Shown: positions 1-64,000 of the stretch, one piece after another
How positions within the stretch are numbered: the first letter of the stretch is position 1
Layout: each line of letters begins with the position of its first letter
Origin: Salipaludibacillus neizhouensis
Lineage (GTDB): Bacteria; Bacillota; Bacilli; Bacillales; Salisediminibacteriaceae
Direction of reading: 5' to 3'
Assembly (NCBI RefSeq): GCF_002886185.1
Contig: NZ_KZ614147.1
Location: 655,187 to 719,186 of the forward strand
DNA: 64,000 nucleotides
Notes under the pieces: model-generated
The model's input: only the letters and a program-made list of their open reading frames with translations
Database searches by the model: none
What the model was told of the DNA's origin: nothing
Translations under genes and position numbers: made by a program

Positions 1-1
1 A

Positions 2-367
2 GTATTTTTTGAAAAGGATTTACCAGAGCTTCTTGCCGACAGGAACAAGTTACAGCAAGTTTTCATGAATCTTTTTAATAATGCTATTCAAGCAATGCCT
101 GATGGAGGTAACTTGATAATTCGCTCCAGTCTAGACGATCAACTGAAACAAATAGTGGTCTCAGTGAAAGATAGTGGTTCGGGGATGAGTTGTGAAACGC
201 TCCAAAAACTAGGTACGCCATTTTTTACAACAAAGGAATCGGGTACAGGCTTAGGACTTACGACAAGTTATCGTATTATCGAGGAAATGGGTGGTACGAT
301 CACCGTTCAATCAATCGAGCAAGGTGGCACCACATTCACCGTTTATATCCCATTGGAAATGAAATAA
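2..367 (+). CDS. Sensor histidine kinase, C-terminal ATPase domain (5' end outside window)
   Basis: This is the catalytic end of a membrane or soluble two-component sensor kinase; the frame is open from base 2, so the start lies outside the window. The visible part is the HATPase_c domain: an N box (LFNNAIQAMPDGG), a G1 box (DSGSGMS), an F box (PFFTTKE) and a G2 box (GTGLGL), followed by the usual closing beta strands and a stop at 365-367. It should bind ATP and phosphorylate a histidine further upstream. The sensor domain and dimerisation domain cannot be seen, so the signal is unknown. The box spelling is typical of the PAS-type and sporulation-type kinases of Bacillus, but that assignment is only suggestive. 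Confidence 0.9.
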   Translation, partial: VFFEKDLPELLADRNKLQQVFMNLFNNAIQAMPDGGNLIIRSSLDDQLKQIVVSVKDSGSGMSCETLQKLGTPFFTTKESGTGLGLTTSYRIIEEMGGTITVQSIEQGGTTFTVYIPLEMK

Positions 368-383
368 AAAGGCAACTTCCAAA

Positions 384-403
384 TAATGGGTGGTCTGACC
401 CCT
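384..403. repeat. Family D palindrome (imperfect GGGGTCTGACCCC)
   Basis: A short palindrome spelled GGGTGGTCTGACCCCT lies 19 bases after the kinase stop codon. The same core recurs perfectly at 19254, 19338 and 22594 in this window. It resembles REP-type palindromes; no transposase is nearby. Confidence 0.6.
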
Positions 404-456
404 CGGATAGTATTCTTCATTTTTCAGACAGTTCATGATACATTGGAGGTAACAGA

Positions 457-1146
457 ATGGAGGAGATGGATATGAAACAGGCATTAGTTGTAGGTGCTAC
501 AGGACTTGTAGGCAGACATATTGTCAAAGAGTTGATTAAAAGCAATAAGTATGAAGAAATTCATCTTCTTACTAGATCAAAATCATTATTTTCTGATCAT
601 CCCAAGGTAAAGGAACATATTATCGATTTTGACTTCTTGGATCTAAAAAAGCATTTGTTTGACCAAGTATCGGATGTCTTTATTGCCATTGGGACAACGA
701 TGAAAAAGGTAAAATCACAAGAACAATTTATAAAAGTTGACTATACGTATCCACTGAGAATTGCAGAATATGCAACGGAAGCAGGCGCAGATAAAATACT
801 TCTCGTTTCTTCGATGGGAGCATCCCGTAATTCACGCTTCTTTTACAGCCGAGTTAAAGGCACGCTGGAGGATCAGATCCTTATGCTTAACCATCCATCG
901 GTACATATTTTCCGTCCATCGCTCCTTACAGGAGAAAGATTCGAAAATCGACCGGGGGAAAGAGCTGCTGAAGTGGTTAGTAAACCCCTTTCTTTCATTT
1001 TTAAAGGGAAGCTGGAAAAGTATGTACCTGTAAGAGGTGCCTCCGTAGCCTCGGTTATGGTAGAAGTGGCACAAGTAGACAGTAAAGGAATTCATGTGTA
1101 TGAATCTAATCTTATCCACCGATTGGGAGAGGTTTTGAAAAAATAA
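457..1146 (+). CDS. NAD(P)-binding Rossmann-fold protein, atypical short-chain dehydrogenase/epimerase type
   Basis: The 229-residue product begins with a nucleotide-binding Rossmann signature (LVVGATGLVGRHIV, residues about 9-22), the form GATGxxGxx seen in atypical short-chain dehydrogenases of the YbjT/HTATIP2-like group. Later segments, such as the SSMGAS stretch, a YxxxK-like SRVKGTLE segment and an RPSLLTGER segment, match that family. A reductase or regulatory NADPH-binding role is likely; the substrate is not evident. ATG 457 has GGAGGT at an ideal distance, so it is preferred to the ATGs five residues further on. The gene appears to be transcribed alone, with a small hairpin terminator about 55 bases downstream. 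Confidence 0.8.
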   Translation: MEEMDMKQALVVGATGLVGRHIVKELIKSNKYEEIHLLTRSKSLFSDHPKVKEHIIDFDFLDLKKHLFDQVSDVFIAIGTTMKKVKSQEQFIKVDYTYPLRIAEYATEAGADKILLVSSMGASRNSRFFYSRVKGTLEDQILMLNHPSVHIFRPSLLTGERFENRPGERAAEVVSKPLSFIFKGKLEKYVPVRGASVASVMVEVAQVDSKGIHVYESNLIHRLGEVLKK

Positions 1147-1197
1147 TGAATGAACCGATACTTTTTATTGATTTAAGAAAATAAAGTAAAGCTTTTC

Positions 1198-1226
1198 TTA
1201 AAACCGGCACTCGTCGGTTTTTTCTT
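1198..1226 (+). terminator. Rho-independent terminator after the Rossmann-fold gene
   Basis: A short stem AAAACCG...CGGTTTT is followed by a T-rich tract (TTTTTTCTTTT). It is 50 bases past the stop codon at 1146. Confidence 0.6.
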
Positions 1227-1361
1227 TTATTCTTGAAAAAAACATGGTAAAGTTTCGTTGAAATATACATATGAATTAGTACATCAAAACCCGGTAGGAT
1301 TTTCTGACTATCGATTATTGTTGTATAATTAACCTAATATAAAACGAAAGGGGCTAGGTCT

Positions 1362-1676
1362 GTGGACATTCCTGCTAGTGTAGTCATTAGAAAGATGGAA
1401 GAGGAGCTGGATAAGCTAAAGGTTTCCGTTAACGCCTCCGAAAATACATATCGAGAACATGCTCAAGTGCTAAAAACGTATTGTGATCTTCTTCTCGACA
1501 CGAAAACAGAAGCACCGGCCCCAAAGGTTCAGCATGCAACCGTAAACGATGTTCATGGCCGAAAAGGGGAGAGAACCGAACATCAGCAAACACCGGAAAG
1601 TCATTCCGCTAAGAAAAGCGGCACTGTATATGACGGAGGAGATAACCCGGAAAGTGACAGTTTGTTTGATTTTTAA
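1362..1676 (+). CDS. ywdI: YwdI family protein
   Basis: A 104-residue protein of unknown function matching the Bacillus YwdI family. The N-terminal half (residues 1-50) is a predicted helix with heptad-like spacing (PASVVIRKMEEELDKLK, then a second helix ending in LLLD). The C-terminal half is polar, low in complexity and probably disordered. The start is GTG at 1362, with AAAGGGG upstream. In B. subtilis ywdI lies near ywdK and gerQ, and the same order is kept here, which supports the call. No signal peptide, membrane segment or catalytic motif is visible. Confidence 0.75.
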   Translation: MDIPASVVIRKMEEELDKLKVSVNASENTYREHAQVLKTYCDLLLDTKTEAPAPKVQHATVNDVHGRKGERTEHQQTPESHSAKKSGTVYDGGDNPESDSLFDF

Positions 1677-1821
1677 AGGCTTTTTAAATGTGGTTGCTTT
1701 TGAAAAAATTAAAGACAGTATGATGAAAATTACGATTTGATAAATAGATATGGTATGCTTTTCTTGGGAAATAAACACAGAAATTATCCAGCATAAAGCG
1801 TGGTAAAAAGGAGAATGAATG

Positions 1822-2193
1822 ATGAAGTTATTTTTACTATTAGGAAGTGCAAATGCATTTTTATTCGTTGCACTGGGTGCATTCGGTGCACATGCCTTGA
1901 AGGACAAACTCGAAGCGACAGGTTACCTTAAAACATTTGAAACAGGCGTCCAATACCATATGATTCATGCGGTGGCTTTAATTGCAGTAGCCATCCTCAC
2001 AAAGTATTTGTCTGCTACAGGGCTTGTCCATGGAGCGGGTTGGGCATTTTTGATTGGAATCATTCTTTTTTCGGGGAGTCTTTATGCCCTAAGTTTAACA
2101 GGAATTAAAATTCTCGGAGCAATTACGCCACTTGGAGGTTTAGCATTCCTAGTCGGGTGGGCGCTCTTATTCGCAGCCGCATGGATGGAATAA
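1822..2193 (+). CDS. ywdK: YwdK, DUF423 small membrane protein
   Basis: A 123-residue integral membrane protein of the DUF423 family with about four hydrophobic segments (residues about 3-22, 44-63, 70-90 and 97-119). The conserved N-terminal motif GAFGAHALK, just after the first hydrophobic stretch, is diagnostic. ATG 1822 has AGGAG at 8 bases; the overlapping ATG at 1819 is closer to the Shine-Dalgarno and would add one residue. Its biochemical function is not known. The neighbours ywdI and gerQ match the B. subtilis order. Confidence 0.85.
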   Translation: MKLFLLLGSANAFLFVALGAFGAHALKDKLEATGYLKTFETGVQYHMIHAVALIAVAILTKYLSATGLVHGAGWAFLIGIILFSGSLYALSLTGIKILGAITPLGGLAFLVGWALLFAAAWME

Positions 2194-2202
2194 ATTAAAT
2201 AA

Positions 2203-2302
2203 TAGCACCATTTCTAGTAGCACCATTTCTAGTAGCACCTACACGAAATTCGTAGGTGCTACTAGTGTAGGTGCTACTACTAGCGAGGTGCTAACGAGAA
2301 TG
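2203..2302. repeat. Family C palindrome cluster (GTAGCACCTAC / GTAGGTGCTAC)
   Basis: The gap between the convergent ywdK and gerQ genes holds two direct copies of TAGCACCATTTCTAG. They are followed by a palindrome with arms CTAGTAGCACCTACACGAA and TTCGTAGGTGCTACTAG, then two further degenerate half-palindromes. The strong stem could end transcription from both sides. The core arms recur at seven other places in the window. Confidence 0.8.
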
Positions 2303-2321
2303 CTAGTGAAAAAGTTATATC

Positions 2322-2834
2322 TTACCTCGGTGGATAGGCCGACAAGCCTTGTTGTGCTCCGTTAAAAGGATAGTCGTAATCTAATTCCTCATCAAACGTG
2401 GCATAATCAAAGTTCACCATTAAGAGTAAGTATCGTTTACCCGTTTCTGGATCGCTCAAAATGATATGGTCACGACCAGCAGCTTCAACGACACCCTTGA
2501 AAATTTTTGCGTTCCATCTGTCGTTATTTTCGAAAGTCATATAAAAAGTACCGACTTTACCGCGATTTAAGCGTAGTATATTTTCGATATAGGACTGCTC
2601 AGGAGGAAGTTGACCCGGAACATCTATAACAGGTGAAAACGGTTGTTGCTGCTGTGGTTGCTGTTGAGCGAAAGCTGGTGGCGGTGGCATCGGTGTACCT
2701 GGTAGGTAAGGCTGTTGTTGCTGTTGCGGATATTGTTGACCGGCAGTAGAAGCCTTATCAGCTTGATAACCACCCCCTTGATATCCATTGTAAGCCCCAT
2801 TCGACATATATGGAGAACCTCCTTGTGGATACAT
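2322..2834 (-). CDS. gerQ: Spore coat protein GerQ
   Basis: GerQ is a spore coat protein that is cross-linked by transglutaminase and is needed for CwlJ activity in germination. This 170-residue copy has a Gly/Tyr/Gln/Pro-rich N-terminal half (about residues 1-80, with several Q runs that would offer transglutaminase substrates). A conserved C-terminal domain follows (about residues 85-155, with YIENILRLNRGKVGTFYMTF and a DYDYPF end). The start ATG has GGGAG at a normal distance. It lies directly downstream of cwlJ on the same strand, with a 53-base gap, as in B. subtilis. It is presumably expressed in the mother cell; I did not find a clear sigma-E or sigma-K promoter. Confidence 0.95.
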   Translation of the reverse strand: MYPQGGSPYMSNGAYNGYQGGGYQADKASTAGQQYPQQQQQPYLPGTPMPPPPAFAQQQPQQQQPFSPVIDVPGQLPPEQSYIENILRLNRGKVGTFYMTFENNDRWNAKIFKGVVEAAGRDHIILSDPETGKRYLLLMVNFDYATFDEELDYDYPFNGAQQGLSAYPPR

Positions 2835-2887
2835 ATCGTCACTCCCTCTTTGTTATTTTTTCACTTACAATTCTTCCTGACCATACT

Positions 2888-3319
2888 CTAGTAGACGTTG
2901 TACACATCCTCACAATCTTCGACTCGAGGGGAGTAAAAACAATGCAATTTATATCTCCCGGTATTAGGCTGGCCCCACCATTCAGCAGGGCAGTCACCTT
3001 CAGGTCTGAAAAACCAAAGTGAAAACTCAGCAGGATGGAATCGTTCCCCTTGAACCAGTCTGCGAGCAAGACGCTTATCTCTTTCTCGTGCATGCTGATA
3101 AAAGTAACTTTTATGAGTTGCTTCAAACCCACCAGGAGACTGGTATACCATTTTTGTAACATCTGTAATATTTTCAAAATCCAAACAAGGAACGCGAACT
3201 CGGTTTACCATCGTATTTCCCGCCTGTAGCATCCCAAGTTCCCCTTCGCCTTCTGCCTCTGCTCGCATTAAGCGACCAAGCAGTTCAATATCACGTTCAC
3301 GTGTTTTAATAACAGCCAT
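2888..3319 (-). CDS. cwlJ: Spore cortex-lytic cell wall hydrolase CwlJ
   Basis: This is a 143-residue hydrolase of the SleB/CwlJ (Hydrolase_2) family that degrades cortex peptidoglycan during germination. The segment RLMRAEAEGEGELGM carries the conserved glutamates thought to be catalytic, and the NTMVNRV and FSLWFFRPEG segments are typical of CwlJ. It has no signal peptide, as expected for CwlJ, which is deposited by the mother cell. ATG 3319 is preceded by AAGGAGGT at 8 bases; an upstream in-frame GTG at 3328 overlaps that Shine-Dalgarno and is rejected. gerQ follows on the same strand, and the two products work together. Confidence 0.95.
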   Translation of the reverse strand: MAVIKTRERDIELLGRLMRAEAEGEGELGMLQAGNTMVNRVRVPCLDFENITDVTKMVYQSPGGFEATHKSYFYQHARERDKRLARRLVQGERFHPAEFSLWFFRPEGDCPAEWWGQPNTGRYKLHCFYSPRVEDCEDVYNVY

Positions 3320-3427
3320 TTTCAACACCTCCTTAATACAACCATGCTAAAGACATTGTATGTGCTGACACCCAAGTTATGACATAAAAAAAAGTCCCCA
3401 AAAAAGAGCTTTCGGTGAGATTGCACA

Positions 3428-3466
3428 TAAAAAACCCGAGCGCATTGTTTCGCAATCGGGTTTTAA
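3428..3466 (-). terminator. Terminator downstream of hemQ
   Basis: A hairpin with arms AAAACCCGA and TCGGGTTTT and A/T runs on both sides. It lies 70 bases beyond the hemQ stop codon on the minus strand and also insulates cwlJ. Confidence 0.8.
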
Positions 3467-3533
3467 AAGAGTTTATTTTTTGTACCACAAAAGATGTTAC
3501 CGAACTTATCGTATTAAAGACTTGCTGTAATTT

Positions 3534-4277
3534 TTATATATGCAAAAACTGTTTAATTTTATCGTCATCTAACATAGTTCCAACATAGAAGGAACCAAAC
3601 TCACTGTAGCGAGCGCTCACTTCGTCAAAGCGCATTTCATATACGAGTTTCTTGAATTGCAATACATCATGTGCAAACAAAGTAACTCCCCACTCCCAGT
3701 CGTCTAACCCAACCGATCCAGAGATGATTTGGCGTACCTTTCCAGCATAGCTTCGACCAATCATACCATGGCTTCTCATCATTGTTTGGCGTTCTTCCAT
3801 CGGCAGCATGTACCAATTATCATTTCCTTGACGACGCTTGTCCATAGGATAGAAACAAACATATTTCCATTTTGGTAAAATAGGTTTCAAACGAGCCTGA
3901 ATTTCAGGGTCTTGATCAGGATCCTTATCGGCAGGAAGATAATTACTTAGTTCCACGACAGAAACATAGGAATAGGTAGGAACAGTATATTCCGCCAATT
4001 GTGTTTTGTTAAAAGCAGTTTCCAGTTCAATTAACTCGTCCATTGTTGGTCTTAAAAGAAAAATCATAAAGTCGGCCTTTTGACCAAGAATCGAATATAG
4101 TCCATGACTTCCTTCGAACTTTGCTTGCGTTTTATCCCACTTTTCAAGCAGCTTCATAAATTCTGACATGATCGATTCACGCTTGTCAGAGGAAAGTTTT
4201 TTCCACTCTGTCCAATTCATCTTCCGGCAATCATGCAAGCAATACCATCCATCTAACGTTTTTGCTGGTTCTGCCAT
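3534..4277 (-). CDS. hemQ: Coproheme decarboxylase HemQ (chlorite dismutase-like)
   Basis: HemQ carries out the last step of the coproporphyrin-dependent haem pathway of Gram-positive bacteria, the peroxide-driven decarboxylation of coproheme to haem b. The 247-residue length is typical. The motif CFYPMDKRR (residues 141-149) holds the conserved tyrosine (Y143) and lysine (K147). The C-terminal [15 protein letters not shown] segment, followed by [10 protein letters not shown], is also characteristic. The start ATG has GGAG at 9 bases. B. subtilis ywfI (hemQ) is likewise near pta (ywfJ region) and ywfL. It is transcribed alone and ends at a strong hairpin. Confidence 0.95.
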
Positions 4278-4461
4278 ATTTATTCACTCCATTTCTTAGT
4301 ATGTATGTAAGATCACTCGTCATTCATTTCATCACAACTCCTATTATACTAGGACACACTGGAAAAACAAACAGCACGCCTTTAAAAGGTGTGCTGAAAG
4401 AATATCAACATTCAAAATGGGGGCATAGGCAAAGAAACTTTCCTTTTAAGAGTTTAATGGT

Positions 4462-5220
4462 TTATTTTGTTACCGACCGTTTTAGGAATGCTTGAATTGC
4501 ACGATGATGATCCTTTGATTTGCCGGCAGCACGTTGGGCGGTTACTTCAGCGTCCAGCACTTGTCTTAGAGGCAAAACTGTTCCTGCTTTCATATTCTGT
4601 TTCATGGAAGAGTAGGCAGGCATAGGGACACGCGTCAATGCATGAATAAGTTTCTCCGGATGACCTATGTCCTGAATCAGTCCAATGCGGAGGGCTTCTT
4701 CTGAATCGATTGTGTCACCGAGTGCTAATTCAAGAGCTTTAGCAAACCCGATAATTCTCGGTAAGAAATAGGAGGCACCAGCATCAGGAGTTAATCCTAT
4801 ATGCAGAAAACTCAAGGCAATTTTAATACCAGGATCGGCAAATCGGAAATCACAGGCAAGGGCAAGACTGAGACCAGCCCCCACAGCAGTACCGTTCATG
4901 TGAGCTACGGTTGGTTTCTCTATGCTGTCGATAAGCATGATGAGTTTGTTATAGGTGCTTTCTAAATACGCACCGTAATCAAAGGATTTCATCTCTTTTA
5001 CAGGAATACTTTTTAGATCAGCACCACTAGAAAAGGAGCCTTCGATACCAGTGAGGAGAATGACTTTTACATCCCCATCTTTCCGGGCAGCTAAAAAGGC
5101 CTCGTATAATTCCTCATGCATTTCTGTGTTTATCGCATTTTTTACGTGTGGACGATTCATAGTAATCGTCGCCACACCATCTTGTACATTATAAAGGACG
5201 GTAGTTTGTTTCAAACTCAT
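4462..5220 (-). CDS. Enoyl-CoA hydratase/isomerase family protein
   Basis: A 252-residue crotonase-fold protein. The oxyanion-hole segments are present: SSGADLK (residues about 64-70) and the AHMNGTAVGAGLSLALACDFRFAD region (about 105-128). The catalytic glutamates of classical hydratases are not obvious (the second-loop region reads GLTPDAGASYFLPR), so the exact reaction (hydratase, isomerase or related) is open. The start ATG has AGGAGG at 9 bases. It lies downstream of the FadH-like reductase on the same strand but is separated by 370 bases of repeats. A shared role in unsaturated fatty acid breakdown is plausible, although no FadR site is visible in front of it. Confidence 0.85.
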   Translation of the reverse strand: MSLKQTTVLYNVQDGVATITMNRPHVKNAINTEMHEELYEAFLAARKDGDVKVILLTGIEGSFSSGADLKSIPVKEMKSFDYGAYLESTYNKLIMLIDSIEKPTVAHMNGTAVGAGLSLALACDFRFADPGIKIALSFLHIGLTPDAGASYFLPRIIGFAKALELALGDTIDSEEALRIGLIQDIGHPEKLIHALTRVPMPAYSSMKQNMKAGTVLPLRQVLDAEVTAQRAAGKSKDHHRAIQAFLKRSVTK

Positions 5221-5254
5221 GATTAGTTCCTCCTTGATTATAAAATTATAGTTT

Positions 5255-5582
5255 TAGAGACTGTTGTTTCCTTTCGAACAGAGGAGCTCGAATCCACTCT
5301 AGGCGGACGCTTTCCGCGGGCAATGCTTCAGCCTCCTCTAAGAAAAACGGCATAGCCGTCTTTTATTAAATACAGCGTGATCTTTTAGCCACCATCATTT
5401 AAGTATCAAGGGTGGGTTTCCCTTGATACTTGTGGCGTAAAGATAGCTGTCATCTTATACTTTCTTACCCTCGGACAAAGACCATCCTCCGGGGTCTTCA
5501 GCTATTGCTTTTCCCGCTGGAGTCGCCGCCTACGCTCTTTCGAGTTATTTCTTCGATAAATGAAAATCAACAAAGACGCTAC
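5255..5582. repeat. Family A1 repeat interrupted by a family B element
   Basis: The gap between the enoyl-CoA hydratase and the FadH-like gene is entirely repeat. The left part (5255-5338) has GTTGTTT, CGAACAGAGG, CTCGAATCC and GGCGGACGCTTTCCGCGGGC. The right part (5473-5580) has GGGGTCTTCAGC, TTTTCCCGCTGGAGTCGCCG and TTTCGAGTTATTT. Intact versions at 34710 and 44030 carry these halves next to each other, so the B element at 5339-5467 is an insertion. Confidence 0.85.
5339..5467 (+). repeat. Family B palindromic element, copy 1 (inserted in family A)
   Basis: The element runs from TAAGAAAAACGG to CTTTCTTA. It contains the small hairpin ACGGCATAGCCGT, then a long hairpin: ACAGC pairs with GCTGT, ATCTTTTAGCCAC with GTGGCGTAAAGAT, and GTATCAAGGG with CCCTTGATAC. 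It is flanked on the left by CCTC (5335-5338) and on the right by CCTC (5469-5472), one base past the end, which is a possible target duplication. Confidence 0.85.
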
Positions 5583-5589
5583 GCATTTT

Positions 5590-7518
5590 TTATAAAGCTC
5601 GTGCTAATACAGCGCCGTCGTATATTGCTTTTTTCGCATCTAATCCAAGTGCATCCTTGGCACCGCCGATAATATGCACCGGTTTACCTAGCTGAGTAAG
5701 TTTCTCAACCAAATCATTATTAGTCAGCTGTCCAGCTGCGAGAACAACGGTATCTGCTTTTATCATTTTCTTTTCGCCATCAAGCGTATACGTAACGGAA
5801 TGGGCATCTATACAGTGATAATGGTCGATTCCACCAATCATTTGGACGCCATTCTGCTTCATTTCCATGATCGTTGCCCACCGGGTTGTTTTGCCAATTC
5901 CTTTTGCAAACGACTTGCTTCGTTGTAAAAGCGTGATCGATGAGACGCCTTTTTCTTTTAAAAATAACGCTAAATCGCATGCAATACCGCCGCCACCAAT
6001 AATCACAACATTGTCACCAGTCTTCGCAGTTCCTTCAAAAACTTGACGGTAGGAAATAATATTAGGATCATTCACCCCATCAATTTCGGGTACACGGGGA
6101 ACGATACCTGTAGAAAGAATAATTTCATCCGCTTGGTTAATTAGTGGGTCTTCTCCAGTAAGGTGTGTTCCTAGCTTAACGGTGACACCTAGTAGCTTTA
6201 ATTGGATGCGGTAATAACGTAACGTTTCGTAGAATTCCTGTTTTCCCGGAATTCGTTTTGAATAATTGAGTTGACCGCCAATTTCATCTTTTTCATCTAC
6301 AATAGTGACAGAATGTCCGCGTTCAGCAGAAACTCGTGCTGTTTCTAATCCTGCAGGCCCTGCACCAATGATAAGAATGTTCTTCTTCGTTTTTGCTGGA
6401 ATCATGAGAAGTTCAGTTTCACGTCCTGCCTCTGGGTTTACGAGGCAAGTCGCAGCTTTTCCTTCAAAAACATGGTCAAGACAGGCTTGGTTACAGGCAA
6501 TACAAGTATTTACCTCGTCAAAACGACCTTCCCTTCCTTTTGTGACAATCGCAGGATCAGCTAAAAATGGACGGGCCATCGACACTAATTGAACTGTTCC
6601 TTTCTCAAGAATGTCATTTGCATCCTGCGGATCATTAATGCGATTGCTTGCTACCACGGGAATATCGACTTCTTGAGCAATTTTCTCAGCAACAGGTACG
6701 AATTTCATCCGTGGTACTTTCATTGAAATAGTAGGTACGCGAGATTCGTGCCAGCCAATCCCGATGTTGAGCAGATCTGCCCCAGCTTTCTCCACTCTTT
6801 TTGCAAAGTGAAGCGTTTCCATTTCAGTTGTGCTTCCTTCAATTAAATCAAGTCCTGACATGCGAAACAAAACAGGATAGTCGGGTCCAACCGTGCGACG
6901 GACAGCTTCGGTGATTTTCAAGGCAAATTGAAGTCTATTTTCAAATGAGCCACCCCAGTTGTCGGTCCGTTTATTGGTAACGGGGGAGAGGAATTGATTA
7001 ATAAGATATCCTTCCGAACCCATGATTTCCACGGCATCAAAGCCGGCGTCTTTCGCTCGGCGTGCGCCTTGGGCAAAGTCTTCAATCGTTCGTTTGATGT
7101 CTTCCTCGGTCATTTCCCTCGGTTGATCAGGGTTGATTGGTGATTGAAGAGGAGAGGGGGCAACCGGATCCAGTTGAGTACTCGCTTTATACGCATATCG
7201 GCCAGCATGAAATAATTGCAGGGCAATGGCGCCACCTTCGTCATGAACGCCTTGCGTCAACGGTTTCCATCGTTGAACATCCTCTTCTTCATAAATCGTC
7301 ATGAAGTCATGGCCACCGCTGCCTTCTGCATTCACAGCAGCACCACCCGTGACAATCAGACCAACATCATGTTTAGCCCGGAGCTTGTAAAACTCAGTCA
7401 GCTTTTCAATCCCGTTCTCAAGACCTTCAATTCCAACGTGCATCGAACCCATAATAACTCTGCTTCTCAAAGCTAAACCATTGATAGAAATCGGCTTAAA
7501 TAACGATTCGCAATGCAT
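5590..7518 (-). CDS. NADH:flavin oxidoreductase, 2,4-dienoyl-CoA reductase (FadH) type
   Basis: A 642-residue two-domain enzyme. The N-terminal part (about 1-340) is an old-yellow-enzyme-type FMN TIM barrel. A four-cysteine iron-sulfur motif follows (CIACNQACLDHVFEGKAATC region, about 340-365). The C-terminal part (about 380-640) binds FAD and NAD(P), with IIGAGPAGLETARV and a second GGGGIACDLALF motif. This architecture is that of bacterial 2,4-dienoyl-CoA reductase and trimethylamine dehydrogenase relatives. ATG 7518 has AAGGGGG at 8 bases; a TTG eight codons earlier lacks a ribosome binding site. A FadR-type operator overlaps its promoter, which supports a role in fatty acid oxidation. FadH activity is inferred; related enzymes have other substrates. 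Confidence 0.85.
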   Translation of the reverse strand: MHCESLFKPISINGLALRSRVIMGSMHVGIEGLENGIEKLTEFYKLRAKHDVGLIVTGGAAVNAEGSGGHDFMTIYEEEDVQRWKPLTQGVHDEGGAIALQLFHAGRYAYKASTQLDPVAPSPLQSPINPDQPREMTEEDIKRTIEDFAQGARRAKDAGFDAVEIMGSEGYLINQFLSPVTNKRTDNWGGSFENRLQFALKITEAVRRTVGPDYPVLFRMSGLDLIEGSTTEMETLHFAKRVEKAGADLLNIGIGWHESRVPTISMKVPRMKFVPVAEKIAQEVDIPVVASNRINDPQDANDILEKGTVQLVSMARPFLADPAIVTKGREGRFDEVNTCIACNQACLDHVFEGKAATCLVNPEAGRETELLMIPAKTKKNILIIGAGPAGLETARVSAERGHSVTIVDEKDEIGGQLNYSKRIPGKQEFYETLRYYRIQLKLLGVTVKLGTHLTGEDPLINQADEIILSTGIVPRVPEIDGVNDPNIISYRQVFEGTAKTGDNVVIIGGGGIACDLALFLKEKGVSSITLLQRSKSFAKGIGKTTRWATIMEMKQNGVQMIGGIDHYHCIDAHSVTYTLDGEKKMIKADTVVLAAGQLTNNDLVEKLTQLGKPVHIIGGAKDALGLDAKKAIYDGAVLARAL

Positions 7519-7588
7519 AAAATCCCCCTTAGATTTTGACAAGGTAAAGAAATAGTTGATTCTTTCCTTTTATTACGTTCGAATAAAA

Positions 7589-7606
7589 TGAGTGACTATT
7601 CATTCA
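7589..7606 (-). promoter_or_regulatory. FadR-type operator over the FadH-like gene promoter
   Basis: On the minus strand the site reads TGAATGAATAGTCACTCA, one mismatch from the Bacillus FadR consensus TGAATGAMTANTCATTCA. It starts inside a TATAAT -10 box (7606-7611, minus strand) that lies 18 bases from a TTGCAA -35, so bound repressor would cover the transcription start. Confidence 0.75.
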
Positions 7607-7635
7607 TTATACTGAAAAAAGGAAGAAGATTGCAA
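7606..7635 (-). promoter_or_regulatory. Sigma-A-like promoter for the FadH-like gene
   Basis: Minus-strand TTGCAA (7635-7630), an 18-base spacer and TATAAT (7611-7606), about 90 bases before the ATG at 7518. The remaining gap to pta (7636-7859) shows no other gene, only A/T-rich sequence that must hold the pta promoter, which I could not define. Confidence 0.55.
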
Positions 7636-7859
7636 TGAGAAGGAAGTATCGATTTGAAACAATCAGGATTTTTAAGATTGGAGAAGGAAGGGTATATTAA
7701 TAAAAGCTCCTTTTTAAAACGGATCATTTTCCTTATGATTGAAGGAAACGATTACACTTTTTGGAAAATTAGAACTTTAATTTGAAGCGCATGAATAATT
7801 TATTTTTACCTAAAGAAAGAGTATGCTAAAAGGTAGAGAGTATTAAAGGAGGTTTTCCT

Positions 7860-8837
7860 GTGAGCGATATGTTTAAAGGAATAGCAGAGGATGTAAAAGA
7901 CAAGAATCCAGCAATCGTTTTTCCCGAGGGAACAGATGAGAGAATATTAAAGGCAACGGTGCGGTTGCAAGCGGAAGGAATCTTGAAACCCATTCTGATT
8001 GGTAACAAAGAAGAAATTTTCTCGAAAGCTGCAAGTTTGAATCTTGAAGCAGACACACTTACTGTCATTGACCCTGAAACGTACGAGGAATTTGATGAAC
8101 TTGTGGAAGCATTTGTGAAACGTAGAAAAGGCAAAGCTACAAAAGAAGAGGCAGAAAAAATCTTGAAAACTCCAAATTATTTCGGAACAATGCTTGTTTA
8201 CGTTGGTAAAGCACTTGGGTTAGTTAGTGGGGCTGCTCACTCAACGGGCGATACGGTCCGTCCGGCACTTCAAATTATTAAAACAAAAGAAGGCGTGAAA
8301 AAGACGTCTGGCGTGTTCGTCATGGTTAAAGGAGATCAGCGTTATATATTTGGTGATTGTGCGATTAATATTTCGCCAGATAGTAATGACCTTGCTGAGA
8401 TCGCTGTCGAAGCCGCAAAAACGGCAAAAGTATTTGGTATCGATCCGAAAATAGCAATGCTTAGTTTTTCAACAAAAGGTTCTGCTGTTAGTCCTGAAAC
8501 AGAAAAAGTTATCGAGGCAACCAAGATCGTTCAAGAAAAAGCACCTCATCTTACCGTAGATGGTGAATTCCAATTCGACGCTGCATTTGTGCCATCTGTT
8601 GCGATGAAAAAAGCACCGGATTCTCCGCTTAAAGGAGAAGCAAATACATTTATCTTCCCGAATTTGGAATCTGGCAACATTGGCTATAAAATCGCCCAAC
8701 GATTAGGAGAGTTCGAAGCAATTGGTCCAATCCTCCAAGGGTTAAACCAACCGGTAAATGACCTTTCCAGAGGTTGTAATGAAGAAGATGTGTACAAGCT
8801 TGCACTTATTACAGCAATGCAAGGTGTGACAGAGTAA
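7860..8837 (+). CDS. pta: Phosphate acetyltransferase
   Basis: Pta (EutD-type) interconverts acetyl-CoA and acetyl phosphate in the overflow acetate pathway in the cytoplasm. The 325-residue length and the single PTA_PTB domain fit the short monodomain form of Bacillus. Recognisable segments are IVFPEGTDERIL (residues about 18-29), VSGAAHSTGDTVRPALQIIKT (about 121-141) and the C-terminal ANTFIFPNLESGNIGYKIAQRLG. The start is GTG 7860, with AAAGGAGGT at 7 bases; an ATG three codons on is less well placed. It is monocistronic with a very strong terminator. It stands between ywfI/hemQ and ywfL/lipL relatives, as in B. subtilis. Confidence 0.95.
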   Translation: MSDMFKGIAEDVKDKNPAIVFPEGTDERILKATVRLQAEGILKPILIGNKEEIFSKAASLNLEADTLTVIDPETYEEFDELVEAFVKRRKGKATKEEAEKILKTPNYFGTMLVYVGKALGLVSGAAHSTGDTVRPALQIIKTKEGVKKTSGVFVMVKGDQRYIFGDCAINISPDSNDLAEIAVEAAKTAKVFGIDPKIAMLSFSTKGSAVSPETEKVIEATKIVQEKAPHLTVDGEFQFDAAFVPSVAMKKAPDSPLKGEANTFIFPNLESGNIGYKIAQRLGEFEAIGPILQGLNQPVNDLSRGCNEEDVYKLALITAMQGVTE

Positions 8838-8843
8838 ATAGAG

Positions 8844-8892
8844 ACAAATAACCCCCGTCGGCGAGAGGCCGGCGGGGGTTATTTGTCTTTTT
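8844..8892 (+). terminator. Terminator of pta
   Basis: A long perfect hairpin with arms ACAAATAACCCCCG and CGGGGGTTATTTGT, an additional GGC/GCC pairing at the top, and a trailing CTTTTTG. It follows the pta stop by six bases. Confidence 0.9.
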
Positions 8893-8904
8893 GTGGTGGG
8901 CGTT

Positions 8905-9139
8905 CGTCATTTGTAGGTGGTAGGTGCTCCTGCGGTTACTCGTCGCAGAAAACATTGCTACCGGCGTAGCACCTACAAAAGTAGCAGGAAGAAAACGAGA
9001 GTATAAGCGAGGATGAAGGAGTTTGAGAAGCGGAAAATTCGGTAGGTGCTACCGGCGTAGCACCTACAAAAGTAGCAGGAAGAAAACGGGAGTATAAGCG
9101 AGGATGAGGGAGTTTGAGAAGGCGTTTTTCGCCGATCTT
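8905..9139. repeat. Family C repeats in 91-bp tandem units (array 1)
   Basis: The gap between pta and ligD holds a degenerate GTAGGTGCT, then two units starting at GCTACC 8957 and GCTACC 9048, exactly 91 bases apart. Each unit has the palindrome GCTACCGGCGTAGC inside GTAGGT/ACCTAC arms, then AAAAGTAGCAGGAAGAAAACG and a purine-rich tail ending in GGAGTTTGAGAA. The second unit stops at the ligD stop codon. Three more units of the same spacing lie at 52775-53000. Confidence 0.85.
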
Positions 9140-10969
9140 CTAAAACTCCCTCAACTTTTCTAAAACCTCCTTAAATGCTACTTCGTTATCAACATGGCGC
9201 ATCAATCGGAAAGGATCCCCTTCAATCGCAACTCGCTCAATGACTGCAGGGAGGGTAAACGAATAGGGAGTTAATCCCGAATCCACTTCAGGCCAGAAGA
9301 GGGGTGTAGCAATGAGTCCGGCTTCATGTCCTCGTGGGGAATAAGGAGTAATGATTGTCTTTCCTTTATCATGTTGAATGTAATCCAAGTACAGTCTATT
9401 ACCACGGTTCTTTTTCATTCGCTCGATCGTAAACCAATCGGCTTCCTGTTCACATAAAAATTTGCAGACGAACGAGGTAAATATGCGTGTGTCTTCATAG
9501 CTGAAAACACTTTCAGGTAATGGAATGTAAAGCTGAAGCCCCTTTCTGCCCGAAGTTTTTACGAATGATTCAAGCTGAAATTCATCAAATATCTCTTTCA
9601 TCCTCACTGCGGCTTCGACAGCCAAGGAAAATTCCTTCATAGAAGGCGGATCCAAATCCAAGACGATTTCAGTCGGATAACTAGTACCAATCGTTTCAAA
9701 CGGCGTATGAAATTCCAACGCTAGCTGGTTGCCTAGCCACAACAATGTTTCTAACTCGTTACAAATAATATAATCAATCTCGTCTATCGTTTCGGTTTGT
9801 ACAAAATCAGGCGCATAATCAGGAGAATTTTTTTGATAAAATAGCTCTCCATCGGCACCATGAGGGTATCGTATAACAGTTAAGAGACGATCCTTTAAAA
9901 ATGGTAAAAGATAAGGTGACATGTGTTGTAAATACAATAAATAGTCATCTTTATGGATCTCTTGTTCAGGCCAGACAGGTTTGTCGGGACTAGTAATGGG
10001 AACCGTTTCCGGAAGCGCAAAAAGCTGTTTCTCCATTTGCTTACGAGAACAGGAGGAAGGTTCTGTTTCAAATTGAAAGGAATGGAATCTTGGCTCGCGA
10101 AGATGCTTTCCGTCAAAATCAATGCAGGCAATATTTGCACACACAGATGGGGGGATGTGGAAACTACCGTCTGATTGTTTCACCCCGTTTTTCTGAAATA
10201 AAGTACGTAATGTTTTTTCCTCTTCCTCAGCCAAACCGTGTTTAAACTGGACAATGACCAGAAATTTTTCACCGTCATAAACGCCGCCATCAAAGTATCC
10301 GTTTTTAGGGTTATAAGTGGACAGCGCTACCGTAATCATCCGCCAGTGCTTTTTTTTCAGCCACTGTGTTGTACGTTTTCCACTTTCCCAAGTACTCGTT
10401 TTTCTTTTTGCGATTGCACCTTCGCCATGATAGACGACAATATTATGCCACAGTTCTTCCCAGTTTTTAAAAACTTCGATTGCTTGCAAACTGCGAGAAT
10501 CCTGCGCATCAACCTTATGAGGAAGATGAGTTTTTTTAAAAAAAGAAGACATCTGCTTTTTTCGGGATGGTAACGTTTTATTCCTTAGAGATTCTCCCTT
10601 AAGAGTTAAGACATCGAACGCAATATATTTGCAGGGAAAGGAAGCGGCATGTTTTGAAATGACATCTTTACTTTTCATCCGGCCACGGCGTTGCACCTCG
10701 GAGAATTTGCTGCGCCATGGATTAAGGAGAAATACAATTTCGCCATCGAGCGAAAGAGGGAGGAAGGGCTTCACTTCTTCATACATTTTTTCACAAAACT
10801 GAACAATCTCAGGGAAATTAGCATTTAAGTTTTTACCATTACGGCTAGATAATTCAGGTGTTTTTTCACGCCAATGCAGCAAACATCGAAATCCATCATA
10901 CTTCGCTTCATAAATCCACCCTGATGTTTCAGGAAACTCCTCGACAGGTGTTAATAACATTGGTTTCAC
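9140..10969 (-). CDS. ligD: ATP-dependent DNA ligase LigD (ligase plus polymerase domains)
   Basis: LigD works with Ku in bacterial non-homologous end joining. The 609-residue protein has the Bacillus order: the ligase domain first (about 1-300) with the nucleotidyl lysine motif KYDGFR (K23), then the primase-polymerase domain (about 310-600) with the metal-binding LDLDPP and the TSGRKGLQLYIPL segment. No 3'-phosphoesterase domain is seen, as in B. subtilis YkoU. The start is GTG, with AAAGGAGGT at 6 bases. It is divergent from ku, with a family B repeat between them. In B. subtilis these genes serve spore DNA repair under sigma-G and SpoVT; I could not define such a promoter here. Confidence 0.95.
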   Translation of the reverse strand: MKPMLLTPVEEFPETSGWIYEAKYDGFRCLLHWREKTPELSSRNGKNLNANFPEIVQFCEKMYEEVKPFLPLSLDGEIVFLLNPWRSKFSEVQRRGRMKSKDVISKHAASFPCKYIAFDVLTLKGESLRNKTLPSRKKQMSSFFKKTHLPHKVDAQDSRSLQAIEVFKNWEELWHNIVVYHGEGAIAKRKTSTWESGKRTTQWLKKKHWRMITVALSTYNPKNGYFDGGVYDGEKFLVIVQFKHGLAEEEEKTLRTLFQKNGVKQSDGSFHIPPSVCANIACIDFDGKHLREPRFHSFQFETEPSSCSRKQMEKQLFALPETVPITSPDKPVWPEQEIHKDDYLLYLQHMSPYLLPFLKDRLLTVIRYPHGADGELFYQKNSPDYAPDFVQTETIDEIDYIICNELETLLWLGNQLALEFHTPFETIGTSYPTEIVLDLDPPSMKEFSLAVEAAVRMKEIFDEFQLESFVKTSGRKGLQLYIPLPESVFSYEDTRIFTSFVCKFLCEQEADWFTIERMKKNRGNRLYLDYIQHDKGKTIITPYSPRGHEAGLIATPLFWPEVDSGLTPYSFTLPAVIERVAIEGDPFRLMRHVDNEVAFKEVLEKLREF

Positions 10970-11050
10970 GAAAAACCTCCTTTAGCATGATTATTTTTAA
11001 CAATTTCATAAGCAACCATGCATAAAAAACAGCAAAAACCTGCAAGTTAA

Positions 11051-11175
11051 TAAGAAAAACGGTATAGCCGTCTTTTATTAAATACAGCGTCAGCTTCCAC
11101 CGCTATCTTAGTATCAAGGGTGGGTTACCCTTGATACTTGCGGTGTGAAGGTAGCTGTCAATTTTATAAATTCTC
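11051..11175 (+). repeat. Family B palindromic element, copy 2 (between ligD and ku)
   Basis: Left end TAAGAAAAACGG with hairpin ACGGTATAGCCGT; the long hairpin has CTTCCACCGC pairing with GCGGTGTGAAG and GTATCAAGGG pairing with CCCTTGATAC; right end AGCTGTCAATTTTATAAATTC. Compared with copy 1, both arms of the lower stem have changed together (GCCAC/GTGGC to ACCGC/GCGGT). It fills most of the 343-base gap that must also hold the ligD and ku promoters. Confidence 0.85.
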
Positions 11176-11312
11176 TCTTTATAAAAGCGTAACCACTTTG
11201 AACATCAAAGCTGGTCGTGAAATTCGAATTTGCTAATTCCAGCACCTCTGTGGGAAGTAAATAACAGCTTGTTAGAAACCAGCATAAAAATATAAAAAGC
11301 AGGTGAATGTAC

Positions 11313-12173
11313 ATGCATACAATGTGGAAAGGAAGCATCAGCTTCGGATTAGTGAGTATACCGGTGAAACTCCACGCTGCAACAGAAAATAAAGATCTAA
11401 AATTGAGACAGCTTCATAAAGAGTGTCACACGCCAATTTCATATGAAAAAGTTTGTCCTGGCTGTGAAAAGGAAATAACAAACGATGATATCGTGAAGGC
11501 GTATGAGTATGAAAAAAATAAATTTGTCGTCTTGGATGACGAAGATTTAGAAAAGCTGAAGAAAGAAAACGATGATAAGTCCGTGGAAATTATTGATTTT
11601 GTAAAGCTTGAGGAAATCGACCCTATATATTTTGAAAAAAGCTATTTTCTTGCGCCGAACGATGGTGGAGGCAAGGCATATGCCTTGTTAAGAGAAGCTC
11701 TGAAAGACTCGGGAAAGATTGGTGTAGCTAAAATTATCATTCGTTCAAAAGAACAGCTTGCCGTTGTCCGTGTTTATGAAAATACCCTTCTTATGGAGAC
11801 GATTCACTTCCCGGATGAAGTAAGAGGAACGGGAGAATTACAGCTTCCAGATGATCAGAACGTCAGTAAAAAAGAATTGGATACGGCTCTTATGTTGATC
11901 AAACAATTAACGACTCCATTTGAAGCAGATAAGTATCATGATGAGTATCGTTCTGCTTTACTGGAATTAATTGAAGAGAAGCGTGCTGGTAAAGACACTG
12001 TCGAAGCAACCGATGCAAAGAAGCCGGCAGCTAAATCAAATGTTACCGATTTAATGTCAGCACTTCAGGCTTCGGTAGACAAAACGAGGAAGAAGCCAGG
12101 CAAAACGACAGCGAAGAAAAGAGCACCTGCAACGCCTAAGCCAAAAACCGGTAAAAGTAAGGGTGTTTCTTAA
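11313..12173 (+). CDS. ku: Non-homologous end-joining protein Ku
   Basis: Ku is the homodimeric DNA-end-binding partner of LigD. The 286-residue product starts MHTMWKGSISFGLV, the classic bacterial Ku N-terminus. It continues through the Ku core (to about residue 235) and ends in a Lys/Ala/Pro-rich tail (about 236-286, many K, A and T residues), like the lysine-rich extensions that increase DNA binding. ATG 11313 has AGGTG at 7 bases; ATG 11307 is too close to it. The stop codon TAA (12171-12173) is the first three bases of a family B element, so the very end of the protein may have been set by that insertion. Confidence 0.95.
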   Translation: MHTMWKGSISFGLVSIPVKLHAATENKDLKLRQLHKECHTPISYEKVCPGCEKEITNDDIVKAYEYEKNKFVVLDDEDLEKLKKENDDKSVEIIDFVKLEEIDPIYFEKSYFLAPNDGGGKAYALLREALKDSGKIGVAKIIIRSKEQLAVVRVYENTLLMETIHFPDEVRGTGELQLPDDQNVSKKELDTALMLIKQLTTPFEADKYHDEYRSALLELIEEKRAGKDTVEATDAKKPAAKSNVTDLMSALQASVDKTRKKPGKTTAKKRAPATPKPKTGKSKGVS

Positions 12174-12295
12174 GAAAAACGCGTAGCGTCTTTTCTTAAA
12201 TACATCGTTATCTTTCGCCACCATCATTTAAGTGTCAAGGGTGGGTTTCCCTTGACACGCGCGGCGTAAAGATAGCAGTCATACATTATTTCTTA
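12171..12295 (+). repeat. Family B palindromic element, copy 3 (overlaps the ku stop codon)
   Basis: It runs from TAAGAAAAACGC to TTTCTTA. The end hairpin is ACGCGTAGCGT in place of ACGGCATAGCCGT, and the upper stem is GTGTCAAGGG/CCCTTGACAC in place of GTATC.../...GATAC, so both arms have changed while pairing is kept. Confidence 0.85.
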
Positions 12296-12299
12296 AAAA

Positions 12300-12344
12300 A
12301 AGGGGTGTCTCAAAAGGTTATTTAACCGTTGAGACACCCCTAAC
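12300..12344. terminator. Bidirectional terminator between ku and lipL
   Basis: A hairpin with arms AGGGGTGTCTCAA and TTGAGACACCCCT and a 14-base loop, preceded by A-rich sequence (a T run on the minus strand). It serves the convergent lipL and probably ku. Confidence 0.8.
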
Positions 12345-12362
12345 TATGAGCAGAAGCTTTCG

Positions 12363-13199
12363 TTAGTCCTCCGCAAGCTTTTCATTTCGTTTTAACATTC
12401 GCGCAATATTTTCTTCATACAATTGCCAGCCTTTTTCATCAAGCTCGTACATAGCCAAGTGGGAACTTAAGTCTTTTAGTTGGAGCAGCATTCGATGGGT
12501 GATCGATTCAATCGAATACTGAGCACTGGATAACTCCTCAAGAGAAGCCATTTTAGCGGGTTCAATTTTTGGATAGTCAAACTTGGTCGTTGTATCTTGC
12601 ACACTTCGATCATAAAACTCTCGAATAAGAGCTGCCCGATCAAAACCACTTCCACTAACCGCAAGATAAATTTGTACCGCAACACCTCCACGTAAACGCC
12701 GTTGAGAAATACCAGCGAATTTCCGTCCTCCGATACTTAAATCATACCTCCCGGGACAGTAGGATTCTTTAATTTCCCCATCCAAAATTTCATCAGCAAC
12801 TTCATGGAGTAACGCGCGGGTAAATGCCACCATCAGATCATATCCGCGATCTATGGTAAGCTCTCTATCCTCTTTAAAAATCAAGGATAAATTAAATACC
12901 TCGGGATCAAGAACAACAGCCAACCCGCCGGAATTACGAACAATAACTTCGTATCCTAGCTTTTTCAAAAAGGCAATTCCTTCGTTTATAAAAGGTAGTC
13001 TACTGTCCTGAATCCCTAACACGATCGTTTTATTGTGCACCCACGTCCGAGCAATTCCTGTCTCGGGCATTTCTGAAATCCGGCGGCACAATGTATCATC
13101 CATGGCAAAAGAATACATCGGATTCATTGCAAGACCAGAGACCGATTGATCGAGAACAAGCCAGTTTTTTCGGGTAAGTAACGGTTGAATATTTTCCAT
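12363..13199 (-). CDS. lipL: Octanoyl-[GcvH]:protein N-octanoyltransferase LipL
   Basis: LipL moves octanoyl groups from GcvH to the E2 subunits of 2-oxoacid dehydrogenases during lipoate assembly. The 278-residue protein has the lipoate ligase/transferase fold, with a substrate-pocket motif RNSGGLAVV (residues about 88-96). The segment KESYCPGRYDLSIGGRKFAG contains C148, matching the active-site cysteine (C150) described for B. subtilis LipL. No ATP-grasp C-terminal extension is present, which argues against a lipoate ligase. The start has AGGAG at 8 bases. B. subtilis ywfL lies in the corresponding region. Confidence 0.88.
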   Translation of the reverse strand: MENIQPLLTRKNWLVLDQSVSGLAMNPMYSFAMDDTLCRRISEMPETGIARTWVHNKTIVLGIQDSRLPFINEGIAFLKKLGYEVIVRNSGGLAVVLDPEVFNLSLIFKEDRELTIDRGYDLMVAFTRALLHEVADEILDGEIKESYCPGRYDLSIGGRKFAGISQRRLRGGVAVQIYLAVSGSGFDRAALIREFYDRSVQDTTTKFDYPKIEPAKMASLEELSSAQYSIESITHRMLLQLKDLSSHLAMYELDEKGWQLYEENIARMLKRNEKLAED

Positions 13200-13348
13200 T
13201 TCCTAAACTCCTCTACAAGCTAAACGCATATGGAAAAATTATATCACATTTTCTTCACATAATTTATCGCTATAGCCGTTGCAATCGGCTCAATAGAGAC
13301 TGTAAAATGATTTAAGGATAACAGTAGTATTCAAAGGACGTGGAGAAT

Positions 13349-13570
13349 TTGGCAAATAAATTTTTAATTTGTGATGATTGTGATGCCACAAACATTAAAA
13401 CATTAGTCCCGAAGCTTAAAAAGCTAGATCCAGATGCTGAAATCGAGATAGGTTGCCAATCCTATTGTGGCCCTGGGAGAAAAAAAGTTTTCACTTTTGT
13501 CAACGATCGCCCAGTTGCAGCCATCGATGAGGATCTATTGCTGGAAAAAGTGAAAAAACGAATGAGGTAA
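13349..13570 (+). CDS. DUF1450 family protein
   Basis: A 73-residue protein starting at TTG 13349 ([11 protein letters not shown]...). The upstream GTG at 13340 sits directly after the AAAGGA Shine-Dalgarno, so TTG is preferred. It has the DUF1450 pattern: an early CDDC pair, a central [10 protein letters not shown] motif and a C-terminal VNDRPVAA strand. The four cysteines suggest a thioredoxin-like or metal-binding fold; the function is unknown. It is related to, but clearly distinct from, YuzB. It stands alone, with no hairpin terminator noticed and 220 bases of featureless A/G-rich DNA before ywfO. Confidence 0.75.
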
Positions 13571-13791
13571 TGTTTGGCTTATTTTAATGAATGCGCAAAG
13601 AGAAAAACTTGCGGTAGCGGGCGGGAAAAACAGCAGACAAATTAGAAAAACATAAACGGAATGAGCCTTGCAAGGCAAAAAGATTTAGGAACTAAAACAA
13701 TTAAACCTTATTTTCCCAAGCACTGTAACGTATAATTGAATCAACGTATTTAATACATAAACAGTCTTTACGGAGGGGGGAACGAAATAAT

Positions 13792-15096
13792 ATGAGAAGA
13801 CCTGATGGAGAACTTGAGGAAGAAAAGGTTTTTAAGGATCCGGTTCACCGTTATATTCATGTGAGGGATGAGTTGATTTGGGACTTGATTGGTACGAAGG
13901 AATTCCAACGGCTGCGGAGGATTCGTCAGCTGGGAACGACTTATGTGACTTTTCATGGTGCTGAGCATACACGTTTTAATCATTCGCTTGGTGTGTATGA
14001 GATTATGCGCAGGATGGTTGAAAATTTGGAGAAAAAAGGAAAGTGGGATGCGGATGAACGGTTGGTTTGTTTAGCATCGGCGTTGCTGCATGATGTTGGC
14101 CATGGTCCATTTTCCCATTCTTTCGAGAAGATTTTTCATATGGATCATGAAAAGTGGACGCGTGAAATTATCCTGGGTGACACGGAAATAAATAGCGTGC
14201 TGCGAAGAATGGATGATGATTTTCCGTTAAAGGTGGCGGATGTGATTGCGAAAACGTATGATAATAAGCTGCTAGTCAGTCTTATTTCGAGTCAGATTGA
14301 TGCGGATCGTATGGATTATTTGCTGCGTGATGCGTTTTACACGGGAGTGAGTTATGGTCAGTTTGATATGGAGCGAATTCTTCGGGTAATGAGAGCGGAT
14401 GAGGACCAGGCGGTATTTAAGCATAGCGGAATGCATGCTGTAGAGGATTACATCATGAGTCGCTATCAGATGTACTGGCAGGTGTATTTTCATCCAGTGA
14501 CAAGAAGTGCGGAGGTTATTTTGAGTAAGATCCTGCATCGGGCGAAAGAGCTGTTAGCTCAGGATTATGCTTTTAAACTGACGCCACATCATTTTTTATC
14601 GATGTTCAATGGAAAGGTTACATTAAGGGATTATTTGAAAATGGATGAATCGGTCATTTTATTTTATTTTCAGGAATGGGAAGAAGAGGAAGACTCCATT
14701 CTTAAGGATTTGTGCAGTCGTTTCATGCACCGTCATTTATTTAAATATGTGGAATGTGATCCTAGTAAGCAAATGGTCATTTGGCAAGAGTTACGGGATC
14801 TTTATCAAAAAATCGGGCTCGACCCGGATTATTATTTGGTAATCGATTCATCCTCGGATTTGCCGTACGATTTTTATCGGGCAGGGGAGAAGGACGAGCG
14901 GGTGCCGATTCATTTATTAATGCCGGATGGAAAGCTGCGGGAACTATCGCGTGAATCGGATCTTGTTGAATCGATTTCGGGTAAAAAGCGGACGGATCAT
15001 AAGCTGTATTACCCTAAGGATTTGTTAATGGATCAAACGGAATTTCCCGAGGAGAAACAACGAATTATGGCTTTGCTGGTAAATCAGGAGGGGTAG
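13792..15096 (+). CDS. ywfO: HD-domain phosphohydrolase YwfO
   Basis: A 434-residue cytosolic protein of the HD superfamily. The metal-binding residues are visible: H in AEHTRFNHSLGVYE (about residues 57-70), the HD pair in ALLHDVGHGPFSHSFE (about 92-107), and a later D in SSQIDADRMDYLLRDA. YwfO-like proteins hydrolyse nucleotides such as dGTP or (p)ppGpp-related substrates; the substrate here is inferred only. A GGAGGGGGG Shine-Dalgarno precedes ATG 13792. ywgA starts two bases after its stop, so the two form an operon. G/T-rich wobble codons are more frequent here than in nearby genes. Confidence 0.9.
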   Translation: MRRPDGELEEEKVFKDPVHRYIHVRDELIWDLIGTKEFQRLRRIRQLGTTYVTFHGAEHTRFNHSLGVYEIMRRMVENLEKKGKWDADERLVCLASALLHDVGHGPFSHSFEKIFHMDHEKWTREIILGDTEINSVLRRMDDDFPLKVADVIAKTYDNKLLVSLISSQIDADRMDYLLRDAFYTGVSYGQFDMERILRVMRADEDQAVFKHSGMHAVEDYIMSRYQMYWQVYFHPVTRSAEVILSKILHRAKELLAQDYAFKLTPHHFLSMFNGKVTLRDYLKMDESVILFYFQEWEEEEDSILKDLCSRFMHRHLFKYVECDPSKQMVIWQELRDLYQKIGLDPDYYLVIDSSSDLPYDFYRAGEKDERVPIHLLMPDGKLRELSRESDLVESISGKKRTDHKLYYPKDLLMDQTEFPEEKQRIMALLVNQEG

Positions 15097-15098
15097 CT

Positions 15099-15620
15099 TT
15101 GTTACATGAACATGCCAAAATTATGGCTTTAATCAATCAAACTGGTGAAATTGAAGGACGGAAGAAACTGCAGAAGATCGTTTATATAGCAAAAAAGATG
15201 GATTTCCCTTTTTATGAGAAATATCAGTTCCACATGTATGGTCCGTATTCTGAAGAGCTTACGCTTCGCGTGGAGGAAATGTGTGAATTAGAATTCGTAA
15301 CGGAAGTGAAAGAGCAACAGACTGGATATCAGCATTACCGCTATGAGCTATCGGATAAAGGGCGGGAATTTCTTTCGGTTATGGCGGAGGGGTTTCCCGA
15401 AGAAACGGAAATTCTTCAAGAGATGAACGGTTATTCTATCCGGTTTCTCGAGCTTGTATCGACAGTGCTTTATTTCGAGGAGTTGTCTCGAGAGGAAGTA
15501 ACAGCTAAGGTTTCAAATTGGAAAGCAAAGCTGAATTATACACAGGAAGATGTGGATAAAGCCTATGCTTACATAGGAAGACTAAGGAATAATACTTTTG
15601 CGGTGTTGAATAGAGTGTAG
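15099..15620 (+). CDS. ywgA: YwgA family protein
   Basis: A 173-residue protein starting at TTG 15099, with AGGAGGGG at 5-6 bases inside the end of ywfO. The N-terminal part (residues about 1-80) looks like a winged-helix segment (KLQKIVYIAKKM, then a YGPYSEELTLRVEEM motif) common to YwgA proteins. The function is unknown. Tight coupling to ywfO suggests joint work, perhaps a regulator or partner of the HD hydrolase. Its stop codon lies in the left arm of a family C-like hairpin. Confidence 0.85.
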   Translation: MLHEHAKIMALINQTGEIEGRKKLQKIVYIAKKMDFPFYEKYQFHMYGPYSEELTLRVEEMCELEFVTEVKEQQTGYQHYRYELSDKGREFLSVMAEGFPEETEILQEMNGYSIRFLELVSTVLYFEELSREEVTAKVSNWKAKLNYTQEDVDKAYAYIGRLRNNTFAVLNRV

Positions 15621-15651
15621 CACCTGCGATCTGGCTTTGGTCAGGTGCTAC
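15617..15651. repeat. Family C-like hairpin between ywgA and ywhB
   Basis: Arms GTAGCACCTG and CAGGTGCTAC with a 15-base loop. It overlaps the ywgA stop codon and lies just before the convergent ywhB stop, and could end both transcripts. Confidence 0.7.
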
Positions 15652-15660
15652 TGGCAAGGT

Positions 15661-15846
15661 TTATTGATCGCTTGCTCGTTTGCCTGCGACGCCATAGTTT
15701 GCTGGAGACATTTCTTCAATAACTACGGATATTTTTTCTTTAGGTGCCTTTGTAGTATTCGACACAGCTTCTGTCACTTGTTCTACAAGGTCACGTTTCT
15801 GATCGTCCGAACGACCTTCTAACATTTGAACGGTTACGATTGGCAT
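15661..15846 (-). CDS. ywhB: 4-oxalocrotonate tautomerase family protein YwhB
   Basis: A 61-residue small tautomerase. After removal of the initiator methionine the catalytic Pro1 is exposed (MPIVTVQMLEGR), and the family segments EKISVVIEEM and YGVAGKRASD follow. The usual length is 60-65 residues, and hexamers are typical. It catalyses keto-enol tautomerisation of 2-hydroxymuconate-like substrates in vitro; the cellular substrate is unknown. The start has GGAGAG at 9 bases. It is a single gene, as in B. subtilis. Confidence 0.92.
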   Translation of the reverse strand: MPIVTVQMLEGRSDDQKRDLVEQVTEAVSNTTKAPKEKISVVIEEMSPANYGVAGKRASDQ

Positions 15847-15926
15847 AATTTGATCTCTCCTTTTCTCTTTAGATGATTAGTATAGCCCACTAAAGGATAA
15901 CATTCTAGAAGGACGGTTTAAATCTT

Positions 15927-15957
15927 TTAATAAAAGACGGCTATGCCGTTTTTCTTA
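15927..15957 (-). repeat. Truncated family B element (end hairpin only)
   Basis: Minus-strand TAAGAAAAACGG with the hairpin ACGGCATAGCCGT and CTTTTATTAAA; the long hairpin part is missing. It is flanked by ordinary A/T-rich DNA upstream of ywhD. Confidence 0.7.
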
Positions 15958-16027
15958 ATTTACCGGTCTGACTTTTGCGTCACTTGTACTTTCGCGTTAC
16001 GCTCAGTGCTCTGAATGCGCTTTGCTA

Positions 16028-16055
16028 TTGAAACATGGAAAAAACGTTGTATGAT
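16028..16055 (+). promoter_or_regulatory. Sigma-A-type promoter of ywhD
   Basis: TTGAAA, a 16-base spacer and TATGAT, placed 48 bases before the ywhD start at 16103. Confidence 0.6.
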
Positions 16056-16102
16056 AGACTAGAAATAGGTTTCAATGAATGATTGAAGGCGAGGGATTAT
16101 TG

Positions 16103-16639
16103 ATGAATGAAAAGGATAAAGAGAAAAATGAGAAGATAAAAAAGATGTCCACCAGTTTTAATATTCTAAGTGGCGATTCGACCGATGGCCATGGCGGCTA
16201 TGGTGTTGGGACGTTGAACTTAAATAATATTACTCCTGTGTTTGTTGATGTCGAAGGCGGAGAAGCATTTGTTGATATGGGAGCATTACATGCCCGGAGC
16301 GCTGTAGAAAAAAGAATCAAGTTTTTAAAAGAAAAAGAAGCAGTCCCTAATGGAAACTTGTTCTGGCTTGTGTGGGTGACCGTAGAACCTATGGAAGGTG
16401 GACCGGCATATGTTGGTGTAACTGCTTGTGAAATGATTGTTGACCGGGAAATTCGCCGAGGCTATAAAAGCATGCCGGAGCATGTAAATAACATGGATAA
16501 ATCGTTGAAACGGAAAATTGTCGTCTCACAAATGGATGATAAAGGAAAAGCTATTTTAAAAGACTTTTTACAGACGTTTGATGAAGGCATGTGGGAGCGG
16601 GCAGATGCTCAACTTAATGAGGATTTGACTAGCTCTTAA
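16103..16639 (+). CDS. ywhD: YwhD family protein
   Basis: A 178-residue conserved Bacillus protein of unknown function. The N-terminal signature FNILSGDSTDGHGGYGVGTL (residues about 16-35) followed by LNNITPVFVD is diagnostic of YwhD. The product is soluble and acidic at its C-terminus. ATG 16103 is chosen because GGCGAGGGA lies about 7 bases before it; an upstream in-frame ATG at 16079 has no ribosome binding site. ywhD next to pbpG (ywhE) and speE/speB repeats the B. subtilis order, although here pbpG is convergent with it across 492 bases of repeats and terminators. Confidence 0.88.
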   Translation: MNEKDKEKNEKIKKMSTSFNILSGDSTDGHGGYGVGTLNLNNITPVFVDVEGGEAFVDMGALHARSAVEKRIKFLKEKEAVPNGNLFWLVWVTVEPMEGGPAYVGVTACEMIVDREIRRGYKSMPEHVNNMDKSLKRKIVVSQMDDKGKAILKDFLQTFDEGMWERADAQLNEDLTSS

Positions 16640-16708
16640 GTATGAAACTAACGTTTAAACGAGATTTTAGATAGTAGAAGTAGTGTCATTTCAAGTAAAG
16701 GGAATTTT

Positions 16709-16766
16709 AAAACAAGGTCTACAACACAGAGAAAGGGAGATTCTGTGTTGTGGCCTTGTTTTTTAG
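16709..16766 (+). terminator. Terminator of ywhD
   Basis: A long hairpin: AAAACAAGG pairs with CCTTGTTTT and ACAACACAGA with TTCTGTGTTGT, with a trailing T run. Confidence 0.85.
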
Positions 16767-16767
16767 A

Positions 16768-16835
16768 AATTGTTGTTTCGTTTCGAACAGAGATGCTCGA
16801 ATCGTCTTTTCCCGCTGAAGTCACGGTGAGGGGTA
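16768..16835 (+). repeat. Family A1 fragment with internal deletion
   Basis: TTAGAAATTGTTGTTTCG, CGAACAGAG and GCTCGAATC are joined directly to GTCTTTTCCCGCTGAAGTC; the middle of family A1 (the GGCGGACGCTTTCC part) is missing. Confidence 0.65.
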
Positions 16836-16937
16836 AAAAATATTGTGAACAAAATGTGAACAATTCGAAATAAGATTGCTACCGCTTCCACTATTTTGTA
16901 AACTTAAGCCACGCACCCACAGAAGTGCTAAGACAAA

Positions 16938-16984
16938 AAAGCAGACGAGGAGGGACCCCAATTCCCACTTCGTCTGTTTTTATA
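16938..16984. terminator. Second hairpin terminator upstream of the pbpG 3' end
   Basis: Arms CAGACGA and TCGTCTG with TTTTTAT following on the plus strand and AAAAAAG in front. It probably ends minus-strand transcripts from pbpG as well as any plus-strand readthrough. Confidence 0.65.
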
Positions 16985-16989
16985 GAGAT

Positions 16990-17119
16990 AAAAATTTATA
17001 AAATTGACAGCTATCTTTACGCCACACGCATCAAGGGAAGTTCGCCCCTGATGCTTAAATGATGGTGGCTTTAAAGATCACACTGTATTTAATAAAAGAC
17101 GGCTATGCCGTTTTTCTTA
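16990..17119 (-). repeat. Family B palindromic element, copy 4 (downstream of pbpG)
   Basis: On the minus strand it reads TAAGAAAAACGG, hairpin ACGGCATAGCCGT, then the long hairpin with GCATCA...TGATGC arms in place of GTATCA...TGATAC, and the end GACAGCT...TTGAC with AATTTTATAAATTT. Both arms have changed together again. Confidence 0.85.
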
Positions 17120-17131
17120 TATTTTTATTCA

Positions 17132-19234
17132 TCAACTCGACCAATCAAAAATTCGATCGAGCCATTTTTCTTTTTTCTCTTCTTCGTCTTTTTTGTATTC
17201 TTCATCCATTTTGTCATCAGTTTCTTCCAGTTCCGTTTCGTCTAATCCTTGCTCAGGTGCCTGACAATATTCTGTTGGTTCCGTTCCATGAAAGAACAGT
17301 GTTTTTCTTGTTAATGGGCAATGTTCGTTTGCTAACAGCCCATTAAATGGATTGATCTCCACTTCCACGACGTTTTCGGGAATAGGAAAGGTTAATTTTA
17401 ATTCTCCATCAAGCGATTCTTTCATAAATTTTGCCCAAATTTGTTTGGAGTGTTTGGCATCTCCTGATTCTAATGGAATTGCCTCGTCATATCCAACCCA
17501 TACTCCGGTTAACAACTGTGGTGCATATCCAATCATCCAGCTATCCTTATCAGTAGAACCACTTTTTCCGGCTACAGGTCGATCAAAGCTTTCAGAAATG
17601 CTTCCTCCTGTTACTGCACCATAGCTAGTACTTAGCTCGGGTTCGAACATTCCTTCCATCATATTCGTCATCACTGCCGTGTAGGCGGGATTTAATTCCA
17701 GAACGGGTTCTTCATTAGCTTCATAAAGCACATTTTCATCTCGATCGATCACTTTTTCAACAAATTGAGGATTGACCACGTACCCTCCATTTGCCAAAGG
17801 ACTGTAACTTTTCGTTATTTCCAGCACGCCAAGGTCAACAGAACCAAGTGCTAACGAAGGAGCTGGCTTCAAAGGGCTATCTATTCCGAACCTTTTCGCA
17901 GTATGAATTAAATCTTCGAAACCTAACAAAAAGTGAGTTTTCATCGCATAAATATTATCAGAAATAGCTAATGCCTGAAGCATTGTAATGTAATCATTTG
18001 CGTACGAATGATTAAAATTACTAGGAGAATACTCCTCGCGTCCTTCATCAAAAACAAAGGTTGTTTCTTCACTTTTCAGCATGGAATTAGGACTCAAACC
18101 ATGTTCGAGTGCAGCATAATAAAGAAAAGGTTTCATTGCTGAACCCGGATGTCGTCGAGCTTGTGTCGCCCGATTAAAGGAGCTTTCCTTGTAATTTTTC
18201 CCACCCACAAGCGCCTTGACTTTACCTGTCCGTGGATCCATTGCTACAAAGGCTGTTTCCAAAGCATGGTCGGGAGCCATTTCTTCAGCGACAATAGCAT
18301 CAGCTTTCTCCTGCATCGAGGAATCAAGGGTCGTATAAATATCTAGACCACCACCGTCAATCATTGATTCATCCATTCCGAGATCTTCTATAAGCCACAT
18401 TCGCACAGCATCTTGAAAATAGGGTGCGATACGAGTGCCGTGGATTTCCATATCTTTAGAAAAAGAAATTACTTCGTTTTCATACTTGGTGGCTTGTGCA
18501 TCTGAGATATATTCTGCATCATCCATGGCGTTTAGAACAACATGCTGGCGTTCAATCGACATATCCTCATTTAAATATGGGGAATAGACACTTGGTCCTT
18601 TTGGTATCCCGGCAAGAAGAGCGGCCTCACTATAGCTGAGATCCTCTGCGTTTTTTTGGAAGTAAAGCAGGGAAGCAGCCTCTACACCGTAGGCACCATG
18701 GCCGTAATAAATCGTATTTAAGTAACCTTCCAATATTTCTTCTTTCGAATAATGAAGTTCAAGCCGCAATGCGTACAGCGCCTCTTGCCATTTACGCATC
18801 CATGTTTTATCATGTGTCAAAAATAAGTTTCGCGCATATTGCTGCGTAATTGTACTTGCCCCTTGCCCCTTCGTTCCGGTTTGCAAGTTAGCAATAACTG
18901 CTCGGGTAATTCGGATAGGATCAAAGCCATAATGATCGTAAAAACGTCTGTCCTCGATCGCGAGTGTCGCTTCTACAATAGACTCGGACATATGGTCTAT
19001 AGGTACCCAGTAACGCTGCTCACCTTTATGATATTCTCCGATCGTTGCGCCATTTGCATCGTAGACGACGGTCGTTTCCGGAACACTTAAAGAAGGTGCC
19101 TCCATCTGATAGGCATAGATGACAAGAGCACTCAACGCCATAAAACCGCCAAACACGGATAAAACGCAACCCCAAACAAACTTACGAATCAAACGTCTCC
19201 GTTTCATATATGATTTCCTCGTGGCCAATTCCAT
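17132..19234 (-). CDS. pbpG: Class A penicillin-binding protein (PbpG/PBP2d-like, YwhE)
   Basis: A 700-residue bifunctional peptidoglycan synthase. A cytoplasmic basic stretch and one membrane anchor (residues about 22-44) are followed by the glycosyltransferase domain: EDRRFYDHYGFDP, GASTITQQYARN, RKWQEALYALRLE and EGYLNTIYYG. The transpeptidase domain has SAMK as SxxK, SDN, and KSG in AGKSGSTDKDSW. The C-terminal tail (about 660-700) is strongly acidic and then lysine/glutamate-rich. In B. subtilis pbpG acts in spore cortex and germ wall synthesis under sigma-F and sits next to ywhD. ATG 19234 has AAGGAGG in front; the leader carries a family D palindrome just upstream of the Shine-Dalgarno. 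Confidence 0.92.
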   Translation of the reverse strand: MELATRKSYMKRRRLIRKFVWGCVLSVFGGFMALSALVIYAYQMEAPSLSVPETTVVYDANGATIGEYHKGEQRYWVPIDHMSESIVEATLAIEDRRFYDHYGFDPIRITRAVIANLQTGTKGQGASTITQQYARNLFLTHDKTWMRKWQEALYALRLELHYSKEEILEGYLNTIYYGHGAYGVEAASLLYFQKNAEDLSYSEAALLAGIPKGPSVYSPYLNEDMSIERQHVVLNAMDDAEYISDAQATKYENEVISFSKDMEIHGTRIAPYFQDAVRMWLIEDLGMDESMIDGGGLDIYTTLDSSMQEKADAIVAEEMAPDHALETAFVAMDPRTGKVKALVGGKNYKESSFNRATQARRHPGSAMKPFLYYAALEHGLSPNSMLKSEETTFVFDEGREEYSPSNFNHSYANDYITMLQALAISDNIYAMKTHFLLGFEDLIHTAKRFGIDSPLKPAPSLALGSVDLGVLEITKSYSPLANGGYVVNPQFVEKVIDRDENVLYEANEEPVLELNPAYTAVMTNMMEGMFEPELSTSYGAVTGGSISESFDRPVAGKSGSTDKDSWMIGYAPQLLTGVWVGYDEAIPLESGDAKHSKQIWAKFMKESLDGELKLTFPIPENVVEVEINPFNGLLANEHCPLTRKTLFFHGTEPTEYCQAPEQGLDETELEETDDKMDEEYKKDEEEKKEKWLDRIFDWSS

Positions 19235-19253
19235 CGCCGCCCACCTCCTTTTC

Positions 19254-19350
19254 GGGGTCAGACCCCCCATTTATTTCCAAAACGGAATATGTATGTCAAA
19301 AAGTTATTATAAGTACAAGTTAAATTCCAAAATATGGGGGGTCAGACCCC
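19254..19350. repeat. Family D inverted pair (97-bp element with GGGGTCAGACCCC ends)
   Basis: Two perfect palindromes GGGGTCAGACCCC (19254-19266 and 19338-19350) face each other. Their inner borders, CCATTTATTTCCAAAA and (reverse complement of the right side) CCATATTTTGGAATTT, are also related. The whole is a short element with about 30-base inverted ends, between the RsbR-like gene and pbpG. A fourth copy of the core is at 22594. Confidence 0.75.
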
Positions 19351-19429
19351 TTTTCCATAGTTTTCCTAAAATAGGGGTGACTTATACACGAGCTTTTGGG
19401 GAAATAATTTCTTGTTGTTACGACATAGA

Positions 19430-19457
19430 AAAACCCCCTTGATCCCAAGGGGGTTAG
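19430..19457 (-). terminator. Terminator of the RsbR-like gene
   Basis: A hairpin with arms AACCCCCTT and AAGGGGGTT; on the minus strand it ends in GTTTTTC. It follows the stop codon at 19486 by about 30 bases. Confidence 0.85.
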
Positions 19458-19485
19458 AAACGTATAGGAGCATGAATCCGCGAAA

Positions 19486-20349
19486 TTAGCGGATGTCTTT
19501 ACATACTCCGTAATCAATTAACGCTTGTTTAAGATTACTAACTACTTTAAAAGCTTTAAGGTCAATTCCTAAAGAAACGATAGTTTGTGACATCTCGGGG
19601 CGAAGACCACTTAGAATAGGGGTAATCCCCAGGATTTTTAATAACTTCATAACGTCAGATAACCTTCTGGCAACGTAAGTATCAATGACAGAAACACCGG
19701 AAAGATCGATAAAGATAACATCTAGTTGATGATCAACGATTTGATTTACGGTTGTGTCCATTAACACTGCAGAACGCTCTTCATCCAAATGACCGACTAA
19801 AGGAAGGACAGCAATTCCTTTGGAAATTGGAACGATCGGGGCAGACATTTCTTTGATGAAATCATTTGTTTCATTAATTTTTTTCTCGTGATGTTTAACA
19901 AAAGCGACGGAAAAGGTATTAGCCGCTCGGTCTACGATACCATTTAAGATGAGAGAAGACTTGAAGATAGTTTCAGGCAATAGTCCATTTTCTTCAGACA
20001 TTTTTTCAATCAGCTCCCAAATAACTCTTCGATACTGATTGGTAACGGGGAGTATAGCAGGCAAGGTTGCGCCTCGGACAATCGCATATTCGCCCAGTTT
20101 ATTTGCCCACTCTTCAAGCAAAAGTTTGCTCTCCGCACCATAAAAAGTTTTGACAGCAAGGTCTACAAACTCAAGTCTTATATTGAAAAGCTCCTCATTC
20201 GTTACAATTCCGTTAACATCGTAATTTTCTTTATCATTCGCCAAAAGAGCAATAGAGTGAACAATCTCTTCTCGTTTAGCATTTATTTCTACACTAATTT
20301 TTTCGAGCTCATCTAAAACGGCAGGATTAGTAATATTATAATTTCTCAT
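19486..20349 (-). CDS. RsbR-like STAS-domain stressosome protein
   Basis: A 287-residue protein with the RsbR layout: a variable N-terminal helical/globin-like sensor part (about 1-160) and a C-terminal STAS domain (about 170-287). The STAS domain keeps both regulatory threonines by alignment with B. subtilis RsbRA: T224 in VIDTYVARRL and T256 in GLRPEMSQTIV, the sites phosphorylated by RsbT. ATG 20349 has GAGGTG just upstream; a longer frame from 20478 lacks a ribosome binding site. No rsbS, rsbT or sigB is nearby, so this is an orphan paralogue that would join a stressosome encoded elsewhere. The signal sensed cannot be told from the sequence. Confidence 0.88.
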   Translation of the reverse strand: MRNYNITNPAVLDELEKISVEINAKREEIVHSIALLANDKENYDVNGIVTNEELFNIRLEFVDLAVKTFYGAESKLLLEEWANKLGEYAIVRGATLPAILPVTNQYRRVIWELIEKMSEENGLLPETIFKSSLILNGIVDRAANTFSVAFVKHHEKKINETNDFIKEMSAPIVPISKGIAVLPLVGHLDEERSAVLMDTTVNQIVDHQLDVIFIDLSGVSVIDTYVARRLSDVMKLLKILGITPILSGLRPEMSQTIVSLGIDLKAFKVVSNLKQALIDYGVCKDIR

Positions 20350-20877
20350 AGTCACCTCTTCTAATCTTTTTTTATATGTTATTTGAAGCACTTTAGAAAG
20401 CTTTGAGATAAAAATAGGCACGGATTCTTTTAAACAAGTACAAATACGTGATAAAGTAGTTTCTATTTTTGACTTCATGCAGTATACTTTTTCTGTTGGT
20501 TTTTAATTAGGAAAGCGATCAATTTTTTGAATCAATACTATTATACATGACTTTAGTGAAGGATAGCATATAAGAAAAACGGCATAGCCGCCAATTTTAA
20601 AATTCTTATCTTTTAAAAAGTGAAAGTGAACAGCACCATAATGAAGATCATTTAAGAGCGTATAATAAGATCTTGAACAATGTGAATGAGTATCGTTTCC
20701 TGCAAAATCAATGAAATAGTCAAGGCCATAAATCTCTGTTAACGTACATTTTTTCAAAACGGTAACTTATACGACCGAAAGCGGTAGCCAATAGACGGAC
20801 AGTCCATAGACTTTCAGCGTCAGGCCAACTATAAAAACGAAACTAACAGAGCTAACAATATAATGAGGTGAAAGTTA
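20350..20877. other. Intergenic region between the RsbR-like gene and speE
   Basis: A 528-base gap with no convincing gene. It holds the presumed divergent promoters and one miniature family B element (20571-20608). Open frames here are short and start without ribosome binding sites. The last 60 bases lead into the GAGGTG of speE. Confidence 0.6.
20571..20608 (+). repeat. Miniature family B element (internal deletion)
   Basis: TAAGAAAAACGGCATAGCCG is joined directly to CCAATTTTAAAATTCTTA. Both element ends are kept but the long hairpin is gone, leaving 38 bases. This helps to fix the two true ends of family B. Confidence 0.75.
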
Positions 20878-21705
20878 ATGGGAATATGGTTTACAGAAAA
20901 ACAGACAGAGAACTTTGGTATTACAGCAAAGGTTAAGCAAACGTATGTGAGTGAAAAGACAGATTTTCAACAGTTGGACATGGTAGAAACCGAGGAATTC
21001 GGAAACATGCTTTTACTTGACGGCATGGTCATGACAACGGAAAAAGATGAGTTCGTATACCATGAAATGATTGCACATGTGCCACTCCACACGCATCCGA
21101 ACCCAAAGGATGTTCTTGTAGTTGGCGGGGGAGACGGCGGAGTGATCCGCGAGATTTTAAAGCATCCGGAAGTAAAAAAAGCAACATTAGTAGATATCGA
21201 TGGGAAAGTAATTGAGTATTCGAAGCAGTACTTACCTTCTATTGCCGGCAGTCTTGATGACCCTCGTGTAGAAGTCAAAGTGGCAGATGGCTTCATGCAT
21301 ATTGCCGAAAGTGAGAACGAGTACGACGTCATTATGGTTGATTCCACAGAGCCGGTGGGACCTGCTGTAAACTTGTTTTCAAAGGGTTTTTACGAAGGAA
21401 TCTCCAAAGCATTGAAAAAAGACGGTATTCTTGTCGCACAAACCGATAACCCTTGGTTTCACCAGGAGATCATTCAGAATGCATACCGAGATGTAAGTGA
21501 AACCTTTCCAATTACTCGACTTTACACGGCGAATATCCCAACATATCCAAGTGGATTATGGACATTTACAATTGGGTCTAAAAAACACGATCCATTGAAA
21601 GTCAAAGCGAATCGTTTCCATGATATAAAAACGAAGTATTACACGAATGAGATTCACTTTGCTGCTTTTGCGCTGCCTAAGTTTGTCTCGGATTTAGTGA
21701 AATAA
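20878..21705 (+). CDS. speE: Spermidine synthase
   Basis: SpeE transfers an aminopropyl group from decarboxylated S-adenosylmethionine to putrescine. The 275-residue protein shows the family core: [20 protein letters not shown] (residues about 41-60), the SAM-type glycine loop [13 protein letters not shown] (about 81-93), [17 protein letters not shown], and the catalytic-aspartate region [20 protein letters not shown] lies 7 bases before the ATG. speB follows after 14 bases, so the two are co-transcribed, as in B. subtilis (ywhF-ywhG). The pair makes putrescine from agmatine and then spermidine. Confidence 0.96.
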
Positions 21706-21719
21706 AGGAGGTATTGCCC

Positions 21720-22592
21720 ATGTTTTTTGACGAGGGGTATTCAGGAAGAAAGTATATTATGGCCGATAAATCCTATAACGATGGTGATATCGTCATATTC
21801 GGCATGCCAATGGATTATACGGTTAGTTTCCGTCCAGGCTCACGCTTCGGACCAAACCGAATAAGGGAGGCATCGATTGGTTTAGAAGAGTACAGTGTGT
21901 ACTTGGACAGACACTTGGAAGATTTAAACGTACACGATGCAGGAGATATGCTTTTACCATTCGGTAATGCCGGAAAAAGTATCGAGATGATTGAAACGTA
22001 TACAGAGCAGCTGCTAAAAGACGGGAAATTCCCTGTTGGTCTTGGTGGGGAGCATCTTGTTTCATGGCCGGTGATTCGATCGATGTTTAAAAAGTATGCT
22101 GAGTTAGCGGTCATACATATAGATGCTCATGCTGATCTGCGAGAGGAATACGAGGGAGAAGTTCTTTCGCACTCGACACCGATTCGTAAAGCATGTGAGC
22201 TGATCGGTCCTAAAAATGTTTACTCGTTCGGAATACGATCAGGCATGCGCGAAGAGTTTCAATATGCAAAAGAATCAGGAATGCATATGAGTAAATTTGA
22301 CGTGGCAGAACCATTAAAAAAGATGTTACCGGAATTAGCAGGCAGGCCTGTTTATGTCACCATCGATATCGATGTACTAGATCCTGCATTTGCTCCTGGA
22401 ACAGGCACGGCAGAAGCAGGCGGAATCGCTTCTAAGGAGTTATTAGAAGCGATTCATGCGATTGCTGGTTCAGAAATAAATGTTGTCGGGTGTGATCTCG
22501 TCGAGGTAGTACCTGCATATGATCCCTCTGAACAGACAGCGATAGCTGCAAGTAAGTTCATTCGTGAGATGCTGCTGGGATTTGTAAAATAA
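21720..22592 (+). CDS. speB: Agmatinase
   Basis: SpeB hydrolyses agmatine to putrescine and urea. The 290-residue ureohydrolase has all the manganese-binding segments: GGEHLVSWP (His), DAHADLREEYEG (the D-A-H-A-D motif) and TIDIDVLDPAFAPGTGTAEAGG (two Asp). ATG 21720 is preceded by AAAGGAGGT at 7 bases; TTG 21714 is too close. The length equals that of B. subtilis SpeB. It lies directly behind speE in one transcription unit and supplies its substrate. The stop codon touches a family D palindrome. Confidence 0.96.
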   Translation: MFFDEGYSGRKYIMADKSYNDGDIVIFGMPMDYTVSFRPGSRFGPNRIREASIGLEEYSVYLDRHLEDLNVHDAGDMLLPFGNAGKSIEMIETYTEQLLKDGKFPVGLGGEHLVSWPVIRSMFKKYAELAVIHIDAHADLREEYEGEVLSHSTPIRKACELIGPKNVYSFGIRSGMREEFQYAKESGMHMSKFDVAEPLKKMLPELAGRPVYVTIDIDVLDPAFAPGTGTAEAGGIASKELLEAIHAIAGSEINVVGCDLVEVVPAYDPSEQTAIAASKFIREMLLGFVK

Positions 22593-22611
22593 TGGGGGGT
22601 CTGACCCCTCT
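22588..22611. repeat. Family D palindrome after speB
   Basis: ATGGGGGGTCTGACCCCTC directly follows the speB stop codon, followed by a degenerate second CGACCCCTCTC. Same core as at 19254 and 19338. Confidence 0.7.
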
Positions 22612-22724
22612 CGTCGACCCCTCTCATCCTTCCACTTAGAGCTAGTGCTTGATCCTGTCCCTCTTGGTTCGATATACTAAGGGGGTTATAGGTATGGAAG
22701 GTAAGGATAGGGGATGACAAAACG

Positions 22725-23162
22725 ATGTCTTCAAACGGAGTCAATGTTACTGTAAATGTAAAGACAACCATTCGTGACGGAAAAGCAAAGGAAGTTCACC
22801 AGATGGCTGCAGAAGGTCAGTTGTTTCAACGCGGGCAGCAGACAGTCCTTCGTTTTAACGAACCGAAAGAAGAAGAGAAAGATAAGCAAACCGTTCAAAC
22901 GGTGAAACTACATAAAGGAGAAATGTCCGTCCTTCGCAAGGGTGGTATTTCAATGAATCAACGTTTTATTCCAGGTCAAAAAACAGAAGGAATCTATCAC
23001 AGCCCTTTTGGTCCAATGAGTATGAGCACAGACACAAAGGAATTCGATTATCATTGGGATGAACAGGAACTGGAAGGCTATATTGATTTGCGGTACAAGC
23101 TAATCATGCAAAGCTCGAATACAGGAAACTATCATATGCACGTATCTATAAAGGAGGTCTAA
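22725..23162 (+). CDS. ywiB: YwiB, DUF1934 family beta-barrel protein
   Basis: A 145-residue protein of the DUF1934 family, predicted to form a lipocalin-like beta barrel. The pattern of alternating strands (VNVTVNVKTTIRDG near the start; YKLIMQSSNTGNYHMHVSIKEV at the end) and the LHKGEMSVLRKGGISMNQRF centre are characteristic. No signal peptide is visible, so it is cytosolic. The function is unknown. Its stop lies 6 bases before argS, matching the ywiB-argS operon of B. subtilis. The Shine-Dalgarno (AGGGGATG) is rather far from the chosen ATG. Confidence 0.88.
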   Translation: MSSNGVNVTVNVKTTIRDGKAKEVHQMAAEGQLFQRGQQTVLRFNEPKEEEKDKQTVQTVKLHKGEMSVLRKGGISMNQRFIPGQKTEGIYHSPFGPMSMSTDTKEFDYHWDEQELEGYIDLRYKLIMQSSNTGNYHMHVSIKEV

Positions 23163-23168
23163 CGCACG

Positions 23169-24836
23169 ATGAGCCAAGTAGAACAACTCAAAGAAAATTT
23201 AAAAAATGAACTTATTGCATCCGCAGTAAAGGCTGGTTTAGCATCGGCAGATCAGATCCCGAATGTCGTCATCGAGACACCAAAAGATAAGACACACGGA
23301 GATTTTGCAACAAATCTGGCCATGCAACTGGCAAAAATAGCTAAAAAGGCACCAAAAATGATAGCAGAAGATATAGAAGCGAATTTTAATTATCAAGCTG
23401 CAAAAGTAGAAAAGGTTGATATTGCCGGTCCGGGATTTATTAACTTTGTAATGAAAAAAGACTATTTAACGGAGATCGTCCATACGGTTCTTGAGCAAAA
23501 AGAAAAATTCGGAAATACAAACATAGGCAAGGGAAAGAAAATCCAAGTCGAGTTTGTTTCGGCAAACCCAACTGGCACGCTTCATTTGGGACACGCAAGA
23601 GGGGCAGCGGTAGGAGACTCCTTGTGCCATATTCTTGAAAAGGCAGGATATGACGTTGCTCGTGAATATTATATCAACGATGCTGGGAACCAGATTGATA
23701 ACCTTACCCTTTCCTTGGAAGCGAGATACTTGCAAGAAATAGGGGAAGAGGCGGCGATGCCTGAGAATGGTTACCAAGGAAAGGATATCATTGGTTTTGC
23801 CAAAGAGATCGTTGAAAATTATGGGGACCGTTTCAAGGATTCTGATCAAGAGGAACGACGAGGTTTCTTCCGGGAATACGGGTTAAAACGGGAACTGGAT
23901 AAGCTTAAATCAGACTTGGCCGACTATCGTGTTCATTTTGACAACTGGTTTTCTGAAACGTCTCTTTATACAGATGGAAAAGTAACAGATGCCTTAGAGG
24001 ATCTTAAGAAGCGTGGCGAAACATTTGATCAAGATGGAGCAACATGGTTCCGTTCGACGGAGTACGGGGATGACAAAAATCGCGTTCTCGTAAAAAGCGA
24101 TGGTTCCTACACGTATTTAATGCCAGATATTTCCTATCATAAAAATAAATTTGCTCGAGGTTTTGAGGAATTGATTAACATTTGGGGAGCAGACCATCAC
24201 GGTTATATTCCACGAATGAGAGCGGCAATCCAAGCTCTTGGGTATGAAAAAGATCAATTGGATGTTCAAATCATTCAGATGGTGAACCTTTTCGAGAATG
24301 GTGAAAAGGTGAAAATGAGTAAACGTACCGGGAAGGCTGTAACGATGCGCGAACTCATGGAAGAAGTCGGCATCGATGCGACCCGTTATTTCTTTGCGAT
24401 GAGAGCAGCGGATTCTCATCTTGATTTCGACTTGAGCCTGGCTAAATCACAGTCCAATGACAACCCTGTTTACTATGTGCAATACGCTCATGCAAGAATT
24501 TGCAGTATGCTGCGACAGGCGGAAGAAAAAGGAATCACAGTTGACAGGGAAGTGGACTTAACGGGATTAGTAGCAGTAAAAGAACAAGATTTAATGAAAA
24601 AACTAGGTGAATACCCTGAAGCAATTGCGGATGCGGCAAAACGCCGTTCGCCACACCGAATGACAAACTATGTGCACGAATTGGCACAAGCGTTACACAG
24701 CTTCTACAATGCTGAAAAAGTAATTAGTGAAGACGTATCCTTAACAAAAGCGCGCCTTGCGCTAATGGATGCTGTCCGTATGACGCTTCAAAATGCTCTC
24801 AAAATTCTGGGTGTTGAAGCACCGGAGAAAATGTAA
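23169..24836 (+). CDS. argS: Arginyl-tRNA synthetase
   Basis: ArgS charges tRNA-Arg. This 555-residue class I synthetase has an N-terminal Add-1 domain (about 1-90), the HIGH-type motif [18 protein letters not shown] (about 130-147), the KMSK-type motif [11 protein letters not shown] (about 380-390), and the C-terminal DALR anticodon-binding domain (about 435-555). An AAAGGAGGT Shine-Dalgarno lies inside the end of ywiB. No T-box leader is visible in front of it. A strong terminator follows. Confidence 0.97.
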
Positions 24837-24848
24837 TAAATAGATGTT

Positions 24849-24886
24849 CGGGGGAAGGTCGTTTTTGACCTTCCCCCAATTTTTTG
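24849..24886 (+). terminator. Terminator of argS
   Basis: A hairpin with arms GGGGGAAGGTC and GACCTTCCCCC followed by AATTTTTTG. Confidence 0.92.
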
Positions 24887-25096
24887 TTTTGGTAGATGGT
24901 AATGAGCGATTGCGGCTGAGAAATGCGCGAGGTACATGGGAGGATACGCGATAATCGGTGATAAATGCGTATCAAAAATTTAAGAATGTAGAAGAGGAAA
25001 CCTTCTAACCTAAAAAGTAAGGGGTTTCATTTTCTGCATTTTTTAAGGATTCAAGTATAATGGAGAAAGAGTTAAAAATAGAAGGAGGAATTATTT

Positions 25097-26104
25097 ATGG
25101 CTAATAAGATAAAATGGGGAATTTTGAGTTCTGCTAAAATAGCTGAGACAGCCTTTGTTCCAGCAATCAAACTTGCAAAACAAGCAGAGCTAAAAGCAGT
25201 GGCAAGTGAAAGTGGAAAGGCAGCGGATACAGCGAAACGATGGGGAATTGACACGTCGTATGATTCGTATAAAGAATTGCTTCAAGATCCAACTATCGAT
25301 GCAATTTATATTCCTTTACCGAACAGCTTACACAAAAAATGGTTGATTGAAGCAGTACAAGCTAAAAAACATGTACTCGTGGAGAAACCAGCAGCACTTA
25401 CTAGTGATGAAGTGAAAGAAATGAATGCAGCGGCGAAAGAAAATGGCGTAGTTTGGATGGAAGCCTTTATGTATCAGTTTCATCCTCAACACAGCCAAGT
25501 GAAGAAATGGTTGGGCGAGGGGGAAATTGGTGAGGTAAAGCTGTTCCGAGGCTCATTCTCTTTTTCAATGGACGTAAATAGTGGTAATATCCGTTTGAAC
25601 TCTGAACTTGGAGGCGGAAGTTTATTTGATGTCGGCTGTTATTGCGTTCATGCGAGCCGCTTTATTTTTGAAGAGGAGCCTGTGCAAGTATTTGGACATG
25701 CCAACCATCATCCTGAGAAAAAAGTTGATCTGTCAACAACGGGAATTCTAACTTTTGAAAACAAGCAAGCAGTGATCGACTGCAGCTTCGAACAAGCAAA
25801 TGTGAATCGTTATGAAGTAGTTGGTACAAAAGGTTCCATCGAAGTTCCTTATGCTTTTCGTCCGGATGGAAATCCCAACAATGGACTAGGTGAAGTAATA
25901 TTAAAGGATAGTGCAGGGAAAACCGTAGCTGTCGAAACGTTTGATGCGAACCAATATACAGTGCAAATTGATCACTTTTCACAGGCAATCCTGGATAATA
26001 AACAGCCTTCCTATACTCCAGAGCAAACAATATTGAATATGACCGTAATCGAATCTCTATATCAATCCATAGACGAAGGAAAGCCCGTCTCGCTAAAAAA
26101 TTAA
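25097..26104 (+). CDS. Gfo/Idh/MocA family oxidoreductase
   Basis: A 335-residue NAD(P)-dependent sugar or polyol oxidoreductase. The N-terminal Rossmann domain (about 1-120) starts IKWGILSSAKIAETAFVPAI and includes the family motif EKPAALTSDEVKEM (about 96-109, with the conserved Lys). The C-terminal domain (about 130-330) has GGGSLFDVGCYCVHASRFI, where D and H are the usual catalytic positions. The substrate cannot be assigned from sequence. It is a single gene with its own terminator, in a block that has no counterpart in the conserved ywiB-ywjF order and is probably accessory. Confidence 0.88.
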   Translation: MANKIKWGILSSAKIAETAFVPAIKLAKQAELKAVASESGKAADTAKRWGIDTSYDSYKELLQDPTIDAIYIPLPNSLHKKWLIEAVQAKKHVLVEKPAALTSDEVKEMNAAAKENGVVWMEAFMYQFHPQHSQVKKWLGEGEIGEVKLFRGSFSFSMDVNSGNIRLNSELGGGSLFDVGCYCVHASRFIFEEEPVQVFGHANHHPEKKVDLSTTGILTFENKQAVIDCSFEQANVNRYEVVGTKGSIEVPYAFRPDGNPNNGLGEVILKDSAGKTVAVETFDANQYTVQIDHFSQAILDNKQPSYTPEQTILNMTVIESLYQSIDEGKPVSLKN

Positions 26105-26116
26105 TTACTTAATGTG

Positions 26117-26163
26117 AAGAACACTGTAAAAGTAGAATTCTACTTTTACAGTGTTCTTTTTGC
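26117..26163 (+). terminator. Terminator of the Gfo/Idh/MocA gene
   Basis: A perfect hairpin with arms AAGAACACTGTAAAAGTAGA and TCTACTTTTACAGTGTTCTT around a 4-base centre, plus a T run. Confidence 0.95.
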
Positions 26164-26337
26164 AACTTTATCTATTTCAAGGCCAGTTAACGGTATCTTG
26201 CCAGTAATTAATGAAGCAGAGAACCGTCCCTATGATTGTTCCTATGATTGTTGTACGTACCTCTTTCTGTTAGGATAGAATTGGTTAGTATACATAACCT
26301 AGTTTTATCAACTGACTAGCAAAAGAAGGTGAGAAGA

Positions 26338-26508
26338 GTGCAAGATATTCTATTAGCGATAATAGCTGGACTGATAGTAGGGTTTCTTTTTGCGTGGATC
26401 AAATTGCCGATCCCTGCTCCGCCTGCATTACCGGGTATTATGGGTATTGTCGGTATCTATATGGGATTTAAATTATTCCAATGGGTATCCGTGTCCTTTT
26501 TTGGATAG
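26338..26508 (+). CDS. XapX domain small membrane protein
   Basis: A 56-residue protein read from GTG 26338, with AAGGTGAG at a good distance. It has two hydrophobic helices (about residues 3-20 and 34-50) joined by a loop with PIPAPPALPG, the proline-rich signature of the XapX (DUF1427) family. Family proteins are short, predicted inner-membrane proteins of unknown function, sometimes seen near xanthosine or purine genes. No such neighbour exists here: it sits between a Gfo/Idh/MocA oxidoreductase and an alpha/beta hydrolase. The translation ends in SFFG. Confidence 0.85.
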   Translation: MQDILLAIIAGLIVGFLFAWIKLPIPAPPALPGIMGIVGIYMGFKLFQWVSVSFFG

Positions 26509-26695
26509 TTTTAAAAATGACAGAGCATTAGAGGGTGACGGACGAAGGTCCGGTCGTCTGTAGCGGGAGTAGAACAATGAAACGGTGTTTTGATCTATTC
26601 CCTCTGCAAATATGATTTGAAATGTTGGATAAAAAGTTAAAATGCACATATCCTACCATCATTACTGTAAGAACGAGATGATAGGAGATGATCGC

Positions 26696-27481
26696 ATGAG
26701 TTGGACACAACAGTCACAGAAAGCAGCCATATATTTTGAAAAGGAGGGGGAGGGAATTCCTCTCCTATTTGTACATCCGCCATCGATGGGCCACGTTACA
26801 TTCCGACGCCAGAAGAATCGGCTTTCGGAATCTTATCAAGTAATAACGATGGACTGTCGTGGAAATGGACGAAGTGGCATTGATGAACAACCTTTAACAA
26901 TGTCTGTTCTAGCGGATGATGTCATTCGTGTGCTTGATGAGGCCAATGTAAATTCGGCGTATCTTTGTGGATACTCAAATGGAGGGTCTATCGTGCAAGA
27001 AGCAGCAATAAGATACCCGAATCGAGTACGAGGCATCATATTATTGGGAGGCTTCCCCGAAGTAAATAGTTTTCTCTTAAGAAATGAATTCAAGCTTGGT
27101 ATTTTAGCAACAAGGGCAAAACAAATGAATGTAGTTTCCAATGTACTGGCGGTTGCACACGAGCGAAATCAACGAAATAAACGGGAGCTATCGAATTACG
27201 TTCGCCTGACTCCTGCCTCGGTATTGGAAAAATATTACCGTATCGGGCTAGAATACACAGCAACAAAGAGGTTACATAAAATCACCTGTCCGCTGCTTCT
27301 GATGTATGGGACGAGAGATGATTATGTTCACCACTATCGACACTTGTTTACGGAAAACGTAACCGGAGAGGTGGAAGTCGTTCTAATTGACGATGTTGGT
27401 CATCAATTGCCTACAAAAAAATCTTCTGCTGTGCACGAAATTATCAAAACATTCATTGGTACGCACGAAAAAAATGCCTAG
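26696..27481 (+). CDS. Alpha/beta hydrolase
   Basis: A 261-residue alpha/beta hydrolase-fold protein. The oxyanion segment LLFVHPPSMGHVTF (about residues 20-33), the CRGNGRSG turn, the nucleophile elbow LCGYSNGGS (Ser in GxSxG), the LLLMYGTRDDYV acid region and a late DVGHQ with the catalytic His are all present. The substrate is unknown (esterase, lipase-like or C-C hydrolase). ATG 26696 has AGGAG at 8 bases; the frame is open upstream to 26642, but that ATG has no ribosome binding site. It is a single gene, convergent with cls. Confidence 0.85.
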   Translation: MSWTQQSQKAAIYFEKEGEGIPLLFVHPPSMGHVTFRRQKNRLSESYQVITMDCRGNGRSGIDEQPLTMSVLADDVIRVLDEANVNSAYLCGYSNGGSIVQEAAIRYPNRVRGIILLGGFPEVNSFLLRNEFKLGILATRAKQMNVVSNVLAVAHERNQRNKRELSNYVRLTPASVLEKYYRIGLEYTATKRLHKITCPLLLMYGTRDDYVHHYRHLFTENVTGEVEVVLIDDVGHQLPTKKSSAVHEIIKTFIGTHEKNA

Positions 27482-27505
27482 GTGTTTCAGCGCCTGGGCA
27501 TTTCA
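27472..27505. terminator. Bidirectional terminator between the hydrolase and cls
   Basis: Arms AAATGCCTAGGTG and CGCCTGGGCATTT, overlapping the hydrolase stop codon; A and T runs on both sides. Confidence 0.8.
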
Positions 27506-27510
27506 TATAG

Positions 27511-28704
27511 TTATAAATAGAGGGAGACTGCGGAAGCGATTTTTTCTTTCAAACGCTCGAACAACGTTCTCTTATTGATAGTATTCATCGTAATCGGTTC
27601 TGCACTTTCATAATAATCCTTTTCAATTTCTTCTTTAACTGGTTTGATCCAATCTTTATCCGATATCACAGTGTTTATTTCCTTATTTATATGAAAGCTT
27701 CGTTTATCGATATTAGCCGTGCCGATAAACATGAGGCGTTCATCTACGGTGACAACTTTTGCATGATAAAATCCCTCATAAAATTGACGAAACTCTACTC
27801 CAACATCTAAAAGCTCCGGCATATAAGGAAAGGCGGCATCTTTTACAAGAGGATGATCCGGATATTTAGGAATAAGAATTTGAATTTTCACGCCTCTTTT
27901 TGCAAGTGAGACAAGTTTGTTCTTTAGCCTTTCTCCTGGAATAAAGTAAGGCGTCCCTATAAACACAGAAAATTGAGCGTCTTCAAGGACATCATCTATG
28001 ATGTGTTCTAGATGGGCGCCATTCGTGGAAAATATCCGCATCGGAATTGTGTCTTCAGGGGAAGTAAGGTAAAGTGTCTTTTCAAAATCAACGGATTCAC
28101 CGGAAGCCTCGTTCCAGTCAGCAAAAAAACATTGTTGCAAGTCTGCTACACCTGCTCCCTCGAGAAACATGTGATAATCTCGCCATCGTCCCTTTTTGGG
28201 ATCACGCCCTAAATATTCATCTCCAACATTATAACCGCCAACGTAACCATATTTCCCATCAATAACGACAATTTTTCGGTGATTTCTCTCATTGATAGAG
28301 TAGAACAAGAAAGGAAAAGAGGGAGCGTTTAACTTTTCAAATTGAACTCCCGCTTTTTTAAGTGATTTTTGTTCCTTTCTTGAAATGCTATGGGCCAACC
28401 AATCGACAGTTAGTCGAACCGTGACACCTTTCTTGGCACTTTCTTTTAATTCATGAATTAGTTTTTTCCCAATATTATCATCGCGGAAAATATAAAATTG
28501 CATATGAATATGATCGGTAGCTTTTTCAGTTTGCTGCAAAAGGTGATCAAGCCATTTGTCACCTTGCGTAAAAAACTGTACATTGCTTTGTTTATATAAA
28601 GTGTTTTCCATTGGCGTTATTTTGGAACGATGCCGTTTCAACCCGAAAAAGAGATCCAAACAAATCCAAACAATGAGTAAGAATGGTATCAAGAGAAGTT
28701 TCAT
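27511..28704 (-). CDS. Cardiolipin synthase family protein (YwiE-like)
   Basis: A 397-residue phospholipase D superfamily enzyme that joins two phosphatidylglycerols to cardiolipin at the membrane. One N-terminal membrane segment (about residues 3-20) replaces the usual two, as in minor cardiolipin synthases such as B. subtilis YwiE. Both HKD motifs are present: NHRKIVVIDGKYGYVGGYN and YHAKVVTVDERLMFIGTANID. The start ATG has GGGG at about 8 bases. The position just before fadF (ywjF) agrees with ywiE in B. subtilis. A family B/C repeat begins 19 bases upstream of the start and must lie in or close to the promoter. Confidence 0.9.
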   Translation of the reverse strand: MKLLLIPFLLIVWICLDLFFGLKRHRSKITPMENTLYKQSNVQFFTQGDKWLDHLLQQTEKATDHIHMQFYIFRDDNIGKKLIHELKESAKKGVTVRLTVDWLAHSISRKEQKSLKKAGVQFEKLNAPSFPFLFYSINERNHRKIVVIDGKYGYVGGYNVGDEYLGRDPKKGRWRDYHMFLEGAGVADLQQCFFADWNEASGESVDFEKTLYLTSPEDTIPMRIFSTNGAHLEHIIDDVLEDAQFSVFIGTPYFIPGERLKNKLVSLAKRGVKIQILIPKYPDHPLVKDAAFPYMPELLDVGVEFRQFYEGFYHAKVVTVDERLMFIGTANIDKRSFHINKEINTVISDKDWIKPVKEEIEKDYYESAEPITMNTINKRTLFERLKEKIASAVSLYL

Positions 28705-28722
28705 AAGATTGCCCCTTTTTTA

Positions 28723-28879
28723 AAAGATAATTTATATAATTGGCAGCTACCTTCACACCGCGCGTATCAAGGAAAGCCCACCCTCCTATCGAGTAGCACC
28801 TACACGCACTACGTAGGTGCTACTCGGGGCGGTGGAAGCTGACGCTGTAGTTAATAAAAGACGCTACGCGTTTTTCTTA
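28723..28879 (-). repeat. Family B element with nested family C palindrome, copy 5
   Basis: On the plus strand: TTGGCAGCTACCTTCACACC, GCGTATCAAGG, then ATCGAGTAGCACCTACACG...CGTAGGTGCTACTCGGGG, then GGCGGTGGAAGC, GACGCTGTAGTTAATAAAAG and the end hairpin ACGCTACGCGT with TTTTTCTTA. The upper hairpin of B has been replaced by family C. It lies between cls and fadF. Confidence 0.85.
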
Positions 28880-28961
28880 GGTTTCCCAAAATGAATTAAT
28901 TTAAGTCATTCTCAGGAAACGTATAGAGTAACAAAGGGCAGAAAAAAATTAAATTTAATTT

Positions 28962-28981
28962 ATGAATGAGTATTCATTCAT
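28962..28981. promoter_or_regulatory. FadR operator in front of fadF
   Basis: The sequence TGAATGAGTATTCATTCA (28963-28980) is a near-perfect palindrome. Its reverse complement TGAATGAATACTCATTCA fits the Bacillus FadR consensus TGAATGAMTANTCATTCA at every position. It overlaps the -35 region of the fadF promoter, so repression relieved by long-chain acyl-CoA is expected. Confidence 0.9.
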
Positions 28982-28990
28982 GAGTTTCTA

Positions 28991-28999
28991 TGCTATAAT
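28991..28999 (+). promoter_or_regulatory. Extended -10 promoter of fadF
   Basis: TGCTATAAT, an extended -10 with a perfect TATAAT; the -35 is poor and is covered by the FadR operator. It lies 128 bases before the start codon. Confidence 0.65.
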
Positions 29000-29126
29000 C
29001 AAAATTATAATAATGCAGGTTTAGTGAAGAAATTATTGAGAAGAAAAGCTCTCTGTCAGCCTTAAATGATCGACATCATTCCTTCTCGATGCCAAAAAAT
29101 AGATTGATTTGAAAGGAGTTGCTTTT

Positions 29127-31232
29127 ATGAATCCGATTATGATTAATTGGCTCATGTTCATTCTTGTAACCGGTTACGCGTTGTACTTATTCGCATCACT
29201 GGTTAAGACTCGGATGGAATACATCAAGCTTGGAAAAAAAGCAGAATTTATCTTAACGATGAAAGAACGCAAGGAGGCCATGATGACGATGGTCTTCGGT
29301 CAGAAGAAATTATTAAAGGATAAGAAGAGTGGGATTATTCATGTGATGTTTTTCTACGGATTTCTTCTCGTTCAGTTCAGTGCCATTGACGTCATAATCA
29401 AAGGTCTGGCTCCTGGGAACCACTTACCGTTAGGACCGTTGTATCCGTTCTTTACGTTTTTCCAGGAAATCGTTGTTGTGATGATTTTAGTTGCGGTCGT
29501 ATGGGCGTTTCATCGTCGGTATGTTGAAAAGTTAGTTCGACTAAAACGTAATTTCAAAGCTGGATTAGTCCTAATTTTCATTGGGGGATTAATGATTTCC
29601 AAACTTTTAGCCAAAGGGATGGAAATTATTTGGTTAGATAAATCAGTATCATGGGCGGCGGAACCGATTGCTTCAACAATTGCAACTGTTTTTGCAGGAT
29701 TAGGACCGACAGTGGCTGGAGCGGGATTCTTTGTTTTCTGGTGGATGCATTTGATGTTTCTATTAACTTTCCTCGTTTATATTCCGCAATCAAAGCATGC
29801 TCACTTAATTGCTGGACCTGCGAATGTTTGGCTTGGTCCAACACATAAGCGTGGGCAGTTACAAGCTATAAATTTCGAAGAGGAAGATGTGGAGAAATTC
29901 GGAAAAAACCAAATTGAAGACTTTGATCAAAAGCAATTAATTGATCTATATGCCTGTGTTGAGTGTGGGCGCTGTACGAATATGTGTCCGGCAACTGGAA
30001 CAGGGAAGATGCTTTCGCCAATGGACTTGATTATGAAAATGCGGGACCATTTAACGGATAAAGGTGCGGCAGTTACTTCTAGAAATCCTTGGATGCCAGG
30101 TTTTGCTTTCCAAAACACCCGTGGAAACCAAATCGCGGCTGGCGGAACGGACGGTTCGAATGCATTAGACTTTAATCCGTATGATGTGAATCTTATCGGT
30201 GATGTGATTACAGAGGAAGAGATCTGGGCCTGTACGACCTGCAGAAACTGTGAGGATCAATGTCCGGTGATGAACGAACATGTCGATAAAATTATTGATA
30301 TGCGCCGTTATCTTGTTCTAACAGAAGGCAAGATGGATCCCGAGGCACAGCGGGCGATGACGAATATCGAACGTCAAGGAAATCCTTGGGGTATTAACCG
30401 GAAAGAGCGTGAAATTTGGCGTGAAGGACGCGAGGATATTGAGGTTCCAACCGTTAAAGAACTTAAAAAACGTGAGGAAGAATTTGAGTATCTTTTCTTT
30501 GTAGGGTCCATGGGCTCATATGACAAGAGAAGTCAAAAGGTTGCTCAATCCTTTGCGAAAATCATGAATGAAGCGGGTATCAAGTTTGCGATTCTAGGAA
30601 ACAAGGAAAAGAATTCGGGCGATACGCCAAGACGGATCGGCAATGAATTCCTGTTTCAAGAGTTAGCTACCGCCAACATTGAAGAATTCAAGAAAAATGA
30701 TGTGAAAAAGATCGTTACACTCGATCCTCACGCATATAATACATTTAAAAATGAGTATCAGGATTTTGGATTGGAAGCCGAAGTCTATCATCACTCAGAG
30801 CTGTTGTTCCAGTGGATTCAGGAAGGGCGAATTAAACCGACGATTGAGGTAAAAGAAAAGGTTGTTTACCATGATTCCTGTTATCTTGGCCGCTACAATG
30901 ATGTATACGATCCACCTCGCGAAATATTGAAAGCAATACCGGGAATTGAGCTCGTGGAAATGGAACGTAACCGTGAAAACGGCATGTGCTGTGGAGCCGG
31001 CGGCGGAATGATGTGGATGGAAGAAGATACTGGAACACGTGTGAATGAAGCGAGGACGGAACAAGCAATTTCAACGCAAGCTAGTGTCATTGGCAGCGCT
31101 TGTCCATATTGCCTAACAATGATGACGGATGGAACGAAGTCGAAAGAAGTAGATGAAGATGTAAAAACAATGGACATCGTTGAATTATTGGAAAAATCAT
31201 TAGTGAAAAAAGAAGAAACAGTAAGTGCTTAA
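29127..31232 (+). CDS. fadF: FadF, iron-sulfur membrane oxidoreductase of fatty acid oxidation
   Basis: A 701-residue protein. The N-terminal part (about 1-230) has several membrane helices of a NarI/cytochrome b-like type. A ferredoxin-like module has two cysteine motifs, CVECGRCTNMCP (about 275-286) and CTTCRNCEDQCP (about 368-379). The C-terminal region has CCG domains (CCGAGGGMMWMEE near residue 620, and a later SACPYC). The family is thought to pass electrons from acyl-CoA dehydrogenases and electron transfer flavoprotein to menaquinone. ATG 29127 has AAAGGAG at 8 bases. B. subtilis fadF (ywjF) is likewise under FadR and near rpoE. A hairpin separates it from the downstream acyl-CoA genes. 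Confidence 0.93.
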   Translation: MNPIMINWLMFILVTGYALYLFASLVKTRMEYIKLGKKAEFILTMKERKEAMMTMVFGQKKLLKDKKSGIIHVMFFYGFLLVQFSAIDVIIKGLAPGNHLPLGPLYPFFTFFQEIVVVMILVAVVWAFHRRYVEKLVRLKRNFKAGLVLIFIGGLMISKLLAKGMEIIWLDKSVSWAAEPIASTIATVFAGLGPTVAGAGFFVFWWMHLMFLLTFLVYIPQSKHAHLIAGPANVWLGPTHKRGQLQAINFEEEDVEKFGKNQIEDFDQKQLIDLYACVECGRCTNMCPATGTGKMLSPMDLIMKMRDHLTDKGAAVTSRNPWMPGFAFQNTRGNQIAAGGTDGSNALDFNPYDVNLIGDVITEEEIWACTTCRNCEDQCPVMNEHVDKIIDMRRYLVLTEGKMDPEAQRAMTNIERQGNPWGINRKEREIWREGREDIEVPTVKELKKREEEFEYLFFVGSMGSYDKRSQKVAQSFAKIMNEAGIKFAILGNKEKNSGDTPRRIGNEFLFQELATANIEEFKKNDVKKIVTLDPHAYNTFKNEYQDFGLEAEVYHHSELLFQWIQEGRIKPTIEVKEKVVYHDSCYLGRYNDVYDPPREILKAIPGIELVEMERNRENGMCCGAGGGMMWMEEDTGTRVNEARTEQAISTQASVIGSACPYCLTMMTDGTKSKEVDEDVKTMDIVELLEKSLVKKEETVSA

Positions 31233-31238
31233 TTAAAC

Positions 31239-31274
31239 GGGTGTGCCTAAAGAATGTAATCTTTAGGCACACCC
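31239..31274 (+). terminator. Hairpin after fadF
   Basis: Arms GGGTGTGCCTAAAGA and TCTTTAGGCACACCC around 6 bases. The T run is interrupted (ATCATACTGATTTTTC), so termination may be partial. Confidence 0.7.
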
Positions 31275-31347
31275 ATCATACTGATTTTTCATAATAAGTT
31301 GGAGACTTCTCTAACTTGATGTTTTATACTAGAAAATAGATAGCCAA

Positions 31348-31361
31348 TGTAAGCGCTTTAT
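31348..31361. promoter_or_regulatory. Candidate cre (CcpA) site before the thiolase gene
   Basis: TGTAAGCGCTTTAT matches the cre consensus TGWAANCGNTNWCA in 12 of 14 positions; the final CA is AT. It lies 85 bases before the thiolase start. Carbon catabolite repression of this operon is inferred only. Confidence 0.4.
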
Positions 31362-31432
31362 AGGTGACGTGCGGGCTGATTGAGCGGACGAATATGTGAA
31401 CCGGAAAATGAAGTTAAAGGAGGAACAGATAT

Positions 31433-32614
31433 ATGGGAAAGACAGTCATTGTTGGAGGAGCAAGGACGCCAGTTGGAAAACTTGGTGGGGGATTAGCAAC
31501 CTTTACAGCTTCTCAGCTCGGCGGCAAGGCGATGAAAGAAGCGTTGACGAGAGCCGGAGTCGAGGCAAAGGACGTTGGACATGTCATCATGGGAAACGTG
31601 TTACAAGGAGGGCAAGGACAACTTCCTTCCAGACAAGCGATGCATGAAGCAGGAATACCATGGGAAACAGAAACGGAAACGATTAATAAAGTATGTGCTT
31701 CAGGCATGAGAAGTGTTACCCTCGCTGATATTCTGATTCGTTCAGAAGAACAGGACATCATCGTGGCAGGCGGAATGGAGTCGATGAGTCAGGCTCCTTT
31801 TTTTGTGAAGGGGGCTCGATTTGGTTTTAAAATGGGGGACCAAAAATTCTACGATATGATGACGCACGACGGTTTAACGTGTTCTTTTACAGGAGTTCAT
31901 ATGGGCAATTACGGAAACGGGGTAGCCGAGGAACACAATCTGTCACGAGCAGCACAAGATGAATGGTCGTATCGGAGTCATCAAAAAGTAGGCGAAGCAA
32001 TGAACGCAGGGAAATTTGCGGAAGAGATCGTTCCGATAGTGGTACCACAACGAAAGGGTGACCCACTTCTAGTCGAACATGATGAATCACCACGATTAGA
32101 TTCGACGGTCGAGCGTCTGGCAAAACTGAAGCCGGCTTTTGGGGCAGAAGGAACCATTACGGCAGGGAATGCTCCCGGGGTAAACGACGGTGCAGCAGCG
32201 CTTGTATTAATGTCAGAAGAAAAAGCCAAGGAAAAAGGTCTTATACCATTGGCAACGATTGTCGCTCACACACAGTTAGCTATTGAGCCTGAAGGTTTTC
32301 CGAAAACGCCAGGGCTTGTCATTAATAAACTCTTAAAAAAAGCTGGGAAGACCGTTGCCGATATTGATTTATTTGAAATAAATGAAGCATTTGCCGCAGT
32401 TTCTCTCGCAAGTGGACAAATAGCTGGTTTGGATCCTGAAAAGATCAACGTTAATGGAGGAGCAGTCGCACTAGGTCATCCGATCGGAGCGAGTGGCACT
32501 CGAATTATCCTGACACTTGCGTATGAATTAAAACGTCGCGGTGGCGGCATCGGTATCGCAGCAATTTGCAGCGGAGGCGGGCAAGGTGACGCAATCATGA
32601 TCGAAGTGAAGTAA
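31433..32614 (+). CDS. Acetyl-CoA C-acetyltransferase (thiolase)
   Basis: A 393-residue biosynthetic/degradative thiolase that cleaves or forms acetoacetyl-CoA and related 3-ketoacyl-CoAs. The acyl-accepting cysteine motif NKVCASGMRSV (about residue 88), the NGGAVALGHPIGASGTR histidine motif (about 345-360) and the CSGGGQGDA second cysteine (about 378-386) are all intact. An AAAGGAGG Shine-Dalgarno precedes the ATG. It is the first gene of a run including hbd-like, two acyl-CoA dehydrogenase, meaB and icmF genes, resembling the B. subtilis mmgABC order. Confidence 0.93.
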   Translation: MGKTVIVGGARTPVGKLGGGLATFTASQLGGKAMKEALTRAGVEAKDVGHVIMGNVLQGGQGQLPSRQAMHEAGIPWETETETINKVCASGMRSVTLADILIRSEEQDIIVAGGMESMSQAPFFVKGARFGFKMGDQKFYDMMTHDGLTCSFTGVHMGNYGNGVAEEHNLSRAAQDEWSYRSHQKVGEAMNAGKFAEEIVPIVVPQRKGDPLLVEHDESPRLDSTVERLAKLKPAFGAEGTITAGNAPGVNDGAAALVLMSEEKAKEKGLIPLATIVAHTQLAIEPEGFPKTPGLVINKLLKKAGKTVADIDLFEINEAFAAVSLASGQIAGLDPEKINVNGGAVALGHPIGASGTRIILTLAYELKRRGGGIGIAAICSGGGQGDAIMIEVK

Positions 32615-32672
32615 CTCCTTAGGTGTAATCACGTTTTTCCGTGTCGCAACTATGTCAGGAGGTCAACCTACT

Positions 32673-33518
32673 ATGAAAATAATGATCATTGGTGCTGGAC
32701 AAATGGGATCGGGAATTGCCCAGGTTTGTGCCATGAATGGCTACGAAGTGTTTTTACATGATCTAACATTAGAATTAGTGGAAAAGGGACGGAACGGGAT
32801 AAAGAAGCAGCTCCAACGGCAAATAGAGAAAGAACGGCTGACAGAACAGGATGCTGACCGATTTTTACAAAGAATTCAAACCTCAACGGAACTTAGGAAT
32901 GCAAAGAATGCCGATATTATTATCGAAGCGGCAGTAGAAAACATGGAGGTGAAGAAGAATCTTTTCACCAAGCTGGATAGCTATGCACCAGCGCATGCGA
33001 TTCTAGCAACGAATACATCGTCACTTCCGATTACAGAAATTGCCGCCGCAACGAATCGGGCAGATAAAGTGATTGGCATGCACTTTATGAATCCTGTTCC
33101 GGTCATGAAGCTAGTCGAGGTGATTCGCGGACTGGCGACTAGTCAAGAAACATTCGACAAGGTTTACAGTCTTGCTGAATCATTGAAAAAGACAGCAGTT
33201 GAAGTTAACGATTTTCCGGGGTTTGTGTCCAATCGAATTTTAATGCCGATGATCAATGAAGCAATTTACACTGTTTTTGAAGGAGTGGCTACACCGGAAG
33301 ACGTGGATGAAGTGATGAAATTAGGCATGAATCACCCAATGGGGCCACTTACATTAGCTGATTTCATAGGATTAGATACGTGTTTAGCCATCATGGAGAC
33401 GCTTCATGAAGGGTTCGGTGATGATAAATACAGGCCGTGTCCGCTACTTCGTAAATATGTGAAGGCAGGTTGGCTCGGTAAAAAGTCTGGCAGAGGTTTC
33501 TATCGTTACAGCAAATGA
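32673..33518 (+). CDS. 3-hydroxybutyryl-CoA / 3-hydroxyacyl-CoA dehydrogenase
   Basis: A 281-residue NAD-dependent dehydrogenase of the MmgB/Hbd type. The N-terminal nucleotide-binding motif IGAGQMGSGIAQ (about residues 5-16), the NTSSLPITEIA and GMHFMNPVPVMKLVEVI segments (catalytic His in the latter) and the C-terminal NHPMGPLTLADFIGLD motif are intact. ATG 32673 is preceded by AGGAGGTC at 9 bases; the upstream ATG at 32652 lies before this site and is rejected. The next gene starts 19 bases after its stop. Confidence 0.93.
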   Translation: MKIMIIGAGQMGSGIAQVCAMNGYEVFLHDLTLELVEKGRNGIKKQLQRQIEKERLTEQDADRFLQRIQTSTELRNAKNADIIIEAAVENMEVKKNLFTKLDSYAPAHAILATNTSSLPITEIAAATNRADKVIGMHFMNPVPVMKLVEVIRGLATSQETFDKVYSLAESLKKTAVEVNDFPGFVSNRILMPMINEAIYTVFEGVATPEDVDEVMKLGMNHPMGPLTLADFIGLDTCLAIMETLHEGFGDDKYRPCPLLRKYVKAGWLGKKSGRGFYRYSK

Positions 33519-33537
33519 CATAGAAGAGGTGACATCG

Positions 33538-34680
33538 ATGAATCTGGCATGGACGGAAGAACAGCTGATGCTTCAACGTATGGTCAGGCAGTTTGCAGAG
33601 GACAAGGTTGCAAAAGCGACGGATCAGATGGAAAAAACAGATGAGTTTCCGCTAGAACTTGTGAAAGAGATGGGACAACTGGGATTGATGGGAATTCCTG
33701 TTCCTGAAAAATATGGGGGTTCAGAAATGGACTTCACGTCGTATATTTCTGTCATCCATGAACTTTCACGCGTAAATGCATCGGTCGGTGTCATCCTCTC
33801 TGTCCACACATCGGTAGGGACAAATCCGATTCTTTATTTTGGTACAGAAGAGCAAAAGCAACGATTTATTCCTAAGCTTGCATCGGGAGAGTATTTAGGT
33901 GCTTTCGCACTGACTGAACCAGGGGCAGGAAGCGATGTGTCCCGGTTAAAAACAACGGCTGTGAAAAAAGGAGCTCATTATAATTTAAATGGTTCCAAAG
34001 TATTTATTACAAATGGTGGTGTAGCAGATACATACATCGTTTTTGCTAAAACAGATGTTTCCAAAGGGAGCAAGGGCATTAGTGCGTTTGTGATTGAAAA
34101 ATCAAGTCCTGGACTGATCGTTCTTCCTAAAGAGAAAAAGATGGGCCTGCATGGTTCAAATACGACCCCACTTTCCTTTGAAGACTGCCAAGTACCAGTG
34201 GAAAACTTGCTTGGTGAAGAAGGTGACGGATTTTCGATAGCGATGGCGAACTTAAATGCGGGTCGAATCGGCATCGCGGCTCAAGCTCTTGGTATTGCTG
34301 AAGGAGCGCTGGATTTAGCGGTAAAGTATGCGAAGGAACGAAAGCAATTTGGAAAGCCAATTGGCGAAATGCAGGGAGTGGCCTTTAAGCTTGCGGAAAT
34401 GGCAACGAGTGTGGAAGCGGCGAAACTCTTAGTCTATCAAGCAGCAAATATGCGTTCCAGAGGTTTGTCTCCTATTAAAGAGGCCGCGATGGCTAAATTG
34501 TTTGCTTCCGATACGGCGATGAAAGTCAGTACTGATGCAGTTCAGATCTTTGGTGGCTATGGGTACACAAAAGATTATCCAGTCGAACGATTTTTTCGTG
34601 ATGCAAAAGTAACGCAGATATACGAGGGAACGAATGAAATTCAACGAATTGTGATTGGAAATCAGTTGTTGAAAGACTAA
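33538..34680 (+). CDS. Acyl-CoA dehydrogenase (first copy)
   Basis: A 380-residue FAD enzyme introducing the alpha-beta double bond into acyl-CoAs. Family motifs are intact: [13 protein letters not shown] (about residues 121-133), [15 protein letters not shown], and the C-terminal [17 protein letters not shown]...[11 protein letters not shown], where the Glu of YEGT is the catalytic base of short-chain type enzymes. ATG 33538 follows AGAGGTG at 6 bases. It resembles MmgC. The second acyl-CoA dehydrogenase follows after 456 bases of family A repeat, which interrupts an otherwise tight gene run. Confidence 0.93.
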
Positions 34681-34699
34681 TTGATAAATAAAGACTATA

Positions 34700-35108
34700 G
34701 CTTGTAGTTTAATTCGAACGAGAGGTGCTCGAATCCGCTCTAGGCGGACGCTTTCCGCGGGCAATGCTTCAGCCTCCTTGGGAAAGTTCGTCCCTGCAGG
34801 GTCTTCAGCTATTGCTTTTCCCGCAGGAGTCGCCGCCTTCGCTTCTTCGAGTTATTTGTTCAAAAAAAGAAACTTCATCAATCCAGACAGCCTTTCTAAA
34901 AGGTTGGTGTTTAATTGCTTTTTCAAGTCCAGAGAGAATAACAGTTACGTATACTGCCTTTATAAAAAATTATTGTTTGGAAGAATCCGCGAGACTCCTG
35001 TGGAAGAATGAGCCAAGCGAGACCCCGCAGAGCGTTCGTTTGCTCGAGGAGGCTCGCGGATCATCCACGGAAAGCGAGCGGTAATTCTTCCAAACAACCT
35101 TTACGAAA
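34700..35108. repeat. Family A repeat, complete copy (A1 plus A2) between two acyl-CoA dehydrogenases
   Basis: A1 (about 34705-34865) has TCGAATCCGCTCTAGGCGG, ACGCTTTCCGCGGGCAATGC, CTTCAGCCTCC, GGGTCTTCAGC, CCCGCAGGAGTCGCCGCC and TTCGAGTTATTT. A2 (about 34972-35100) is bounded by the inverted ends TTGTTTGGAAGAATCCGC and GCGGTAATTCTTCCAAACAA and contains GCGAGACCCCGCAGAGCG. The same pair is at 44025-44345. Open frames across it are repeat artefacts. Confidence 0.85.
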
Positions 35109-35136
35109 ACAGACTAGGCATAGGGGGAAATGAACG

Positions 35137-36276
35137 ATGAATTTTGAATTGACAGATGAACAGAATATGATTCGGAAAATGGTACGTGATTTTGCTAGAA
35201 ATGAAGTAGAACCGACGGCAGCGGAGCGAGACGAGGAAGAGCGCTTCGATCGTCAAATTTTTGATCAAATGGGCGAGCTTGGTCTAACAGGAATTCCCTG
35301 GCCGGAAGAGTATGGTGGAATTGGTGCTGACTATATGAGTTACGTCATTGCTGTAGAGGAGCTGTCGCGCGTATGTGCATCTACTGGTGTGACGTTGTCA
35401 GCCCATGTTTCCTTGGCGGGGTGGCCCATCTATACGTTCGGAAACGAAGAACAGAAACAAAAGTTTTTACGTCCAATGGCAGAAGGAAAGAAGATGGGTG
35501 CTTACGGACTAACTGAGTCAGGTTCTGGGAGTGACGCAGCTGCGATGAAGACGACTGCAAAGCGGGATGGGGATGATTATATTCTCGATGGCGCAAAAAT
35601 CTTTATAACAAATGGTGGCGAAGCAGATATTTATGTTGTTTTTGCAATGACAGATCACGATAAAAAACATAACGGGTGCACAGCCTTCATTGTTGAAAAA
35701 GGCATGGAAGGTTTCTCTATGGGGAAAAAAGAAAGAAAGCTGGGGATCCGTTCCTCTCCTACGTTGGAAATTATTTTCGAAGGGGTAAGGGTACCGAAAG
35801 AAAACAGGTTAGGTGAAGAAGGAGAAGGTTTTAAAATAGCAATGAGAACGCTTGATGGAGGTAGAAACGGTATTTCTGCCCAAGCAGTTGGGATTGCTCA
35901 GGGCGCATTGGACTCTTCAATTGATTATGCAAAAGAGCGGAAGCAATTCGGGAAATCGATTGGTTCCCAGCAAGGAATTGGTTTTAAGATAGCCGAAATG
36001 GCAACAAAAATTGAGGCATCACGTTTGCTTACGTATCAAGCAGCTTGGCGGGAAAGTGAAGGATTGTCCTATGGAAAAGAATCAGCAATGTCAAAATTGT
36101 TTGCCGGGGATTCAGCGATGGAAGTGACAACCGAAGCAGTGCAAGTATTCGGAGGCTATGGTTATACGAAGGATTATCCGGTCGAACGTTATATGCGTGA
36201 TGCGAAAATCACCCAAATATATGAAGGAACCAATGAAATACAAAGGCTCGTAATAGCGAAAATGCTACTGAAATAG
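35137..36276 (+). CDS. Acyl-CoA dehydrogenase (second copy)
   Basis: A 379-residue acyl-CoA dehydrogenase, clearly paralogous to the gene at 33538. Motifs: [17 protein letters not shown] (about residues 124-140), [16 protein letters not shown], and [17 protein letters not shown]...[11 protein letters not shown] with the catalytic Glu. It is close to the AcdA/Bcd type; substrates are probably short- or branched-chain acyl-CoAs. The start ATG has AGGGGG about 8 bases before it. It begins 30 bases after a family A repeat and is followed by meaB after 74 bases. Confidence 0.93.
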
Positions 36277-36350
36277 AAACGCCTCTCCAACACGCAGTTC
36301 ATAGTTGCCGCCATTCACTAGCATTAACTAGATAGAAAGGGGGTTTCTCG

Positions 36351-37307
36351 TTGGATAAAAACAAGATAGATGCGCTGTTACTTGGGAACCAGAGGGCGTT
36401 GGCACAAGCGATTTCGCTCGTGGAGGATCGAAAGCCAGAGCATCGTGAACTGATGAGAGAGATCTATCCGAGAACAGGAAATGCTCATATTATCGGCGTG
36501 ACCGGCTCACCGGGGGCAGGGAAAAGCACGCTCGTAAATGGTCTGGTACGGGAATGGCGAAGAGCAGGGGATACTGTTGCGATTATTGCAGTGGATCCAA
36601 CCAGCCCTTTTTCGGGAGGAGCGTTGTTAGGGGACCGCATCCGAATGAAAGACCATGAAGAGGACCTTGGTGTGTTTATTCGAAGTATGGGCACGAGAGG
36701 GAGTCTTGGAGGGCTGTCAGAAGCTTGCCAAGACACTGTTCGATTAATGGAAGCAGCAGGGTTTGACCGTATTGTCATCGAAACTGTCGGTGTTGGCCAA
36801 TCTGAACTCGATATCATGAAAACAGCAGACTCGATTGCACTTGTTTTATATCCTTCGGGCGGCGATGTTATCCAAGCCTTTAAAGCCGGGATTATGGAAA
36901 TAGCGGATTTATTTATTATTAATAAGTCAGATCTTCCAGGAGTCGAACAATTAAAGGGAGAGCTCGAGGACCTGATTCATATTACTTCCAAGCCAAATTC
37001 ATGGGACCCGCCTGTTTTAATGACGGTATCTACGGAAAAGTCGGGGATGGTAGATGTGATTCAGGCGATGGAAAACCATCATCACCACCTCGTTGCTTCT
37101 GGGGAAAAAAGAGAAAGACGACGAGATCAAAAAGCGGTTGAAATCGAACGACGTCTCGCAGAACGACTGAAAGAACAGTTTATTCCTTATATTGAAGAAA
37201 CTTTGAATACAAAAGAACAAAATAAAGAAACTCAAAGTGATGATCCTTACGATATAGCTGAGAAAATTTACAATCGTTGGATTAAAAACTTGGCAAGGAG
37301 TGAGTAG
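36351..37307 (+). CDS. MeaB/ArgK-type G-protein chaperone for a B12-dependent acyl-CoA mutase
   Basis: A 318-residue GTPase of the MeaB (ArgK) family that guards cobalamin loading of methylmalonyl- or isobutyryl-CoA mutases. The P-loop [12 protein letters not shown] is at residues 49-60, a [18 protein letters not shown] switch segment follows, then ETVGVGQSE (G3 region) and the base-specificity motif NKSD. The start is TTG 36351, with AAAGGGGG at 6 bases. It precedes icmF, which already has its own fused GTPase domain, so two G-proteins of this type are encoded side by side. Confidence 0.92.
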
Positions 37308-37450
37308 AAAGGACAAAGGCTTTGAGACTTGGTCCACCACCCGCAAAAAACAACATGACGTTAAAAGTAACCTACTATATAAAAGCTCGAAATCAACTGA
37401 CTTTGATACGCAAATGCACAAAAATATTTGCTGAAGGTGAGGGAGCGACA

Positions 37451-40400
37451 ATGACCATTTATTCATCCACGTGCCCCATACGTTTTATTACCGCATCTAG
37501 TTTGTTTGATGGACACGACGCATCGATAAATATTATGCGTCGAATGCTGCAGGCGTCAGGAGCTGAAGTGATCCATCTGGGACACAATCGATCGGTGGAG
37601 GAGGTAGCGGAAGCCGCCATTCAAGAAGATGTCCAAGGGGTGGCGATTTCTTCTTACCAAGGTGGACACGTAGAGTATTTTAAATACTTGTACGACGAGC
37701 TGAAAACACGAGGTGCAGGTCATATTCAACTATTTGGTGGCGGTGGAGGAGTGATTATTCCTTCTGAAATGAAACAGCTTCATGACTATGGGATTCGGAA
37801 AATCTTTTCTCCGGAAGACGGTCGTCAATCTGGTTTGCAAGGAATGATTAATGAAATGATGGAAGCCTGTGACTTTTCAACAATTCAAGAAAAAGAACTC
37901 TCGAAAGAAAAGCTTCTAAGTAAAGATCGGGCTGCTGTCGCGAGATTTGTGACGATTGCAGAGAAACGAGCGTTTAAAGAAGCATTAAGTCCCAAGGAAG
38001 AAGAAGCATTTCAAACGATCGTTTTAAATCAGGAAAATCCATATGCACCAGTCTTAGGAATAACCGGGACAGGCGGAGCGGGGAAGAGTTCATTAACGGA
38101 TGAATTAGTGAGAAGATTATTGAAAGCATTTCCAAATAAAGAAGTCGCGATTCTTTCGGTCGATCCAACGAAAAAAAAGACGGGTGGCGCTTTATTAGGA
38201 GACCGGATTCGAATGAACGCGATACATAACAAGCGCGTGTATATGCGGTCTCTTGCGACAAGGGATAGTCGTCAGGAATTATCGAAAGCAATTACAGAAG
38301 CTATCCCAGTTGTGAAACAGGCTGGATATGATCTTATCATCATCGAAACAAGTGGAATCGGCCAAGGGGATGCGGCGATTAGCGATGTAGCAGATGTATC
38401 CATGTACGTGATGACAAGTGAATTCGGAGCTCCATCACAATTAGAAAAAATAGATATGATTGATTTTGCAGATGTTATTGCGATTAATAAATTTGATCGA
38501 AAAGGTTCAGAGGATGCATTAAGGGAAGTAAGGAAAGCATTTCAGCGGAGTCACCTTCGTTTTGAAGAGGATTCAGTAAAAATGCCGGTATTTGGAACGA
38601 TGGCTAGTCAATTTAATGATCCGGGGACGAATCGGCTTTTTTACGAACTTGTGCAGGTCATGAACAAAAAATGCGGTCTTGCATGGGCAACTGAGCTTGG
38701 CAAAGACGATGAAATCAAACTGCGAAATGCAATTATTCCACCGGATCAGATTCAATATTTGCGCGAAATATCCCAGACGGTAAAGAATTACCATGAAGAA
38801 ACAGAGAAAGAAGTGAAGAAGGCGAGACGATGGTTCCAAATTGAGGGAACTTTAAATGCGCTGGAAGAACATGAAGAAATTGCGGTGGAACGGGGTCCTT
38901 TACTAGAGCTTAAGGATCATTATCATCAAACACTTATTCCTGACGTGAAAAAAGAACTGGAAAACTGGGAAGACAAGAAAAAGGCGTATGCCGACAAGCA
39001 ATTTATTACAAATATTCGTGGGAAAGAGATAGTCACGAATTTAACGACTAGAAGTTTATCGGGGATAGAGTTCCCGAAAGTGTCGTTGCCGAAGTTTAAT
39101 GACTACGGAGAAATCTGTCGTTGGATTCGAGAGGAGAATGTTCCGGGAGAATTCCCGTTTACCGCGGGCGTGTTTCCATTTAAACGAAAAGGCGAGGATC
39201 CGAAACGGCAATTCGCAGGAGAAGGAAGCCCTGAGCGGACTAACCGCCGTTTTCACTATTTATCAAAAGGGGATGAGGCGAAAAGATTGAGCACGGCCTT
39301 TGACTCTGTGACACTTTATGGAGAGGACCCGGACCATCGCCCGGATATTTATGGGAAAGTCGGCGAGAGTGGTGTGAGTATTTGTACGTTGGAGGGTATG
39401 AAAACATTATATAACGGCTTTGATTTAATCGATCTTGCCACTTCGGTTTCGATGACAATTAATGGACCAGCTCCGATTATTCTTGCAATGTTCATGAACA
39501 CGGCGATTGACCAGCAGCTGGAAAAATTCCGTGAAACAGAAGAACGAGAGCCAACCGAGGCAGAACAAAACGATGTGAAGGCGAAAACATTGTCAGTCGT
39601 TCGAGGAACTGTTCAGGCAGATATTTTAAAAGAGGATCAAGGACAGAACACATGTATTTTCTCTACAGAATTCGCGTTACGAATGATGGGGGATATTCAG
39701 CAATACTTTATAGATCATGACGTTCGAAACTATTATTCTGTATCGATAAGCGGCTACCACATTGCCGAGGCAGGGGCAAATCCTATCAGCCAATTAGCCT
39801 TTACATTGGCAAATGGGTTTACCTACGTGGAATATTATTTAAGCCGTGGGATGGATATTAATAAATTTGCACCGAATCTATCTTTCTTTTTCAGTAACGG
39901 ATTGGACCCGGAGTATACCGTGATTGGCCGTGTTGCTCGCAGAATATGGGCGATTGCGATGAAAAAGAAGTACGGTGCTAATGAACGCAGTCAGAAACTA
40001 AAGTACCACATACAAACTTCAGGGCGTTCCTTGCATGCGCAGGAAATTGACTTTAATGATATTCGGACAACGATCCAAGCATTATTAGCGATATACGATA
40101 ACTGTAACTCGCTTCATACAAACGCATATGACGAAGCAGTCACGACACCTACAGAAGAAAGTGTTCGCCGGGCAATGGCGATCCAATTGATTATTACGAA
40201 AGAGATGGGTTTAGTCAAAAATGAGAACCCGCAGCAAGGAGCCTTTATTATCGAGGAACTTACAGGTTTGGTCGAGGAAGCGGTTCTGCTTGAGCTGGAT
40301 CGAATGAACGATCGCGGAGGCGTTTTAGGAGCGATGGAAACGCAGTACCAACGTGGTAAAATTCAAGAAGAATCACTGCTGTACGAAACAAAAAAACACA

Positions 40401-40705
40401 ATGGAGAGCTGCCGATAATTGGAGTGAATACGTATCTCCATCCAAATCCTCCTTCCGAAGCAGACTTCAACATGGAATTAGCCAGAGCCTCTGTGGAAGA
40501 AAAAGAAGCGCAAATTAATCAGTTAAGGACATTCCAGGAGAAACACAAGTCATCATCCGATAAAGCACTTAAAAAATTAAAAGAAGTGGCACTCTCCGGA
40601 GGGAACTTGTTTGAAGAACTAATGAAAACCGTCCGAGTAGCAAGTCTCGGCCAAATAACCGAAGCCCTCTACGAAGTAGGCGGGCAATACCGAAGAAACC
40701 TGTAG
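37451..40705 (+). CDS. icmF: Fused isobutyryl-CoA mutase IcmF
   Basis: A 1084-residue B12-dependent mutase interconverting isobutyryl-CoA and n-butyryl-CoA; some family members also act on isovaleryl- or pivalyl-CoA. The order is that of IcmF: a cobalamin-binding domain first ([13 protein letters not shown], with H22 as the likely cobalt ligand, and [12 protein letters not shown]), a middle GTPase domain ([10 protein letters not shown] at about residues 204-213, [12 protein letters not shown]), and a C-terminal TIM-barrel mutase domain. ATG 37451 with a GGTGAGGGAG Shine-Dalgarno is preferred; the open frame extends 43 codons upstream without one. It links branched amino acid or fatty acid products to the butyryl-CoA handled by the adjacent dehydrogenases. 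Confidence 0.95.
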
Positions 40706-41065
40706 AATATTTTGTTGTCGCAAAATATTTTATGCAATGAGCGTAACTGCTGCATCTTTTAAAGAAACAGCGACCAAAGCCATTAATAAAATCTAAAAAA
40801 GTTACTTCATTCTATCTTACTTACAAGCTTTTTAACCACTTCTGTATAAGCCATTAATTCAACAATTAAAAAAATCATCCGGAAAGTCTCTCTTGCTCTA
40901 GCATAAATAACTATAATGTGTTTATAATGGAAGGTATGGATTTAGTGCTATTAATCCAAGTTCAAAGAAATCATTTTGAACAACTTTATTATTATTAATG
41001 AACCAATTAGATATATGACTTGATGAACCTTTAATTTTTGAAACTGAAAGGAAGTGCCTGTTTTT
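40706..41065. other. Intergenic region between icmF and rpoE
   Basis: 360 bases of A/T-rich DNA without a gene or repeat. A TATAAT at about 40914 is the best -10 candidate for rpoE, but no well-spaced -35 was found. No strong terminator for icmF was recognised. Confidence 0.5.
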
Positions 41066-41572
41066 ATGAGTATTAAGGATTATACAGAAGAACAAATTAG
41101 TGAAATGTCCATGCTTGAAGTGGGTTATGAACTTCTTGCTGAACAGAAGTCACCTGAAGAGTATCACGGGTTATTGAAGCGAGTAGGAGACATAAAGAAC
41201 CTAAATGACGAGTTACTGACAAACCGAATTTCCCATTTGTATACGGAAATGTCGGTAGATGGTCGATTCGTAAATATCGGTGACAACCGTTGGGGACTTC
41301 GTTCTTGGTATCCGTTTGATCAAACGGAAGAAGAACTTTCTCAAGCGGCAACAAAAGCTCGTAAGAAAAGAGCGAAGGATAAAGAAGAAGAAGATGACCA
41401 CTTTGATGAAGATGCTATTGAAGTAGATGAATTCGAAGACCTGGAAGATGAGCTTGATGATCTTGCAAATGAAGATGATACAGACTTTGATGAGTTAGAT
41501 GATGACGATGAGGAAGAATTCCCTGCAGCCGGGGACGATAAAGATTTAGAAGACGATTCCGAAGAGTATTAA
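41066..41572 (+). CDS. rpoE: DNA-directed RNA polymerase delta subunit
   Basis: RpoE is the delta factor of Gram-positive RNA polymerase; it speeds recycling and affects promoter selectivity. The 168-residue product has the folded N-terminal HARE-HTH-type domain (about residues 1-90: MLEVGYELLAEQ..., then DGRFVNIGDNRWGLRSWYPFDQ). A disordered tail follows (about 100-168), almost entirely Asp and Glu, as expected. ATG 41066 is chosen by family N-terminus; GTG 41054 lies too close to the AAAGGAAG. It sits before pyrG as in B. subtilis and has its own terminator. Confidence 0.95.
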   Translation: MSIKDYTEEQISEMSMLEVGYELLAEQKSPEEYHGLLKRVGDIKNLNDELLTNRISHLYTEMSVDGRFVNIGDNRWGLRSWYPFDQTEEELSQAATKARKKRAKDKEEEDDHFDEDAIEVDEFEDLEDELDDLANEDDTDFDELDDDDEEEFPAAGDDKDLEDDSEEY

Positions 41573-41579
41573 GAAATGA

Positions 41580-41614
41580 GGCACTTTCTATTTGATAGAG
41601 AGTGCGCTTTTTTT
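41580..41614 (+). terminator. Terminator of rpoE
   Basis: Arms GCACTTTCTA and TAGAGAGTGC around TTTGA, followed by GCTTTTTTTG. Confidence 0.9.
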
Positions 41615-41618
41615 GTGA

Positions 41619-41774
41619 TAAGAATTAATAAAATTGGCAGCTACCTTTACACCTCGCGTATCAAGGGAAAATTACCTCCTTTCGAGTAGCACCTACACGC
41701 ATTACGTAGGTGCTACTCGGGGTGGCGAAAGATAATGCTGTATTTAATAAAAGACGGCTGTGCCGTTTTTCTTA
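41619..41774 (-). repeat. Family B element with nested family C palindrome, copy 6
   Basis: Plus strand: TAAGAATTAATAAAATTGGC, AGCTACCTTTACACC, GCGTATCAAGGG, ACCTCCTTTCGAGTAGCACC, TACGTAGGTGCTACTCGGGG, GGTGGCGAAAGA, AATGCTGTATTTAATAAAAG, hairpin ACGGCTGTGCCGT and TTTTTCTTA. Same organisation as the copies at 28723 and 60774. The rest of the 807-base rpoE-pyrG gap holds A/T-rich DNA and the pyrG control region. Confidence 0.85.
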
Positions 41775-42011
41775 TGTAAAAGTCAGTCCCAGTATCTCGA
41801 TAGAAATAAGGACGAACATAATTCAATCCATTTAGTTATTTTTATACTTCCTACAACACATAGGTTTAGTAGTGAAGTCGAATAAGGCTGGAAAGGGATT
41901 GGTTTATTAATGACTAACGAGAAAAACAACCGAAATCGGAAAGAAAACGATAATTTCGTAAAAAAATTACTGTTTGCAGTCATAAACGAGTAGAATGAGG
42001 CAGAAACAAAC

Positions 42012-42050
42012 TTGACTTTTACCTGAAATCCGGCTAGAATCATTTTTGGG
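42012..42050 (+). promoter_or_regulatory. pyrG promoter with GGGC start site
   Basis: TTGACT (42012-42017), a 17-base spacer, TAGAAT (42035-42040), then seven bases to GGGC (42048-42051). The transcript would begin GGGCUUC, as B. subtilis pyrG begins GGGCUC, where low CTP causes repeated G addition. Confidence 0.85.
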
Positions 42051-42101
42051 CTTCACAAAATCGTTTTATAAAATACTACTTAATATATAACCAAATCGAA
42101 A

Positions 42102-42146
42102 GCGCCCCCTGTCTGTTTACATGTGGACAAGGGGCCTTTTGTTTTT
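42102..42146 (+). terminator. pyrG leader attenuator (CTP-sensitive)
   Basis: The stem 5' arm GCCCCCTGTC (42104-42113) pairs with GACAAGGGGC (42126-42135), followed by CTTTTGTTTTTG. The C-rich 5' arm could pair with extra G residues added at the 5' end of the transcript under low CTP, preventing terminator formation. This is the established B. subtilis mechanism; its operation here is inferred from the matching parts. Confidence 0.85.
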
Positions 42147-42376
42147 GTTTGAATAAAAGATAGCTATCAAGGTTGGCTAAGCTACTTTAGCCGCTTTAGA
42201 ACCACTCTCCATTGCGATATGCTCCTGTGATTCTTCTTTCGAGAAACATTCCTTCCGCCTAAACGAATAGTGTTGGGGCACGAAGAAAATAATGAGTCGA
42301 AGAGAAGAGTTAACAGACCGAAATTCAAACGGATTTAACATCAAGTTACCCCAATAAAACACAAAGTGAGGAATAG

Positions 42377-43981
<1,605 letters not shown>

Positions 43982-44023
43982 AAAAACTGGTCAGAAGAGA
44001 AAATCTCTTCCGGCCAGTTTTTG
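43982..44023 (+). terminator. Terminator of pyrG
   Basis: Arms AAAAACTGG, GAAGAG and CTCTTC, CCAGTTTTT with a small internal mismatch; it overlaps the base after the stop codon. Confidence 0.9.
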
Positions 44024-44024
44024 T

Positions 44025-44345
44025 TTCGAACAGAGGATTCGAATCCGCTCTAGGCGGACGCTTTCCGCGGGCAATGCTTCAGTCTCCTCGGGAAAGTTCG
44101 TCCCTGTGGGGTCTTCAGCTATTGCTATTCCAGCTGGAGTCGCCGCCTTCGATACTTCGATCTTTTTCAGAAACAATAACAATTACGTAAAATACTTTAT
44201 AAAAAACTGTTGTTTGGAAGAATCCGCGAGACTCCTGTGGAAGAATGATCCAAGCGAGACCCCGCAGAGCGTTCGTTTGCTCAAGGAGGCTCGCTTGATC
44301 ATCCACGGAAAGCGAGCGGTAATTCTTCCAAACAACCATCGATGA
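44025..44345. repeat. Family A repeat, complete copy (A1 plus A2) between pyrG and ywjG
   Basis: A1 (44028-44168) and A2 (44212-44338) have the same organisation as at 34700-35108, including the inverted A2 ends TTGTTTGGAAGAATCCGC and GCGGTAATTCTTCCAAACAA. Only about 40 bases separate A1 and A2 here, against about 105 there. Confidence 0.85.
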
Positions 44346-44363
44346 TAACAAAGTAACAGTTTT

Positions 44364-44894
44364 TTAGTCATGCTCCTCAAGCATTTCTGCCACGGCAAAA
44401 TAAAGCTGATAATAAATTTGAAGGGCAATCAGTAAATGAGGGTTACCAATTCGTGCGCCAGACTCCATAGGGACGAGTCCTTTGTCGACACCAGTAAAAA
44501 AGGCAAAATCACATGTGTCTACCCATGTCTGTGACTGATCACTATTTTCCTCAATGATCTCATGAGAATAAACGGCGATAATGGAGACGCCCGAATCTTT
44601 CACAATGTCAACGACGTCATTAGCCCAACTGCTATGTTTGGACGGAGATACAATCACGAGTGTATCCATTTCTGAAAGCGTAATTTCTTTAGACCACCTC
44701 TTACTTCCGGAAATACCATCTGTACCAAAGCATGCCTGAAGAGTAATTCCATCCATTTCTTTTTCTCCGGTCCAGTAGAGGTGACCGTCACTTACGATAC
44801 TTTGCGCCATCACTCTTGCAGCATCTTCTAGTTCTTCTTCATAATCAATTAATTTATTAACTAACCCTTTTACTTGTGTATCAAATATTTTCAA
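44364..44894 (-). CDS. ywjG: YwjG, DUF2529 family protein
   Basis: A 176-residue protein of the DUF2529 family, starting at TTG 44894 with AAAGGAGG at 8 bases. The fold is probably SIS-like (LVIVSPSKHSSWANDVVDIVKDSGVSIIAVYSH looks like the nucleotide- or sugar-phosphate-binding beta-alpha-beta unit). The function is unknown. It lies between pyrG and spo0F on the opposite strand, the B. subtilis position of ywjG. Confidence 0.88.
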   Translation of the reverse strand: MKIFDTQVKGLVNKLIDYEEELEDAARVMAQSIVSDGHLYWTGEKEMDGITLQACFGTDGISGSKRWSKEITLSEMDTLVIVSPSKHSSWANDVVDIVKDSGVSIIAVYSHEIIEENSDQSQTWVDTCDFAFFTGVDKGLVPMESGARIGNPHLLIALQIYYQLYFAVAEMLEEHD

Positions 44895-45235
44895 GGGAAC
44901 ATCCTCCTTTGGAATTGGAACATTTCAATTTGATATTTTAGCGGTCAATCTTAAGTTGTACATAATATAAAAACTCGGAGAAGCGAAAGCTGTCGACTCA
45001 AGGGGATTCGAGTCTCTGTGCAAATTAAAAACAAAATCCATATAACTTATATTAAGTTTAAAAGACTAATATATTTTACGAAAGGTTAGTTCTTTTTTAC
45101 CGGTAATTGTTAAAAAGCACAAAAAATTGCAGTGTTTTTCTATGTTTATAAACTTTATTGTGATAAAATCGTTACTATATACCTAATGTTGATGCATAAT
45201 AGTACTAGATAAAGTGATGATTATCAAAAACTGAA
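44895..45235. other. Upstream region of ywjG and spo0F
   Basis: About 340 bases, A/T-rich. Near 44975-45030 is a decayed family A1 fragment (GGGGATTCGAGTCTCTGTGC). A TGTCGAC at 44992 and a TATCGAA at 45349 are each one mismatch from the Spo0A box TGTCGAA; neither is convincing alone. Confidence 0.4.
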
Positions 45236-45263
45236 AGAGGAATTGTCAAAGATTGAATAGAAT
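45236..45263 (+). promoter_or_regulatory. Sigma-H promoter of spo0F
   Basis: AGAGGAATT (45236-45244), 14 bases, then AGAAT (45259-45263). This matches the sigma-H consensus RWAGGAXXT-N14-HGAAT except for one base at the W position. B. subtilis spo0F is also transcribed from a sigma-H promoter at sporulation onset. It lies about 150 bases before the start codon. Confidence 0.75.
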
Positions 45264-45415
45264 TACTATAAATAGAGAATTTATCACATATTTTTTATAA
45301 GTGTGCAACATCATGTTCTGATATAAATGAAGTGGTTATAGATGCGTTATCGAATAATTATATCATTTTTCTTAGAACCAATCTTAATAATGGATTTAAA
45401 TAAGGGGGATTCAGT

Positions 45416-45784
45416 ATGAATAAAAAACTACTGATAGTCGATGATCAATTTGGAATACGTGTGCTTTTAAAAGAAGTATTTGAGAAGGATGGTTATGAAA
45501 CCTTCGATGCCTCTAATGGAAAACTGGCACTATCTATTATCAAGAAGGAACAACCGGATTTAGTTTTACTGGATATGAAAATTCCGGGGATGGATGGAAT
45601 TGAGATTTTAAGGGAAATAACTAAACAGGAGCTTAAAGCAAATGTTATTATGATGACTGCATATGGAGAGTTAGAAATGATCAACGAAGCCAAAAGACTT
45701 GGCGCTTTAGAACACTTCTCCAAGCCTTTTGACATTGATGAAGTACGTACTCGGGTGCAGAATTTCTTTCAATCCGAATTGTAG
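45416..45784 (+). CDS. spo0F: Sporulation phosphorelay response regulator Spo0F
   Basis: Spo0F is the single-domain response regulator that takes phosphate from sporulation kinases and passes it to Spo0B. The 122-residue protein is one receiver domain with the acidic pocket D9/D10 ([11 protein letters not shown]), the phosphoacceptor D53 ([11 protein letters not shown]), T81 (MMTAYGE) and K103 (HFSKPFDID). These surfaces match B. subtilis Spo0F almost residue by residue, and no output domain follows. AAGGGGG precedes the ATG. It is followed by fbaA as in B. subtilis. Confidence 0.97.
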
Positions 45785-45837
45785 GTGAAAGCGTTTTTTC
45801 ATATTTATGATAATATTCGCGCGAAAAACATGCTGTA

Positions 45838-45846
45838 TGCTATAAT
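45838..45846 (+). promoter_or_regulatory. Extended -10 promoter of fbaA
   Basis: TGCTATAAT, an extended -10 about 197 bases before the fbaA start. The -35 is weak. Confidence 0.5.
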
Positions 45847-46042
45847 AGGTTTGTGAGTCTACCTGACACAGATTTTTGCTATGATGATATACATAGCTTT
45901 ATTTACACAAACGTCCGAAGTGAACAAATGACAAGATATTCCAGATTGCATGCGTATCTTATTATTTGTATGCTTGTTTAGTGAACCGTCCGTGCAAGGG
46001 TAGACAATCATGCACGTGAAAATTCGAAGGAGGAATACAAGA

Positions 46043-46906
46043 ATGCCTTTAGTATCCATGAAAGAAATGTTAGAAACAGCAAAAGCGGAAGGTTATGGTG
46101 TTGGTCAATTCAACCTGAATAACCTTGAATTCACACAAGCAATTTTACAAGCTGCAGAAGAGGAACAGTCTCCAGTTATTTTGGGAGTTTCCGAAGGTGC
46201 TGCTCGTTATATGGGTGGATTCCACACAGTTGTAACAATTGTAGAATCATTAATGGCTGAATACGATACAACAGTTCCTGTTGCTATTCATTTAGACCAC
46301 GGTTCAAGCTTTGAGAAGTGTGTAGAAGCGATGTATGCAGGTTTCACTTCTGTTATGATCGATGGCTCTCATTTCCCATTAGCTGAAAACATTGCTGTTA
46401 CAAAGAAAGTTGTAGAGGTTGCACATACTCTAGGAATTTCTGTAGAAGCTGAACTTGGCCGCATTGGTGGACAAGAAGATGATCTTATTGTTGATGACGC
46501 TGAAGCAGCATATGCAATTCCTGCTGAGTGTGACGAATTAATCCGTGCAACAAACGTTGACTGTTTTGCACCTGCATTGGGTTCTGTACACGGACCATAC
46601 AAAGGAGAACCTAACCTCGGTTTCGACCGCATGGAAGAGGTTTCTAAATTAACTGCTGTACCACTCGTACTTCACGGTGGAACTGGAATTCCAACGAAGG
46701 ATATTAAGCGTGCGATTTCCTTAGGTACTGCTAAGATTAATGTAAACACAGAAAGCCAAATCACTTCTGCGAAAGCTGTTCGGGAAGTTTTAGCTGAAAA
46801 GCCGGAACTTTTTGACCCACGTAAATACATGGGACCAGCAAGAGATGCTATCAAAGCAACTGTTATTGGTAAAATGCGCGAGTTTGGTTCTTCTAACAAG
46901 GCTTAA
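46043..46906 (+). CDS. fbaA: Fructose-1,6-bisphosphate aldolase, class II
   Basis: FbaA splits fructose 1,6-bisphosphate into dihydroxyacetone phosphate and glyceraldehyde 3-phosphate in glycolysis. This 287-residue zinc-dependent enzyme has [13 protein letters not shown] (catalytic Asp and zinc His; about residues 79-91), [12 protein letters not shown], and [17 protein letters not shown] (zinc His and phosphate loop). ATG 46043 has AAGGAGGAA at 7 bases; the frame is open 11 codons upstream without such a site. Codon use is strongly biased, as expected for a highly expressed gene. ywjH follows after 88 bases. Confidence 0.96.
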
Positions 46907-46994
46907 TTAGTTTATAAAAGGGTTGTCGCTCTTGAAAGAGAGCGACTTCCTTTACATGAAAAAAGAAAGCGTTATCACTAGGGAGGGGAAGAGA

Positions 46995-47642
46995 ATGAAA
47001 TTTTTTCTGGATACGGCGAACCTTGATGAGATAAAACAAGCGCACGAGCTAGGAGTTCTTGCTGGAGTTACTACGAACCCATCACTTGTAGCAAAAGAGG
47101 GCATTAATTTTCATGATCGATTACGAGAGATTACGAGTCTTGTATCAGGTTCTGTCAGTGCGGAGGTAATTGCCTTGGATGCTGAGGGAATGATTAGTGA
47201 AGGGAAAGAATTGGCAGCTATTGCCCCGAATATAACAGTGAAAGTTCCAATGACTTTGGAAGGATTAAAAGCTGTTCGGACGTTCAGCGAACTTAATATC
47301 AAAACGAATGTGACGCTTGTATTTTCAGCTAATCAGGCATTATTAGCTGCACGTGCAGGGGCCTCCTATGTATCGCCATTCCTTGGAAGACTTGATGACA
47401 TCGGGCATAACGGTATCGAACTTATTAGCACAATTTCTGAGATGTTTGATATCCATGGAATTGCTACGGAAATCATCGCAGCTTCCATTCGCCATCCTCA
47501 ACATGTCACAGAATCTGCGATGAACGGTGCTCATATAGCAACTGTCCCACTAAAAGTCATTGAGCAAATGGTGAAACACCCACTTACGGATAGTGGAATT
47601 GAAAAGTTTCTTGCAGATTGGAATAACGCAACGAATAAATAG
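46995..47642 (+). CDS. ywjH: Transaldolase, small Fsa/Tal type (YwjH)
   Basis: A 215-residue transaldolase of the short subfamily in the pentose phosphate pathway. It starts [14 protein letters not shown] and shows [25 protein letters not shown] and the Schiff-base region [38 protein letters not shown] 46995 has GGGAGGGGA at 6 bases; the longer frame from 46923 has no Shine-Dalgarno. The gene order fbaA-ywjH-murAB is that of B. subtilis. A weak GGCACCTT/AAGGTGCC hairpin follows at 47685-47705. Confidence 0.94.
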
Positions 47643-47874
47643 ATAGGTTTACCTTCATTTAAAAACGTGAATAGGAAATAGAGGGGCACCTTGAGAAAGG
47701 TGCCTTTCCCTATCTTCAAGTTTAGGGTAAAATGAAACCGTGTCAAAAAGAAAATTATTAATTATTCGAAAAAACCTTGTCTAATAGTATAGTACATCGT
47801 GTAGAATGGAAAGAAAGACTAACTAGAGTTGATTTTTAACCGAACTCAGTGTATCGCAGAAGGGAAGCTGTTTT

Positions 47875-49164
47875 ATGGATAAACTATTGATAGAAGGCGG
47901 GCATCCACTTGAAGGAACCGTTCAAATCAGTGGAGCGAAAAATAGTGCAGTTGCACTTATACCTGCGGCGATCTTAGCCGATTCAACTGTGACAATAGAT
48001 AATTTACCTGATATTTCCGACGTCGGAACGTTGGCGGATTTACTGGAGGAAATCGGGGGGAAAACAGAATTAGAGGATGACACCCTGGTGATTCACCCGG
48101 AGAATATGTTTGCAATGCCCATTCCTAATGGAAAAGTGAAGAAGTTACGTGCTTCCTACTATATGATGGGAGCCATGTTAGGCAAATTCAAGAAAGCTGT
48201 CATTGGTCTGCCAGGTGGCTGTAACTTAGGCCCGCGTCCAATTGACCAGCACATTAAAGGTTTTGAAGCTTTAGGCGCCAAAATTTCTAATGAGCATGGT
48301 GCAATTTATTTGCAGGCTGACGAGCTTATTGGAGCCAGAATTTATCTGGATGTGATTAGTGTAGGTGCGACAATCAATATTATGTTAGCCGCAGTAAAAG
48401 CAAAAGGTCAAACGATCATAGAAAATGCTGCAAAAGAGCCGGAGATTATCGATGTAGCAACACTGCTTACAAGCATGGGAGCTAATATAAAAGGTGCGGG
48501 AACAAACGTCATAAGAATTGACGGTGTTGATGAACTTTTCGGATGCAGACATTCGATTATTCCAGATAGAATTGAAGCGGGTACATACATGATTATGGCG
48601 GCAGCTGTAGGCAAAGGCGTGACAGTTGATAATGTAATTCCAATGCACCTTGAGTCTTTAAGTTCAAAACTTAGAGAAATGGATGTCGTTGTAGAAGCAG
48701 GGGATGACTCGATCTATATCGAAAGTAAACCTACACTGGATCCTGTTGATATTAAGACACTTGTTTATCCGGGCTTCGCTACAGATTTACAGCAACCATT
48801 TACAAGTTTGTTGACGAAATCAGTAGGAGCAAGCATGGTCACAGATACCATTTACAATGCCAGATTCAAGCATATTGATGAGCTTCGCAGAATGGGAGCC
48901 TCGATAAAAGTTGAAGGGCGTACGGCACTGGTCAATGGTGGCTCTGCGCTACAAGGAGCAAAAGTGAGAGCGAGTGATTTGCGTGCCGGAGCTTCCCTTG
49001 TTGTAGCGGGTCTCATGGCCGACGGCATAACAGAAATTACTGGTGTGGACCATATCGATCGTGGTTATGCATCTTTAGAGGAAAAATTGAAGGGACTGGG
49101 CGCAAAAATCTGGCGCGAAACCTTAACAGAAGAAGAAGTAGAGGAAGAAATTAGAAGCTCTTAA
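47875..49164 (+). CDS. murAB: UDP-N-acetylglucosamine 1-carboxyvinyltransferase MurAB (MurZ)
   Basis: MurA enzymes start peptidoglycan precursor synthesis by adding enolpyruvate to UDP-GlcNAc. The 429-residue product has the EPSP synthase-type fold, an N-terminal [16 protein letters not shown] segment, and the fosfomycin-sensitive active-site cysteine in [16 protein letters not shown] (C116). The position between ywjH and rho is that of the second Bacillus copy, murAB (murZ), rather than murAA. The C-terminal tail is acidic ([11 protein letters not shown]). Confidence 0.94.
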
Positions 49165-49756
49165 CAAAAACCAAGCGGCTTTTGTTTAAATTAGTTCCTA
49201 ACCCTGGATAGTTGAAAGCTCGAAGTTGCAAAAACGCTGCCCACGGAAGGCGGCCGCCTGGAGCGGATTCGAGCTTCTCTATTCAATGAAAACAACAATC
49301 TCTAAAAGACCGATTATTTTATAAATTCTTATCTTGTGGGAAAAACGCATAGCCTCTCTTACTTAAAATAGCTGCTTTCGTAAATCTTGTTCCTTTTGTA
49401 CTTCACGGGGATTAGGCAAGCATATGTTAACGGAAAAACCTGATTTCCTAATCGGTAAAGGGAATTTGATTCTTCTTGAACAAAGGTTACTTTCAGCGAA
49501 ATTAGAAATTAGGCCCTTGTCTTCTAAGGGAATCTGTGCTTAGATAAGGGGTATGCAAGAAATAATGAACGACACCGTTATTATCCCAATAGGAACGAAT
49601 CAAATTTTACCTCAGGTTGCTTCAATTCTAACTTCTGATTTAACACCCTCATAAAATCAATATTACAATATGCTATTTTTCAATATAATCAGATGAAGAC
49701 GGTATTTCGAATCCTTATTAAATTGTGCAAAACGAATAAAGAAAAGGTGTGATCGC
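49165..49756. other. murAB-rho intergenic region with a family A1 fragment
   Basis: 592 bases without a gene. In B. subtilis glpX (ywjI) lies here; no trace of it is seen. A minus-strand family A1 fragment is at about 49223-49305 (reverse complement GCTCGAATCCGCTCCAGGCGG). Family B-like scraps (TTTATAAATTCTTATC and GGGAAAAACGCATAGC) are at 49319-49360. The last 300 bases are the probable rho leader, with TAGGCCCTTGTC...GATAAGGGG as a weak stem. Confidence 0.55.
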
Positions 49757-51034
49757 ATGGGCGTTACGTTAACTGAAATGGAGCATATGAAGCTCAAAGA
49801 ATTATATGTATTGGCGAAGGAACACAAAGTTTCTTACTATAGTACATTATCCAAAAAAGAGCTTATGTTTGCTATCTTTAAAAAGCAAGCCGAAAATGAA
49901 GACCTCATGTTTATGGAGGGTGTATTAGACATTGTTAGTCAGGAAGGGTTTGGTTTTTTAAGATCAAATACTTATAAACCCAGCTCTCAGGACATTTATA
50001 TTTCAGCATCACAAATTAGGCGTTTTCAATTACGGAATGGGGACCGCGTATCAGGAAAAGTACGTAAGCCTAAAGAAAATGAACGTTATTACGGACTTTT
50101 GCAAGTAGCGGCAGTTAACGGGGAAGACCCGGAAAAGGCAAGTGAAAGACCTCATTTCCCTCAATTGACACCACTTTATCCAGATAGAAAACTGACACTG
50201 GAAAATCAACCATCGATGATCGCATCCCGAGTTGTTGATATGATTTCACCAGTTGGTTTCGGTCAACGCGGACTTATTGTTGCTCCCCCAAAAGCCGGTA
50301 AAACCTTGTTGCTTAAAGAAATAGCGAGCAGTATCGCGGAAAATCATCCCGATATGGAACTGATCGTTCTGCTCATTGATGAACGTCCAGAGGAAGTAAC
50401 GGACATGGAGCGCTCTGTAAAAGGAGAAGTTGTCAGTTCAACATTTGATGAATTGCCGGAAAACCACATCAAAGTGGCGGAATTAGTACTCGATCGAGCG
50501 ATGAGACTTGTTGAAGCTAAAAAAGATGTCGTTATCCTCATGGATAGTATTACGCGTCTGGCAAGAGCATACAACCTCACAGTACCGCCAAGTGGCCGTA
50601 CGTTATCCGGTGGTATTGATCCAGCTGCTTTCCACCGTCCAAAACGTTTCTTTGGTGCCGCACGTAATATTGAAGAGGGTGGAAGCTTAACGATCCTGGC
50701 TACAGCACTTGTCGAAACGGGTTCTCGCATGGATGACGTTATCTATGAGGAATTCAAAGGAACAGGTAATATGGAGCTTCATCTAGACCGTAAGCTAGCA
50801 GAGCGTCGTATCTATCCAGCCATCGATATCCGCAGATCAAGTACACGTCGTGAAGATTTACTTTTACCGAAGGCGCAGGTTGAAAATCTTTGGGCAATTA
50901 GGAAAACGATGAATGATTCGTCTGAATTCCTTGAGCGATTCTTGAAAAAAGTGAAAGATACGAAAACAAACGATGAATTCTTCGACACATTTGAGAAAGA
51001 AAAGGCATCGAAACCACGAGCACGCCAGACCTGA
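49757..51034 (+). CDS. rho: Transcription termination factor Rho
   Basis: Rho is the hexameric ATP-dependent RNA translocase that ends transcription. The 425-residue protein has the N-terminal three-helix domain (about 1-50, MKLKELYVLAKEHKVSYYS), the cold-shock RNA-binding domain (about 55-125, with GFGFLRS), and the RecA-type motor: Walker A APPKAGKTLLLKE (about 176-188), Walker B VVILMDSITRLARAYN, and the Q/R-loop regions. AAAAGGTGTG precedes the ATG. The long A/T-rich leader could carry the autoregulation known for B. subtilis rho, which cannot be shown here. Confidence 0.97.
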   Translation: MGVTLTEMEHMKLKELYVLAKEHKVSYYSTLSKKELMFAIFKKQAENEDLMFMEGVLDIVSQEGFGFLRSNTYKPSSQDIYISASQIRRFQLRNGDRVSGKVRKPKENERYYGLLQVAAVNGEDPEKASERPHFPQLTPLYPDRKLTLENQPSMIASRVVDMISPVGFGQRGLIVAPPKAGKTLLLKEIASSIAENHPDMELIVLLIDERPEEVTDMERSVKGEVVSSTFDELPENHIKVAELVLDRAMRLVEAKKDVVILMDSITRLARAYNLTVPPSGRTLSGGIDPAAFHRPKRFFGAARNIEEGGSLTILATALVETGSRMDDVIYEEFKGTGNMELHLDRKLAERRIYPAIDIRRSSTRREDLLLPKAQVENLWAIRKTMNDSSEFLERFLKKVKDTKTNDEFFDTFEKEKASKPRARQT

Positions 51035-51207
51035 ATTTAGCCACCTAGGTGAAAGTGCAGAGAAGTAAGTAGTAAACGCGTTTAAGATAGTGAAAACGTT
51101 AGAGAATAAATGGAACGTGTTAGAGTGGTAAATGATCATGTTAACCATTCATTTGACCACGAAAGTGCAGGAAAAAACTTCAAAACACTTTTTCCTAAAA
51201 ACAACAG

Positions 51208-51236
51208 TTGCATTATAGTCAATCTGTTGATATAAT
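51208..51236 (+). promoter_or_regulatory. Sigma-A promoter of the L31 gene
   Basis: TTGCAT, a 17-base spacer and TATAAT, about 60 bases before the start codon at 51299. Confidence 0.7.
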
Positions 51237-51298
51237 TTCGTAATGTGTGATACTGTAACTCTGTTTCGAAAGATTCAGGGCGGAAGGAGATGAAAAGC

Positions 51299-51541
51299 AT
51301 GAAACAAGATATTCACCCAAATTACCAAAAAGTTGTATTCAAGGACACAAGCTCAGGCTTCATGTTCTTAACTGGTTCAACTAGAGGTTCCAAAGAGACA
51401 ATTGAGTGGGAAGACGGCAACACGTACCCACTTCTAACAGTCGAAGTTAGTTCGGATTCTCACCCATTCTACACTGGTAAACAGAAGTTTGCTGATGCAG
51501 GTGGACGTGTCGATAAATTCAAGAAAAAATACGGCATGTAA
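51299..51541 (+). CDS. rpmE2: 50S ribosomal protein L31, type B (zinc-independent)
   Basis: An 80-residue L31 protein starting [16 protein letters not shown]. It lacks the CxxC and second Cys pair of the zinc-binding form (there is no cysteine at all) and carries the type B insertion [20 protein letters not shown]. The C-terminus [25 protein letters not shown] is typical. ATG 51299 has GGAAGGAG at 9 bases; ATG 51290 abuts it. In B. subtilis the gene after rho is the zinc form rpmE, and the zinc-free form (ytiA) is elsewhere under Zur; here the zinc-free form holds the rho-proximal place. No Zur box was recognised. Confidence 0.93.
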
Positions 51542-51560
51542 TAGTATCCAAATAGGATTA

Positions 51561-51598
51561 TCAAAACAGGCAAGAATTCTCTTGCCTGTTTTCTTATG
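51561..51598 (+). terminator. Terminator of rpmE2
   Basis: Arms AAAACAGGCAAGA and TCTTGCCTGTTTT around ATTC, then CTTATG. Confidence 0.92.
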
Positions 51599-51689
51599 TA
51601 TAAATTGAAATACTAGCCCGGATCGGAAGCTTTTTTCAGACTAAATAAAACACTCCCTGATGTAAATACTAGGGATGTATTTGCAATGG

Positions 51690-51770
51690 CGAACTCTTAC
51701 GAAACATGGAGCCAGGCTAGACCCCGCAAAGCTTAGCTTGATGAGGCTTGCCTTGATAGGGAAACAAAAA
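51690..51770. repeat. Decayed family A2 fragment
   Basis: GAACTCTTACGAAACATGGA, GCCAGGCTAGACCCCGCAAAG and GATGAGGCTTGCCTTGAT match, with many changes, the inner part of family A2 (GAATGAGCCAAGCGAGACCCC and GAGGAGGCTCGCGGATCAT). The rest of the 51542-51950 gap has only a terminator and an A/T-rich promoter region (TATAAT near 51890). Confidence 0.5.
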
Positions 51771-51950
51771 AACAAACAGATCGACTTATTTCTCAAAAAG
51801 CCATTGTATTCGAAATCATAGAAGCACTATAATAGAGAAGTCATCTATTTATAAAAGCACTTTTAATATAGAATTTAATTTTTGAATGATATAATTTGTT
51901 TAAGTTTTTAAATGAGATGATTGAGATCGAAAAGAACGGGAGAGTCGTAT

Positions 51951-52577
51951 ATGAATTTAACGAGGAGAGAAGGATGGCTTGAAGTAGTTTGCGGGAGCAT
52001 GTTTTCCGGAAAATCGGAAGAACTGATTCGCCGCGTTCGCCGTGCTAGCTACGGCCGCCAAAAAATCCAAGTGTTCAAGCCTAAAATGGACAATCGGTAT
52101 GCTGAAAAAGAGGTCGTATCTCATAACGGGACAACAGTTTATGCAGTACCGATCCAACAATCCGCTGAGATTTTAGATTTACTTGAAAAAGGCACACAGG
52201 TTGTTGCCATAGATGAAGTGCAATTCATGGACGAAGAAGTAGTTAACGTGGTCCAGCATCTTGCCGACGAAGGGATAAGAGTTATCGTAGCAGGACTAGA
52301 CCAGGATTTCAGGGGCGAACCATTTGCTCCAGTACCAATCCTGATGTCTCTAGCTGAGACAGTAACAAAACTTCAGGCTATTTGCCTCTCATGCGGATCG
52401 CCAGCAAGTCGCACGCAGCGACTAATTGATGGCAGACCAGCCTCTTATGACGATCCAATCATCTTAGTAGGTGCATCAGAGGCGTATGAACCACGCTGCC
52501 GCCACTGCCACGAAGTCCCGGGACACCCGGCACTCGAAAGCATCAAACAAAAAACAACAGCTGCATCGAAATCATAA
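51951..52577 (+). CDS. tdk: Thymidine kinase
   Basis: Tdk phosphorylates thymidine for salvage. The 208-residue type II enzyme has the P-loop [18 protein letters not shown] (about residues 14-31), the [12 protein letters not shown] Walker B-like motif, the lasso-region [15 protein letters not shown], and a zinc site built from CLSCGS (about 148-153) and CRHCHE (about 187-192). ATG 51951 has GGGAGAG at 7 bases; a longer frame from TTG 51921 has no ribosome binding site. It follows rho and L31 as in many Bacillus genomes. Confidence 0.96.
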
Positions 52578-52582
52578 CATTG

Positions 52583-52615
52583 AAAGTCCACCTGAAATGG
52601 TGGACTTTTTTGTTT
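52583..52615 (+). terminator. Terminator of tdk
   Basis: Arms AAAGTCCACC and GGTGGACTTT with a T run. Confidence 0.92.
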
Positions 52616-52627
52616 AGATAGAAAAAC

Positions 52628-52668
52628 TTGAAGTGGCGAAAGCTCACACTGTATATAATAAAAGAAAG
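52628..52668 (-). repeat. Family B remnant
   Basis: GTGGCGAAAGCTCACACTGTA and TATAATAAAAG match the element-end side of family B (compare GTGGCTTTAAAGATCACACTG at 17066). The end hairpin is replaced by an unrelated AAAGTC/GACTTT stem. Confidence 0.5.
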
Positions 52669-52749
52669 TCATCGTAGACAGACTTTCTAAAAGGTTATTG
52701 GTTATTTGCTTATGGAAACTCCCTTTTATGAAAATTGTTGTTTGGGGTA

Positions 52750-53000
52750 AAAGAGTTTAGAGGTTGAAAAAGGTGTAGGTGCTACCGCAGTAGCACCTAC
52801 AAAAGTAGCAGGTCGAAAACGAGAGAATAGGCGAGGATAAAAGAGTTTAGAGGTTAAAAAAAGAGGTAGGTGCTACCGGCGTAGCACCTACAAAAGTAGC
52901 ACGTTGAAAACGAGAGCATAGGCGAGTATAAGGGAGTTTAAAAGTCGAAAAAAGAGGTAGGTGCTACCTTAGTAGCACGTTGAAAACGAAAGAAAAAGCG
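52750..53000. repeat. Family C repeats in 91-bp tandem units (array 2)
   Basis: Three units with GCTACC at 52781, 52872 and 52963, exactly 91 bases apart. Each begins with a GTAGGTGCTAC/GTAGCACCTAC palindrome followed by AAAAGTAGCA, GAAAACGAGAG, an AGGCGAG motif and GAGTTTA. The third is truncated after its first arm. The unit is about four-fifths identical by eye to those at 8957 and 9048. The rest of the 650-base gap (53001-53227) shows nothing definable apart from the leader of the lipoprotein gene. Confidence 0.85.
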
Positions 53001-53227
53001 GAAAAAACTTTTTCTTATTAGGTAAGAAAGGATAGAGCCGGACAATGTTTTCTAAAAACCGAATTGATGTGATCTCTTTAAATTAGAGCTTGTTGTTTTC
53101 CCTCAAAGCACCTTTGTGAGAAGCAAAACAACAAAAATTCATAGACCATAGGTAATTGTTTAAACCTCTTCGAGAAAAAGTATAGAAACCATCTGCTGCG
53201 GAAAACCTAGCTACAAGAGGTGATCCT

Positions 53228-53716
53228 ATGAAAGCTATCAGACAAATAATTCTTCTTTTGCTTACTTCTTTAGTGGTTATTACTGGATGTAACACAAACG
53301 AACCACAAGTAAACGAAGAGGGAACTACCCAAGCTCAACAAACTGCAAAAAAAGATTGGTCAGAAAGCCTTTTGGGGCCTGGACCAGTCAATTATGGAGA
53401 AATTCATGCTCAAAGCCATAGCTATAATCCCAGAACGGAATCCAATGTTACAGGAACAAGCTATCGTTCACTGGATGCTCCTCGTCAGACAGAAGGCGAC
53501 GATCAAGAGATGATTGAAAACGTAGTATATGCAATTCCAAAGGTCACACCCGGGATGGTTATTCTAATGGGGGCAAATGCTTGGGTGAATATACAAATCG
53601 AGGGAGAACCCAGCCAGGAAGAAGAAGACAAAGTGATTGAAGACGTGGAAAAACAGCTAAAACAAGCTAATCCAAGATACCGCTATGACATTGTCGTCAA
53701 TCATTTCATGGAGTAA
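53228..53716 (+). CDS. Lipoprotein, YhcN/YlaJ sporulation family-like
   Basis: A 162-residue secreted lipoprotein. A signal peptide (residues 1-20, IILLLLTSLVVITG) ends in a lipobox with C21 as the acylated residue. A polar linker (about 22-95) follows. The C-terminal domain (about 96-162, IENVVYAIPKVTPGMVILMGANAWVNIQI, then EVEKQL-like helix and YDIVVN strand) resembles the BON-like domain of the YhcN/YlaJ spore lipoproteins. That family is found at the spore inner membrane; the assignment here rests on pattern, not alignment. AAGAGGTGATCC precedes the ATG. Confidence 0.7.
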   Translation: MKAIRQIILLLLTSLVVITGCNTNEPQVNEEGTTQAQQTAKKDWSESLLGPGPVNYGEIHAQSHSYNPRTESNVTGTSYRSLDAPRQTEGDDQEMIENVVYAIPKVTPGMVILMGANAWVNIQIEGEPSQEEEDKVIEDVEKQLKQANPRYRYDIVVNHFME

Positions 53717-53824
53717 AAAAGAAAACTTATGCAGAAAACTTTTGTTTTATTTATAAAAATGATCACAAGCGTTCTCTAGCTCTGTGCTGTCTTACATGGA
53801 TCGGGTAATTATAAACTTTATCAG

Positions 53825-53890
53825 TGCCCACACCATTCCTCCACAGGGATACTCTTCGGATTCAGGGACCTCTGTTCGAAGTAAAATATA
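53825..53890 (-). repeat. Decayed family A1 fragment
   Basis: The reverse complement reads TTCGAACAGAGG followed by a degenerate GAATCCG and CCCTGTGGAGG, like the left part of family A1. The gap is otherwise empty up to the terminator. Confidence 0.45.
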
Positions 53891-53905
53891 AATAAAGTCA
53901 AAAAG

Positions 53906-53977
53906 AAAAAAGACCAATTTCAAGTCGACGATTCATGATTCTTCGTCCTTGGAATTGGTCTTTTTAAAGAGATAAGT
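53906..53977. terminator. Bidirectional terminator between the lipoprotein gene and the CoA-disulfide reductase-like gene
   Basis: Arms AAAAAGACCAATT and AATTGGTCTTTTT with further pairing inside (CGACG/CTTCG region) and a 10-base loop. Confidence 0.85.
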
Positions 53978-53998
53978 TGAAAGCTGAGAGTTTTTTTC

Positions 53999-55327
53999 CT
54001 ACATTCTCCGAGCAGCCTGTTGTAAAGGATCCCACACAGAGTTGTAAGGGGGAGCGTAGCTAAGATCAAGGTTCTCGAGTTCCTCCATCGTCAGCCCACT
54101 GAATAAAGCTGTTGCAGCTACATCAATTCGTTTAGCGACACCATGCTTTCCCATCGCCTGAACGCCTATTAGCTTATCCGTCTCATTATCTTTAAGCATC
54201 CGAATATATAACGAGTCTCCACCTGGGTAGTAACCAGCGATCGGATGACTTTCAAAACCAATGACTCCGTAATCAATACCGAGCTCCTTCGCTTCTTCCT
54301 CGTTTAATCCCGTTTTTGCTACAGCGTAATCAAAGAACTTCATAATCGAAGTACCGACAATACCTTGGAACGATTTCGACTGCCCGGCTATATTTAATCC
54401 AGCAGTTCGCCCTTGCTTATTTGCATGTGTTCCTAGAGGTGCATAATCATCCTTCTTTTTTAACCTATTGTATTGCGTAGCACAATCCCCGGCAGCATAG
54501 ATGTTTTCGACATTTGTTTCCATATGATCATTAACAAATATTGCCCCTAAATCATGAAGCTTGAGCTGTGTATTCGAAACAATAGATGTATTGGGTTTAA
54601 TTCCTATTGCGACAATGATCATGTCAGAACGATATTCGCCTTTATCCGTACGAAGAGATTCCACACGATCTTGGCCTAGAAATGCTTCGACAGATTCACC
54701 TAAAACAACTTGAATCCCTTTTTCCTGAGCCTGCTGCTTAATTTTTTCGCTAATCTCGAGGTCAAATCTCTGACCTAGTCGATCAGCGACATCAATGAGA
54801 CGCACTTTTTTACCTTTAGTCACCAAATTTTCGGCAACCTCAAGACCGATATAGCCACCACCGACAACGGTTACCGTTAAAACATCTTCACCCATGTCTT
54901 TCACAATACTTTCCGCATCAGGAATAGTCTTCAGTACATGAGTGCCTTCGAGATCATTCCCTTCAACAGGCAGCTGAATCGGCGAAGCTCCGGTCGCAAT
55001 CAAAAGTTTGTCATAACTCACTTCGAATTTTTTACCGGACTTTGTATCTTTCCCCGTGACTATTTGTTTTTTTGAGTCAATTGCTTCCACATCGTGATAA
55101 ATGCGTGCATCAATTCCATACTTTTCAGCGAAAACCTCACGTTCTCGTGCGATTAATTGATCACTGTCTGGAATAACCCCTCCGATAAAATAAGGGAGAC
55201 CACATTGCGCATAGGAGTAATAGGCGCCTCTTTCCAACACAGTAATATTCCAATCCGGTTGAGTACGCACAATTTGCATTGCAGCACTCATTCCAGCAGC
55301 ATCACCACCAATTATTACAATATTCAT
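53999..55327 (-). CDS. CoA-disulfide reductase / NADH oxidase-like flavoprotein
   Basis: A 442-residue pyridine nucleotide-disulfide oxidoreductase of the single-cysteine group. FAD-binding motif IIGGDAAGMSAAM (residues 5-17), redox cysteine C42 in YSYAQCGLPYFIGG, NAD(P)-binding motif VTVVGGGYIGLEVAENL (about 150-166), and FAD motif NIYAAGDCATQYN. The cysteine context matches CoA-disulfide reductases (Cdr), which keep coenzyme A or bacillithiol-linked thiols reduced, but water-forming NADH oxidases look similar. The start ATG has AGGAGGT at 6 bases. It stands alone and is not part of the conserved B. subtilis order here. Confidence 0.85.
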   Translation of the reverse strand: MNIVIIGGDAAGMSAAMQIVRTQPDWNITVLERGAYYSYAQCGLPYFIGGVIPDSDQLIAREREVFAEKYGIDARIYHDVEAIDSKKQIVTGKDTKSGKKFEVSYDKLLIATGASPIQLPVEGNDLEGTHVLKTIPDAESIVKDMGEDVLTVTVVGGGYIGLEVAENLVTKGKKVRLIDVADRLGQRFDLEISEKIKQQAQEKGIQVVLGESVEAFLGQDRVESLRTDKGEYRSDMIIVAIGIKPNTSIVSNTQLKLHDLGAIFVNDHMETNVENIYAAGDCATQYNRLKKKDDYAPLGTHANKQGRTAGLNIAGQSKSFQGIVGTSIMKFFDYAVAKTGLNEEEAKELGIDYGVIGFESHPIAGYYPGGDSLYIRMLKDNETDKLIGVQAMGKHGVAKRIDVAATALFSGLTMEELENLDLSYAPPYNSVWDPLQQAARRM

Positions 55328-55781
55328 CGATTGACCTCCTAGTAAACGTACATGTATTTATCTATTTACTATTCCACAAAAACCGCCTCGAGAAACATAC
55401 CAAATTGTTAGGAAAAAATTCTCCTTAAATGAATGCATTCAGTAAAGGAAAGATCTCTTTTTCCTAAAACTGACTGAGCAAATAGTTCGGTTCCCAGTAT
55501 TTATAATGCCCAGAAATTAAAACAACAGAGAAGGGAATTGTTTGTTAAGATATATGGTGAATAACCAATAAAATTTGGTGGGTTCGCTAACATGACCAGA
55601 TGAGAAAGTCTTTTGACAGCAGTGCAGTCCATTTATGGAGAAAGAAATAGCAAGTATCAGGCGATGGGATACACTAAATAGGAATGTATGCAATAGGAAG
55701 CTCTATACATTGTTTAAGGGAGGGTGCTATCACTAGCCTTAACGGTAATTCAATGCATATCACCGGGAAAGGTAGACTGCC
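55328..55781. other. Intergenic region between divergent genes
   Basis: 454 bases separating the CoA-disulfide reductase-like gene and the DUF418 gene. No repeat family member, terminator or credible small gene was recognised; it should hold both promoters. Confidence 0.5.
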
Positions 55782-56891
55782 ATGGCATTAACGAAATATA
55801 TTTCGGACCAAGGTGAGAGAATAGAAATTTTAGACCGGCTGCGCGGATTTGCGTTACTCGGAATATTTCTAATGAATATTCCGAGCCTCGCCGGGGTTTC
55901 CTCCGAGATGCAGCCTGCGTTGAGAAGCTTTCTGTATATTTTGATGCGGGATAGTTCGAGACCCTTATTCGCAGTGATGTTCGGCATTAGTGTGTGTTTG
56001 ATTTATGATAGAACGCGGGAGAAGCAGAGAGATCCTTACGTGGTGCTGTTGCGGCGATTCCTGTTTTTAGGAATTTTCGGCACTTTGCACGGATACGCCA
56101 TTTGGGCAGGAGATATCCTGCTGATGTTTGCTATGGGAGGAGTCGCACTGCTGCTATTTTTGAAAATGAAAGACACCTGGCTGCTCTTCTTTGGGATTTT
56201 TTTCTGGCTCGTTTACACCGTAGGAATTGACTTTTTCAATAACTATACCTCTTATTTTTTCAACTTGGAGACATCGTTAAATGCAGTGCTCGGAGCAGGA
56301 GAGATCTTAGCCGGATACGACTTTTTCTTGAGTGAGTTTATTTCGATGGTAAATCATTTAGGTTTTTTGTTTCTCGGCATGTTTTTTTATCGAAAAGGAG
56401 CGCTATCTTTTATCTCTGAAAATCGAAAAAATATGTGGTGGGCGGCAATCGGTTTTTTCACGATCGGTTTTGCAGGAAAAACAACGGTATTTTTTGCCTC
56501 AGATCAGCTCTTCCTTAATAGCCTGGACGATTTCTTTCCTTTTGTGTTGTCGATCGGGGTAATGCTTGGCGTGATACTTTGTGGAACGAGTACGAATCCC
56601 ATCTCCAAGCTGCTCTGCCCTTTTACGCCAATCGGCAAAATGACCTTTACGAATTACCTTATGCAATCTCTGGTATTTGTTACCATCTTTACAGGGAGCG
56701 GCAGTACCTTTGTTCAAGGGATCGGCATATGGTCTGAGCCAGACTATCATTTTGCGCTTGGAGCGGGTCTCGTATTATTTATAATTCAAATGATATTCAG
56801 TCACTTTTGGCTGCGGAAATTCTATTACGGTCCGTTCGAATGGTTGTGGAGGATAGGGACCTATGGAAAAATGGTAGCGATGAGGAAGTGA
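55782..56891 (+). CDS. DUF418 domain multi-pass membrane protein
   Basis: A 369-residue membrane protein starting RIEILDRLRGFALLGIFLMNIPS (residues about 11-33), the hallmark N-terminus of YeiB/DUF418 proteins. About eight to ten hydrophobic helices follow. The C-terminal DUF418 region has PIGKMTFTNYLMQSL and ends FYYGPFEWLWRIGTYGK, both diagnostic. The family is related to acyltransferase 3/heparan acetyltransferase folds and its function is poorly known; some members affect transport or lantibiotic sensitivity. It is transcribed alone. Its placement before prfA differs from B. subtilis, so it is probably accessory. Confidence 0.88.
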   Translation: MALTKYISDQGERIEILDRLRGFALLGIFLMNIPSLAGVSSEMQPALRSFLYILMRDSSRPLFAVMFGISVCLIYDRTREKQRDPYVVLLRRFLFLGIFGTLHGYAIWAGDILLMFAMGGVALLLFLKMKDTWLLFFGIFFWLVYTVGIDFFNNYTSYFFNLETSLNAVLGAGEILAGYDFFLSEFISMVNHLGFLFLGMFFYRKGALSFISENRKNMWWAAIGFFTIGFAGKTTVFFASDQLFLNSLDDFFPFVLSIGVMLGVILCGTSTNPISKLLCPFTPIGKMTFTNYLMQSLVFVTIFTGSGSTFVQGIGIWSEPDYHFALGAGLVLFIIQMIFSHFWLRKFYYGPFEWLWRIGTYGKMVAMRK

Positions 56892-56958
56892 GTAGGAAAA
56901 ACGAGCAAACAGTTATAACTCGCCTCGAACACAGCCATCCACCAAAAAGATTAACCGA

Positions 56959-56987
56959 TTGCTTTTAACGAGAAGAGACCCTATAAT
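56959..56987 (+). promoter_or_regulatory. Sigma-A promoter of prfA-prmC
   Basis: TTGCTT, a 17-base spacer and a perfect TATAAT, 41 bases before the prfA start. Confidence 0.7.
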
Positions 56988-57028
56988 ATAGAAAGACTAT
57001 AATGAGTTATTAAAATGAGGTGAAGAAT

Positions 57029-58102
57029 GTGTTTGACCGCCTACAATCCGTAGAAGACCGATATGATCGATTAAATGAATTACTAATGGACCCGGATGTC
57101 ATTAGTGACAACAACAAATTACGCGAGTATTCCAAAGAGCAATCTGACATACAGGAAACCGTAGAAACTTATCGCGAGTACGAAGCACTCAAAGCACAAC
57201 GCGACGAGACTAAAGGTATGCTTCAAGAAACCATGGACGAGGAAATGCGTGAAATGGTCAAAATGGAGCTAGAAGAATTGGAAGATCAATTGCCTGCAAT
57301 TGAAGAAAAACTACGCGTCCTGCTTATTCCAAAAGACCCGAACGACGACAAAAACGTTATCGTCGAAGTCCGCGGAGCAGCAGGCGGAGACGAAGCAGCT
57401 CTTTTTGCAGGAGATCTCTTCCGCATGTATTCCCGTTATGCTGAAATGCAAGGCTGGAAAGCGGAAGTTATCGAATCCAACCCGACCGGTCTCGGAGGTT
57501 ATAAAGAAGTGATCTTTATGATCAACGGAAAAGGTGCTTACTCCCGCATGAAATATGAGAACGGCGCCCACCGAGTGCAGCGGATACCATCCACAGAATC
57601 CGGCGGACGTATTCATACATCCACAGCAACCGTGGCTGTACTTGCAGAAGCAGAAGAACTAGAAGTGAATATACATGACAAAGACATTCGTGTAGACACA
57701 TTCACATCCAGTGGACCAGGTGGACAAAGTGTAAACACCACCATGTCAGCCGTTCGATTGACGCACGTCCCAACAAACACAGTAGTTTCCTGTCAGGATG
57801 AAAAATCACAAATTAAAAATAAAGAAAAAGCTATGAAAGTTCTGCGTGCCCGAATTTATGACAAGTTTCAAAAAGAAGCACAAGCAGAATACGACGAGCA
57901 CCGAAAATCAGCAGTTGGAACCGGAGATCGCTCCGAGCGAATCCGTACCTACAACTTTCCACAAAGCCGAGTAACCGACCACCGTATCGGCCTCACGCTC
58001 CAGAAGCTCGACCAAATTCTCGAAGGAAAAATCGACGAAATTATCGACGCTCTCATCGTAGAAGAACAATCAAGCCTCATGGAAAACTCGGAGAAACGAT
58101 AA
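57029..58102 (+). CDS. prfA: Peptide chain release factor 1
   Basis: RF1 ends translation at UAA and UAG. The 357-residue protein has a helical N-terminal domain (about 1-105), the stop-codon recognition region with the PxT tripeptide in [14 protein letters not shown], and the GGQ motif in [12 protein letters not shown], whose glutamine is methylated by PrmC. The start is GTG 57029, six bases after GAGGTG; an upstream GTG at 57020 is part of that Shine-Dalgarno. Its TAA overlaps the ATG of prmC by one base, so the two are translationally coupled. Confidence 0.97.
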
Positions 58103-58971
58103 TGACAACCAAAGTATACGAAGCCCTCAACTGGGCTTCTTCTTTTTTAGAAGAACATCATTACGAAGCACAAATCGCACACATACTCTTGCAACACCAC
58201 ACAGGCTGGAATCGAACCAAGCTGCTTACCGAGCTCCAAGCCCAACTCGACACACAAACAATCGAGAAATTCACAGCAGATGTTCACCAGGCAGCAGCAG
58301 GCAAACCCGTCCAACATATCACAGGTAACGAAACCTTCTATGGCCGAAGCTACATCGTCAATCAACACGTTCTAATACCCCGGCCAGAAACCGAAGAACT
58401 CGTCGAGAAAATACTCGAAACGATCCCAACATTCTTCGGGGAAACAGAAGCCGCAAACCTGACAATCGTGGACGTCGGAACCGGAAGTGGCATCATCGCC
58501 ACCTCCTTGAAGCTGGAACACCCTCAATCGCGCGTTCTTGCATCGGATATATCCTTCGAAGCCCTCGCTGTCGCGAAAAAGAATGCGTCCGAACTAGGGG
58601 CAAATTTGGACTTCTTCGAGGGAGACCTTTTACAGCCTCTTATTGAAGCTGGAGAACAGGCTTCGATTATCGTGTCCAATCCCCCCTATATACCAGAGGG
58701 GGACCGAGACTCTATGAAAGAGAACGTCAAAGATCACGAACCAGAAGGAGCCCTTTTCGCCGGAAAAGATGGACTAACAATTTATCGTCGTCTCATAAAA
58801 CAGTTGCCAGCCGTACTGAAAACACCCGGTATGATTGCTTTTGAAATTGGCCACGGCCAAGGAGAAGACGTCAAGAAATTATTATCCACAGAATATCCAC
58901 AAGCACAAATCGAAGTCATCAACGATATCAACAACAAACAGCGCATTGTCTTGGCCGCAATACGAACCTAG
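58102..58971 (+). CDS. prmC: Release factor glutamine methyltransferase PrmC
   Basis: PrmC (HemK) methylates the GGQ glutamine of release factors using S-adenosylmethionine. The 289-residue protein has an N-terminal helical domain (about 1-80), the SAM-binding loop VDVGTGSGIIATSL (about 128-141), and the catalytic NPPY in IIVSNPPYIPEGDRD (about 190-204). It overlaps prfA by one base (TAATG). Codon usage in the prfA-prmC stretch is richer in C-ending codons than in neighbouring genes. A perfect DnaA box (58882-58890) falls inside the gene by chance or otherwise. Confidence 0.96.
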   Translation: MTTKVYEALNWASSFLEEHHYEAQIAHILLQHHTGWNRTKLLTELQAQLDTQTIEKFTADVHQAAAGKPVQHITGNETFYGRSYIVNQHVLIPRPETEELVEKILETIPTFFGETEAANLTIVDVGTGSGIIATSLKLEHPQSRVLASDISFEALAVAKKNASELGANLDFFEGDLLQPLIEAGEQASIIVSNPPYIPEGDRDSMKENVKDHEPEGALFAGKDGLTIYRRLIKQLPAVLKTPGMIAFEIGHGQGEDVKKLLSTEYPQAQIEVINDINNKQRIVLAAIRT

Positions 58972-59427
58972 TAACGAAAACGTAATGGAGACCTTTTTTT
59001 CTAGAGGGGTCTGTTTTGGGATTCTAAAAGCTAAGCCGTAGTTTGAATAAAGACGTTAAATTACTAATTAATCCACATATAATGAACACATGAAAAAGCA
59101 TCTGATTCCGATCAGGTGCTTTTTAGTCATATGATTTTACAAATAGAGGTGATATTTTAATAGACATTCTTTTTTGATAAAATAAAAGAAACAGGTTGCA
59201 GTGGTGCATTATCGCAATTTAACCTAATCCTTCATATAGAAATAGAAAAAAGAAACCCCCGCATTATTAAAAATGGATAGCATCAGATAGCTTGATATAG
59301 TACATTTATTAGAGAGATGTAACAATTAATTTTGTATTTAAATTCAAATCCTTCAATAAATGCATGAACTTTCGCTAGGATTGTTATGACATAGAAGGAT
59401 ATCTTGTGTTATGAAGGAGACCTATGA
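58972..59427. other. Intergenic region between prmC and the alditol oxidase gene
   Basis: 456 bases. It contains a terminator (59093-59124) and then about 300 bases of A/T-rich DNA with no credible gene or repeat. Confidence 0.55.
59093..59126 (+). terminator. Terminator downstream of prmC
   Basis: Arms AAAAAGCATCTGAT and ATCAGGTGCTTTTT around TCCG. Confidence 0.9.
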
Positions 59428-60687
59428 ATGAAAGAGCAACGAAATTGGGCAGGTAATTATAAATACAGTGCAGACGAGCTACATATCCCGGAAAACATAG
59501 AACAAATACAACAATTGGTGACTCGCTGCAATAGTATGAGGGTACTTGGTACACGACACTCGTTTAATGGAATTGCTGATCACACGGAGAACCTAATCTC
59601 ACTTGAAAATTTCAACCAGGTGCTGGGATTAGACTCTGAGCGTCGAACGGTTACCGTCGAAGCGGGAATTAAATACAGTGATCTTTGCAGGTATCTTCAC
59701 CGAAAAGGATACGCACTTGAAAATATGGCTTCACTGCCGCACATTTCAGTTGCTGGTGCTTGTGCAACAGCAACACATGGTTCGGGTGATCAGAATAGAG
59801 GACTGGCCACATCCGTAAGTGCCATGGAAATCGTTAGTTCCGATGGAGATGTTATAGAATTCTCGAGGGAACGATCTGAAGAACAAATGAATGGCGCGGT
59901 TGTTGGACTCGGCGGAGCAGGGGTGGTAACTACCCTGACACTTGATGTGGTTCCGTCCTATAATATTAGACAGGACGTTTATGAAAATTTAGCTCTGTCT
60001 CATCTTAAAAATCATTTTGATGATATTTTCTCAAGCGCCTATAGTGTTAGTCTATTCACTGACTGGAAAGACGAGACATTTAACCAAGTTTGGCTTAAAA
60101 GTCTCTCAACAGAGCAAAGTACATTTGAATTAGGACCTGAGTTTTTTGGTGCGAAGGCAGCATCAAAGAATTTGCACCCTGTGCCAGGTTCCGGTACGGA
60201 GAATTGCACAGAACAGATGGGTATTCCAGGACCATGGCTTGAACGATTATCGCACTTCCGCATGGACTTCACACCAAGTCACGGAAAAGAGCTGCAAAGT
60301 GAATACATCGTGCCCCGTGAGCACGCATATGATGCATTATGTGCAATCAGTCAAATTCGTGAGCAAATTGCTCCACTTCTTTTCATATCTGAGACTCGCA
60401 CCATTGCTCAGGATGATCTGTGGATGAGCCCATGTTACAAACAAGAATCAGTGGCATTCCACTTTACTTGGAAAGATGATTGGGAATCGGTTCAGAAAGT
60501 GTTGCCGAAAATGGAAGAGCAACTTGCACCATTCCTTGCGCGCCCTCATTGGGGGAAACTGTTTACGATGCCTTCCACTCGAGTGCAATCTCTCTATGAG
60601 AAGCTGCCAGATTTTCAACAGTTGCTTCAACACTATGATCCTAAAGGGAAATTCCGAAACAAATACTTGAACACATATATCTTCTAG
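59428..60687 (+). CDS. FAD-binding oxidase of the alditol/xylitol oxidase type
   Basis: A 419-residue flavoenzyme of the VAO family. The N-terminal FAD-binding domain has RVLGTRHSFNGIAD, where H44 matches the histidine that holds FAD covalently in Streptomyces alditol oxidase, then NMASLPHISVAGACATATHGSGDQN (about residues 101-125). The substrate domain has SLFTDWKDETFNQVWLK and the C-terminal RPHWGKLF. Alditol oxidases turn polyols such as xylitol or sorbitol into aldoses with release of hydrogen peroxide. A TTATGAAGGAGACC region precedes the ATG. It stands between prmC and spoIIR, which are close neighbours in B. subtilis, so it looks like an inserted accessory gene. The exact substrate is not known. 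Confidence 0.85.
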   Translation: MKEQRNWAGNYKYSADELHIPENIEQIQQLVTRCNSMRVLGTRHSFNGIADHTENLISLENFNQVLGLDSERRTVTVEAGIKYSDLCRYLHRKGYALENMASLPHISVAGACATATHGSGDQNRGLATSVSAMEIVSSDGDVIEFSRERSEEQMNGAVVGLGGAGVVTTLTLDVVPSYNIRQDVYENLALSHLKNHFDDIFSSAYSVSLFTDWKDETFNQVWLKSLSTEQSTFELGPEFFGAKAASKNLHPVPGSGTENCTEQMGIPGPWLERLSHFRMDFTPSHGKELQSEYIVPREHAYDALCAISQIREQIAPLLFISETRTIAQDDLWMSPCYKQESVAFHFTWKDDWESVQKVLPKMEEQLAPFLARPHWGKLFTMPSTRVQSLYEKLPDFQQLLQHYDPKGKFRNKYLNTYIF

Positions 60688-60773
60688 TGATCAGAAATGT
60701 AATATAAGGGCATTGAAAAAGTGAAAAACACTTTATCAATGTCCTTAAGAACGTTTCAGGTTAGAAACTAATT

Positions 60774-60943
60774 TAAAGAAAAGACGCTACGCGTTTTGTT
60801 TAGAAAAGGCAACTACCTTCAGCCGCACGTAGCAAGGAAGATCACCTCCTTTCGAGTAGCACCTACACACACTTCGTAGGTGCTACTCGGGGCGGCAGAA
60901 GCTAACGTTGCAATTAAGAAAAGGCGCTACGCGTCTTTTCTTA
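60774..60943 (+). repeat. Family B element with nested family C palindrome, copy 7 (two end hairpins)
   Basis: Starts TAAAGAAAAGACGCTACGCG and ends GGCGCTACGCGTCTTTTCTTA, so an ACGC..GCGT hairpin is present at both ends. Inside are GGCAACTACCTTCAGCCGC, GATCACCTCCTTTC, GAGTAGCACCTACACA...TTCGTAGGTGCTACTC, GGGGCGGCAGAAGC and AACGTTGCAATTAAG. It lies between the alditol oxidase gene and spoIIR and fills most of that 336-base gap. Confidence 0.85.
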
Positions 60944-61023
60944 ATGTCTAACTTTGTCATACGAATCTATGTTTAGCTCTTCCTTCTCCCGACAAGACTG
61001 AGGGACAGAAGGGGGAATTGAAA

Positions 61024-61698
61024 ATGAACAAGTTTCTTACTAACAAGCAAATGACGAGATTGCCATTATATATCTTTTTTATTATAACGATCCTTATCTT
61101 ATCCTGGGAAGGGCACTTCTTTTATCCACAGTATGCCGGCGCTTCTCCATACGCAAATGCGGATATGCTTTACGGAAATCAGGCTAGCGAAGATTTTATC
61201 CCACAAGAATCCATTCGACTGCGCATCAAAGCAAATAGTAATTCACCAGTCGATCAAGAATTAAAACTCAATGTCAGAGATAAAGTAAGTGTAGAAATAT
61301 CCAAATGGACTGCGTCACTAGATGATCTAAGCCAGGCTCGTACTGTTATTGAATCCAAAATACCGGAAATAGAAGCAGTCATCGCTGAAGAAATCCAAGC
61401 AATTGGTAGCACTAGTTCCTTTCGGGTATCACTAAAAAATGTAGAGTTTCCAACAAAACAATATGGCAATAGACTTTATCCTGAAGGCGAGTACGAAGCG
61501 GTGTTTATTGAAATCGGGAAAGGATCTGGGGATAACTGGTGGTGCGTTCTTTTTCCACCGCTATGTTTTGTAGATGCATCCACAGACGAACCTGCAGAAA
61601 CCGATGCTTCTGACAGTGATGTCGACGAAGAGGAAGAAGTTGAAGTATCTTTCTTTATTGTAGATGTAGTTCAAAGCTTATGGTCAAAAATCAGTTAA
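61024..61698 (+). CDS. spoIIR: Stage II sporulation protein SpoIIR
   Basis: SpoIIR is made in the forespore under sigma-F, secreted to the intermembrane space, and triggers SpoIIGA to activate pro-sigma-E. This 224-residue protein has an N-terminal hydrophobic signal/anchor (about residues 10-28) and the family core IRLRIKANSNSPVDQELKLNVRDKV (about 64-88). The C-terminal SFRVSLKNVEFPTKQYGNRLYPEGEYEAVFIEIGKGSGDNWWCVLFPPLCF is highly conserved. ATG 61024 is 8 bases from AGGGGG; TTG 61018 is too close. An acidic tail follows. I could not define a convincing sigma-F promoter. Confidence 0.95.
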   Translation: MNKFLTNKQMTRLPLYIFFIITILILSWEGHFFYPQYAGASPYANADMLYGNQASEDFIPQESIRLRIKANSNSPVDQELKLNVRDKVSVEISKWTASLDDLSQARTVIESKIPEIEAVIAEEIQAIGSTSSFRVSLKNVEFPTKQYGNRLYPEGEYEAVFIEIGKGSGDNWWCVLFPPLCFVDASTDEPAETDASDSDVDEEEEVEVSFFIVDVVQSLWSKIS

Positions 61699-61890
61699 CT
61701 TATCCACAACTTATTCACAATTGTGTGAAAACTAGAATAACTTGTGGACAGAGAATAAATTTTTACACCAAAAATGAAATGTAATCTAAGATATTAGTAA
61801 AATACCAATTTTTATTGTCATAATTCTCATTCTGCTGAATATTTATTAATACAAGCTCTCTTTAGACTTGAGCAGAAAGGGGATTAACGT

Positions 61891-62343
61891 ATGGCTGTAA
61901 TTATTCGGGAAGCAAAGGAAGTCGATGTGTTACCCATTCAGCACTTTATCGCTAAGGCCGGTTTTCAAACAAATGAGACAAATACCAATTGGGAATTATT
62001 CCACTTGGCGATAAACGATAATGAAAATATTGTAGCATGTGTGGCATTGGAGCCAATTACAGAAAAAGATACGATGATTCGAACGTTGATACTCGATTCA
62101 AATGAAGTGAACGGAAGCTTTCTATTACGAATGCTGGAAACAGCTTTCCAATTAGCGACGAAACAAGGAGCAGACACGGTTTATCTAGTGGCAGCACATG
62201 CAGACGAAGTATTACTCTCATTAGGCTTCCAAAAAGTAGATCCTTCTGAAATACCAAAGGAAATTCAAGATCTACCTAACGTACCAGATCACACATTATC
62301 ACCATTAACAATCTTTAAAAAGTCTGTAATTGTGGATAACTAA
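61891..62343 (+). CDS. ywlB: GNAT-family protein YwlB
   Basis: A 150-residue protein with a GNAT acetyltransferase-like fold: an N-terminal strand-helix (IIREAKEVDVLPIQHFIAKAGF), central strands (NIVACVALEPI), a FLLRMLETAFQLATKQGADTVYLVA helix-strand unit, and a late LGFQKVDPSEIP segment. The usual Q/RxxGxG/A acetyl-CoA loop is replaced by NEVNGSFLLRML, so catalytic activity is uncertain. It lies between spoIIR and ywlC as in B. subtilis. Its last codons (GTG GAT AAC) are part of a DnaA box. An AGAAAGGGG Shine-Dalgarno precedes the ATG. Confidence 0.85.
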   Translation: MAVIIREAKEVDVLPIQHFIAKAGFQTNETNTNWELFHLAINDNENIVACVALEPITEKDTMIRTLILDSNEVNGSFLLRMLETAFQLATKQGADTVYLVAAHADEVLLSLGFQKVDPSEIPKEIQDLPNVPDHTLSPLTIFKKSVIVDN

Positions 62344-62380
62344 TGAGTTTTACACACCTCTCCACAGGCTTATACACAGA

Positions 62381-62428
62381 AAAACAAAGGTTGTCCACAT
62401 AATTTGTGGATAACCTTTGTTTTATTTG
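62381..62428 (+). terminator. Terminator of ywlB built from facing DnaA boxes
   Basis: Arms AAAACAAAGGTTGTCCACA and TGTGGATAACCTTTGTTTT, around about 6 bases, followed by ATTTGG. The inner part of each arm is a DnaA box (62391-62399 and 62405-62413). Confidence 0.8.
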
Positions 62429-62670
62429 GTGGATTGCTCCTAAAATTGGTCGAGTTACGCATTTACGGCTGAGAGTGGTGCAAAACTTAGATCGAGTCGC
62501 TCGTTTTCAGGTGAAAGTGGCACATTATTGCACCCAACCTCCACAATCCCAACATTTAACCCCCATACTATTTTATAAACCAAAAAAACTCAGCAGTGAA
62601 TATACCCTCTCTACTTATTGACATTGGAGGAAATGCAGATCACAATAAATATCAGCAAGGAGGACAAGAA

Positions 62671-63723
62671 ATGACTTATCAACAGACAAAACAGTGGATT
62701 GTGGATGGTAATGTGGATAACTATCCGAATGATACGCAAATACAAGAAGTAGCTGAATACATAAAAAACAATCAGGTTGTTGCTTTTCCGACAGAAACGG
62801 TCTACGGACTAGGTGGTAATGCCCGGTCAGATCAGGCAATTGACAAGATTTTTCAAGCGAAGGGAAGACCTTCAGATAATCCTTTGATTGTGCACATATC
62901 ATCAAAGAGTCAACTCGCGGAATATGTGGAAAACATTACGGATAATGCTAAACAACTAATTGAAGCTTTTTGGCCAGGGCCTCTAACAATCGTTCTTCCA
63001 CACAACGGGAAACTATCACCGAAAGTCACGGCAGGTTTATCCACAGTGGCGGTGAGGATGCCGGATCACCCAGTGGCTTTAGCAATAATTGAAGCTGCGG
63101 GATTACCAATTGCGGCACCTAGTGCAAATCGATCTGGACGACCAAGTCCGACTACGGCAGCGCACGTCACACAAGATTTGGACGGTAAAATAGCCGGAGT
63201 TGTCGATGGCGGAGCTACGGGAGTAGGGGTGGAATCCACGGTGGTAGATTGTACAACAGAAAAGGTGATGATCCTTCGCCCGGGTGGAATAACGAAAGAA
63301 GCATTAGAACAAGTTGTCGGTGAAGTCCTCCAGGATCCTGCGCTCACAGAGGAAGAAGAAGCCCCGAAGTCGCCGGGGATGAAATATACCCATTACGCAC
63401 CGAGTGCACCTTTAATTTTGGTGGATGGAGATATCAATTTTTTACGAAAAAATGTGTTAGCATCCAAGCAAGAAGGGAAGAGGGTAGGTACACTCCTAAC
63501 ACAGGAACATCAAGGTTTGAGTGAAGCCGACAAAGAGGTGATCATCGGTTCAAAAGAATATTTGCCAGAGGTGGCGCGAGCATTGTATGAAGCGCTGCGA
63601 GGCTTTGAGGCAAACGAAGTAGATATTATTTATTCAGAGGTCTTTCCTGAAACAGACCTTGGAAGTGCCATTATGAACCGCCTAAGAAAAGCTGCAGGAG
63701 GAAAGATTCTTCAGCAAAAATAA
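62671..63723 (+). CDS. ywlC: Threonylcarbamoyl-AMP synthase (Sua5/YwlC)
   Basis: YwlC makes threonylcarbamoyl-AMP from threonine, bicarbonate and ATP for t6A modification of ANN-decoding tRNAs. The 350-residue protein has the YrdC domain (about 30-215; VVAFPTETVYGLGGNA, KGRPSDNPLIVHI, FWPGPLTIVLP, VRMPDHPVAL, PIAAPSANRSGRPSPT). The linker SPGMKYTHYAPSAPL then joins the C-terminal Sua5 Rossmann domain (about 245-350), the long Sua5 type. ATG 62671 has AAGGAGGACAAGAA in front. The frame is open 25 codons upstream without a ribosome binding site. Confidence 0.96.
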   Translation: MTYQQTKQWIVDGNVDNYPNDTQIQEVAEYIKNNQVVAFPTETVYGLGGNARSDQAIDKIFQAKGRPSDNPLIVHISSKSQLAEYVENITDNAKQLIEAFWPGPLTIVLPHNGKLSPKVTAGLSTVAVRMPDHPVALAIIEAAGLPIAAPSANRSGRPSPTTAAHVTQDLDGKIAGVVDGGATGVGVESTVVDCTTEKVMILRPGGITKEALEQVVGEVLQDPALTEEEEAPKSPGMKYTHYAPSAPLILVDGDINFLRKNVLASKQEGKRVGTLLTQEHQGLSEADKEVIIGSKEYLPEVARALYEALRGFEANEVDIIYSEVFPETDLGSAIMNRLRKAAGGKILQQK

Positions 63724-63739
63724 GTTTTCATACTAATCT

Positions 63740-63786
63740 CCCTCGGACACGCATAAATTGATATAGCTAGTCCGAGGGGGGATATA
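63740..63786 (+). promoter_or_regulatory. Hairpin that covers the mntP Shine-Dalgarno
   Basis: CCCTCGGAC (63740-63748) pairs perfectly with GTCCGAGGG (63770-63778). The Shine-Dalgarno GAGGGGGG (63774-63781) lies in the right arm, so the folded leader would hide it. It is either a terminator of ywlC without a T run or a translation control element. Confidence 0.55.
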
Positions 63787-64000
63787 ATGGTCGCGGAATT
63801 TATCACAATTGGAATCATGGCGCTGGCACTAAGTCTGGATGCATTTTCCTTATCGCTTGGATTAGGAATGGCGGGATTGAGGTACCGGCGGATATTCATC
63901 ATAGGTTCTTTGATTGGCCTTTTTCATATGTTGATGCCACTTGGAGGCATTATTATAGGGCAGGCACTTTCTCACTATTTAGGTCCGCTAACCTACTTCA
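63787..64000 (+). CDS. mntP: Manganese efflux pump MntP (3' end outside window)
   Basis: The first 71 codons of a small multi-pass membrane protein. Residues about 3-30 contain the first helix with ALALSLDAFSLSLGLGMAG, the conserved Asp-containing signature of MntP, and a second helix with GLFHMLMPLGGIIIGQ follows. The family exports manganese. B. subtilis ywlD is the ywlC neighbour and belongs to this family. The coding sequence runs off the window end. Its start is ATG 63787, six bases after GAGGGGGG, which itself is part of a hairpin. Confidence 0.9.
   Translation, partial: MVAEFITIGIMALALSLDAFSLSLGLGMAGLRYRRIFIIGSLIGLFHMLMPLGGIIIGQALSHYLGPLTYF

Follow-up and report, generated by a model that had tools for sequence, protein, structure and literature searches.

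A dispersed, structured repeat family was analysed in a window of 64,000 nucleotides of Salipaludibacillus neizhouensis DNA (the whole stretch under study) and in the genome to which it belongs. The repeat is best explained as a non-autonomous DNA element that enters the lagging-strand template as a single strand, probably by means of a putative Y1 enzyme of the IS200/IS605/RAYT type, and our confidence in this explanation is somewhat better than even. It has the look of a mobile parasite and not of a functional RNA. About half of its copies adjoin a terminator, the copies share a strong replication-strand bias, and their stems covary.

The element and its copies in the window

The repeat family was confirmed, with seven long copies and several fragments in the window. 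All seven long copies named in the preliminary description were found where it had placed them, and the fragments are five partial units; an end hairpin lies beside the last long copy. The element is a protein-less DNA of about 130-160 bases, in agreement with the earlier remark that no transposase is encoded. Its active direction is the reverse of copies B1-B3 as first read; in this direction it starts with nnAGATAAGAATTTATAA, continues with a folded core (helices P1, P2 and P3) and a small hairpin, and then reaches TTTTTCTTA. Copies B1, B2 and B3 are on the + strand and B4-B7 on the - strand. B1-B4 represent a short form and B5-B7 a long form, in which an additional hairpin (CCGAGTAGCACCTACG..CGTGTAGGTGCTACTCG) is present.

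B1 (5339..5469, +) interrupts a copy of a different repeat, family C, whose uninterrupted copies at 34696 and 44006 were used as the empty-site comparison. The right edges of B2 (11051..11180, +; ACCGC/GCGGT subfamily) and B3 (12171..12296, +; GTGTC/GACAC subfamily) are uncertain by a few bases, and B3 is followed by an A tract. B4 (16984..17119, -; GCATC/GATGC subfamily) is located behind a T tract (GTCTGTTTTTATA), B5 (28722..28879, -) behind GCCCCTTTTTT, B6 (41615..41774, -) behind GCGCTTTTTTT, and B7 (60800..60943, -) behind another such end hairpin (60770..60803, -), which on reading the sequence is either the target hairpin or the remnant of an earlier copy. The context of B5 is unusual, near the start of ORF 27511-28704. 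The partial units comprise a minimal element consisting of the end hairpin and the AU-rich end without a core (20571..20611, +), a lone end hairpin (15926..15957, -), the AU-rich end motif TTATAAATTCTTATCT next to a family C fragment (49319..49334, +), a solitary copy of the long form's extra hairpin (2222..2273) and a weak partial copy of the end-hairpin/P1 region (52632..52665, -). Outside the window, units with the end hairpin and AU-rich end only were found at three further loci (L260, L261 and L265); the AU-rich end is common to units with different interiors. Truncated and tandem copies exist, and at one locus (L207) the core reads as a near-perfect palindrome.

The placement of all copies between genes, as previously proposed, holds, except that the TAA of B3 (12171-12173) doubles as the stop codon of ORF 11307-12173. 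In a genome sample, 22 of 74 left-hand + strand ORFs ended on the TAA of the element.

Copy number and distribution

At least 171 distinct copies are present in the genome (184 before matches below 60 bits and duplicates were removed). A blastn search of the genome gave at least 52 matches with one short copy (40 of 330 first-look candidates scored) and at least 47 with one long copy (40 of 324 scored), and the RNA model matched all 150 candidates scored of 3597 first-look candidates, i.e. at least 150. Matches in such numbers argue against a chance family.

Presence is very uneven among the species of one genus, with a match in none of the seven other genomes of the same genus. A genome of a second genus (G025) holds at least 72 matches, and two of the three genomes examined in that genus were without a match. 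A search across the order (R2; 10 candidates scored per genome) found a match in at least 4 of 299 genomes, the own genome included. Several genera, and members of two further families, have the same architecture with other stem sequences; of two diverged loci of genome G075 that were folded, one (L367) had the architecture and one (L363) was without it. Neither a short nor a long copy matched the collection of 72,556 plasmids, and the long copy was without a match in the phage collection. In Rfam, the element was unmatched at the gathering threshold in the window, where the single match was to an L31 leader at another place; at seven loci, none of the matches at E<=1 fitted it, those with low E lying mainly on long hairpins beside the element. 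A description of the element was not found in the literature search. Orthologous empty sites within the genus were considered and rejected, as the flanks were 64-81% identical and too diverged for an intergenic site.

Insertion sites and replication-strand bias

A terminator rule (hairpin plus T-tail, scored with RNA folding parameters) was satisfied just upstream of the element at 96 of 171 copies, compared with 8 of 171 on the opposite side and 29 of 404 random places; at 75 of 171 copies it was not satisfied upstream. The upstream gene was co-oriented with the element in 130 of 171 cases. In the own genome the junction reads TTTTYTTA|nnAGATAAGAATTTATAA, so that target and element end look alike, and insertion 3' of a short motif matching the right end TTTTTCTTA was seen at 61 copies. 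Past TTCTTATCT, the 61 copies of 171 with a clean motif have two variable bases, T (64%), A (82%), A (98%) and an A-rich run. In the diverged relatives G017 and G084 the TTA was not kept at the junction, as judged by reading the sequences. B1 is not inserted behind a terminator.

The occurrence of both orientations, noted in the preliminary description, conceals a strong replication-strand rule. With the replication direction inferred from gene orientation, 97 of 110 copies on the largest contig (C1) follow replication, while about 72% of the genes in the same loci are co-directional (p 4e-5). Where the neighbouring gene is opposed, 20 of 23 copies still follow replication (p 6e-9). In the second genus, 65 of 71 copies on contig C1 of G025 do so (p 8e-6 against a gene baseline of 0.695), and 50 of 52 in a shorter list.

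Candidate enzymes

The search for mobility enzymes covered Y1 and reverse transcriptase (RT) genes. Both copy-rich genomes, the own one and G025, have RAYT-like Y1 proteins. At the nine Y1 places listed for these genomes (five and four, respectively), the two ends of the element never bracket the gene as a unit; no autonomous partner with these ends and a TnpA gene, and no RAYT gene with the repeat on both sides, was found there. At just one of the nine (L258) does the AU-rich end adjoin the gene, joined to family C, and the end hairpin on the gene's other side is part of a short unit of its own, past two other ORFs; the Y1 genes were therefore rejected as a physically linked partner. Y1 genes are also present in genome G002, yet no copy was found in it. 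Four Y1 proteins tested scored 58.8-78.1 bits, below the curated RAYT cut-off of 80, and the best Y1 matches were at 2.8e-14 in the own genome and 2.0e-17 in G025, with IS200-like ones elsewhere at about 1e-40. The Y1 subfamilies of copy-bearing genomes, considered as a pointer to the enzyme, were broad and not diagnostic.

The RT genes bear on a different origin, namely a bacterial SINE-like element with an RNA that carries its own terminator hairpin and a U tract at its end. This RNA would be copied at terminators by the RT of a group II intron that itself inserts behind terminators in the lagging-strand template. Class C group II introns obey the same two target rules according to the available part of PMC8919778, three RT genes of the own genome, which have 474-aa open frames and are 95.5-99.3% alike in DNA, are presumably of class C, and the layout of terminator after terminator at the ends fits priming at a T tract. 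We nevertheless regard this origin as unlikely. The three RT loci were without the element motif, a fourth (L152) had only two end-hairpin-like words with one mismatch each, and no intron ends were seen by eye. An RT was rejected as the partner because G025, despite its at least 72 element matches, was without an RVT_1 match at E<=0.001. Mispairs within the stems were about equally often G-T (19) and A-C (14), so that neither strand is favoured as RNA.

Element ends and target-site duplication

The TAAGAA/TTCTTA ends put forward in the preliminary description are present in the alignment. Such short inverted ends, together with a size, copy number and location that are all MITE-like, would suit a classical MITE moved by the cut-and-paste action of a DDE transposase. 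Clean end motifs were identified among the 171 copies on the left in 137, on the right in 61 and on both sides in 52; the remainder was left out of the duplication test, and in a further end-motif set 28 loci were kept after copies without clean end motifs had been dropped. No target-site duplication was detected in the 52 copies, the observed values being about those of shuffled ones. At B1, the sole natural empty site, the edges permit a repeat of 3-4 bases by eye, which speaks for a DDE element. With no detectable duplication, and with an A-rich block outside one end that is part of the target, the likeness of these ends to the inverted termini of a classical DDE MITE looks reduced; the strong replication-strand bias and the terminator targeting also speak against this explanation, which appears very unlikely.

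Structure, covariation and the distribution of changes

The end hairpin is single and clear at one end of the element, and a hairpin at the AU-rich end is visible by eye in one subfamily only. Folded as DNA, the B1 core reached z values of -7.0 (+ strand) and -6.4 (- strand), with none of 200 shuffles as good. The arm swaps quoted in the preliminary description were all present in the alignment, and its claim that pairing is kept where the sequence changes was supported beyond phylogeny: in a tree-aware substitute for R-scape, 16 compensatory branches were counted against a null mean of 2.4 (maximum 9), and 0 of 2000 controls were as high. The outcome that the preliminary description had named as refuting, a lack of covariation beyond phylogeny, thus did not occur in this substitute test. 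For the tree of this test, G025 matches below 45 bits were left out and 31 of 32 were kept. Among 27 sequences, 92.3% of the cells were paired and the covariation score was 0.149 versus 0.077 in shuffles (0/500), while the count of pairs with two-sided change (61/500) and that of further pair types (497/500) were not significant.

Covariation of this kind would also be expected of a host-beneficial structured RNA, or of a 3'-UTR or bidirectional terminator module, selected at each site, and the end hairpin does look like a two-way terminator that often gives the convergent gene its stop codon. The position of the changes was examined in 95 short copies, kept for the tree and the change counts after those below 80 bits and duplicates had been removed. 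Where the major allele of a column reached 90% or more, the minor-allele frequency was 0.022 in stems and 0.043 in others, an approximately twofold stem conservation; changes per column were 3.63 in paired and 7.85 in unpaired columns at the tree tips, and 0.88 and 3.12, respectively, on internal branches. Pairing was kept in 20 of 46 changes on internal branches and 80 of 233 at tips (p 0.24), no significant excess; this too is in line with a host module. Against it, changes present in 1-2 of the 95 copies were equally frequent in stems (99/7075) and in loops or other positions (73/4814; p 0.64), and 63 of 93 affected pairs became non-standard, with G-T counted as a pair. The rarest changes thus give no sign of selection on the structure of resident copies, whereas all minor alleles and the tip changes are fewer in stems; it is for this reason that we infer, rather than observe, that the structure serves spreading rather than resident copies, with selection acting on spreading lineages. 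The absence of matches in the other genomes of the genus, the lack of a plausible Rfam family and the truncated and tandem copies likewise weigh against a host module, which we consider very unlikely. The preliminary description had left open a moved element or an RNA module; the mobile reading is favoured, and the RNA module is weakened by the equal rare changes in stems and loops and by the lack of a favoured RNA strand.

Spread that needs no enzyme of its own, by a switch of template from one terminator hairpin to another while the lagging strand is synthesised, would account for the strand and terminator rules and for the palindromic core of L207, but is the least probable of these alternatives given the AU-rich end common to units with different interiors and the very uneven presence across one genus.

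Proposed mechanism and its significance

Under the preferred explanation, a Y1 transposase of the IS200/IS605 or RAYT type, acting in trans, would work on the lagging-strand template in its single-stranded state. Its recognition site would be a hairpin, a T tract and YTTA, a combination that forms the 3' end of the element and at the same time has the form of an intrinsic terminator; the element would be joined directly behind this site. TAAG and TAAT may act as guide sequences. As each insertion would leave a new terminator-like end, arrays would build up. Copy number, the insertion in family C, the terminator target and its likeness to the element's right end, the lack of a detected duplication, the strand bias in both genera, the ends-only units, the equal share of the rarest changes in stems and loops, the Y1 proteins and the IS200/IS605 target rule were counted in support of this explanation. 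Counted against it were the lack of a bracketed Y1 gene, the Y1 genes of G002 without copies, the RAYT scores below the cut-off, the G017 and G084 junctions, the 75 of 171 copies without the terminator rule, the B1 site, and the hairpin of the AU-rich end in one subfamily.

More broadly, though with a low probability, the family could stand for a class of its own in Bacillaceae and neighbouring families, elements that hop onto terminators; the boldest version of this reading would be an RNA-templated bacterial counterpart of SINEs that depends on a terminator-targeting RT. If such a class is real, the end of a folded module imitates a terminator, whereby terminators become targets and insertions become new terminators. 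A structure that covaries, safe landing at terminators and a bias towards one replication strand come together in this one small element, which offers a concrete system for how non-coding repeats pick harmless sites. It also offers a way to tell structure that movement requires from structure that the host requires, two things easily confused if covariation is accepted by itself as proving a functional RNA.

Comparison with known systems

A duplication is found at the ends of bcr1. The bcr1-bcr3 repeats of the Bacillus cereus group are, in the available part of their description, intergenic, 147-167 bp long, provided with stem-loops and called MITE-like; compared by this description only, the element is likewise a Bacillus-type intergenic repeat of similar length with stem-loops. 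It resembles BOX, RUP and SPRITE of Streptococcus pneumoniae, again by description, as a structured, clustering repeat, and SPRITE is terminator-like; the accessible text (PMC10969869) mentions for them neither a replication-strand rule nor insertion behind terminators.

Class C group II introns insert just after rho-independent terminators and into the lagging-strand template, as stated in the available part of PMC8919778, and the element shares both properties. Unlike these introns, it has no ORF and only about 130-160 bases, and no Rfam intron family, for intron RNA domains or domain V, was found (window at gathering; seven loci at E<=1). With REP and REPIN sequences it shares short palindromes in high copy, arrays and RAYT-like genes in both copy-rich genomes, and the CGTC at the foot of its end hairpin also occurs in one REP superfamily, going by the title of PMC3733652. 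Unlike a REPIN, it does not appear to be composed of two inverted REPs, a single end hairpin being seen, and no RAYT-like gene is flanked by both ends at the nine Y1 places.

From IS200/IS605 elements it differs in its target, a terminator hairpin plus T tract, in its large structured core, in the lack of a transposase between its ends at the nine Y1 places and in the far weaker Y1 matches. In IS200/IS605, according to the available part of PMC6006769, the target tetranucleotide pairs with a guide sequence located 5' of the foot of the hairpin, and the lagging-strand template is used. The element is like them, as far as this text goes, in the lagging-strand template bias, in the lack of a detected duplication, in a hairpin near an end and in a right end whose last bases resemble the target (PMC6006769).

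Copies and architecture of the element

The seven long copies (B1 to B7) that the preliminary description had located in the window were all recovered at their places, three on the plus and four on the minus strand. In the direction in which B1 to B3 were first read, a copy opens with the end hairpin TAAGAAAAACGGC-ATA-GCCGTCTTTTATTA, continues with the core helices P1 (ACAGC..GCTGT and ATCTTT..AAAGAT), P2 (GCCAC..GTGGC) and P3 (GTATCAAGGG..CCCTTGATAC, loop TGGGTTT), and is closed 3′ of P3 by the AU-rich tail TTATAAATTCTTATCT. The long form (B5 to B7) has a separate 15-pair hairpin in place of the 5′ arm of P3. The host genome (5.5 Mb, 11 contigs) was found to contain at least 171 distinct copies, short and long forms together; since only part of the search candidates was scored, there are probably more. 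Among 80 listed matches to a window protein, the best named relative belongs to Salipaludibacillus sp. CUR1 (77%), which places the host probably in the Bacillaceae close to this genus. At one locus (L207) the core of a copy has turned into a near-perfect long palindrome, as if it had been corrected by template switching. A 116-base repeat also occurs in the window as two tandem pairs, each at a spacing of 91 bases (8956-9162 and 52780-52986), and an L31-Firmicutes ribosomal protein leader (RF03156) lies at 51259-51289.

Conservation of pairing

In 27 sequences from four genera, standard pairs accounted for 92.3% of pair cells, and pairing dropped to 32-46% when the partners were slid. The covariation score of 0.149 was reached in 0 of 500 shuffles (0.077 after shuffling); two other covariation measures on these 27 sequences were not significant against shuffles (61/500 and 497/500). 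The claim that pairing is kept while both arms change was upheld on a tree of 95 host copies and 31 copies from G025, a second copy-rich genome of another genus. Simultaneous two-sided changes ending in a standard pair were observed on 16 branches, compared to a mean of 2.4 and a maximum of 9 for rate-matched unpaired columns (0/2000 reached 16). The foot of the end hairpin, usually paired as TAAG..ATTA, also covaries, with TAAC/GTTA and TTACT/AGTAA in single copies (L010, L072 and L023).

Three results are in line with a possible role of this structure for the host. Where the major allele of a column reached at least 90%, variation in stems was half that of the other columns (0.022 versus 0.043); tree-tip changes were fewer in paired than in unpaired columns (3.63 versus 7.85); and pairing was kept on internal branches no more often than at tips (p 0.24). 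Against such a role, changes present in one or two of the 95 copies were equally frequent in stems (99/7075 sites) and unpaired parts (73/4814 sites; p 0.64), with rates of 0.011 to 0.018 for single helices. The 93 pairs carrying such a change comprised 11 Watson-Crick, 19 G-T, 14 A-C and 49 other combinations. The youngest changes thus show no filter for pairing, and the G-T and A-C counts favour neither strand as RNA. From this one genome we infer that structure counts more for lineages that go on spreading than for resting copies.

Orientation and insertion sites

The preliminary description had copies in both orientations, which holds within the window, but orientation tracks replication: on the largest host contig 97 of 110 copies have one orientation per replication half, the direction of replication being inferred from gene orientation. 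In G025, 50 of 52 copies obey a split half a genome apart. As the copies themselves were used to set the split points, the p-values given here are somewhat optimistic. The host copies exceed the co-directional genes of the same loci (about 72%; p 4e-5) and still follow replication in 20 of 23 cases where the neighbouring gene is opposed (p 6e-9), while a longer G025 list gives 65 of 71 for the same split (gene baseline 0.695 at 31 loci; p 8e-6).

In the 'active' direction, the reverse of the first reading, 96 of 171 copies follow directly on a terminator-like hairpin, defined by a folding energy of -8 kcal/mol or lower and 6 or more T among the last 12 bases. The opposite side has one in 8 of 171 copies only, and random positions within these loci in 29 of 404 cases. 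The preceding hairpin is of the element's own type, in an array-like arrangement, in 26 of 171 cases, and 130 of 171 copies have the gene on this side oriented toward them. At the junction (61 copies) TTA lies next to the element, preceded by T or C and T's and followed by two variable bases; frequencies in the complementary reading are A 98%, A 82% and T 64%. As the other end of the element is TTTTTCTTA, the target resembles the element's own end. Due to the TTA, the complementary stop codon TAA survives for convergent genes; among left-hand plus-strand ORFs, which were called by script and are not annotated genes, 22 of 74 have the TAA of the element as their stop codon, and a further 21 end -1 to 10 bases from it. 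Duplication of target bases was not seen in 52 copies.

B1 sits within a copy of a second repeat family, C (GCTCTAGGCGGACGCTTTCCGCGGGC...; 5255-5337 plus 5480-5550, 34696-34857, 44006-44167 and 49238-49280), and the intact copies at 34696 and 44006 allow an empty-site comparison. Here the target was no terminator, and a 3-4 base repeat would be compatible with the edges, so B1 is an exception to the insertion rule.

Apparently constant ends and exchangeable interiors

The AU-rich motif, with at most one mismatch, occurs 84 times, compared to 2 occurrences of a reversed-pattern control. Among 20 regions fetched for motifs beyond the scored copies, several contain a diverged or truncated B copy. 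The motif was also found joined to family C (L255, L256, L266 and L267), to a different hairpin (L257), and directly to the end hairpin without the core (L260, L261 and L265). The ends therefore look constant and the interior exchangeable. Family C has the AU-rich end in common with family B, without the end hairpin of the latter, and this common motif suggests that both may share one mobilisation system. At L258 (1268-2182) a RAYT-like gene for a Y1 transposase (IS200/IS605/RAYT type) follows a terminator, an AU-rich end and a family C start, and this unit is a candidate autonomous family C element. Downstream of family C, repeats of 96-100% identity (CTTTATAAAAAATTATTGTTTGGAAGAATCC...) are located at 34958-35099 and 44195-44337.

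Distribution

Matches to the element query R1 were obtained in 6 of 60 genomes of the relatives sample, the host included, and in 0 of 7 other genomes of its genus. Query R2 matched in at least 4 of 299 genomes of the order sample, again counting the host; the genomes shown did not include G025. In G084 and G075, from other families, relatives had E-values of 6e-6 to 3e-4; as read from sequence, they keep the helix order with different stem sequences, several with the TGGGTTT loop, and one G075 locus (L363) does not fold into this order. The helix order is also kept, with more changes, in G017, G010, G008 and G032. Such a very uneven presence is expected of a mobile element. In L361, L365 and L369 of G084, the core has on both sides GCGAAGC, a sequence that forms an unusually stable single-stranded DNA mini-hairpin.

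Candidate enzymes and comparison with known systems

Each of the two copy-rich genomes encodes Y1 proteins that resemble RAYTs, with scores of 58.8-78.1 bits against a cut-off of 80; of the two, only the host was found to carry reverse transcriptase (RT) genes. For this reason a Y1 enzyme that would act in trans is favoured as the putative mover. At none of the nine Y1 places in the two genomes do the element's two ends enclose the gene in a single unit. The host has three closely similar RT genes with 474-aa frames (L133, L142 and L147), and L142 carries an additional partial tandem copy.

No description of such a family was found in the consulted parts of the literature searched, mostly papers outside subscription (PMC3446304, PMC3733652, PMC2267715, PMC8919778, PMC6006769, PMC10969869). 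Bhal-1, described for B. halodurans in the part seen of PMC2267715 with a length of 74 nt and 36 copies, could be a relative. The rival route, which we call SINE-like, would rely on the host RT, labelled class C by us. In its favour, class C group II introns, according to the sections consulted, insert after terminators under the same strand rule (PMC8919778), so that both rules are common to introns and element; against it stands the restriction of RT genes to one copy-rich genome. For the preferred Y1 enzyme, the comparison is with the IS200/IS605 single-stranded DNA transposons, which, in the portion seen of PMC6006769, use the lagging-strand template as substrate and bind a hairpin close to either end; their cut is set by a guide 5′ of the hairpin, through its pairing with a tetranucleotide present both in the left flank and at the right end. 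The element has YTTA at both matching places. The role that we label guide sequence would fall to TAAG, which follows the left junction, and to TAAT, which precedes the end hairpin; each can pair with TTA.
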